Shown here: positions 1 to 34,808 of the stretch, piece after piece | Layout: every line of letters starts with the position of its first letter | Numbering within the stretch: the stretch's first letter is position 1 | NCBI GenBank assembly: GCA_029056055.1 | Contig: JAIDCC010000093.1 | Location: 1 to 34,808, forward strand | Source: Duncaniella sp. | GTDB lineage: Bacteria; Bacteroidota; Bacteroidia; Bacteroidales; Muribaculaceae | Length of the DNA: 34,808 bases | Direction of reading: 5' to 3' | Notes under the pieces: model-generated | Seen by the model: the letters and a program-made list of their open reading frames with translations, nothing else | Told to the model about the DNA's origin: nothing | Databases searched by the model: none | Made by a program: the position numbers and the translations under genes

Positions 1-21
1 CCATTCCCCATTCCCCATTCC
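1..21. repeat. Heptamer tandem repeat (CCATTCC x3)
   Basis: Three exact copies of CCATTCC open the window, 33 bp before the tsaD start. The array may extend beyond the left edge. The same heptamer, on the other strand, recurs upstream of porQ at 8587-8611. Both arrays read CCCCATT in the direction of the downstream gene. Confidence 0.7.
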
Positions 22-53
22 AAATTAATATTTCCCTCCTCACTTCTCGTTAA

Positions 54-1070
54 ATGAAAACCATCATCCTCGGCATAGAGTCGTCATGCGACGACACGTC
101 GGCGGCAGTCATAGCCGACGGCCTCCTGCTCAGCAATGTCATCGCCTCTCAAGATGTACATGCCGAATATGGCGGCGTAGTGCCCGAACTCGCTTCGAGA
201 GCACATCAGCAAAACATCCTCCCCGTGGTCGACACAGCCCTGCGCCGTGCCGGAGTCAGCCGCTCCGACCTCTCGGCCATCGCCTTCACACGCGGCCCCG
301 GTCTGCTCGGCTCGCTCCTCGTGGGCACCTCGTTTGCCAAAGGCATGTCCCTCGGCCTGCGTGTCCCCATTGTCGACGTCAACCATCTCCACGGCCACGT
401 CCTCTCCCACTTCATCCGCCGCGAGGAGACCGACACCGTGCCCGAATATCCCTTCATCTGTCTGCTCATCTCAGGTGGCAATAGCCAGATTATCCTCGTG
501 CGCGCCTACAACGACATGGAAATCCTCGGTCAGACCATCGATGATGCCGCCGGCGAAGCATTCGACAAATGCGCTAAGGTCATGGGTCTCCCCTACCCCG
601 GCGGTCCGCACATCGACCGCCTCGCTGCCGAAGGAAATCCCGAAGCTTTCAAGTTTGCAAAGCCCCACATCCCCGGGTTCGACTATAGTTTCAGTGGCCT
701 CAAGACCTCGTTTCTCTACACCCTGCGCGACCATCTGAAGACCGACCCCGATTTCATCGAACGCAACAAGGCCGACCTTGCCGCCTCGCTCCAAAAAACC
801 ATCATCGACATCCTCCTCGACAAACTCGCCAAGGCCGTCCGCGAGACCGGAGTCAAGACCGTTGCCATAGGCGGAGGCGTTTCGGCCAACTCGGGAGTGC
901 GTGCAGCCATCGAAGAGTTCTGCCGTCGCCGCGGCCTCACCGCTTTCATCCCGCCCCGACTCTTCACCACCGACAATGCCGCCATGGTGGCAATAGCCGG
1001 CTACTACAAATATCTCGACCGCGACTTCTGCCCCTACGACCTCGCTCCCTACGCCCGCGTCAACGTCTGA
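54..1070 (+). CDS. tsaD: tRNA N6-adenosine threonylcarbamoyltransferase TsaD
   Basis: TsaD transfers the threonylcarbamoyl group from threonylcarbamoyl-AMP to A37 of tRNAs that read ANN codons, working with TsaB and TsaE in the cytoplasm. The 338-residue protein has the family's usual length. It opens with the ASKHA-type signature GIESSCDDTSAAV (residues 7-19), carries the metal-binding histidine pair in HLHGH (111-115), has SGGNS at 140-144, and ends with the DNAAM segment near residue 305. The start is the first ATG of the frame and gives the expected N-terminus MKTIILGIESSCDD. No Shine-Dalgarno is seen, as is usual in Bacteroidetes. cinA follows after 30 bp on the same strand, so the two are probably cotranscribed. 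The promoter must lie in the first 50 bases or outside the window. Confidence 0.97.
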   Translation: MKTIILGIESSCDDTSAAVIADGLLLSNVIASQDVHAEYGGVVPELASRAHQQNILPVVDTALRRAGVSRSDLSAIAFTRGPGLLGSLLVGTSFAKGMSLGLRVPIVDVNHLHGHVLSHFIRREETDTVPEYPFICLLISGGNSQIILVRAYNDMEILGQTIDDAAGEAFDKCAKVMGLPYPGGPHIDRLAAEGNPEAFKFAKPHIPGFDYSFSGLKTSFLYTLRDHLKTDPDFIERNKADLAASLQKTIIDILLDKLAKAVRETGVKTVAIGGGVSANSGVRAAIEEFCRRRGLTAFIPPRLFTTDNAAMVAIAGYYKYLDRDFCPYDLAPYARVNV

Positions 1071-1100
1071 CCCCCAACGCCCCTCTAATTTCTCAACCAC

Positions 1101-2357
1101 ATGAATCTCTCTGTCATCGTAATAGGCGACGAAATCCTCCTCGGACAAGTCATCGACACAAACACATCAGCCATAGCACGCACCATCGGCCCCGCAGGCT
1201 GGCGCGTGGCCGACGTCCAGACCGTCGGAGATGATGCCGACGCCATCCTCACAGCCATCGACCGCGCTTTCGCAACCTCCGACGCCGTCATCACTACCGG
1301 TGGCCTCGGCCCGACGAAAGACGACATCACCAAGCAGACCCTCATCCGCCGCTTCGGAGGCGAACTCTACGAAAACGCCGAAGTGCTTGAAAACGTCGAA
1401 CGCCTCGTGGCCCGTCGCAAAATGAAACTCAACGACCTGACACGCGCCCAAGCCATGGTGCCCACCTCGTGCCGCGTCATTCAAAACCGCGTCGGCACGG
1501 CTCCTATCATGTGGTTTGAGACCCCGGAGGGTAAAGTGCTCGTCACGATGCCCGGCGTGCCCTTCGAGACCGAAACAATGCTCCCCGAGGTTTTCGGCCT
1601 ACTGCAACGACGCTTTCCAAGCCCCGACCATTTCGCCCACGCCACCCTCATGGTGACCGACTACACCGAAAGCGCACTCGCCGAACACCTCGCCTCGTGG
1701 GAAGCCGCCCTTCCCCCTCACCTCCACCTCGCCTACCTCCCTCAACCCCGCCTGATACGTCTGCGCATCGACGGCACGCACACCGACCAAGCCTTCATCG
1801 AAGCCGAGGTGGCCCGTGCTGCCGAAGAAATCAAAGCCCTCGTAGGCCCCGCACTTCTCGCCGACTCCGACGTCACTCCCGCCGAAAATCTCCTTGCCGA
1901 AGCACGTCGCGAAGGCTTCACGATAGCCACAGCCGAAAGTTGCACCGGAGGCAACATAGCCCACACCCTCACGCTCATCCCCGGAGCCAGCGACGTCGTG
2001 GCCGGAGGTGTCGTCTCCTACTCTAACGACGTCAAAATGCGTCTCCTCGGAGTCGACCCCGCTACCCTCGACACCCTCGGCGCAGTCAGCATCCCCGTAG
2101 TCGAACAGATGGCCCGCGGAGCACTCGCAGCCACAGGCGCCACCCTCTCCATGGCCACCTCGGGCATAGCAGGTCCCGGAGGAGGCACACCCGAAAAACC
2201 GGTAGGCATGGTATGCATCGCAGCCGCCATCACCCGCGACGGCCAGACCAACGTAGTCTCCGAAACCGCCTACTTCACCGGCTCACGCAGCCGCGTCATA
2301 GCCTCCGCCACCACCCGCGCCCTCATCCTCGCCACCCAACTCCTCCGCCGCCCCTGA
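1101..2357 (+). CDS. cinA: CinA family nicotinamide-nucleotide amidohydrolase
   Basis: This is a full two-domain CinA of 418 residues. The N-terminal molybdopterin-binding-like (MoCF/COG1058) domain covers about residues 1-170 and includes TTGGLGPTKDD at 65-75. The C-terminal amidase domain covers about 260-418; the conserved serine-containing segment TAESCTGG is at 277-284 and SGIAGPGGG lies further on. In the family the C-terminal domain deamidates NMN in pyridine nucleotide salvage, and the N-terminal domain is linked to ADP-ribose pyrophosphatase activity. The link to competence comes from Gram-positive homologues and should not be assumed here. It sits 30 bp after tsaD with no promoter seen between them. 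A copy of the GTCCC repeat begins 6 bp after the stop codon. Confidence 0.95.
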   Translation: MNLSVIVIGDEILLGQVIDTNTSAIARTIGPAGWRVADVQTVGDDADAILTAIDRAFATSDAVITTGGLGPTKDDITKQTLIRRFGGELYENAEVLENVERLVARRKMKLNDLTRAQAMVPTSCRVIQNRVGTAPIMWFETPEGKVLVTMPGVPFETETMLPEVFGLLQRRFPSPDHFAHATLMVTDYTESALAEHLASWEAALPPHLHLAYLPQPRLIRLRIDGTHTDQAFIEAEVARAAEEIKALVGPALLADSDVTPAENLLAEARREGFTIATAESCTGGNIAHTLTLIPGASDVVAGGVVSYSNDVKMRLLGVDPATLDTLGAVSIPVVEQMARGALAATGATLSMATSGIAGPGGGTPEKPVGMVCIAAAITRDGQTNVVSETAYFTGSRSRVIASATTRALILATQLLRRP

Positions 2358-2362
2358 AATCC

Positions 2363-2460
2363 CTGTCCCACCGTCCCACGACACGCCACATACGCCTCCA
2401 TGCACGGACGGTGCCTCCGGCACGTTTCTCCTGCACGGCCACATAATCATTTATCCTACA
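2363..2460 (-). repeat. Dispersed repeat, modules B and C, inverted copy
   Basis: Read on the minus strand, this copy has module C (GATAAATGATTA, then CCGTGC, then the hairpin GTGCCGGAGGCAC and CGTCCGTGCATGG) followed by the right arm of module B (GGCGTGTCGTGGGACGGTGGG). The same order is seen on the plus strand at about 9000-9125 and 21596-21775. It begins just after the cinA stop. Confidence 0.75.
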
Positions 2461-2510
2461 GACGATACACACGTCAATAGTCGTAAATGTTTTTTAGGCA
2501 TAGAAACGCC

Positions 2511-2580
2511 GTCCCAAGTGTCCCAAGCGCAGGCGTCCCGTGGGACAATGGGACAGCGTGGGACAACATAATTCAGGCAT
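2511..2580 (+). repeat. GTCCC/GGGAC dispersed repeat (module B)
   Basis: The left arm has GTCCCAAGTGTCCCAAGC, the centre is CAGGCGTCCCGTGGGAC, and the right arm is GGGACAATGGGACAGCGTGG. It continues into ACATAATTCAGGCAT, the sequence that also follows module B at 8665-8685 and 8862-8877. Confidence 0.85.
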
Positions 2581-2590
2581 TAGCGGGTAG

Positions 2591-2610
2591 GGACGTGCCA
2601 TGGCACGTCC
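2591..2610. repeat. Perfect 20-bp palindrome GGACGTGCCATGGCACGTCC
   Basis: The sequence equals its own reverse complement over all 20 bases and is centred on an NcoI-like CCATGG core. It lies 11 bp after the B repeat. Confidence 0.95.
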
Positions 2611-2660
2611 GCGGAGACCCACGAGGGCGAATTGACCGCGGCGCTGTGCATCTTTGCTGC

Positions 2661-2680
2661 AGACGCGCCATGGCGCGTCT
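2661..2680. repeat. Perfect 20-bp palindrome AGACGCGCCATGGCGCGTCT
   Basis: A second perfect 20-bp palindrome with the same GCCATGGC core but different outer arms, 50 bp from the first. The shared core with covarying arms suggests a common origin. Confidence 0.95.
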
Positions 2681-2767
2681 CTACCTGCAAATCAGACGAT
2701 TAGCGGGAAGATACCTGTACTATCTCGGGGTGAAGGAGTGTCGTAGGACAGCTGCCGGGGCAATATT

Positions 2768-2854
2768 CATCCCCTTCAGGGATGTTCTTGAGTGATAGAA
2801 CGTTTCCCCACGAATGAATTCGTGGGGCTTTGAAATTCATCCCCTCTGGGGATG
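2768..2854. repeat. Cluster of three REP-like hairpins
   Basis: Three strong inverted repeats follow each other: CATCCC/GGGATG (2768-2773 with 2779-2784), CCCCACGAA-TGAA-TTCGTGGGG (2806-2827), and CATCCCC-TCT-GGGGATG (2838-2854). The first and third share the lead-in ATTCATCCCC. The layout, paired short hairpins in a gene-free stretch, resembles REP/BIME elements; that assignment is inference. Confidence 0.75.
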
Positions 2855-2859
2855 GGTGT

Positions 2860-2905
2860 CCCAGATGTCCCAAGGGACGCAATCGGGTGGGACAGCAGTG
2901 AATGG
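2860..2905 (+). repeat. Partial GTCCC/GGGAC repeat (module B)
   Basis: Two left-arm units (GTCCCAGAT, GTCCCAAGG) run into GGGACGC, and TGGGACAGC follows after a short spacer. It is a short or decayed copy. Confidence 0.6.
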
Positions 2906-2935
2906 GTTAATGAATGTTAATTAGGTTTATAACTA

Positions 2936-2966
2936 TTGTATTTAAAATGTATTTTGTATAACTTTG
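2936..2966 (+). promoter_or_regulatory. Bacteroidetes promoter for the BspA-like gene
   Basis: The -33 box TTG (2936-2938) and the -7 box TAACTTTG (2959-2966) are separated by exactly 20 bases, matching the Bacteroidetes housekeeping consensus. Transcription should begin near 2972, leaving a leader of about 95 nt before the start at 3067. Confidence 0.75.
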
Positions 2967-3066
2967 CAAACGGATGGTTTGCCGGGTAGATTGATTTCGT
3001 CATCTTACGCTTAGCATACTCAGACGCACGGAGATTTTTCATTTTAACCAGTAATTATAATTTACT

Positions 3067-5109
3067 ATGGGCAGAATTTTCATTTTCCTTTTGGCCTGCG
3101 CTGTCACTCTCGTGACGCGAGGCGCCGTCGGCGACACGTTTGAAGCCGATGTGTTTGTTTTCACAGTGACGTCTGAAAATCCTAAAGAGGTGTCGGTGGC
3201 TTCGAATAGAGATCAACCTGATGCAATCAATATTCCAGAGACGGTGACAAATGGCGGGAACACGTACACGGTCACGTCGATTGCTCCCAAAGCTTTCCGC
3301 TACCTTAATAAGTTTCGTTCGTTGTCGATGCCTTCGACTGTGACTGAGATAGGCGACAATGCTTTCGAGGGTTGCGACGGTTTAACACAGATAATATTCA
3401 GCCGGAATCTTCGCAAAATCGGAAATAATGCCTTTGCTTATTGTATCGGTTTTTCGGGTTTCACCATTCCCGTGGTAGAGGAATTCGGCACCTATGTGTT
3501 TTCGGATTGCAGTCAGTTGCAGTCGGTCACTCTTCCGAGCAACATGACTTCGATACCTGAGGGTATGTTTAATAATTGCACGAAGCTTTCAAATATTACA
3601 CTCCCGGAGGGGTTGAAGACGATTGGAAAATCAGCGTTTACCGCTTGTGAAAGTCTTAGCGATATCAAATTGCCGGATGGACTCGAAGCGATTGGAGAGC
3701 AGGCTTTCGGTAGTTGCACATCCATCAGCGATGTTGTTATACCGGCTTCTCTTTCGCGGATTGATAAAGAGGCTTTCGCTTGGTGTCGTTCGCTGAAGCA
3801 GTTTGAAGTGGCTTCGGGCAACCGTTATTTTTCAGCAAATGACGGTGTGCTTTACGATTACGATAAGCTGAACATTATTTTCGTGCCTTATGTGAAGCGT
3901 TCGGTCAACATTCCGTCGAGTGTGACGGTTATCACGGCAGGAGCTTTTGCGGGTCACACTATGTTAGAGAAAGTGACCATGGGCGATGCAGTGACTGCTA
4001 TCGGAGAGAAGGCATTCTGGAATTGTGAAAAGCTGTCAGAAATCCGTTTGCCGGAAACGGTGACCTCCATCGGAAAATCAGCTTTTGCTTCTTGCTCTAA
4101 GCTGACCGAAATAAAATTTCCCGTCGGGTTGAAAGAATTGGGTGAAAGTGCGTTTAACTCCTGTGGCCTGACTACTCTCACCCTACCTCCACTGATAAAG
4201 GTAATACCGGAACGGTGCTTTGATGATACCAAATTAACGGAAGTTGCCCTTCCCTACGGAGTGACAAAGATTGAGAAGCAAGCCTTTCTATATTGCCGTA
4301 ATTTGACAACAATAGTCCTCCCCACGACTGTCACCTCAATCGGAGAGGGCGCGTTTGGATATTGCGAAGCGCTCACGGAGATGGTGGTTCCCGAAGGGGT
4401 GACCGAGTTGGGCAACGGTGTTTTCAATGGGTGCAATGCACTGAGTCGTATCTCACTCCCGGCAAGCTTAAGCACACTTCCGCCGGAGACATTTAAGGGT
4501 TGCTCAAAGTTGGAGGCTCTCTACGACCATCGTGACAAGCCGCAGCAACTTAAGCAGAATGTGTTTGATGGGGTGTCGTCAGACTTGACCATCTATGTGC
4601 CTCGCGGAGCGAAAAGTGCCTATGACGCTTCTGAACTCTGGAATATGTATTTCTCGAAATTTCTCCAGATGGGCGGGGCTGATTTGACGCTAAGCCAAAA
4701 CACCCTCTCGCTGATGGAGGGAAAGAGGACCACTCTGAAGGCCACCGTGACTAAGGATGCCGATGTAGTGATTAGAAATCAGGCGTGGAAGAGTTCGGAC
4801 ACGGATGTGGCGATTATAGACGCAGGCGGTGAACTCTATGCTTACGGGGCCGGAAGCGCAGTGGTGTGGTATTCGTGCAAGGACGACTACGGATGCCCGC
4901 ACGTGGCTGTGTGTACGGTGACCGTCACGCCCGACCCGTCGGGAATTGACGAGATTGTAATTGATGAGGGGGCTGAAGATGTCGATGCTCCGGCTGAATA
5001 TTTCAACCTCCATGGTGTGCGTGTCAATGCCGAATCACTCACCCCGGGCATCTATATCGTGCGCAAGGGCGGGAAAGTGAGGAAGGTTGCCATTAATGGG
5101 GGATTTTGA
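3067..5109 (+). CDS. BspA-like leucine-rich-repeat surface protein
   Basis: This is a 680-residue exported protein. Residues 1-22 form a signal peptide (a hydrophobic stretch ending near AVG). Residues about 55-500 hold many LRR_5 (BspA-type) repeats of about 23 residues with the pattern LP..VT.IG..AF..C..L. A typical BspA linker (IYVPRGAKSAYDAS) follows, then an Ig-like/Big_2-type domain (about 540-625), and the C-terminus has YFNLHGVRV...GIYIVRKGGKVRKVAI, resembling sorting tails of type IX-secreted proteins. The family is surface-exposed and often involved in adhesion, but no ligand can be inferred here. The gene is clearly less GC-rich than its neighbours and sits alone between two repeat islands, which suggests acquisition or a distinct history. 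It has its own promoter (2936-2966). Confidence 0.88.
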   Translation: MGRIFIFLLACAVTLVTRGAVGDTFEADVFVFTVTSENPKEVSVASNRDQPDAINIPETVTNGGNTYTVTSIAPKAFRYLNKFRSLSMPSTVTEIGDNAFEGCDGLTQIIFSRNLRKIGNNAFAYCIGFSGFTIPVVEEFGTYVFSDCSQLQSVTLPSNMTSIPEGMFNNCTKLSNITLPEGLKTIGKSAFTACESLSDIKLPDGLEAIGEQAFGSCTSISDVVIPASLSRIDKEAFAWCRSLKQFEVASGNRYFSANDGVLYDYDKLNIIFVPYVKRSVNIPSSVTVITAGAFAGHTMLEKVTMGDAVTAIGEKAFWNCEKLSEIRLPETVTSIGKSAFASCSKLTEIKFPVGLKELGESAFNSCGLTTLTLPPLIKVIPERCFDDTKLTEVALPYGVTKIEKQAFLYCRNLTTIVLPTTVTSIGEGAFGYCEALTEMVVPEGVTELGNGVFNGCNALSRISLPASLSTLPPETFKGCSKLEALYDHRDKPQQLKQNVFDGVSSDLTIYVPRGAKSAYDASELWNMYFSKFLQMGGADLTLSQNTLSLMEGKRTTLKATVTKDADVVIRNQAWKSSDTDVAIIDAGGELYAYGAGSAVVWYSCKDDYGCPHVAVCTVTVTPDPSGIDEIVIDEGAEDVDAPAEYFNLHGVRVNAESLTPGIYIVRKGGKVRKVAINGGF

Positions 5110-5116
5110 GTAGGAC

Positions 5117-5365
5117 GCTGTCCCATATGCCCCACGCCGATGGCGTGTCGTGGGACAGTGGGACAGCGTGTGACAACCAAATTCAGGAATAAGCGGATGT
5201 GTCGCAGGGGCGAAAGATTACGTCGCCATGTACGGACATGCCTTTGGCATGTAGGAGGTGCGCAGCGTCTCTTATGATGAAAATTTCCGCGATTACATAT
5301 TCGCTTATCTTCTGTATGATAAATGATTCCCCTGCGCGGCGGAAGGGTGTCGTGGGACGGCGGGG
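5117..5365 (+). repeat. Dispersed repeat, modules B and C
   Basis: Module B (about 5117-5180) has CTGTCCCATATGCCCCACG, then GGCGTGTCGTGGGACAGTGG and GGGACAGCGTGTGACAACC. Module C (about 5181-5340) follows, with ATTCAGGAATAAGCGG, the hairpin ACATGCC-TTT-GGCATGT near 5236-5252, and TATGATAAATGATTCCCC. A last half-arm (GTGTCGTGGGACGG) runs up to the stop codon of the exonuclease gene at 5366. The element fills the gap between the convergent BspA-like and exonuclease genes. Confidence 0.8.
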
Positions 5366-5869
5366 TCAATTGGTGAGGGCGAGGCAGATTTGCGCGCAGC
5401 CCATGGCGTCGGGGAGGGCCTGGTGGTGGTCGGAAAATTCGATGCCGAGGTAGCTGCACACTACGGGGAGTGAATAGGAGCCGATGGCGGGTTTGCGTAT
5501 GGCGCGGCGTGCCATGAGGTAGGTGCAGTAGAAGGGATATTCGGGATAGTCCATGCGGTAGACGCGGTGGCAGGCACGGATGCATCCTTCGTCGAAAGCT
5601 TTGTTGTGGGCCACGAGAGGGAGTCCTTCAAGCCAGGGATGGAGGTCGCGCCAGACGGCGTCGAAAGTGCGGGCGTTTTCGGTGTCGCGCATCGAGATGC
5701 CGTGGATGGTCTCGGTGAAGCGTCGCACATAGTATTCAGGTTCGGGCTTGACGAGTTCGTAGAAAGTGTCAACCACCTGACCGTCTCTGACCTTGACGGC
5801 ACCGATGCTGCATATGGAGGTGCGCTCGTAGTTGGCTGTTTCGACGTCAATAGCTACAAAATCTTTCAT
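5366..5869 (-). CDS. DnaQ-like 3'-5' exonuclease
   Basis: A stand-alone DEDDh exonuclease of 167 residues, related to the epsilon subunit of DNA polymerase III. Exo I is AIDVET (D8 and E10 as metal ligands), Exo II includes VAHNKAFDEG (D93), and Exo III-epsilon is H149 with D154 in HHQALPDA (the Hx4D pattern). It therefore has all catalytic residues. The protein is little more than the nuclease domain, which fits small Bacteroidetes proteins annotated as exonucleases; a role in repair, proofreading or RNA trimming cannot be told apart from sequence. It starts 31 bp downstream of ispH on the same strand and is probably the last gene of the porQ-cmk-ispH operon. A dispersed repeat abuts its stop. 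Confidence 0.9.
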   Translation of the reverse strand: MKDFVAIDVETANYERTSICSIGAVKVRDGQVVDTFYELVKPEPEYYVRRFTETIHGISMRDTENARTFDAVWRDLHPWLEGLPLVAHNKAFDEGCIRACHRVYRMDYPEYPFYCTYLMARRAIRKPAIGSYSLPVVCSYLGIEFSDHHQALPDAMGCAQICLALTN

Positions 5870-5900
5870 AAGTATAATGTAAAATGGGAGAGGCTGAATT

Positions 5901-6779
5901 TCAGATGACGGCTTTGACGGCGTCGGCCACCTGCTCCATGAGCCAGCGGGGGGTTGAAGTGGCGCCGCAAATGCCTATGGTCTCGGCTCCGGCTATCCAT
6001 GCGGGAGAGAAGTCGGCGGCTCGCGAGATGAGGTAGGTGTTGGCGTTGACGTCGCGGCACTCGTTGAACAGCACCTTGCCGTTTGAGCTCTTGGCACCCG
6101 CCACGAAAAGCACCACGTCGTGGGCCGATGCAAATTCGCGCAGATGGGCCACGCGGTTGGCCACCTGACGGCAGATGGTGTCGTAGCTGCGAAATTCTAC
6201 GCCCGGGTGCATGCGTTCGGAGATGGCGCTGACCATGCTTGCGAGGCCTTCGAGGCTCTTGGTGGTCTGCGAGTAGAGGGCGATGGGGCGCGAGAAATCA
6301 ATGCGTCCGTCGAGCTGCGAGAGGTCTTCGACCACGATGGCCGTTCCGTCGGTCTGTCCGACGAGGCCGTTGACTTCGGCGTGGCCGGCCTTTCCGTAGA
6401 TGATAATCTGCAATCCCGATTCGGGCGAGGCGAGCGACTCCTGATAGGTGGCTTTGATGCGCTGCTGGAGGCGAAGCACCACGGGGCAGGTGGCGTCGAC
6501 AATTTCGATGCCCTTTTCGGCAGCTTTGGCATAGGTCGAGGGGGGTTCGCCGTGGGCGCGGAGCAGGACACGAGCGCCGGGGAGACGGTCGAGGTCGGCG
6601 TGGGTGATGGTGGCGAGACCGGCACGCTGCAGGCGTTCCACTTCGTCGCCGTTGTGGACGATGTCGCCCAGGCAATAGAGAGGCTCGGGGGTGCGGCTCA
6701 GTTCCTCCTCGGCTTTACGGATGGCTGTCACCACGCCGTGGCAGAATCCGGAGCGGGCGTCAATCTCAACCGTTGGCAT
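5901..6779 (-). CDS. ispH: 4-hydroxy-3-methylbut-2-enyl diphosphate reductase
   Basis: IspH is the last enzyme of the MEP isoprenoid pathway. It reduces HMBPP to IPP and DMAPP with an iron-sulfur cluster. I chose the internal ATG at 6779 (MPTVEIDARSGFCHGV) because it gives a 292-residue protein with the normal N-terminus; an upstream ATG at 6833 would only add residues read from the cmk coding region in another frame. The three cluster cysteines are C13 (SGFCHGV), C98 (DATCPVV) and C203 (DTICRQV). The proposed proton-relay glutamate is in AEVNG (E135), and SSNGKVL is at 231-237. The start overlaps the cmk stop by 14 bp, which implies translational coupling. Confidence 0.96.
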   Translation of the reverse strand: MPTVEIDARSGFCHGVVTAIRKAEEELSRTPEPLYCLGDIVHNGDEVERLQRAGLATITHADLDRLPGARVLLRAHGEPPSTYAKAAEKGIEIVDATCPVVLRLQQRIKATYQESLASPESGLQIIIYGKAGHAEVNGLVGQTDGTAIVVEDLSQLDGRIDFSRPIALYSQTTKSLEGLASMVSAISERMHPGVEFRSYDTICRQVANRVAHLREFASAHDVVLFVAGAKSSNGKVLFNECRDVNANTYLISRAADFSPAWIAGAETIGICGATSTPRWLMEQVADAVKAVI

Positions 6780-7482
6780 GAAGTCGGGCAATGGTGTTGT
6801 GGAACAGCGAGAGCAGGAAGGCATTCTGCTCATCTTTTGTCATGTCGGAATTGTCGAGGCGCACGGCGTCGGGGGCACAGCGCAGGGGGCTTTCCTCGCG
6901 GTGCTCGTCGATGTAGTCGCGCGAGCGGACGTTTTCGAGCACCTCGTCATAGCTGACGTTCTCGCCCTTGGCCTGAAGTTCGAGCAGACGGCGGGAGGCT
7001 CGTTTTTCGGCCGAAGCGTCGCAGAACACTTTCATCTCGGCATGGGGAAACACGGTGGTGCCGATGTCGCGTCCGTCCATGACGATGCCTTTGGTGGCAC
7101 CCATCTCGCGCTGCATCCGGGTGAGGGCATGGCGCACGGCAGGGATTGCCGCCACGGGCGAGACATGGGCCGAGACTTCGAGGGTGCGGATGGCGCTTTC
7201 CACCACTTCGCCGTTGAGGGTGGTGAGCTGCGAGCCGTCGGGCCTGACAGCGAAATCTATCTTGATGGCGGGAAGAGCTGCGGCAAGAGCCTCGGTGTCG
7301 ACAGAGCCGTCGGCGCCAATCAGGCCGTGACGCATGGCCCAGAGGGTGACGGCACGATACATAGCGCCCGAGTCGATGTAGCGGTAGCCGATGGTCGACG
7401 CGAGCGCGCGCGCCATGGTGCTTTTGCCGGTAGACGAATAGCCGTCGATGGCTATGATGATTTTATCTGTGTCAGAACTCAT
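6766..7482 (-). CDS. cmk: Cytidylate kinase
   Basis: Phosphorylates CMP and dCMP with ATP to supply CTP and dCTP. The 238-residue protein has the P-loop GYSSTGKST (14-22), the CMP-binding segment DSGAMYRAV (37-45), and the conserved DGRDIGTTVFP near residue 145. Length and motifs are standard for bacterial Cmk. The gene overlaps porQ by 11 bp upstream and ispH by 14 bp downstream, so the three genes are read as one transcript with coupled translation. The GTGCC-free serine-rich P-loop (YSSTG) is common in Bacteroidetes Cmk proteins. Confidence 0.96.
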   Translation of the reverse strand: MSSDTDKIIIAIDGYSSTGKSTMARALASTIGYRYIDSGAMYRAVTLWAMRHGLIGADGSVDTEALAAALPAIKIDFAVRPDGSQLTTLNGEVVESAIRTLEVSAHVSPVAAIPAVRHALTRMQREMGATKGIVMDGRDIGTTVFPHAEMKVFCDASAEKRASRRLLELQAKGENVSYDEVLENVRSRDYIDEHREESPLRCAPDAVRLDNSDMTKDEQNAFLLSLFHNTIARLHANG

Positions 7483-8476
7483 AGAGTTTGGTTGAAATGT
7501 TAAGCATGACAGTCATTGCGCCCGAATGAGGCTGAGCCAGAGCCACGCCGAAAGCGAAGGCGCGCGTGTTGAGCCCGGCTCCGATGGAAAAGCCCGAGAG
7601 GAAACTGCGCTTGTAGGTGGACATGTCGGTGCGGGTCTTATAGTTGTAGCCGAGGGCGGCATAGAAACGCTCGGAGGGGACGAACTGGAGGCCAAACACG
7701 AGGTGGCGGAACAGGTTGGAGCCGAAGGAGTCTTTCACTTCACTCTCGGTCTGCTGCGTGCCGTCGCCGGCGTCGTAGTATGGCAGGTGCCACTTGGTGA
7801 GGTTCCAGGCCGTGATGCTTCCGATGATGGATGAGCCGAAGCGTTTCGACACACCGAGGCGCACGTCGACGGGGAGGCGGTCGGAGCGGTCGTAGAACTT
7901 CTTGACCTGACCGCCGAGATTTGTCACCACGGCAGAGAGCGAAAAGTCGCTTTCGGGGTTGAAGTAGTTGACGCCCAGAGTGGCTGCGAGAGCCATGGCC
8001 GAATAGCGGTCGTAGCTCGAATAGAGGAAATCAAGGCGTGCGCCGCCTCGCCAACGGTCGTTGATGTCGTGGGCATAGGTGACGCCGAATTTCATATCCT
8101 TGGGCGAAATGTCGCCGGTGAGCACACCGTTGATGTCGGCGCCCTTGATGGTGCCGTAGCCGAAGTATTCCACCGAGGCCATCCATGCCCCTTTCTCGCC
8201 GGCCGAGTGTCCGTATTTTACGCCGGCGAAATTGCTTTCGCCTATCCAGCGCATGTAGTTGACGCCAAGCTGATTTTCCACCTCGGCACCGAGCAGACCG
8301 GGATTGCGCTCGGCGTCGTTGACATCGTCGGAAATATTGGAGATGTTGACCCCGCCGAGGGCATATTCGAGCACCGACGAGGGGACGTTGAGCCAACCGT
8401 AGGCTCCGCCGGACGTCTGCGCCACAGCCTGAAGCGCGGCGAGCATCATTGTTATGTAGCAGAAGAATTGTCGCAT
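7472..8476 (-). CDS. porQ: Type IX secretion system outer-membrane protein PorQ
   Basis: A 334-residue exported protein with a signal peptide (residues 1-20, ending AVAQ) and alternating amphipathic strands typical of an outer-membrane beta-barrel. Examples are GVNYMRWIGESNFAGVKYG and the last strands ending in ISTKLYEF. The N-terminal segment GAYGWLNVPSSVLEYALGG, and LGGVNISNISDD with RNPGLLG after it, match the PorQ family, a component needed for type IX secretion in Porphyromonas-type bacteria. Gene order porQ-cmk-ispH is also seen in other Bacteroidales. It overlaps cmk by 11 bp. I found no convincing TTG-N20-TAnnTTTG promoter; the leader has a short hairpin (8499-8513) and a heptamer array (8587-8611). 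Confidence 0.87.
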   Translation of the reverse strand: MRQFFCYITMMLAALQAVAQTSGGAYGWLNVPSSVLEYALGGVNISNISDDVNDAERNPGLLGAEVENQLGVNYMRWIGESNFAGVKYGHSAGEKGAWMASVEYFGYGTIKGADINGVLTGDISPKDMKFGVTYAHDINDRWRGGARLDFLYSSYDRYSAMALAATLGVNYFNPESDFSLSAVVTNLGGQVKKFYDRSDRLPVDVRLGVSKRFGSSIIGSITAWNLTKWHLPYYDAGDGTQQTESEVKDSFGSNLFRHLVFGLQFVPSERFYAALGYNYKTRTDMSTYKRSFLSGFSIGAGLNTRAFAFGVALAQPHSGAMTVMLNISTKLYEF

Positions 8477-8586
8477 AAGAGTGTTGTGGGAGGGACGCCG
8501 ACCCGCGGGGTCGTTTCCTCTCTATAGAACAACGTCGTTTCGGCCACATTATTGCCCCGAGAGAGATATATAATGGGGAATGTTGC

Positions 8587-8611
8587 GAATGGGGAATGGG
8601 GAATGGGGAAT
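8587..8611. repeat. Heptamer tandem repeat (GAATGGG x3.6)
   Basis: GAATGGG is repeated three full times plus GAAT, with another related unit at 8572-8582. It lies about 110 bp upstream of the porQ start and matches the CCATTCC array at 1-21 in the opposite orientation. Copy number may vary between strains by slippage. Confidence 0.85.
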
Positions 8612-8620
8612 GTTGGAGGA

Positions 8621-8832
8621 TGTCACAGCTGTCCCACGCCGAGGGCGTGTCGTGGGACGGTGGGACAACATAATTCAGGAATAAGGCCACGAAATAACGC
8701 GAATTTTTATGCGACCATGTACGGTCATGCCTTTGGCATGTTGGTGGTGCCCAGCGTATCCATGGCGAAAAGTCCCAATGATTATCTATGCGCATATCGC
8801 TTGTATGATAATTGATTATCTCGCTGTGCGGG
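8621..8832 (+). repeat. Dispersed repeat, modules B and C (tandem unit 1)
   Basis: Module B has GTCCCACGCCGAGGGCGTG, TCGTGGGACGGTGGGACAAC, then module C: ATAATTCAGGAATAAGG, CCATGTACGGTCATGCC-TTT-GGCATG, an inverted pair ATTATC/GATAAT around TATGCGCATA, and ATTGATTATCTCGCTGTGCG. Unit 2 repeats this 195 bp later. Confidence 0.88.
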
Positions 8833-9060
8833 GGACAGCGGGACAGGGGACAGCGTGGGATAACATAATTCAGGCATAAGGTCACGAAAAACCCGAATGT
8901 TTATGCGACCATGTACGGACATGCCTTTGGCATGTTGGTGGTGCGCAGCGTCTCCGTGGCGAAAAAACAATGATTATCTATGCGCATATCGCTTGTATGA
9001 TAATTGATTATCTCGCCGTGCGGGGGAAACGTGCCGAAGGCTCGTCCGTACATGGCGGCC
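8833..9060 (+). repeat. Dispersed repeat, modules B and C (tandem unit 2)
   Basis: GACAGCGGGACAGGGGACAG and GCGTGGGATAACATAATTC lead into a module C nearly identical to unit 1. Differences include a perfect hairpin arm (GGACATGCC rather than GGTCATGCC) and small indels near 8895 and 8965. It ends GCCGTGCGGGGGAAACGTGC and CGAAGGCTCGTCCGTACATG. Confidence 0.88.
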
Positions 9061-9080
9061 GAGGCATACATGGCGGCCGG

Positions 9081-9124
9081 GGCGTGGGACAGCGTGGGAC
9101 GGTGGGACAATGGGGCAGCGGGAC
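9081..9124 (+). repeat. GGGAC right-arm array (module B)
   Basis: Four GGGAC units and one GGGGC variant at 8-10 nt spacing, with no matching left arm nearby. It abuts the T-run of the tRNA-His terminator on the other strand. Confidence 0.75.
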
Positions 9125-9157
9125 AAAAAAAGAGTCTGCCGATGTGACAGACTCTTT
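9124..9157 (-). terminator. Rho-independent terminator after tRNA-His
   Basis: On the minus strand a perfect 10-bp stem (AAAGAGTCTG / CAGACTCTTT) with a 9-nt loop is followed by a run of seven T residues. It starts 4 bp after the tRNA 3' end. Confidence 0.92.
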
Positions 9158-9160
9158 GAG

Positions 9161-9235
<75 letters not shown>

Positions 9236-9255
9236 ATTTGTTTGGTTTTGCGGTG

Positions 9256-9286
9256 CAAAGTTACGGCTTTTTTTTATTCCCACCAA
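9256..9286 (-). promoter_or_regulatory. Promoter of tRNA-His
   Basis: On the minus strand TTG (9286-9284) and TAACTTTG (9263-9256) are separated by exactly 20 bases. The tRNA 5' end lies 20 bases further on. Confidence 0.85.
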
Positions 9287-9367
9287 ATTTTCGGGCAACT
9301 TTTTTCGAAAAAAATGTTCAGTGGGGATGTTTGAGGGGTTTGCGAAGGATGGTTTAGGAGGGAAAAC

Positions 9368-9398
9368 TTGCTAAATTGCGCGAAATTGTCTAAATTTG
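9368..9398 (+). promoter_or_regulatory. Promoter of lepA, close to the start codon
   Basis: TTG (9368-9370) and TAAATTTG (9391-9398) are separated by exactly 20 bases. Only CAGCC separates the -7 box from the ATG at 9404, so the transcript should be leaderless or nearly so. Confidence 0.8.
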
Positions 9399-9403
9399 CA
9401 GCC

Positions 9404-11191
9404 ATGAAACGTATCCGCAATTTCTGTATCATAGCCCATATAGACCATGGCAAGAGTACGCTTGCCGACCGCCTACTGGAATTTACGAAAACCGTTGCCG
9501 GAAAGGACCTGCAGGCGCAGGTGCTCGACGACATGGACCTTGAGCGCGAGCGAGGCATCACCATCAAGAGCCATGCCATTCAGATGAAGTATGTGCTCGA
9601 CGGCGAAGAGTATACTCTGAATCTGATTGACACCCCGGGACACGTGGACTTTTCGTATGAGGTGTCGCGCTCGATAGCTGCGTGCGAGGGTGCGCTGCTC
9701 ATCGTCGATGCTTCGCAGGGCATCCAGGCGCAGACCATCTCAAACCTCTACATGGCCATCGACAACGACCTCGAAATTATCCCCGTTATAAATAAGGTGG
9801 ATTTGGACTCGGCGAAGCCCGACGAGGTGGAAGACCAGATTGTCGACCTTCTGGGGTGTGACCCCGACGAGGTGATACGCGCGTCGGGTAAGACCGGCAT
9901 AGGTGTGCCCGAAATCCTCGAGGCCATCATCCGCCGCATCCCCGCACCTGTGGGCGACCCCGAGGCACCGCTTCAGGCGCTGATTTTCGACTCGGTGTTT
10001 AATCCGTTCCGCGGCATCATAGCTTATTTCAAAATCGAAAACGGCACCATCCGCAAGAACGATTTCGTGAAGTTCGTGGCCACGGGCAAGGAGTATAACG
10101 CCGACGAGATAGGTGTGCTCAAGCTCGACATGCAGCCGTGTGAAACGCTTTCGGCGGGCAATGTGGGCTACATCATTTCGGGCATCAAGACTTCGAAGGA
10201 GGTCAAGGTGGGCGACACGATAACCCATGTGGCGCGTCCCTGCGAGAAGGCCATCGAGGGTTTTGAAGAGGTGAAGCCAATGGTGTTTGCGGGCGTCTAC
10301 CCCATCGAGACGGAAGATTTCGAAAACCTCCGCTCGTCGCTCGAAAAGCTTCAGCTCAACGATGCGTCGCTGACGTTTCAGCCGGAGTCGTCGATGGCGC
10401 TCGGATTCGGTTTCCGCTGCGGCTTCCTCGGGCTGCTCCACATGGAAATCATTCAGGAGCGTCTGGGACGCGAGTTTGACATGGATGTTATCACGACGGT
10501 GCCCAACGTGAGCTACCGCGTGTATGACAAGCATGGCAACATGACCGAGGTGCACAATCCTTCCGGACTCCCTGAGCCTACGCTTATCGACCATATCGAG
10601 GAACCCTACATCCGTGCTTCGATTATCACGGCGGCCGACTATATCGGTCCGATTATGACGCTCTGTCTGGGCAAGCGCGGCGAGCTGGTGAAGCAGGAAT
10701 ACATTTCGGGCAACCGAATGGAGATGATTTTCGACATGCCTCTGGGCGAAATCGTGATAGACTTCTACGACAAGCTCAAATCTATCTCGAAGGGATATGC
10801 GTCGTTTGACTATCACCTGCACGATTTCCGCACTTCAAAGCTCGTGAAGCTCGACATCCTGCTCAACGGCGAGAGCGTGGACGCCCTGTCGACGCTGACC
10901 CACGTTGACAATGCCGTCACGTTCGGACGACGCATGTGTGAGAAACTGAAGGAACTCATTCCGCGCCAGCAGTTTGACATAGCCATTCAGGCCGCCATCG
11001 GCGCGAAAATCATAGCCCGCGAAACCATCAAGGCCGTGCGCAAGGATGTGACCGCCAAGTGTTACGGCGGCGACATCTCGCGTAAGCGCAAACTTCTCGA
11101 AAAGCAGAAGAAGGGCAAGAAGCGCATGAAGCAGATTGGTTCGGTCGAGGTGCCGCAGAAGGCATTCCTCGCCGTGCTCAAGCTTGACTGA
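9404..11191 (+). CDS. lepA: Elongation factor 4 (LepA)
   Basis: LepA is a ribosome-bound GTPase that acts in translation, with proposed roles in back-translocation and 30S biogenesis. The protein has 595 residues. G1 is AHIDHGKST (11-19), switch I contains [11 protein letters not shown]3 is DTPGHVDF, and G4 is NKVD. The C-terminal LepA-specific domain ends with [17 protein letters not shown] and the stretch [15 protein letters not shown], as expected. I placed the start at 9404 ([14 protein letters not shown]) rather than at 9368, because the upstream 12 codons overlap the promoter boxes. It is convergent with the EamA gene and shares 14 bp with it at the 3' ends. Confidence 0.97.
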
Positions 11192-12098
11192 CGGATTTGG
11201 CGCGTGAGACGGTCACGAGCCATACGCCCGAAAATATCAACGCCACGGCCACGGCTTTTGTGGCGGTGAAACGGTCCAGTCCGAGGTAGATGCCTACGCA
11301 GGTGGCTACAATGGGCTGGACATAATTGTACATACCTACGAGCGTGGGGCGCAGGGCTTTCTGACCTATCATGATGCAGATGTAGGCCACGAAAGTGGCA
11401 AACCCGACGACGTAGGCCACGCCACACCACTCGGCCGCTCCCATGTCGGACCATTCGGCCGAAAGTATCGAGGGGATGGAGAAGGGAAGGATGATGCAGG
11501 CCGCGAAGGTGAACATCCATTTCATCAGGGTGACGACGGAGTATTTACGGATAAAGTTTTTGTAGAAAGTGAGATAGGTGGCGTAACTGAGCTGCGCGGC
11601 AAGCACGAGAAGGTCGCCGAGGAGCGGATTGTCGCCTTTGACCACGGCACCACTACCCCACGAGCTTGCCACGAGCAGGAGGGCACCCGAAGCGCCGAGC
11701 ACGATACCTCCGACCTTTTTGAGTGTGATGGGTTCGCCCAGGACGAAGGCGGCGAGCACCATGACCCACAGGGGCATAGTGGTGGTGATGATTGAGGCTT
11801 CGCCGGGCGACGTGAAGCCAACGCCGAAGATGAAGCAACCCTGATTGGTGACGATGCCGAGCACAGCCGCTCCGGCAAGGAGGAGTTTGTCTTTCGGGCA
11901 CACGTGTTCGCGGGGGAGGAGGAGCGAGGCTATCCAGAAGAGGATGGCGGCTCCGACGATGCGGAAGTCAGTCATGAGGAGAGGCGACACCACGCCGGCA
12001 CTCATCACCATTTTGGCCACGGGCGACATGAGTCCCCACATCGTATTGGCGCCGAGCATTGCTGCATGGCCTTTCCATTGCGCAGAAGTGAGTTTCAT
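11178..12098 (-). CDS. EamA/DMT-family inner-membrane transporter
   Basis: A 306-residue drug/metabolite transporter superfamily protein with two EamA halves and about ten membrane segments. The first repeat begins at [15 protein letters not shown]. The second covers [18 protein letters not shown] onwards and ends with [17 protein letters not shown]. The substrate is unknown; relatives export amino acids, nucleobases or small metabolites. I chose the ATG at 12098 ([11 protein letters not shown]) because it matches the usual N-terminus and follows a -7-like box TACCTTTG (12128-12121) by 22 bp; longer frames would run through a repeat element. The 3' end overlaps lepA by 14 bp tail to tail. Confidence 0.9.
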
Positions 12099-12154
12099 AG
12101 AGGTCTGAGTTTTCAGGGTGCAAAGGTACGATTTTAATTTTGAATTTTGAATGG

Positions 12155-12195
12155 GGTAATCGACAAAGTCGCTTGGCTCGGCCAAGAATGTGGAA
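12155..12195 (+). repeat. Double-hairpin repeat (module A)
   Basis: Two perfect adjacent hairpins: CGAC-AAA-GTCG (12161-12171) and CTTGGC-TCG-GCCAAG (12172-12186), followed by AATG. Related copies are at 15045-15083 and 23763-23808; each precedes a module B repeat. Confidence 0.8.
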
Positions 12196-12239
12196 TTTTG
12201 AATAGACACCGTGTTGCATGGGGTTGCCGAGAATGAGGA

Positions 12240-12322
12240 AAGTGTCACGGCTGTCACGGCTCTGTCCCACGCCGGGGGCGTGTCGTGGGACACCGGGACA
12301 GCGGGACACTTGGGACATTCGG
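12240..12322 (+). repeat. GTCCC/GGGAC dispersed repeat (module B)
   Basis: CTGTCCCACGCCGGGGGCGT leads to GTCGTGGGACACCGGGACAG, then GCGGGACACTTGGGACATTC. The right arm has four GGGAC units 8-9 nt apart. The last unit supplies the TTG of the pgeF promoter. Confidence 0.88.
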
Positions 12323-12340
12323 AGTTTTTGCGTAATTTTG
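12310..12340 (+). promoter_or_regulatory. Promoter of pgeF, -33 box inside a repeat
   Basis: TTG (12310-12312) lies in the last CTTGGGAC unit of the module B repeat; TAATTTTG (12333-12340) follows after exactly 20 bases. The ATG is 7 nt beyond the -7 box, so the message is close to leaderless. Confidence 0.78.
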
Positions 12341-12347
12341 CATTAGT

Positions 12348-13136
12348 ATGAAGCCACACAATCTTACACAACATATTATATTTGAAACCGGGCGTTCGGT
12401 GGCCATGACCTTCGAGCGCGGAATTGCCGAAGATGAAGCTGCCAGTCCATACGCAGGTTTCTCGGTGTGTCACTACACGTCAGACTCGCCGGAACGTGTC
12501 AGCGAGGCCCGGCGCAGACTTGCCGAAAAGTTAGGCATTGGCGCTGATAGGCTCGTGATACCCCGTCAGACCCATTCGACAGAGGTGCGCGTCATCGACT
12601 CACTTCCCGTCGGGGCGGAGCAGCTCGAAGGCGTGGATGCTTTGGTGACGCGGATGCCCGGAGTGGCGCTCTGCATCAGTACGGCCGACTGTGTGCCTGT
12701 GGTCGCCGCCGACGGGAGAGGTGTCATAGCCGTGGCTCACGCAGGTTGGCGCGGGATGGCCGGAGGAATTGTTGAAAAGACCATTGAGGCCATGGTGGGG
12801 CTCGGAAGCCGGCGAGAGGAAATCGTCGTGGCGTGCGGCCCTCACATCTCGGCCGAGGCTTTCGAAGTGGGCGAGGAAGTGGCCGAACGTTTCGAGGAGG
12901 ATGGCGCGGTGGTCAGGATTGAGGGAGCGGCGCGTCCCCACGTCTCGCTCTATGAAGCGATGCGCCGGAGGGCGATGCGTGCCGGGGTGCGAGAATACAA
13001 TATCCTCCCCCTCGACAGAGGGTTTTGCTCGTTTTCAACCCCGGGCGTCTATTTTTCGGCGCGACGTCTCGGCATAGCGTCGGGGAGGACGCCGACGGTG
13101 GTTTTCACTCGCGAGGCGAATAAAGGTCAGGAATAA
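12348..13136 (+). CDS. pgeF: PgeF/YfiH-type purine nucleoside phosphorylase (multicopper-like fold)
   Basis: A 262-residue protein of the DUF152/COG1496 family. Members act as zinc-dependent purine nucleoside phosphorylases or adenosine deaminases, and E. coli YfiH (PgeF) has also been linked to peptidoglycan editing. Expected metal ligands are visible: H76 in RQTHS, C115 in TADCVPV, and H131 in VAHAGWRG. The C-terminal DRGFCSF segment, usual near the end of the family, is present. The start at 12348 gives the expected length and lies just after a perfect promoter. It stands alone: EamA is divergent and dnaA has its own promoter. Confidence 0.93.
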   Translation: MKPHNLTQHIIFETGRSVAMTFERGIAEDEAASPYAGFSVCHYTSDSPERVSEARRRLAEKLGIGADRLVIPRQTHSTEVRVIDSLPVGAEQLEGVDALVTRMPGVALCISTADCVPVVAADGRGVIAVAHAGWRGMAGGIVEKTIEAMVGLGSRREEIVVACGPHISAEAFEVGEEVAERFEEDGAVVRIEGAARPHVSLYEAMRRRAMRAGVREYNILPLDRGFCSFSTPGVYFSARRLGIASGRTPTVVFTREANKGQE

Positions 13137-13390
13137 GCGAAATCTTTTCACATTTTTTAATGTTTTAATTTGCAAACACATGTTAATTCTCTGATAATCA
13201 GACACACGACATATGTTTATAACTTTTTTAATGTGAGAAAGGACGAAAAGGTTTGCTTTTGCAACTACCTAACTATCAACCGCTTAAACCGCAAAGGCGC
13301 AAAAAGATGACGCAAATTTCGAGCGCGCGGGTTATTTCTCTGAAATTCAGGATATTGTAATAATTTCTGAAAATACAAATTTTTCGGCTC
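13137..13390. other. AT-rich gap upstream of dnaA, no clear origin
   Basis: The 324-bp pgeF-dnaA gap is AT-rich and contains TGTTTATAACTTTTTT near 13214. I see no cluster of TTATCCACA-type DnaA boxes and no gene. Its last 70 bp hold the dnaA promoter. Confidence 0.6.
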
Positions 13391-13421
13391 TTGATTTTTA
13401 GCTTTTTTTTTCGGAATTTTG
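13391..13421 (+). promoter_or_regulatory. Promoter of dnaA
   Basis: TTG (13391-13393), exactly 20 bases, then GAATTTTG (13414-13421), one mismatch from TAnnTTTG. The start codon is 39 nt beyond the -7 box. Confidence 0.65.
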
Positions 13422-13460
13422 TAGCCGTATAGCCACCTACAGAATATTACAAAACCAGCG

Positions 13461-14849
13461 ATGCAGACCGAATACGCTAAGAAGTGGGAGGAATGTCTGA
13501 AGATAATTCGTGACATTATCCCCGCTGAACAATTCAAATATTGGTTTGAGCCGTTGTCTTTCCTCTCGATGAAAGACAACGTGCTGACCATATCCTGTCC
13601 GTCGGAGTTTTTCTCCGAGCAGCTTGAAGAGCGCTATTTCAAAGTCCTCGGTCCATCGCTCAAGCGCGTCTTCGGCAACGGCATACATCTTATATATGAG
13701 TTTCCCATCGTAGCGGGCGACCCCACGACGCATGTCAACGTAGACAGCGCGCATCCGTCGCAGGTGGTCAAGCCGGCTCCCGGCGCGTCGTCCAACCCCT
13801 TCCGCGAGAAGTTTGTCGAGGAAATCGAGTCGCAGCTCAACCCGGTCTACACTTTCGAAAACTACGTCATTTCGGAGTCTAACAAGGTGGCTCGCTCCAT
13901 CGGTGAGGCCATAGCCAACGACCCCAAACTGCAGACGTTCAACCCTCTGTTTGTGTTTGGTTCGTGCGGTGTGGGCAAGACCCACCTCATTCAGGCCATC
14001 GGTATCCGCATAAAGGAACGCGACCCTCGCGCACGAGTGCTCTACATCACGGCGCGACTCTTCGAGAGCCAGTACACCGCCGCCGTGCAGCGCAGCAAGG
14101 TCAACGAGTTCATATCCTTCTACCAGAGTATCGACACGCTCATCATCGACGACATTCAGGACTTCATCGGCAAGGATAAGACCCAGCGCACCTTCTTTCA
14201 CATCTTCAACCACCTCAAGCAGAACTCGAAACAGCTCATCATGTCGAGCGACTGCTGCCCTTCTGAAATGGAGGGTATGGAAGAACGCCTCCTCTCACGC
14301 TTCAAAAGCGGTATGACCGCCCGCCTCGACAAGCCCGACTATCAGCTGCGCCGCGAGGTGCTCGAGCGCAAGGCCCGTCGCGACGGTCTGGTGCTCCCTC
14401 CCGACGTGATGGACTATCTGGCCACTAACGTCACCGAGTCAATCCGCGAACTCGAGGGAGTGATGGTGTCGCTCTTAGCTCACGCCACATTCCTCAACAA
14501 GGAAATCACCGTCGACCTGGCCCGCCGAGTGCTTGCCAACGCCGTCAAACTCAACCGCCGCACGCTCAACTTCGAGACCATCACCAAGACCGTGGCAACC
14601 TATTACGGACTCGATGCCGACCAGATTTTCACCAAGACCCGCAAGCGCGAGGTGTCAGACGCGCGTCAGATGGTGATGTATCTGGCCAAGAAGCACACCA
14701 AGATGCCCCTCAAGGCCATCGGCGCACGCCTGCAACGCACGCACGCCACCGTGCTCTACGCCTGCCGTCTCATCGACGAGCGCCTTCCCCTCGAAAAGAA
14801 GCTTCAGGAGGAAGTGGCCGAGATAGAAAAGACGCTGATGACCGACTGA
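13461..14849 (+). CDS. dnaA: Chromosomal replication initiator DnaA
   Basis: DnaA binds DnaA boxes at the origin, oligomerises with ATP and opens DNA. The 462-residue protein has domain I (about 1-80), a short linker, the AAA+ domain with Walker A GSCGVGKTH (167-175) and Walker B LIIDDIQD (about 226-233), and domain IV at the C-terminus. Domain IV reads RKREVSDARQMVMYLAKKHT and later QRTHATVLYAC. In E. coli the corresponding recognition loop is GGRDHTTV, whose D433, H434 and T435 contact the DnaA box; here the equivalents are T427, H428 and A429. The start is the ATG after the promoter at 13391-13421, giving MQTEYAKKWEECLKII as in other Bacteroidales. Confidence 0.97.
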   Translation: MQTEYAKKWEECLKIIRDIIPAEQFKYWFEPLSFLSMKDNVLTISCPSEFFSEQLEERYFKVLGPSLKRVFGNGIHLIYEFPIVAGDPTTHVNVDSAHPSQVVKPAPGASSNPFREKFVEEIESQLNPVYTFENYVISESNKVARSIGEAIANDPKLQTFNPLFVFGSCGVGKTHLIQAIGIRIKERDPRARVLYITARLFESQYTAAVQRSKVNEFISFYQSIDTLIIDDIQDFIGKDKTQRTFFHIFNHLKQNSKQLIMSSDCCPSEMEGMEERLLSRFKSGMTARLDKPDYQLRREVLERKARRDGLVLPPDVMDYLATNVTESIRELEGVMVSLLAHATFLNKEITVDLARRVLANAVKLNRRTLNFETITKTVATYYGLDADQIFTKTRKREVSDARQMVMYLAKKHTKMPLKAIGARLQRTHATVLYACRLIDERLPLEKKLQEEVAEIEKTLMTD

Positions 14850-15044
14850 TTTGCGGCCGCAGGGCTTCGCGCTCACTAAATGTGGGTAGACTCCCGGGCG
14901 AAAAATCATTGAATTTCGGTATTTCGCCGACCGGAGAAATGTAGTAATTTTGTATCGGATAAAAATGATACATACCTCATAGTAGTAAAAGATTGTGTAG
15001 CGCCGCCGCGATTGAGAAAATCCCGGTGGCGTTACTGATTTATG

Positions 15045-15083
15045 CAATCGGCGAAGTCGCTTGGGTCGGGCAGGAATGTTGAA
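15045..15083 (+). repeat. Double-hairpin repeat (module A), diverged copy
   Basis: CGGC-GAA-GTCG (15049-15059, one G-T pair) is followed by CTTGGGTCGGGCAGG, a weaker version of the second hairpin. Similarity to 12155-12195 extends through AATCGGCGAAGTCGCTTGG and into GAATGTTG. Confidence 0.65.
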
Positions 15084-15092
15084 GAAGCGCGG

Positions 15093-15165
15093 AGGTGTCC
15101 CAAGTGTCACTGATGTCCCAAGCCAGAGGCGTGTCGTGGGACAGTGGGACAGCGGGACAGAGAGC
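15093..15165 (+). repeat. GTCCC/GGGAC dispersed repeat (module B)
   Basis: GTGTCCCAAGTGTCACTGAT and GTCCCAAGCCAGAGGCGTG form the left arm and centre; TCGTGGGACAGTGGGACAGC then GGGACAGAG form the right arm. Confidence 0.87.
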
Positions 15166-15225
15166 CGTGCGGGCGGAGTTTTAGGTTTTTTAGCACACTG
15201 CGAGGTCAATTACGGAGGGAATTGT

Positions 15226-15256
15226 TTGCTATCGCGGGGAAAATTTCTTAATTTTG
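15226..15256 (+). promoter_or_regulatory. Promoter of the lysS-gpsA-pgi unit
   Basis: TTG (15226-15228), exactly 20 bases, then TAATTTTG (15249-15256). The expected leader to the lysS start at 15324 is about 60 nt. Confidence 0.82.
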
Positions 15257-15323
15257 CCGATATTTCCCTAATAGTGTGGCTCTGCGAGCCGCCCTTATCC
15301 ATAAGCAAACTTAGACACAAGAC

Positions 15324-17090
15324 ATGAGCATAAATATTCTCGAACTTAGCGAACAGGAAATTGTGCGTCGAGGCAGTCTCGACGAAATGCGCCGCCGCGG
15401 CATCGACCCCTATCCCGCAGCCGAATATCCGGTGGATGCGTATGCCGACGAAATCGTGAAAACCTTTGCCGACGATGCCCCTCAGCGCGAGGTGTGTGTG
15501 GCAGGCCGCATCATGGGCCGCCGCATCATGGGCAAAGCTTCGTTTATGGAGCTTCAGGATTCGACCGGACGCATTCAGGTCTACGTCAACCGTGACGAAA
15601 TCTGTCCCGACCCCGAGAATACGGATTTATATAATGTGGTGTTCAAGAAGTTGCTCGACATCGGCGACTTCGTCGGAGTGCGCGGCTACGTGTTCCGCAC
15701 CCAGACGGGCGAGATTTCGGTGCATGCCAAGGAGCTGACCGTGCTGGGCAAGTCGCTGCGCCCCCTCCCCATCGTCAAGGTGAAGGACGGCGTGACCTAC
15801 GACGCTTTCGACGACCCCGAACTCCGCTACCGTCGCCGCTACGTCGACCTCATCGTCAACGACGGCGTGAAAGAGATTTTCGTGAAGCGTTCGAAGGTGC
15901 TCAACTCGATGCGCTCCTTCTTCAACGACCACGGCTACATGGAGGTGGAGACCCCGACACTCCAGTCGATAGCCGGCGGTGCGAGCGCCCGTCCCTTCAT
16001 CACCCATCACAACTCGCTCAACATCGACCTCTACATGCGTATAGCCACGGAGCTCTATCTGAAGCGCCTCATCGTGGGCGGTTTCGACGGAGTCTACGAA
16101 ATCGGCAAGAACTTCCGCAACGAGGGCATGGACCGCACTCACAACCCGGAGTTCACCTGCATGGAAATCTATGTGGCCTACAAAGACTACAACTGGATGA
16201 TGGACTTCACTGAGCGTCTGCTCGAGAAGATTTGCCTCGACGTCAACGGCACGACCGAAGTCAAGGTGGGCGACAACATCATCTCGTTCAAGGCTCCCTT
16301 CCGCCGCGTCACCATGATTGACGCCATCAAGGAACACACCGGCATCGACATCAGCGGCATGGACGAGGAGCAGCTTCGTCAGACCGCCCGCTCGCTCGGC
16401 ATCGAAGTTGACGACACCATGGGCAAAGGCAAGCTCATCGACGAAATCTTCGGCGAAAAGTGCGAGGGCAATTACATCCAGCCCACGTTTATCATCGACT
16501 ATCCCATCGAGATGTCGCCTCTGACCAAACGCCACCGTTCGAACCCCGAACTTACAGAGCGTTTCGAGCTGATGGTCAACGGCAAGGAACTTTGCAACGC
16601 CTATTCGGAGCTCAACGACCCCATCGACCAGTATGACCGCTTCGTCGAGCAGATGAAGCTCGCCGACAAGGGCGACGACGAGGCCATGATTATCGACGCT
16701 GACTTTGTGCGCGCCCTCGAATACGGCATGCCCCCGACATCGGGCATGGGCATGGGCATCGACCGTCTGGTGATGCTTATGACAGGACAATCCACCATTC
16801 AGGAGGTGCTCTTCTTCCCGCAGATGCGTCCCGAGAAAACCGTGCGCCGCGACCGTCCCGAGGCTTTCGTGGCCATCGGTGTGCCCGAGGAATGGGTGGC
16901 TCCCGTGCAGAAGGCCGGTTTCCTCACCGTCGAGGCTCTGGCAGGCGCAGTGCCCGGCAAACTCGTGCAGGAACTGCTCGGCATCAACAAGAAATACAAA
17001 CTTCAGCTCAAGAACCCGACCCCCGACGTGGTGGGCGCGTGGGTGGAAGCCGCCGCGGCTGCCGCTCCCAAGACTGAAGAAGCCGAGTGA
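15324..17090 (+). CDS. lysS: Lysyl-tRNA synthetase, class II
   Basis: Charges tRNA-Lys with lysine. The 588-residue protein has an N-terminal OB-fold anticodon-binding domain (about 55-150) and a class II catalytic core. Motif 1 surrounds VETPTLQ, motif 2 is [18 protein letters not shown], and motif 3 is [12 protein letters not shown]. About 75 residues follow motif 3's usual end. They include [19 protein letters not shown] and an Ala-rich tail, a C-terminal extension I recognise from other Bacteroidales LysS and of unknown function. The start is the ATG in GACATGAGC, giving [12 protein letters not shown]. The promoter is at 15226-15256. gpsA follows after 66 bp with no promoter seen, so they are likely cotranscribed. 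Confidence 0.96.
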
Positions 17091-17156
17091 GCCGAGACCT
17101 CTGTCACTCTCTCCCTCTAAGACCTAATCCTCTCTGAATAATCATCAAACTACTCC

Positions 17157-18149
17157 ATGGAATTCCAACAGATAGCGGTGATGGGCGGCGGAAGCTGGGC
17201 CACGGCGTTGGCCAAGCTGCTGCTGCGCAACTGCGAACGGATACTCTGGTATATGCGCCGCGACGACCGAATCGAAGATTTCAAACGTCTCGGTCATAAT
17301 CCGGCCTATCTGACCGACGTAGAGTTTGACATCTCGCGCATCGAGTTTTCGTCAGACATCAACTATGTGGTGAGCCGGGCCGACACACTTCTGTTAGTGA
17401 TGCCGTCGCCCTACTTCAAGAGCCACATCGACAAAATCACCGTCGACATCTCGGGCAAGACCATCATCTCGGCAGTGAAAGGCATCGTGCCGGGCGACAA
17501 CGAAATCATCTCCGACTACATGGTGCGCCGTTTCGGGGTTGATGCCGAGAAAGTGCTCGTCATAGCGGGTCCGTGCCACGCAGAGGAAGTGGCCCTCGAC
17601 CGCCCTTCGTTTCTCACCGTGGGGTGTCACAACGTGTTCCACGCCGAGGCCTTCGGACGTCTGCTCAACGCCCCGCAGGTGCGCACCATCCCGTCGAGCG
17701 ACGTGGAAGGCATCGAGTATGCCGCCGTGCTCAAGAATGTCTATTCGATAGCATCAGGCATAGTCCACGGCATGAAGGGAGGCGACAATTTCCAGGCCAT
17801 GCTCGTCAGCAACGCCATCCGCGAGATGGAGCGTTTCGTCGACGAAGTGTGCCCCGCCCCGCGCTGCATCTGCGACTCGGTCTATCTGGGCGACCTGCTC
17901 GTCACGGCCTACTCCAACTTCTCGCGCAACCATAATTTCGGTTCGCTCATCGGCAAAGGCTACTCGGTGCCCACCGCACGCATGGAGATGGAGCAGACCG
18001 CCGAGGGGTATTACGGCACCAAATGCATCCACGAAATCAACAAGAAGTATGGAGTGGAAATGCCTATCCTCGAGACAGTCTACGACATACTCTACCGCCA
18101 CGCCAAGGCTGAACGCGCCATGCGGGCACTCGGAAAATGGTTTGTCTGA
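17157..18149 (+). CDS. gpsA: NAD(P)H-dependent glycerol-3-phosphate dehydrogenase
   Basis: Reduces dihydroxyacetone phosphate to sn-glycerol-3-phosphate, the backbone precursor of phospholipids. The 330-residue protein opens with a Rossmann motif GGGSWATALAKLL (10-22). Further family motifs are SAVKGI, AGPCHAEEVA, the catalytic-lysine segment AVLKNVYSIASG, and the substrate-binding GDLLVTAYSNFSRNHNFG. The start gives MEFQQIAVMGGG, the normal N-terminus. It sits 66 bp after lysS and 66 bp before pgi on the same strand. Pairing of gpsA with pgi joins two users of glycolytic intermediates. Confidence 0.95.
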   Translation: MEFQQIAVMGGGSWATALAKLLLRNCERILWYMRRDDRIEDFKRLGHNPAYLTDVEFDISRIEFSSDINYVVSRADTLLLVMPSPYFKSHIDKITVDISGKTIISAVKGIVPGDNEIISDYMVRRFGVDAEKVLVIAGPCHAEEVALDRPSFLTVGCHNVFHAEAFGRLLNAPQVRTIPSSDVEGIEYAAVLKNVYSIASGIVHGMKGGDNFQAMLVSNAIREMERFVDEVCPAPRCICDSVYLGDLLVTAYSNFSRNHNFGSLIGKGYSVPTARMEMEQTAEGYYGTKCIHEINKKYGVEMPILETVYDILYRHAKAERAMRALGKWFV

Positions 18150-18215
18150 GCAGGCGCCACACATTACTAATAAGCATCGAAATTCTAAAGCAAAACCTTT
18201 TATAAAAGTAGTGAC

Positions 18216-19556
18216 ATGAAGACACTCCATGTTGACATCAAAGATGTCATGGCCACCGTGTCGGCCGACGACATCAAACATCTCGACGCAGCAGCCACTG
18301 AGGCTCTCGACAAAGTAGCCAACGGCACCGGCGCAGGCGCTGACTTCCTGGGTTGGGTCAACCTCCCCTCGGAGACCACCGACGCACTGCTCGACGACAT
18401 CATCGCCACAGCCGAAGCCCTCCGCCGCGACTGCGACACCGTAGTGGCCATCGGCATCGGCGGCTCATACCTCGGCGCAAAGGCTGTAATCGAGGCTCTC
18501 TCCGACAGCTTCGCTTCATATCGCCCCGGTGTGGCCGGCGACCCCAAAGTGCTCTTCGCAGGTCAGAACATCGGCGAAGACTATCTCTACGAACTTCAGG
18601 AATACCTGAAAGACAAGCGCTTCGGCATCATCGTGATTTCGAAGAGCGGCACCACCACCGAACCCGCCATCGCCTTCCGTCTGCTCAAGGAACAGCTCGA
18701 ACATCAGCTCGGCCTTGAGGAAGCCCGCAAGCGCATCGTGGCCATCACCGACGCTCAGCGCGGCGCACTCCGCCGTCTGGCCACCGAGGAGGGCTACAAG
18801 ACTTTCGTCATCGCCGACAACGTAGGCGGACGCTTCTCAGTGCTCACCCCCGTAGGTCTGCTCCCCATCGCCGTGGCCGGTTTCGACATCCGCGCTCTCA
18901 TCGACGGCGCTGTTGAAATGGAAAAACTCACCGCCGCAGCCGACGAGGCCAACCCCGCGTTCCTCTATGCCGAGACTCGCAACGCCCTCTACAACGCCGG
19001 CAAGAAAATTGAAATCCTCGTCAACTACAACCCCAAACTCCACTACTTCGGAGAATGGTGGAAGCAGCTTTACGGCGAAAGCGAAGGCAAGGACAAGAAG
19101 GGCATCTTCCCCGCAGCCGTCGACAACTCGACCGACCTCCACTCGATGGGTCAGTGGATTCAGGATGGCGAGCGCACCATCTTCGAAACCGTAATCTCTG
19201 TGGCCGAACAGCGTCACGAGAAGCTCATCCCCACCGACGAAGCAAACCTTGACGGCCTCAACTACATCGCCGGCAAGCACGTCGACGAAGTCAACAAGAT
19301 GGCTGAACTCGGCACCCGTATCGCCCACGTTGACGGCGGTGTGCCCAACATCCTCATCACCCTCCCCGCCATCGAGGAGAAGTATCTCGGCCAGCTCATC
19401 TACTTCTTCGAGAAGGCCTGCGGCATCAGCGGCTACATGCTCGGTGTCAACCCCTTCAACCAGCCCGGCGTCGAAGACTACAAGCGCAACATGTTTGCCC
19501 TGCTCGAAAAGCCCGGCTACGAGAAGGAGACCGAAGCCATCAAGGCACGTCTCTAA
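18216..19556 (+). CDS. pgi: Glucose-6-phosphate isomerase (short form)
   Basis: Interconverts glucose-6-phosphate and fructose-6-phosphate in glycolysis and gluconeogenesis. At 446 residues it is the short form found in Bacteroidetes and Firmicutes, not the roughly 550-residue proteobacterial form. Family signatures include [11 protein letters not shown], the phosphate-binding [12 protein letters not shown] (about 142-153), [14 protein letters not shown], and the C-terminal [14 protein letters not shown]. It ends the lysS-gpsA-pgi run; a strong intrinsic terminator begins 34 bp after the stop. Confidence 0.97.
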
Positions 19557-19590
19557 TCTCTCGCCCGCGACTCTGAATAATCGTCTTACC

Positions 19591-19641
19591 TGACGCCCGG
19601 CCCTGTTAATGTCTCACTGACGCAGCCGGGCGTCATTCTTT
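19591..19641 (+). terminator. Rho-independent terminator after pgi
   Basis: An 11-bp perfect stem TGACGCCCGGC (19591-19601) / GCCGGGCGTCA (19625-19635) is followed by TTCTTTT. The loop is 23 nt. Confidence 0.85.
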
Positions 19642-19654
19642 TCATCAACCACAC

Positions 19655-20494
19655 ATGAAATTCACACCTGAACGTATCTCTACTCTCCAACCCGACGAAA
19701 TCTTCGTATTCGGGAGCAATCTGAAAGGTATGCACGGCGGAGGAGCTGCCCGTTTGGCCCACGCTCGCTTCGGCGCCGTGTGGGGTCAAGGCACAGGCCT
19801 GCAGGGACAGTCGTATGCCATTCCCACCATGCACGGAGGCGTCGAGGCCATCCGCCCCTACGTCGACGAGTTTACGGCCTTTGCCCGCGAGTGCGACCAA
19901 AACACCTTTCTCGTCACCCGCATCGGGTGTGGGATTGCCGGGTTTAAGCCTGCCGAGATGGCGCCATTGTTTGCCGACGCATTCCCCCTCTACAATGTGC
20001 GCCTTCCCCGCGATTTTGTCGAGGTGATTTGCAGCCCGCAGTTCACGGCGTCCACGGCCTCCGACCCTCTGTCGAGCTACACCATAGCCGACGTCGTTGC
20101 CGACTACTGCGCCATCGTTCTGCGCTTCCGTCCCTACCTCGCCGAAAACCCCGAACTGCTCAAGGAGTATGTGACCGAACACGCCGCGACTGCCCCGCCT
20201 GCCATATTCACGCCCGTCAAAGAAATGTTTGCCGCCCTCGACGAAGCCACGCCGGAGGGACTTACGCGATTTGCCACGGAAGCATCCGCGAAACTCTCGC
20301 ATTCATATCCCTATTATACTCCCTACCTGCGTTACACTCTGCTGCACGGTCTCGAAGAGGGACGCCGACTCCTCGGTACAGGACGCACATTCACAGCCGA
20401 CACTCTCCGCGAAGCCATCCTTGGTCATCTTTCCTCGCCCGAATTTGTTGAAACCACCACTCACGCCCTTTCCGCCCTCTGCACCTCAATGTAG
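19655..20494 (+). CDS. Unknown protein with N-terminal FGSN/GGGAA domain and C-terminal extension
   Basis: A 279-residue cytoplasmic protein. Residues 12-115 resemble a small phage- and genome-encoded domain with signature FVFGSNLKGMHGGGAARLA, YAIPTMHGGV and VTRIGCGIAGF. The glycine-rich pattern and the order of these motifs recall macro-domain-like proteins (ADP-ribose binding or hydrolysis), but I cannot confirm that fold by eye. Residues about 126-279 form a separate, helix-rich part with no motif I know (for example DYCAIVLRFRPYLAENPELL). It starts 14 bp after the pgi terminator's T-run and has no clear promoter of its own, so it may depend on read-through. It converges with the acyltransferase gene; a repeat hairpin fills the 55-bp gap between them. 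Confidence 0.75.
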   Translation: MKFTPERISTLQPDEIFVFGSNLKGMHGGGAARLAHARFGAVWGQGTGLQGQSYAIPTMHGGVEAIRPYVDEFTAFARECDQNTFLVTRIGCGIAGFKPAEMAPLFADAFPLYNVRLPRDFVEVICSPQFTASTASDPLSSYTIADVVADYCAIVLRFRPYLAENPELLKEYVTEHAATAPPAIFTPVKEMFAALDEATPEGLTRFATEASAKLSHSYPYYTPYLRYTLLHGLEEGRRLLGTGRTFTADTLREAILGHLSSPEFVETTTHALSALCTSM

Positions 20495-20542
20495 CTGTCC
20501 CAACTGTCCCACGTGGGCGTTTCCCGTGGGACAATGGGACAG
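20495..20542. repeat. Compact GTCCC/GGGAC hairpin (module B)
   Basis: The cleanest copy: CTGTCCCA (20495-20502) pairs with TGGGACAG (20535-20542), and GTCCCACG (20506-20513) pairs with CGTGGGAC (20525-20532). A small 3x2 internal loop separates the stems, and the apical loop is 11 nt. It starts immediately after one stop codon and ends 7 bp before the stop of the convergent gene. It could stop transcription from both sides, although no T-run is present. Confidence 0.9.
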
Positions 20543-20549
20543 ATGAGGT

Positions 20550-21569
20550 TTAGTGGCGGCGGAGGAGTCGGTTGAGGGATATGGAGAGGATAGCGAGCAG
20601 GAGGATTGAGACGGGGATAACTATGGCGGGCGATGGGAAGAGGGATGCTTTGCCCAGGAGAATGCGGGTGACGTAAATCCACGGAATGTGGCAGAGGTAG
20701 AAAATCATTGAGGCGTCGCCGAGGGCTACAAGTGGGCGAAAGTGTAGGATGCGTGTGGCGGCGCAACGGACTGAGTCGGTTGAGGCAAGGATGGTAAGCA
20801 TCAGCATTGTGGGTAGCCACCAGTAGAGCGAGAGGCCGAAGCGGGTGGGTATGAAGCGGTAGGCGAACATTGCCGCGGCCATAAGGAGGAAAGCTGCGGC
20901 GATGGAGGCGGAGGGGTATCGGCGCAATTGTGAGAAGCGCGGGACTAGACGGCTGACCAACAGGCCGAGCAGGAAGGCAGGAAGCTCCATCGGCGGGAAA
21001 ATGTAGACACCGAAGAGCACCCAATCGTCGGGGAGTGTGGCCACAACGACCAGATAGATAATGAAGAGCACCGCGCACACTGCGGGAAGTCGGGAGCCGA
21101 GACGGCGCACGGCCCACAGGGATGGACGGAAGAGAAGGTAGCAGAAAAGGATTGAACTGATGAACCATTCGGGGCCGTTGAGGGCGAAAAATACGTCGCG
21201 CGATGGTACCCAGCTTTGAAGCATCAGCACAGGAAAGAGGATTGAGGGCCACGGCACGGCAAAGGCTGCGAGGGCAAGCATGACTAGCAGCGTGGCATAG
21301 TAGACAGGGGCGATTTTGCGCAGACGCGAGACCATGAACGAGGCAATGTCGCGCGGACTGCACCACTCGGCAAACTGCGCATCAGGCATTGAGAGGGCGT
21401 CACTGCGCACCGACATGACAAACCCGCTCAGCATGAAAAACCAGCACACGGCGGCGTCGCCAAACGACATGACCAGCGGACCTTGCAGTCCGGAATGGTG
21501 GATGAAGATGAGCACTGCGCCTATGGCGCGGAGTGCCTGAAGCGACGTGAAGCGCGGTGTGTTTGACAT
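20550..21569 (-). CDS. Acyltransferase 3 family membrane protein
   Basis: A 339-residue integral membrane protein of the Acyltransferase_3 (OafA/NodX-like) family, with about ten hydrophobic segments. The N-terminal LQALRAIGAVLIFIHHSG carries the conserved arginine and the histidine pair used by the family; WFFMLSGFVMSVR follows. Members O-acylate sugars or other surface glycans across the inner membrane. The acceptor here is unknown and no polysaccharide genes are adjacent. It has lower GC and different base use than its flanking housekeeping genes. The leader just upstream (21573-21595) is very similar to that of btuC. Confidence 0.88.
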   Translation of the reverse strand: MSNTPRFTSLQALRAIGAVLIFIHHSGLQGPLVMSFGDAAVCWFFMLSGFVMSVRSDALSMPDAQFAEWCSPRDIASFMVSRLRKIAPVYYATLLVMLALAAFAVPWPSILFPVLMLQSWVPSRDVFFALNGPEWFISSILFCYLLFRPSLWAVRRLGSRLPAVCAVLFIIYLVVVATLPDDWVLFGVYIFPPMELPAFLLGLLVSRLVPRFSQLRRYPSASIAAAFLLMAAAMFAYRFIPTRFGLSLYWWLPTMLMLTILASTDSVRCAATRILHFRPLVALGDASMIFYLCHIPWIYVTRILLGKASLFPSPAIVIPVSILLLAILSISLNRLLRRH

Positions 21570-21590
21570 GGATAAGTAAGTTCAAAAAAA

Positions 21591-21775
21591 CGATAAATGA
21601 TTGCGCGACTATGTCGGAACGTGTGTATCACCTGTGGGATAAATGATTACGTCTCCGTGCATGAGTTACGTGCCGAAGGTGCGTCCGTACATGGCGGCGG
21701 TGGTACGTCGCATGTCGCGGTGTCCCAATGTCCCGGACGTAAGTGTTCTATGGGACAATGGGACAGCGGGACGCC
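21591..21775 (+). repeat. Dispersed repeat, modules C and B
   Basis: Module C (about 21591-21718) includes GATAAATGATTACGTCTCC, GTGCATGAGTTACGTGCCG, and CGTCCGTACATGGCGGCGG. Module B (21719-21775) has GTGTCCCAATGTCCCGG, a centre GACGTAAGTGTTC, and TATGGGACAATGGGACAGCG. It ends 6 bp from the hslR-like stop codon. Confidence 0.82.
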
Positions 21776-21780
21776 AAATA

Positions 21781-22212
21781 TCAGTCTTCGGAATCGTCGT
21801 CGTCGTCGAGGAAATCAACATCCCAGCCGTCGTCGGAGATGTCTTCGGTGAAGCGGGCGAGGTCGCGGCCTTCGCGCTTGGTGGGACGGCCGAGACCTTT
21901 GCGACGGTCGATGAAACCGGAAATGCGCACCACGTCGAGCAGGTCGAGCTGACTCTGCGGGGTGAGGTTTTCCATATAGTCGGGCACGAGTTTGGCTCCG
22001 AGTCGGTTTTGGGTCACTGCCTTGACGCGGAAAGTGTAGGTGACGGGCGGGCGTCGCACGTCGACAATGTCGCCCGGTTTGACGGTGCGCGATGGTTTGA
22101 CAGGCTGTCCGCCCATGAGGACGCGGCCCTTCTTGCAGGCATCTGTGGCAATGGTGCGGGTCTTGAACACACGCATGGCCCAGAGCCATTTGTCTACTCT
22201 GACTTCGTTCAT
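21781..22212 (-). CDS. S4-domain RNA-binding protein (Hsp15/HslR family)
   Basis: A 143-residue protein with an N-terminal S4 RNA-binding domain (about residues 3-65: VRVDKWLWAMRVFKTRTIA, then ACKKGRVLMGG). In E. coli, Hsp15 rescues free 50S subunits that carry peptidyl-tRNA. The middle region has the basic RRKGLGRPTKREGRDLARF and the tail is very acidic (DFLDDDDDSED), a pattern I recognise from Bacteroidetes members. It follows pth by 30 bp on the same strand in the order rplY-pth-S4 protein, which links it to ribosome function and peptidyl-tRNA handling. Confidence 0.92.
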   Translation of the reverse strand: MNEVRVDKWLWAMRVFKTRTIATDACKKGRVLMGGQPVKPSRTVKPGDIVDVRRPPVTYTFRVKAVTQNRLGAKLVPDYMENLTPQSQLDLLDVVRISGFIDRRKGLGRPTKREGRDLARFTEDISDDGWDVDFLDDDDDSED

Positions 22213-22242
22213 ATCGAGGGGAGGATGGAGTGAGTGGAGGTG

Positions 22243-22806
22243 TTACTTATTGTTGAACTGACACATAGCTGTCTGAATACCGGCCAGACAGAAAGTGCGT
22301 ATTGCATCGCAGGCCACGTCGATGCGTTCGGTCATGGCTTCGAGCTGCTCGGGGGGAAATTTGCCGAGCACATAGTCAATCTGCGTGCCTCGGGGAAAAT
22401 CGTTGCCGATGCCGAACTTGAGACGGGCGTAGGCCTGAGTGCCGAGCATCTGGGCGATGTTTTTCAAGCCGTTGTGACCGGCGTCGCTGCCTGAGGGGCG
22501 CAGACGGATGGCGCCGAATGGGAGCGCGCAATCGTCGACCACGACAAGGATGTTTTCTACGGGAATGTTTTCTTTGTCGCGCCAGTAGCGGACGGCATTT
22601 CCCGAGAGATTCATGTAGGTAGAGGGTTTGATGACCACGAGCTGCGCGTTTTTCACGCGCATGCGAGCCACGTCGGCATAGCGGTCGGTGGAGAACGTAG
22701 CGCCCGCAGCTTCGGCGAGGCGGTCGACCACCATAAAACCTGCATTGTGGCGAGTGAGATGATATTCGGCACCGATATTGCCGAGACCCACGATGAGATA
22801 TTTCAT
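22243..22806 (-). CDS. pth: Peptidyl-tRNA hydrolase
   Basis: Cleaves the ester bond of peptidyl-tRNAs released from stalled ribosomes and so recycles tRNA. The 187-residue protein has every expected active-site residue: N10 in VGLGNIG, catalytic H20 in LTRHNAGF, N66 in YMNLSG, D92 in VVDDCALP, and N112 in GHNGLKNI. Length and start ([10 protein letters not shown]) are standard. It lies 127 bp downstream of rplY and 30 bp upstream of the S4 gene, in the same orientation. Confidence 0.97.
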
Positions 22807-22933
22807 TCTTTGGATTTATGAAAAAGATTGACCGGCCCCACGGCAGGGAAAATCTGCTGTGAACGACCGGTCAAGAGTAAGGTTAATCCCGACCATCGTA
22901 GAGACGGTCGGGAGAGATGAGCTTTGGGAATGC

Positions 22934-23587
22934 TTATTTTGCGTTGGCCTGAGCACCACGAGCGGCACGGGTGAGCTGCACGGCGCAGACAACGGCGTTC
23001 TTGGCGTTCATGAGTTCGAGGTTGTCGAAGTGGAGTTCGCCAATCTGGAGAGTCTTGCCGAGACCGAGGTGGTCAACGTTAATGACAACGCGCTCGGGGA
23101 TGAGGGTGTAGGGAGCTTTCACCTTGATTTTCTTCATCGAGAGGGTGAGTTTACCACCGGCCTTGACACCTTCGGCGTGGCCTTCGAGCTTGACGGGCAC
23201 TTCAACCACAACGGGCTTGTCTTCCTTGACTTCGAGGAGGTCCATGTGGAGGATGTTGTCCTTAACGGGGTGGAACTGGATGTCTTTGAGGACAGCGTTG
23301 CGCTTTTCGCCGTTGACGTCGAGTTCGATAGCGAAGATATCGGGAGTGAAGACGAGCTTGCGCACATCCTCAGCCTTGACGGTGAGGTCGGTAGTGATGA
23401 GGCCCTTGGTCTTGTCGGCGTTGATTTCAACGATTTTTTCGCCGGGCTTGAGGGTGCCGGTGAAGGGGAGGTCGATGATTTCGCCACCGTTGAGCACGAC
23501 GGGGATGAGGTTCTGCTTGCGGAGCTCTTTGGCTGCCTTCTTGCCGAGGTCGGTACGGGGCTCGGCTGAGAGCTGATAGGTCTTCAT
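22934..23587 (-). CDS. rplY: 50S ribosomal protein L25, long Ctc form
   Basis: Binds 5S rRNA in the 50S subunit. The 217-residue protein is the long, two-domain Ctc type: an L25 N-terminal domain (about 1-95, with SAEPRTDLGKKAAKELRK and NLIPVVLNGG) and a C-terminal TL5-like beta domain (about 95-190, with PVKLEGHAEGVKAGGKLT). The tail TRAARGAQANAK is short and basic. It is the first gene of the rplY-pth-S4 unit, behind a perfect promoter (23703-23733) and a leader of about 110 nt that can fold into a multi-branched structure. That layout suggests feedback control typical of ribosomal protein operons, but this is not shown. Confidence 0.95.
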   Translation of the reverse strand: MKTYQLSAEPRTDLGKKAAKELRKQNLIPVVLNGGEIIDLPFTGTLKPGEKIVEINADKTKGLITTDLTVKAEDVRKLVFTPDIFAIELDVNGEKRNAVLKDIQFHPVKDNILHMDLLEVKEDKPVVVEVPVKLEGHAEGVKAGGKLTLSMKKIKVKAPYTLIPERVVINVDHLGLGKTLQIGELHFDNLELMNAKNAVVCAVQLTRAARGAQANAK

Positions 23588-23630
23588 TTGTTAATCTGTA
23601 ATGTGTTGTGTTACTAAAAATTGAGTTTCC

Positions 23631-23693
23631 TTTGAAGAAAAGGAGTCTTAATTTCCCATCACACGGGGAAGCCGCGACACGGCTTTCTTCAAA
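23631..23693 (-). promoter_or_regulatory. Structured 5' leader of rplY
   Basis: The leader can close by a perfect 10-bp stem (TTTGAAGAAA at 23631-23640 with TTTCTTCAAA at 23684-23693). Inside are two competing hairpins, TTCCC/GGGAA (23653-23657 with 23666-23670) and AAGCCG/CGGCTT (23669-23674 with 23680-23685). The fold could be a three-way junction or a switch. Confidence 0.5.
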
Positions 23694-23702
23694 ATTCGAC
23701 TG

Positions 23703-23733
23703 CAAAGGTAGCTATTTTTGTCGGGACGGGCAA
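23703..23733 (-). promoter_or_regulatory. Promoter of rplY-pth-S4 operon
   Basis: On the minus strand TTG (23733-23731), exactly 20 bases, then TACCTTTG (23710-23703). Confidence 0.82.
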
Positions 23734-23762
23734 AGATTTAACAATTATTAATTTTGAATGTC

Positions 23763-23808
23763 GAATGGAGAATTGATTAAGTCACTTGGCTCGGCAAAGA
23801 ATTTTGGA
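23763..23808 (+). repeat. Double-hairpin repeat (module A)
   Basis: GAT-TAA-GTC (23775-23783) and CTTGGC-TCG-GCAAAG (23785-23799) match the two hairpins at 12161-12186, with substitutions in both arms. It is preceded by ATTAATTTTGAATGTCGAAT, like the sequence before the 12155 copy. Confidence 0.72.
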
Positions 23809-23816
23809 AACGAGCG

Positions 23817-23925
23817 CGTCCCGATTGTCCCGGTTGTCCCAAGTGTCCCGTTGTCCCACATGTCCCAAGCTACGCCTCCGGCTTGGGACAGCTGTGACAC
23901 CCGGACACTTCCGACACTTTCAAAG
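23817..23925 (+). repeat. Extended GTCCC/GGGAC dispersed repeat (module B)
   Basis: This copy has the longest left arm: six GTCCC units, 8-9 nt apart, from 23818 to about 23866. The apical stem is GTCCCAAGC / GCTTGGGAC around TACGCCTCCG. The right arm is shorter and decayed (GGGACAGCTGTGACACCCGG). Confidence 0.88.
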
Positions 23926-23941
23926 AAATCACGAGCGAAAT

Positions 23942-23972
23942 TTGGCGGTTTGGAATATTGTTCATAACTTTG
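23942..23972 (+). promoter_or_regulatory. Promoter of the B12 uptake operon
   Basis: TTG (23942-23944), exactly 20 bases, then TAACTTTG (23965-23972). Transcription should start just before the riboswitch. Confidence 0.85.
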
Positions 23973-23984
23973 CGGACGGAATGA

Positions 23985-24212
23985 CAGTGTCGGCTTGCGA
24001 GCCGATGAAAAGGGAACGGGGTGAGACTCCCCGACAGACCCGCTGCTGTGATTCTCCGCGAGATGGCCTCGGAAGTCATCTTACGTCGAAGCTACAGGCC
24101 CACTCAACTTGAGGCCACGCCACTGCCCTGACGGGCGGGAAGGCGGCGACGACGGACGAGCCCCCCACAGAAAGGCTCGGGAGATAAGTCAGAAGACCTG
24201 CTGAACGTTCCG
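23985..24212 (+). ncRNA. Cobalamin (adenosylcobalamin) riboswitch
   Basis: Conserved segments of the cobalamin riboswitch appear in order: GATGAAAAGGGAAC (about 24004), GGTGAGACTCC, ACAGACCCGCTGCTGTGA (about 24034-24052), GCCACTGCCC, CGGGAAGGCGGCG, and the B12 box AGTCAGAAGACCTGC near 24187-24202. It sits 12 nt after the promoter and about 215 bp before btuB. In this class B12 binding represses downstream genes. The expression platform is not certain: a hairpin CGGCG/CGCCG at 24235-24252 and CCCCA/TGGGG at about 24321-24337 are candidates, and no clean intrinsic terminator is seen. Confidence 0.94.
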
Positions 24213-24425
24213 CTCTATACATATTTAAATACTACGGCGAAAAACAACGCCGGCAAATGCGGTTTTGACGTTTTCGGGTAATAAGACATCAAGACGCACA
24301 CAATAAAAAGGCTATGCCGTCCCCATAGATTTTGGGGAGCGTTCAGGCCGAAGATGCGTGTCTCCCCCGAAGACTGATGAGCCGACCAAACTCACCAATC
24401 TCTTCAACGAGGCCCGCAATTTTTT

Positions 24426-26405
24426 ATGTCGCCACTTTTGAGAAATATCCTGCTCTGTCTGCTCCCGGCTGCGGCCATGGGGGCGGAACCGACAGACACG
24501 CTCTCGCTCGGAGGGGTTGAGGTGAGCGCACGGCGCACAACCAACCCGGTGACGGCGGCGACCCCCGTGCAGACTCTCGACGTGGCCGGACTGCGGAAAC
24601 TCGGTGTGAGCGATATGGCTGATGCCGTGCGAAGGTTTGCGGGAGCTGTGGTGAAAGACTACGGAGGACTGGGGGGACTGAAAACCGTGTCGGTGCGCAA
24701 CATGGGCGCCACACACACAGCCGTGAGCTATGACGGAGTGGCCATGACAAATACCTCGGGCGGACAGATTGACATAGGCCGTCTCTCGCTCGACAATGTG
24801 GCCACACTCTCGCTGGCCGTAGGCGAACAGACTGAAATGCTCCGTCCGGCACGCCTCCACGCCTCGGCGGCGGTGTTGGCCGTGACAGCCTCCCGCCCTG
24901 AATTCCGACATGGACGCAAAACGGCTCTTCAAGCCTCGGTGAAAGCCGGCGCATGGGGCACCGTGTCGCCATGGATACGCATCGGGCGACGAATAGGCAG
25001 CGTGACCATCTCGCTCGACGGCGACTACCTGCGCTCTGACGGCGACTACCCCTTCACAATCAAAAACGCCACACAGACCCTGCGCGAGCGGCGCACCAAC
25101 GCCGACATCGAAAGCACCCATGCCGAGGCAAACATCTATGCCGACACCCGCATGGAGGGCACGCTGGCCGTGAAAGGTTATTTCTATTGGAGCCGCCGAG
25201 GATTGCCGGGGGCGGTGACGCTCTACAATCCCGTTTCGACCGAGCGACTCACCGACCGCAGCTACTTCGTCCAGGGCCGCTACCGTTTCGCCCCCGCCGA
25301 GAAATGGCGCGTCGAAGCGCAGGCAAAATTCGCATCGGGCTTCAACCTCGACAATGAGAAAGGTCCGCAGTTTGCCGGCGGCGTCTACGAGACCCGCCAC
25401 ACCCAGCGCGAGGGATATGCAAGCGCGGCAGCCACATGGACGCCTCTGAGGGGACTGACCATAGCCGCCGCGCAGGACGGAGCGATAGCCACGCTCACCT
25501 CTACCCAGGCCGCGTGTCCCAATCCCACCCGCTACACTTCGATAAGCGCCCTGAGCGCACGCTGGAGCAAAGGAATGCTGAGAGCCGACGCAGGGGTGAC
25601 ACTGACCCACATCTCCGAACACGTCGACGAAGGCACACGCCCCGAGCCGCTGACCCGAGCCACACCTTCTGTGGCGTTGAGTCTGCGTCCGCTCGGCGGT
25701 GAAGATTTCTTCGTCCGCGCCATGTATAAGCGCACGTTCCGCGCCCCGACGTTCACCGACCTCTACTACGACCGCGTGGGCACCCGAACACTTCGCCCCG
25801 AGGATGCCGACGAGTGGGGAGTCGGCCTGACATGGAGCCGCCCCCTCTTCCCGGCCATGGAGTATCTCACCCTCACGGCCGATGCCTATTACAACCGGGT
25901 GAGCAACAAAATCGTGGCCATCCCGACCACCTACACATGGAGCATGGTCAACTTCGGCAGCGTAGACATCCGCGGACTCGACCTGACAGCAGCCACAGGC
26001 TTCGCCCTCCCCGCCGACATCCACGTCGGACTGACGGGAGCCATGACCCTGCAACGAGCCATCGACCTGACCGACCCGAAAGCGAAAAACTATCGCCAGC
26101 AGTTGCCTTACACCCCGCGCCTCAGCGGCAACGTCGGGCTGACCGTAGCCACACCGTGGCTCACCGTCGGATACTCGGTGATGTGTGTGGGCCGACGCTA
26201 TTACATGGCCCAGAACATCCCCGCCAACGAAATCGGAGCCTATGCCGAGCATACCCTCGCGCTGACCCGCGAAGTGAAGCTGCGCACGTGCAGTCTGACC
26301 CTGCGGGCAGAGGTGACAAACCTCGGCAACACAAGTTATGAAGTAATCAAATTCTATCCAATGCCGGGACGCTCCTGGCGAATAACAGCTCAATTTCAAC
26401 TATGA
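24426..26405 (+). CDS. btuB: TonB-dependent vitamin B12 receptor BtuB
   Basis: An outer-membrane TonB-dependent transporter of 659 residues. Residues 1-20 form a signal peptide. A short TonB-box-like segment (TDTLSLGGVEVSA) precedes the plug domain (about 40-150), which has VSVRNMGATHTAVSYDGVAM. The rest is a 22-strand-type barrel ending with the aromatic strand PGRSWRITAQFQL. The function is assigned from the upstream cobalamin riboswitch and the BtuG and BtuF genes that follow. The start ATG is the first in frame and gives a clean signal peptide. The stop overlaps the btuG start by 4 bp (ATGA). Confidence 0.93.
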   Translation: MSPLLRNILLCLLPAAAMGAEPTDTLSLGGVEVSARRTTNPVTAATPVQTLDVAGLRKLGVSDMADAVRRFAGAVVKDYGGLGGLKTVSVRNMGATHTAVSYDGVAMTNTSGGQIDIGRLSLDNVATLSLAVGEQTEMLRPARLHASAAVLAVTASRPEFRHGRKTALQASVKAGAWGTVSPWIRIGRRIGSVTISLDGDYLRSDGDYPFTIKNATQTLRERRTNADIESTHAEANIYADTRMEGTLAVKGYFYWSRRGLPGAVTLYNPVSTERLTDRSYFVQGRYRFAPAEKWRVEAQAKFASGFNLDNEKGPQFAGGVYETRHTQREGYASAAATWTPLRGLTIAAAQDGAIATLTSTQAACPNPTRYTSISALSARWSKGMLRADAGVTLTHISEHVDEGTRPEPLTRATPSVALSLRPLGGEDFFVRAMYKRTFRAPTFTDLYYDRVGTRTLRPEDADEWGVGLTWSRPLFPAMEYLTLTADAYYNRVSNKIVAIPTTYTWSMVNFGSVDIRGLDLTAATGFALPADIHVGLTGAMTLQRAIDLTDPKAKNYRQQLPYTPRLSGNVGLTVATPWLTVGYSVMCVGRRYYMAQNIPANEIGAYAEHTLALTREVKLRTCSLTLRAEVTNLGNTSYEVIKFYPMPGRSWRITAQFQL

Positions 26406-27535
26406 ACAAGAAAACACTCCTCCCGCTGAGCTGCCTGATTGCGGCGCTCACCTTCACCGCATGCAGCGACGACGATGACAACGGTTTCACCGACCTCGGT
26501 TCGAAGGTGGAAATCCCCTCGGGCGAGCGCGTCTACGTGCTCAATCAGGGCACATGGGGCATGAACAACACATCGCTCACCCTCTTCTCGCCCTCGACCG
26601 ACGCGACAATCGAAAACCTCTTCAAGACACAGAACGGCGTGATGCTCGGCGACAACGCCCAAGACATGATTGCCTCCGACGGAAACATCTACATCGCCGT
26701 CAACGGGTCGAACTACATCACCCGACTCAATGCGGCAGGCGTAGAGCAGGCACGAATGTCGTTTGCCTCGACTCCCGACCTTCAGGGAGGAGTGAGATAC
26801 ATCGCAGCCGACGGCGGCTATATCTATGCCACATTCTACGGCGGGTACATAGCACGTCTCGACGCTAAGACTCTCGAAATCGACCGCACCCTCCACACTT
26901 CGGCCGGCAATCTCGAAGGCCTCATCGTCAAGGATGGCAAAATCTATGCCGCCAACTCGTGGGCGACGGTGACCGACCCCGTCACGCAGCAGACCTCCTA
27001 CCAATACTACACCAACCTCGTGGTGGTAGACGTCAAGACCTTCACCGAAGAGAAGAAGGGCGTCACCGTGGCACCCAACCCCAACCTCATCGCCGAGGCC
27101 GACGGCAAGGTGTTCGTAATCTCGTGGGGCAACTATGCCGACCGCGGCAATGAATTCCAGACCGTCAACCTCGCCGACGGCACTTCTACCACCATCACCG
27201 AGGCAAAGGATATGGCCGTGGGCAACGGAAAGGTCTACCTGCTCAAGACACAGACCGACTGGGCCACTATGACCACCCAAAACGAGTGGCTCAGCTATGA
27301 CATCGCCTCGGGCCGACTCTCCACCGAAAGCTTCCTCAAGGATGCCCCCGACGAGCTCGCCTCCGAAATCATCTACATGATGGACGTCGACCCCACTAAC
27401 GGCGACATCTACATCGGTGTCACCTACTACGCCTCGGGCAACGGCGACATCTACCGTTTCGACCGCAACGGACGTTTCATCTCGACGTTTGACGCCGGCG
27501 GTCAGAACCCCTTGAAGGCCGTATTCCTGAAATGA
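26402..27535 (+). CDS. btuG: BtuG-like surface lipoprotein, B12-binding beta-propeller
   Basis: A 377-residue lipoprotein: the signal peptide ends at C21 (TFTAC), followed by SDDDDNG, an acidic stretch that resembles the Bacteroidetes surface-export signal. The mature part is a YncE/DUF5074-like beta-propeller with repeats such as VYVLNQGTWGMNNTSLTLF, NIYIAVNGSNYITRLNAAG and YIYATFYGGYIARLDAKTL. In Bacteroides, BtuG is a surface protein that binds B12 very tightly and forms a complex with BtuB. Its position directly after btuB with a 4-bp overlap, under a cobalamin riboswitch, supports the same role. btuF follows with another 4-bp overlap. Assignment rests on fold signature and context; residues that bind B12 were not identified. 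Confidence 0.88.
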   Translation: MNKKTLLPLSCLIAALTFTACSDDDDNGFTDLGSKVEIPSGERVYVLNQGTWGMNNTSLTLFSPSTDATIENLFKTQNGVMLGDNAQDMIASDGNIYIAVNGSNYITRLNAAGVEQARMSFASTPDLQGGVRYIAADGGYIYATFYGGYIARLDAKTLEIDRTLHTSAGNLEGLIVKDGKIYAANSWATVTDPVTQQTSYQYYTNLVVVDVKTFTEEKKGVTVAPNPNLIAEADGKVFVISWGNYADRGNEFQTVNLADGTSTTITEAKDMAVGNGKVYLLKTQTDWATMTTQNEWLSYDIASGRLSTESFLKDAPDELASEIIYMMDVDPTNGDIYIGVTYYASGNGDIYRFDRNGRFISTFDAGGQNPLKAVFLK

Positions 27536-28737
27536 CGAAGAAATTACTTTCTTTCCTGCCGATAGTGCTCCTGCTCCTCTGCCTCGGTTGCGGAGGGCAG
27601 GGCCGTCAGCGGCAATCCAAAGCTCCCGAGGGTGAAAACCTCATGACCCGGGCGAAGTTGCTGCATCTGTCGGAACGCGGCGACGGCACCTTTGACGTGG
27701 AAATTGCAAGCCCGTGGGACTCGACACGCCCACTACAGCGTCTGCGCCTCGTGCCTGAAGGCGTGAATGTCGAACCTGTCGAAGGGGTCACGACTCTACA
27801 GATACCCCTGCGACGCTCGCTGGTCTATTCGGGCGTACACACCGCCCTGATAACCGAACTCGGGGCCGACTCGGCCATCGGAGGCATATGCGACCGCGCC
27901 TATATCACCCAACCCACTCTGCAGCAACGTCTTGCCGAGGGAACGCTGACCGACTGCGGAAATTCGTCAGCCCCAACCACCGAGCGCATCATGGCACTCA
28001 GTCCCGACGCGATACTTCTCTCCCCCTACGAAAACGCCACCGACCACTCCACGCTGGCCCGACTCGGAACCGTGGTGGTAGAGTGTGCCGACTACATGGA
28101 ACCGACCCCTCTCGGACGCGCCGAATGGATGCGCTTCTACGGGCTGCTCTACGGACGCCGAGCCGAGGCCGACTCGCTTTGGGAAGCCACGAGGGAGGCC
28201 TATGACCGACTTTCGACAATAGCGCGCGGAAGCTCCGAGCGGCCGCGGGTGCTCCTCGACCGTCTCTATCAAGGCGTGTGGTATCTGCCGGGGCGTGCGT
28301 CGCTCTGGGATGTCTACCTCACGGATGCCGGAGCCGAAAACCCGGTGGCCCGGTTGGGCGATGCCGCGGTGCTCAATCTCTCGGCCGAACAGGTCATAGC
28401 CAATGCCGCAGACGCTGACTTCTGGCTCATACGCTACTATCAGAACACTCCCCTCACGCGCGAACAACTCGCCGCCGAGCATCCCGCCTACAGCCGCATC
28501 AAGGCCTTCGGCGACGGGAAAGTCTACGGAGTCAACACCTCCGTCACCCCCATCTACGAAGAGACCCCGTTCCATCCACAGCTTCTTCTGGCCGAACTCG
28601 TCGGTCTGTTTCATCCGTCCCAAGTGTCCCGAGTTTCCCATGCAGTAGCGCCTCGTGAGACAATGGAACAGCGGGACAGCACCGACGCCCCGACACTGCC
28701 TGACAATCAATCGAGATATTTCTCAATTCTCAAGTAA
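27532..28737 (+). CDS. btuF: B12 ABC transporter substrate-binding lipoprotein BtuF, with repeat insertion
   Basis: A 401-residue lipoprotein (C20 in LCLGCGG) with a periplasmic-binding-protein fold of the FecB/BtuF class. It has the first lobe with ITELGADSAIGGICDRAY, an EWMRFYGLLYG linker helix, and the second lobe with AADADFWLIRYYQN and KAFGDGKVYGVN. It captures B12 released by BtuB for the inner-membrane permease. The C-terminus is odd. In related proteins I expect a short end like FHPELFP...RYF..L. Here F360-H361-P362 is followed by 21 residues (363-383) encoded by a degraded GTCCC/GGGAC repeat (28617-28680), then a linker and SRYFSILK. The repeat appears to have been inserted in frame and kept. 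The gene overlaps btuG by 4 bp. Confidence 0.88.
   Translation: MTKKLLSFLPIVLLLLCLGCGGQGRQRQSKAPEGENLMTRAKLLHLSERGDGTFDVEIASPWDSTRPLQRLRLVPEGVNVEPVEGVTTLQIPLRRSLVYSGVHTALITELGADSAIGGICDRAYITQPTLQQRLAEGTLTDCGNSSAPTTERIMALSPDAILLSPYENATDHSTLARLGTVVVECADYMEPTPLGRAEWMRFYGLLYGRRAEADSLWEATREAYDRLSTIARGSSERPRVLLDRLYQGVWYLPGRASLWDVYLTDAGAENPVARLGDAAVLNLSAEQVIANAADADFWLIRYYQNTPLTREQLAAEHPAYSRIKAFGDGKVYGVNTSVTPIYEETPFHPQLLLAELVGLFHPSQVSRVSHAVAPRETMEQRDSTDAPTLPDNQSRYFSILK
28617..28680 (+). repeat. GTCCC/GGGAC repeat inside btuF
   Basis: GTCCCAAGTGTCCCGAGTTT and CCCATG form the left arm, CAGTAGCGCCTCG the centre, and TGAGACAATGGAACAGCGGG then ACAGC the right arm. Several GTCCC/GGGAC units carry one substitution, but the order and spacing match the intergenic copies. 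Confidence 0.8.
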
Positions 28738-28816
28738 GTGAGAAAAATAAATGAATAAATAAAACGAAGCATCCAAAAAGAACGAGTTTTATTGTTCAGG
28801 AATTTTTCTTTACAAA

Positions 28817-28843
28817 TATCGTTTTATTTTTGGAACTTACTTA
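28817..28843 (+). promoter_or_regulatory. btuC leader with -7 box, shared with the acyltransferase gene
   Basis: A -7 box TATTTTTG lies at 28825-28832, 13 nt before the ATG; no TTG is found 20 bases upstream. The segment TATCGTTTT...GAACTTACTTA is nearly the same as the leader of the acyltransferase gene on the minus strand (21595-21573). Confidence 0.55.
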
Positions 28844-28845
28844 AA

Positions 28846-29838
28846 ATGAAATTCATTCTCCTCTCCATCATCACCCTGCTCCTTGCATTGGGTTGCCTCT
28901 TCGTCGGCTCAGTGAGTCTCGCCCCCTCCGACGTGTTTTCCGCACTCCTCGCCGGCGACGACGGAAGCACGACGGCCTTCATCGTGTGGCAACACCGTCT
29001 GCCCATGGTCATCACAGCCATTCTCGCCGGGTCGGCCTTAGCCGTGAGCGGATTGTTGCTTCAGACAGCTTTCCGCAATCCGTTGGCCGGTCCCTCGGTG
29101 CTCGGCATCAATTCGGGCGCCTCGCTCGGAGTGGCCATCGTCATGCTCGGTCTCGGGGGGAGTCTTTCGGTAGGCACGCTCGCCATTGGCGGTCAGGGCG
29201 CCGTCATAGCCGGAGCTTTTCTCGGGTCGATGCTCGTCATGGGGATATTGTTGCTGCTTTCGGCCATACTCCGCAACCCCCTGATGCTTCTGATTTGCGG
29301 CATCATGGTGGGCTATCTCACCTCGTCGGCCATCACGCTTCTCAACTTCGCCGCCGATGCCACAGGCTCGCGCAGCTATCTGCTGTGGGGCATGAGCAGT
29401 TTCTCGGGCATCCCGCTCACGTCGCTCCCCCTCTTCGCCCTTCTCACCCTCCTCGGGCTCGGCTGCACGGTGTTTCTGGTCAAGCCCCTCAACCTTCTCG
29501 GTCTGGGCGACAACTACGCCGAAAATCTCGGTGTCTCCATCCGTCGCGTGCGTCTGCTGCTCCTCTTCGCCACCGGTCTGCTCACCGCCGTGGCCACCGC
29601 CTATTGCGGCCCCGTCTCGTTCATCGGGCTTTCCGTGCCCCACATAGCACGCATATTCTTCCCCACCGACAACCACCGCATCCTTCTGCCCGCCACACTT
29701 CTGGCCGGGGCGGCCGTCTCGCTCGGATGCTGCCTGATGTGTGTCATGGGCGGCTCGCAAGTGCTTCCGCTCAACGCCGTCACCCCGCTGGTCGGCGCGC
29801 CGGTGGTCATCTACATTCTTTTGAAAAAATCAGCGTAG
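28846..29838 (+). CDS. btuC: FecCD-type ABC transporter permease (BtuC)
   Basis: A 330-residue inner-membrane permease of the FecCD/BtuC family with about ten membrane helices. Signatures include RLPMVITAILAGSALAVSGL, LLQTAFRNPLAGPSVLGI, the GSRSYLLWGMSSF segment, and AYCGPVSFIGLSVPHIAR, the coupling helix region that contacts the ATPase. I chose ATG 28846 (MKFILLSIITL) because the frame's upstream codons overlap the -7 box. Position after btuF implies B12 import, though siderophore import cannot be excluded from sequence alone. It is separated from btuF by 108 bp and a promoter-like element, so it may escape the riboswitch. Its 3' end overlaps the ATPase gene by 32 bp, tail to tail. Confidence 0.9.
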   Translation: MKFILLSIITLLLALGCLFVGSVSLAPSDVFSALLAGDDGSTTAFIVWQHRLPMVITAILAGSALAVSGLLLQTAFRNPLAGPSVLGINSGASLGVAIVMLGLGGSLSVGTLAIGGQGAVIAGAFLGSMLVMGILLLLSAILRNPLMLLICGIMVGYLTSSAITLLNFAADATGSRSYLLWGMSSFSGIPLTSLPLFALLTLLGLGCTVFLVKPLNLLGLGDNYAENLGVSIRRVRLLLLFATGLLTAVATAYCGPVSFIGLSVPHIARIFFPTDNHRILLPATLLAGAAVSLGCCLMCVMGGSQVLPLNAVTPLVGAPVVIYILLKKSA

Positions 29839-30595
29839 GGTCAAACTCCGTCCCGGCAAGCTGCGGGAAGTAGCGTCGAAATTCTCCTGCCGCGGCGAGT
29901 GCGGAGGGTGTGCCCGCCGTCAGTCCGTGCTTGCGGTCGAGCAGCCAAGCCGTGTCGGCTATGCGCAGCGCAATTTCCAGGTCGTGGGTCGAGAGAAAGA
30001 CGGTTTTCCCCTCCTCGCGTGCCAATCGGCGCAGCAGAGTGAGGATTTCCACCTTGCCGGGATAGTCGAGAAACGCCGTCGGTTCGTCGAGGAATATCAC
30101 CGGGGTTTCCTGAGCGATTACTTTGGCTATCATGGCCTTCTGACGTTCGCCGTCGCTGAGGGTGGGCAGCCGTCGCGAGCGCAGATGCTCTATCCCCACG
30201 AGACGGATTGCGTCGTCGACCTTGTCGACATCAGCCGACCCAGGTGCACCGAAAAAGCCTGTGTGCGGACTGCGCCCGAGTGCCACGAGTTCCTCCACCG
30301 TGGTGTTGGCCATCTGGGGGCGGTCGGTGAGCACCACTCCGAGCTGCGAAGCCTTGGTGCGTCGCGACATGACGCTGATGCTCACGCCGTTCACTTTCAC
30401 TTCGCCCGACACTGCATCCTGAAAACCGGAGAGCGTGCGGAGCAGAGTCGACTTGCCCGCACCATTGGGGCCGATGAGACAGGTGAGCTGCCCCGGCATA
30501 AGCGTGCCGTTGAGTCCGCTCGAAATGATTTCGGGGGTTTTCCTCACGCTGCCGTAGCCGGTGGTGAGGTCGTTGATGACTATTGTGGGGTTCAT
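29807..30595 (-). CDS. btuD: ABC transporter ATP-binding protein (BtuD/FecE type)
   Basis: A 262-residue ABC ATPase. Walker A is GPNGAGKST (42-50), the signature is LSDGERQ (146-152), Walker B is VIFLDEPTAFLD (166-177), and the H-loop histidine is H204 in STHD. It is the natural partner of the neighbouring FecCD permease. Unusually it lies on the opposite strand and converges with btuC, overlapping it by 32 bp. Its promoter (30600-30630) is a perfect TTG-N20-TATTTTTG with only 4 nt before the ATG, and no cobalamin riboswitch fits in the 86-bp gap upstream. So it is probably expressed independently of B12, or serves more than one transporter. Confidence 0.88.
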   Translation of the reverse strand: MNPTIVINDLTTGYGSVRKTPEIISSGLNGTLMPGQLTCLIGPNGAGKSTLLRTLSGFQDAVSGEVKVNGVSISVMSRRTKASQLGVVLTDRPQMANTTVEELVALGRSPHTGFFGAPGSADVDKVDDAIRLVGIEHLRSRRLPTLSDGERQKAMIAKVIAQETPVIFLDEPTAFLDYPGKVEILTLLRRLAREEGKTVFLSTHDLEIALRIADTAWLLDRKHGLTAGTPSALAAAGEFRRYFPQLAGTEFDPTLIFSKECR

Positions 30596-30599
30596 GCCA

Positions 30600-30630
30600 C
30601 AAAAATACTAATTTTCGGCGAGGTATGCAA
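30600..30630 (-). promoter_or_regulatory. Promoter of the ABC ATPase gene
   Basis: On the minus strand TTG (30630-30628), exactly 20 bases, then TATTTTTG (30607-30600). Four bases (TGGC) then lead to the ATG at 30595, so the message should be leaderless or nearly so. Confidence 0.85.
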
Positions 30631-30681
30631 TAAAACCGACGGCGAAACGTTTTAAGATTGACAATTATCTCACGATTTTCT

Positions 30682-32634
30682 ATGAAAAAAATTCTCTTAA
30701 CGGTAGCCGCAGGCGCAGCCATCATTGCCGCCGGTGCCAAAGGCAGCGATGCTTCCGACCCCGTGCTCATGACCGTCGACGGCCGCCCGGTCTATCAGAG
30801 CGAATTTGAATACCTTTTTAATAAGAACAACGGTCAGCAGACCGAAGGGCAAGACCCCCAGAGCTATCTCGACCTCTTCACCGTCTATCGCCTGAAGGTG
30901 GCCGACGCCGAGGCCGCTCGTCTCGACACCACCGAAAACTTCCGCAAGGAGTTCGGAGCCTACCGCACCGACCTCTCTAAGCCCTACATGCGCGACACCA
31001 CCGTGACCGACCGTCTCGTGCGCGAGGCCTACGACCGCATGGGTTCGCAGCGCCGCGTCAGCCACATCATGCTCCCCGTGAGTGCCGACCCCGTGGAAAA
31101 CCTTTCCTATCGCCTGCGTCTCGACTCGATTCGCAACGAGATAGTCAACAACGGCGCTGATTTTCAGCAGATGGCCGTGAAGTATTCCTCCGACCAGTCG
31201 GTGAAGCGCAACCGCGGTGAGCTCGGATTTGTCAATCCCAACACCTTCCCGTTCCGTTTCGAGGAAGCTGTGTGGGCCACTCCCGTCGGAGAGATTTCCG
31301 AAGTGGTCGACGACACCCCCTACGGCTACCACATCATCCGCGTCGAAGAGGAGCGCCCCAACCCGGGCAGCGTCAAGGTGCGCCACATCCTCAAGATGAC
31401 CCGCGGCATGACGCCCGAACGTCAGCTCGCCAAGAAAGCCGAAATTGATTCAATCTACGACCTCCTCATGGCCGGCGGCGACTTCGCCACGCTTGCCGCT
31501 CAGAACAGCGACGACACCGGTTCGGCTGCACAGGGTGGCCTTCTCGGCATCATTGCCCCCGGCGAGACTGTCGGGCCGTTTGAATACGTGGCCTTCGGCC
31601 TGGCCGACAGCGCCATCTCGAAGCCCGTCAAGAGCGAGTTTGGCTATCACATCATCCAGCCCCTCGGCCATTATCCCCGCAAGTCGCTCGAAGAGAGCCG
31701 TTCATCCATCATGCGCAGCATTGCCCGCGACGAGCGTGCCTCCTATCCCGAAAAGGAATTCATTGCCGGCGTGAAGCGCGACCGCGGCATTTTCCTCTCG
31801 CCCGCTGCCCTCAAGAAAGTGAGCGAAGTGGCCGACGCCGCCTCATCTTCCGCCGAGGCGTTTGACGCTCTCGCCTCCGAGCAGCTCACGGCAGCCACTC
31901 TCCCGGACGCTACCGTCTCCGTAGCCGACGTTGTGGCTTCGATTCCCGCAGAAGTGCGTCAGGGCACTCCCTCCGTCTACCACACCTTTGACGCTGCCGC
32001 GCAGACAGCCATCGACGACGCCACCCGCGAGTATGTGCTCCGCTCGCTCATGACCGACAACTCGGCCTACCGCAACCTCGTCAACGAGTATCGCGACGGC
32101 ATCCTCCTCTTCGACATCTCAAACCGCCGCGTGTGGGATAAGGCAAATCAAGACCCCTCGGCACTCGAAGCGTTCTATCAGGCCAACCGCGAGAAATATG
32201 CCTCGTCGTGGGACCGTCCCCGTTTCAAGGGTTTCGTGGTCTTCGCCTACAACGATTCGCTCGCCAACGAAGCGCACACCTTCCTTGCCGCCAACAAGGT
32301 GAATCCCGACTCGCTCAACAACATCCTCCGCGAGAAATTCGGACGCCATGTCAAGGCCGAGCGTGTGCTCACCGCCAAGGGCGACAACCCCATTGTCGAC
32401 GAAATTGCTTTCGGTGGCCCCAAGGCTGAGCCGGTTGGAAAGTGGGTGGTTTGGTTCCCCTACAATTCAGCCGTCATCGACCAACCCGCCGAGTTGGCTG
32501 ACGTCCGCGCCGCCGTGCTCGCCGACTTCCAACAGCAGCTCGAGGATGAATGGGTCAGCGAACTGCGCCGCAAATATCCGGTGAAGTACAACAAGAAAAA
32601 TCTCGCACGCCTCGGCATCAAAGTCAAGAAATAA
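30682..32634 (+). CDS. Periplasmic peptidyl-prolyl isomerase with two PpiC rotamase domains
   Basis: A 650-residue exported SurA/PpiD-like foldase. I chose ATG 30682 (MKKILLTVAAGAAIIAAG) because it starts a clean signal peptide; the frame's first ATG at 30658 adds eight unlikely residues. An N-terminal SurA_N-like region (about 25-120) is followed by two parvulin domains. The first runs from RRVSHIMLPVS to GYHIIRVEEE and the second from VKVRHILKMTRG to GYHIIQPLGH. Both keep the FGYHII/YGYHII strand of active rotamases. The remaining ~270 residues contain a chaperone-like region and a basic C-terminus. Likely job: folding of outer-membrane and surface proteins in the periplasm. Confidence 0.92.
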   Translation: MKKILLTVAAGAAIIAAGAKGSDASDPVLMTVDGRPVYQSEFEYLFNKNNGQQTEGQDPQSYLDLFTVYRLKVADAEAARLDTTENFRKEFGAYRTDLSKPYMRDTTVTDRLVREAYDRMGSQRRVSHIMLPVSADPVENLSYRLRLDSIRNEIVNNGADFQQMAVKYSSDQSVKRNRGELGFVNPNTFPFRFEEAVWATPVGEISEVVDDTPYGYHIIRVEEERPNPGSVKVRHILKMTRGMTPERQLAKKAEIDSIYDLLMAGGDFATLAAQNSDDTGSAAQGGLLGIIAPGETVGPFEYVAFGLADSAISKPVKSEFGYHIIQPLGHYPRKSLEESRSSIMRSIARDERASYPEKEFIAGVKRDRGIFLSPAALKKVSEVADAASSSAEAFDALASEQLTAATLPDATVSVADVVASIPAEVRQGTPSVYHTFDAAAQTAIDDATREYVLRSLMTDNSAYRNLVNEYRDGILLFDISNRRVWDKANQDPSALEAFYQANREKYASSWDRPRFKGFVVFAYNDSLANEAHTFLAANKVNPDSLNNILREKFGRHVKAERVLTAKGDNPIVDEIAFGGPKAEPVGKWVVWFPYNSAVIDQPAELADVRAAVLADFQQQLEDEWVSELRRKYPVKYNKKNLARLGIKVKK

Positions 32635-32635
32635 T

Positions 32636-32720
32636 CGCGTCCCGCGCTGTCCCAAGTGTTCCACTGCCCCACGTCCCACGAGCCGCTTTCGCTTGGGACA
32701 TACGTGACATTTGGGACACC
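32636..32720 (+). repeat. GTCCC/GGGAC dispersed repeat (module B)
   Basis: The left arm has GTCCCGCGCTGTCCCAAGTG, TTCCACTGCCCC and GTCCCACG; the apical part is AGCCGCTTTCGCT; the right arm is TGGGACATACGTGACATTTG then GGACACC. It starts 2 bp after the PPIase stop. Confidence 0.83.
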
Positions 32721-32813
32721 AAGCAACAGGAGCAATCCGTCAAAACCTCACCCGACACCCCCGCGACTCACCCGTCGCCGGGGCGTCGTCCTATAAAAGC
32801 ACCACCGAACACC

Positions 32814-34157
32814 ATGAAACTCTTCCCCCTGCTTCTCTCGCTCGCAGCTCCATTCATAGCCGCAGCTTCATCCACCAACGGCTTGATAGCCAACGGCGTC
32901 CCGCGTTACGACGACCGCGGCCTCCCCGTCAACGCCCACGGCGCGGGAGTCATTGCCGACGGAGGCCGCTTCTACATGTTCGGCGAATGTAAGACCGACA
33001 CCACCAACGCCTTCACCGGATTTTCATGCTATTCGTCGCCCGACCTCGCCGACTGGACTTTCGAGGGCATTGCTCTCGGTGTGCAGCCCGACGGACTCCT
33101 CGGCCCCGACCGCGTGGGCGAGCGCCCCAAGGTGATGCGCTGTCCCGCCACGGGCGAATATGTCATGTTTATGCACGCCGACAATCTCGGCTACAAAGAC
33201 CAGTACACCTGCTATGCCACGTCGCCCACGGTCACCGGTCCCTACACCTTCCGCGGCCCGGTGATGCTGGACAGCGTGCCCCTGCGACACTGGGACATGG
33301 GAACGTTTCAGGACACCGACGGCACAGGTTACATCCTCGCTCATCACGGTCCTGTCTACCGCCTTAGTCCCGATTTTCATTCGGCCGAGGCGATGGTCTC
33401 CAACGTCAAAGGCAGCGGCGAGTCGCCCGCCGTCGTCCACTGCGGCGACACCTACTTTCATCTTTCGTCAAACCTCACGAGCTGGGAGCGCAACGACAAT
33501 TTCTATTACACGGCTCCCTCTATGGAAGGCCCCTGGACACGTCGCGGTTTGTTCTGCCCCGAAGGCACGCTGACGTGGAACTCGCAGACCTCTTTCGTGC
33601 TGCCCGTCGAAATCGAAGGCCGCACCGTCCCCGTCTACATGGGCGACCGCTGGTCGTTCCCGCGCCAAGGCTCTGCCGCCACCTACGTCTGGCTCCCACT
33701 CGAAGTGTCTGACTCCGCCATTTCCATCCCCTCCTATATGCCCTTCTGGAGCATTGCCGACGGCCGCGAGCATTCGCCCCTCTCTTGGATGCCCGGCTCG
33801 GCTCTCGGCTCAGCCGAAGGCCCGCTTTTCAGCTCAAACAATCCCGCCGACACGCTTGTTTATACTTTCGAAGGCTCGCAGGTGGCGCTCACGGGTCTGA
33901 CAGGTCAGCACGGCGGCTACGCTCTCATCACCCTGGCTGACGAAGCAACATCCGAGACCGTTTTCACCCAGCTCATCGACTTCTATTCGCTCCGTCCCGA
34001 CTCGGGCGTGCGCTTCCTCTCGCCTCAGCTTCCGCAGGGCCGCTACACCCTCACGCTCACCGTCACGGGCGATTTTCCGAAGTGGACAAACAAACGAGGC
34101 GACCGATTCGGCAGCGACGACTCGCAGGTCATAGTCTCCGATATCCGCTTCCGCTGA
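32814..34157 (+). CDS. GH43-like secreted glycoside hydrolase
   Basis: A 447-residue exported protein with a signal peptide (MKLFPLLLSLAAPFIAAA). Residues about 30-300 have the look of a five-bladed GH43-type propeller: VNAHGAGVIADGGRFYMFGE, CYSSPDLADWTFEG, GERPKVMRCPATGEYVMFMH, YFHLSSNLTSW. The NAHGAG and FGE motifs are closest to the exo-beta-1,3-galactanase-like members of family 43. The C-terminal ~130 residues look like a beta-sandwich, possibly carbohydrate-binding. I cannot assign the catalytic acid residues. ATG 32814 was chosen because it begins the signal peptide; the longer frame would run back through a repeat into the PPIase. No SusC/SusD genes are adjacent, so it is not in an obvious utilisation locus. 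Confidence 0.8.
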   Translation: MKLFPLLLSLAAPFIAAASSTNGLIANGVPRYDDRGLPVNAHGAGVIADGGRFYMFGECKTDTTNAFTGFSCYSSPDLADWTFEGIALGVQPDGLLGPDRVGERPKVMRCPATGEYVMFMHADNLGYKDQYTCYATSPTVTGPYTFRGPVMLDSVPLRHWDMGTFQDTDGTGYILAHHGPVYRLSPDFHSAEAMVSNVKGSGESPAVVHCGDTYFHLSSNLTSWERNDNFYYTAPSMEGPWTRRGLFCPEGTLTWNSQTSFVLPVEIEGRTVPVYMGDRWSFPRQGSAATYVWLPLEVSDSAISIPSYMPFWSIADGREHSPLSWMPGSALGSAEGPLFSSNNPADTLVYTFEGSQVALTGLTGQHGGYALITLADEATSETVFTQLIDFYSLRPDSGVRFLSPQLPQGRYTLTLTVTGDFPKWTNKRGDRFGSDDSQVIVSDIRFR

Positions 34158-34202
34158 CCACACTTCTCACTTCTCCCTCCTCACTTAGAAAAACTTCTCG
34201 CC

Positions 34203-34808
34203 ATGTCAAAAGTTTCCGACTACATATTCAACATCGACATCCCTTCCGAAACACCACTCGGTAATGGAAAAATTCTCGTGGCCGAACCAATGCTCCGCGA
34301 GAACTACTTCAACCATGCCGTCATCTGCATCTTCGACCACGACGACTCAGCCGAAACTCTCGGCATCGTGCTCAACAATCAGTCGGCCCACCATCTCCAC
34401 GAGCTAATCTCAGGCGTAAAAGAGGGTCTCCGCATCCCCGTCTACGTCGGAGGTCCCGTAGCCACCGACCACCTCTACTTCCTCCACACCCTCGGCGAAA
34501 TCATCCCCGGCTCACGCGAAATCATTCCCGGTCTGTGGATTGGAGGCGACTTCGACGCCATGCTCAAATACGTCAACGACGGCTATCCCGTCGACGACAC
34601 GATGCGCTTCTTCGTAGGCTACAGCGGCTGGTCGCCCGGCCAACTCCTCGAAGAACTCTCACGCCACGTTTGGGCCGTTGCCGAGGCTCCCGCCCCCTCT
34701 GTCCTCATGGCCTCACCCGGCAACGACTCCCTCTGGCACACCATGGTGCGCCGCCTCGGCCCCGCCTACCGCTCCTGGCTCTACCACCCCCGCAACACCA
34801 CCGCCAAC
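34203..34808 (+). CDS. YqgE/AlgH family protein (3' end cut by window)
   Basis: 202 codons run to the window's last base without a stop. The family signature is clear: GNGKILVAEPMLRENYFNHA, VICIFDHDDSAETLGIVLNN, PVYVGGPVATDHLYFLH, FFVGYSGWSPGQLLEEL, and LWHTMVRRLGPAYRSW. YqgE proteins are usually about 185-200 residues, so only a few codons or the stop are missing. The cellular role of the family is not settled. The start at 34203 (MSKVSDYIF) is the first ATG of the frame after the GH43-like gene, 45 bp downstream. Confidence 0.9.
   Translation, partial: MSKVSDYIFNIDIPSETPLGNGKILVAEPMLRENYFNHAVICIFDHDDSAETLGIVLNNQSAHHLHELISGVKEGLRIPVYVGGPVATDHLYFLHTLGEIIPGSREIIPGLWIGGDFDAMLKYVNDGYPVDDTMRFFVGYSGWSPGQLLEELSRHVWAVAEAPAPSVLMASPGNDSLWHTMVRRLGPAYRSWLYHPRNTTAN

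What the first reader, a model, noticed from the sequence alone, without database searches (positions are those of the whole stretch)
2363..32720. A dispersed GTCCC/GGGAC inverted-repeat family with 9-nt arm periodicity
At least fourteen copies lie in 35 kb (near 2363, 2511, 2860, 5117, 8621, 8833, 9081, 12240, 15093, 20495, 21719, 23817, 28617, 32636). The left arm is a short array of GTCCC units 8-9 nt apart; the right arm is an array of GGGAC units at the same spacing; between them is a variable stem-loop. Arm length differs from copy to copy (one to six units on the left), so the arms can pair in several registers. Central hairpins differ while keeping complementarity (GTCCCAAGC/GCTTGGGAC at 23860-23890; GTCCCACG/CGTGGGAC at 20506-20532). 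No transposase, spacer regularity or coding sign is present. I do not recognise a described family.
Basis: seen in the sequence. Interest (0 to 1): 0.75.

Follow-up and report, generated by a model that had tools for sequence, protein, structure and literature searches.

The report
Regionally clustered TGTCCCA palindromic array repeats
One bacterium carries about forty copies of a small mirror-image DNA repeat, crowded into a few stretches of its genome and built from a short word that mobile elements often carry beside their replication genes; how it spread and what it does is not yet known.

Summary
Convergent arrays of TGTCCCA, units 8-9 nt apart, flank an asymmetric centre (AGCCGANGGCGTNNCG). 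The whole-genome model search puts every match at E<=1e-3 on 8 of 129 contigs; 37 of 40 strong sites lie on contigs that make up about 5% of the genome (not shown to be adjacent). Three of the 14 window copies are half elements. The model found none in 26 congeners. A sister family, convergent TGTCAANN, is clustered on other contigs; CTCTGATNN arrays are scattered. Arms keep the word without compensatory changes, so a DNA-binding site fits better than an RNA fold. Copies crowd gene 3' ends. No RAYT gene was found. Elsewhere the same convergent array recurs beside mobile-element helicase-primase genes: 23 of 80 genome loci have it within -133..+99 nt of an AAA_25-HTH stop codon, and 28 of 46 viral loci have it just outside a helicase-primase gene (controls 6 of 69). 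I read the family as a RAYT-less, REP-like repeat whose body is an iteron-type, origin-like array. Spread mechanism and function are inferred.

The parts
2361..2388 (-). half element (one arm), 4 nt after the cinA-like stop codon
2508..2567 (+). full convergent TGTCCCA array with centre
2855..2903 (-). full element, GATTGCG centre subtype
5117..5175 (+). full element, 8 nt after a stop codon; DNA fold z -4.5
8619..8677 (+). full element, preceded by a 7-nt AATGGGG array (8572-8612)
8829..8866 (+). half element, right arm only
9083..9127 (+). half element, right arm only
12254..12318 (+). full element upstream of a pgeF-like gene; absent from the corresponding gap of the nearest species
13461..14849 (+). 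dnaA (landmark; no DnaA-box cluster in the window)
15094..15160 (+). full element between dnaA and lysS
20494..20548 (+). full element that fills the gap between two convergent stop codons; DNA fold z -6.0
21719..21775 (+). full element
23817..23905 (-). full element with a six-unit arm, just before the cobalamin riboswitch
28617..28680 (+). degenerate element inside the 3' end of the Peripla_BP_2 open frame
32638..32719 (-). full element; its core begins 19 nt after a stop codon and overlaps the next open frame

Best explanation
A species-specific, non-autonomous interspersed repeat whose body is an iteron-type array: two convergent runs of the protein-readable word TGTCCCA around a fixed centre. 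Shown: architecture; regional clustering; none found in 26 congeners; excess at gene 3' ends; conservation of the word without compensation; recurrence of the same kind of array beside mobile-element helicase-primase genes. Inferred: the arrays are double-stranded DNA sites of the kind read by the DNA-binding domain of a replication-initiator helicase; the chromosomal copies descend from, or imitate, such origin-like arrays; units were gained and lost by slippage and whole elements were copied mostly within one part of the chromosome without a transposase of the RAYT kind. They are tolerated where they harm least, just behind stop codons, where if transcribed they could form 3'-end hairpins on either strand. 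No dedicated host function is required by the data.
For: 40 distinct sites on 8 contigs; random placement gives 32.7, minimum 24 in 20,000. Centre-first test, arms not required: in the territory 20 of 129 centre matches have both arms intact and 0 just one; elsewhere in the fetched sequence 0 of 598 have both, 6 have one. No arm covariation. 12 of 41 intergenic elements within 40 nt of a stop codon against 3.0 expected, 0 of 2000 placements (4 of 45 dropped as overlapping frames). Exact TGTCCCANNTGTCCC: 16 here, at most 1 in each of 26 congeners. Elsewhere: 23 of 80 genome loci with the array -133..+99 nt from an AAA_25-HTH stop codon; 44 of 80 genome loci with a helicase-primase homologue, 38 of them within 600 nt, against 0 of 112 8-kb congener windows; in 28 of the 29 viral loci with a homologue the array is outside the gene within 750 nt, 5.0 expected; 28 of 46 TGTCCCA viral loci against 6 of 69 control-pattern loci, Fisher 2e-9, or 4e-7 without the 7 viral loci that supplied queries. 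SaPI and SCCmec precedent for iterons behind the helicase gene (PMC7581432, passages).
Against: The proposed reader is not found here: whole-genome searches for DUF6371 and for one AAA_25-HTH protein were empty, and 13 helicase-primase queries were empty in the fetched 0.83 Mb; VapE, D5, DUF927 and AAA_25 in general were not searched in the rest of the genome. Copies on one contig are not more alike than copies on different contigs (p 0.15), which does not support short-range copying. Block-wise orientation (7 changes of 32, p 0.001) is unexplained. The link to mobile-element origins rests on shared word, spacing and convergence, not on a shared centre. A composition-matched word gives 41 viral hits, so raw counts prove nothing; all 6 control-pattern loci with a homologue also had the array just outside the gene, so placement is not specific to this word. 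In loci with a homologue a random position is within 600 nt in 49%. Several viral loci are near copies of one another; the 750-nt limit was set.
Confidence: 0.43

Rival explanations
1. Macrodomain or nucleoid-address sites: a dedicated DNA-binding protein reads TGTCCCA arrays and organises this part of the chromosome, as MatP does at matS.
For: 37 of 40 sites on about 5% of the genome, arms intact or absent, block-wise orientation, and a sister family with another word clustered on other contigs.
Against: Not found in 26 congeners, where an essential organiser would be expected; contigs could not be ordered relative to each other, ori or ter.
Confidence: 0.2
2. Bidirectional 3'-end elements: hairpins behind stop codons that end transcription or protect mRNA 3' ends.
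For: 12 of 41 within 40 nt of a stop codon; strong palindromes; 20494-20548 fills a gap between convergent genes.
Against: None of 11 full window elements has more than 5 T in the 10 nt behind it on either strand (5 at 12264 + and 32639 -). The terminator scan allows loops of 3-8 only and so could not see these stems; it places one minus-strand hit whose T tail touches the half element at 9083-9127. No arm covariation; the outer arm is broken in 14 of 33 at one pair. Does not explain clustering or block orientation.
Confidence: 0.18
3. A MITE- or REP-like element moved in trans by a transposase with local target preference.
For: Common centre in most copies; shared longer flanks in some (ATAATTCAGG..TAAG on the right, AGTCGCTTGG on the left).
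Against: No Y1_Tnp match in the genome (other transposase families not searched); no GTAG/CGTC-tagged stem; copies not closer in sequence to contig neighbours.
Confidence: 0.13

Closest known systems
SaPI/SCCmec-type iteron origins of self-loading helicase elements
   Same: Arrays of short repeated words next to a mobile-element helicase gene; TGTCCCA arrays in plasmid- and phage-type loci sit there (PMC7581432 passages).
   Different: In this chromosome about 40 arrays stand alone, with no helicase gene found in the searches made; the word is TGTCCCA and the arms are convergent. The SCCmec Cch2 iteron is AAGTG in direct repeats, and its inverted repeats were dispensable for binding.
REP/BIME elements with RAYT
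   Same: Short intergenic palindromes in tens of copies, often behind genes.
   Different: No RAYT match; no GTAG or CGTC tag outside the stem (here TGTC is part of the stem); variable-length arrays; clustered, whereas a 2025 survey saw no clear clustering of REPs in the genome it maps (PMC12306157, PMC3733652: passages).
matS/MatP
   Same: Tens of sites confined to one chromosome region (matS: 23 in 800 kb, start of abstract of PMC3330122 in the listing).
   Different: Longer multi-unit arrays with a hairpin centre; not found in the genus; no reader known; contiguity not shown.

Membership tests
REP/RAYT | REP-associated Y1 transposase in the genome | tested here: not met
   0 matches in G000; the search rang in 5 of 14 control genomes
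REP/RAYT | stem tagged by unpaired GTAG or CGTC | tested here: not met
   TGTC is inside the paired arm; definition from PMC3733652 passages
REP/RAYT | many intergenic palindromic copies | tested here: met
Iteron origin of a helicase-primase element | array of short repeated words at near-constant spacing | tested here: met
Iteron origin of a helicase-primase element | initiator helicase gene adjacent | tested here: not met
   (fetched 0.83 Mb, which holds the window and most elements); for two proteins genome-wide; met for the same array elsewhere
Iteron origin of a helicase-primase element | initiator binds the word | not testable with these tools
   needs a binding assay
Macrodomain site (matS-like) | confined to one region | tested here: inconclusive
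   strong contig clustering but adjacency of the contigs not shown
Macrodomain site (matS-like) | kept in related species | tested here: not met
Structured RNA | compensatory changes in the arms | tested here: not met
   no Rfam match at the elements
Intrinsic terminator | hairpin followed by a T tract | tested here: not met
   at most 5 T in the 10 nt behind 11 full window elements, both strands; limited to short loops
MITE | terminal inverted repeats with target-site duplication | not tested
   no near strain with clean empty sites; one corresponding gap lacks the element but is diverged

The most novel reading that the evidence does not exclude
The arrays are ectopic initiator sites. A mobile element's helicase-primase fires at them, local unscheduled replication and template switching plant new copies in nearby gaps, and parts of the chromosome become territories with their own word (TGTCCCA in one, TGTCAA in another). 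The arrays would then be self-spreading origins without a gene, or decoys that titrate the initiator of incoming elements.
Probability: 0.1. Interest if true: 0.88.

Novelty: new variant of a known kind. Interest (0 to 1): 0.56.

Why it matters
Bacterial interspersed repeats are usually treated as genome-wide (recalled). Here two families of the same convergent style, with different words, are each clustered and sit on largely different contigs of one genome, and the first was found in 1 of 27 species of the genus. That lets one ask directly how such repeats spread and whether spread depends on chromosomal distance. Separately, the convergent TGTCCCA array appears to be a recurring mark beside mobile-element helicase-primase genes of several families (AAA_25, VapE, DUF5906/D5, DUF927), a handle for finding their origins.

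Tried and rejected
Origin-proximal centromere (parS-like): suggested by dnaA in the window; not supported. The window has 1 near DnaA box against 4.2 expected, no cluster of three near boxes was found in the fetched stretches of this genome, GC skew follows gene strand (my reading; that script stopped at a masked contig after printing most), and gene order is scrambled in the genus, so contigs could not be ordered.

Three territories: I first thought that CTCTGATNN arrays were a third confined family. Counted as 21 arrays they lie on 19 contigs, just what chance gives (18.9), and 2 of 21 on the GTCCC/TGTCAA contigs against 4.3 expected is not significant (p 0.17). Dropped; the novel reading and overall interest were lowered a little for that.

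RNA element: no covariation, no Rfam match at the elements. Nearest-neighbour copying: not supported at contig scale (p 0.15). Raw pattern-hit counts: dropped as evidence. First alignment with G022 used the wrong strand and was replaced. Tandem-repeat counts do not separate this genome from congeners well, because long-period coding repeats are included; the word-run count does better.

Papers: nine searches (one search listed none) were seen as listings; no listed title or abstract start names this family. Passages were read in PMC12306157, PMC3733652 and PMC7581432 only. Most subscription papers are not in that library.

Limits: model searches scored 150 of 1059 first-look candidates in this genome, at most 150 per genome in the genus and 13 per genome in the family search (3 weak hits in 396 other genomes), so weak copies can be missed; several congeners are incomplete. 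The pattern was made from this genome's arrays. Helicase-primase queries came partly from the loci tested. Proteins were chosen by me; of those 30, one search's ten were all replication-type, but L070 had no family and L081, L088, L095, L102, L103, L122 and L128 showed other or no families.
Full report
Observation. The window (34,808 nt, 57.5% G+C) holds 12 clusters of at least three GTCCC/GGGAC words; 300 dinucleotide shuffles give 0.57 on average and at most 4. Eleven of the fourteen reported places are full convergent arrays (28617 is degenerate) and three (2363, 8833, 9081) have one arm only. The full copies are one family: [TGTCCCA NN]n, then a centre whose majority form is AGCCGANGGCGTNNCG, then [TGGGACA NN]m, in either orientation. 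Subtypes exist, such as a GATTGCG centre.

Genome. A sequence-only model from 25 copies finds 50 matches at E<=1e-3 in this 2.88-Mb genome, including opposite-strand and part matches, all on eight of 129 contigs (150 of about 1000 candidates were scored). Strong matches (E<=1e-6 over the fetched contigs) reduce to 40 distinct sites: C81 11, C123 (the window) 10, C125 8, C113 5, C19 3, C17, C58 and C66 one each. Random placement gives 32.7 contigs and never fewer than 24 in 20,000 trials; lengths of 49 contigs were known, the other 80 were given their mean. On C125 no match at E<=1 lies before 54.7 kb. Counting C81, C113, C123, C19 and the last 26 kb of C125, the territory is about 148 kb, 5% of the genome; that these contigs adjoin is not shown. 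An independent pattern with one mismatch gives 31 hits on seven contigs, one on C68 where the model finds none.

Centre-first test. To avoid choosing copies by their arms I searched the fetched 0.83 Mb for the centre alone. In the territory 20 of 129 centre matches carry both arms with at most one mismatch and none carries just one; elsewhere 0 of 598 carry both and 6 carry one. The single model sites on C17, C58 and C66 have deviant centres and are not among these. Within this test the elements are whole or absent.

Other arrays. Exact TGTCAANNTGTCAA occurs 83 times on ten contigs, which I merge to 33 arrays; chance gives 27.9 contigs, minimum 19. Only 1 of the 33 is on the five core GTCCC contigs, against 37 of 40 GTCCC sites (Fisher 4e-16). 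C17 and C58 carry both kinds, with one strong GTCCC site each. Of 23 TGTCA arrays in the fetched sequence 21 are convergent, 0 divergent, 2 one-sided, so this is a sister family with another word. CTCTGATNNCTCTGAT (76 hits with up to one mismatch; 21 arrays) is scattered over 19 contigs as chance would have it. Runs of four or more identical 5-mers at 6-11-nt steps number 93 in 837 kb here, or 24 in 438 kb in stretches not taken for arrays, against 20 in 1,190 kb of six congeners.

Relatives. The model gives 0 matches in 26 congeners. Exact TGTCCCANNTGTCCC is found 16 times here and once in each of five congeners; the same pattern read backwards occurs once in each of two. Of the five, G008 and G020 are single 9-nt arrays; G002, G003 and G012 share another context that looks like a common gene, not tested further. 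The gap before the pgeF-like gene has the element here and lacks it in G022, whose DnaA is 91% identical; that gap is diverged, so it is not a clean empty site.

Position and structure. Of 45 listed elements 4 overlap frames and were dropped; of the other 41, 12 lie within 40 nt of a stop codon (3.0 expected, 0 of 2000 placements) and 1 within 40 nt of a start (3.5 expected, p 0.13). Frames are ATG frames of at least 200 residues, so some boundaries are rough. Single strands fold well, but pairs do not co-vary: the inner arms have no double change, the outer arms none and 14 of 33 breaks at one pair, the small hairpin three cells. None of 11 full window elements has a T tract of six or more in the 10 nt behind it. 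Neighbours tend to share orientation (7 changes of 32, p 0.001), but copies on one contig are not more alike than others (p 0.15). The first asks for polarity over tens of kilobases; the second speaks against simple short-range copying. Neither is explained.

The word elsewhere. GTCCCANNTGTCCCAN{10,24}GGGACA was scanned over the species-genome collection (at least 118 stretches; 80 analysed) and viral contigs (46 loci). In 28 of the 80 genome loci I found an AAA_25-HTH or DUF6371-primase homologue. I took the 23 in which the AAA_25-HTH match lies within about 30 nt of the array: in all 23 the array starts between -133 and +99 nt of that gene's stop codon, at 40-100% identity to my queries, and in 20 of the 23 a primase match lies within 94 nt. 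At least nine of the 23 are near copies of one element; others are diverse. That element is on eight plasmid records of Bacteroides, Phocaeicola and Butyricimonas. Ten large neighbours that I chose from other loci all had replication-type domains: AAA_25 with PriCT_2 or Prim-Pol, VapE/Toprim_3, DUF5906/D5_N, DUF927, DnaB-N. With 13 such queries 44 of 80 genome loci hold a homologue, 38 of them within 600 nt of the array, against 0 of 112 8-kb windows from congeners. In those loci a random position would be within 600 nt in 49%. In viral loci 29 of 46 hold one, and in 28 the array is outside the gene but within 750 nt (5.0 expected). Control patterns: reversed 2 of 5, TGTCAAA 1 of 23, TGCTCCA 3 of 41. 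The contrast with 28 of 46 holds without the seven viral query loci (21 of 39, Fisher 4e-7), though some loci are near copies. All six control loci with a homologue also had the array just outside the gene, so convergent arrays beside such genes may use many words, with TGTCCCA a common one. Note that the TGTCAAA pattern shows no such association (1 of 23), so the sister family gains no support from it. Thirty-six of the 80 genome loci and 17 of the 46 viral loci had no homologue, and some lie beside ordinary chromosomal genes (L088, L095, L122).

Interpretation. Published work on SaPI and SCCmec elements places iteron origins directly behind the helicase gene and has the helicase C-terminal domain bind them (PMC7581432, passages). 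The arrays above fit that plan. The window family has the array but no helicase found: DUF6371 and one AAA_25-HTH protein had no match in the genome (one search warns that an empty answer without a positive control shows little, though the family of that protein matched many loci), nor had 13 queries in the fetched 0.83 Mb. I therefore call it an origin-like array that has become a chromosomal interspersed repeat. That a mobile-element initiator drove the spread is a guess; that the word is kept as DNA and not as a fold is supported; the excess behind genes is shown; present function is open.

Noticed in passing
loci L063-L142 and L269-L314: Convergent TGTCCCA arrays recur beside mobile-element helicase-primase genes of several families (AAA_25, VapE, DUF5906/D5, DUF927).
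   Followed up: partly
own genome contigs C15, C17, C18, C58, C59, C62, C68, C76, C79, C81: Convergent TGTCAANN arrays, some followed by TTCTCA arrays, clustered on contigs largely different from the core GTCCC ones.
   Followed up: partly
own genome, 19 contigs including C4, C5, C7, C45, C70: CTCTGATNN 9-nt arrays, scattered as by chance; function unknown.
   Followed up: partly
window 28732-28845; C125 8148, 28283, 58263; C19 13251, 24222: A MITE-like repeat of about 110-190 nt, AAGTAAGTGAGAAAAATAAATG...AACTTACTT.
   Followed up: no
window 2391-2474, 5204-5328, 8693-9064, 21626-21703: A second repeat module with GTGCCGAAGGCACG-like hairpins and a TGTATGATAATTGATTA part that often neighbours the GTCCC elements.
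   Followed up: no
window 2590-2850; C66 100-500; C113 3719-4211: REP-like palindromes such as GGACGCGCCATGGCGCGTCC, CATCCCCTCTGGGGATG and CCCCACGAATGAATTCGTGGGG.
   Followed up: no
window 23968-24220: Cobalamin riboswitch upstream of a TonB receptor and Peripla_BP_2 cluster, just behind the six-unit element.
   Followed up: no
congeners G001, G016, G018, G013: Gene order is scrambled within the genus: four markers of one 35-kb contig lie up to 1.4 Mb apart in G001.
   Followed up: partly
C81 and C94 contig ends: A 58-nt end overlap suggests that these contigs are neighbours, or ends in a shared repeat.
   Followed up: no
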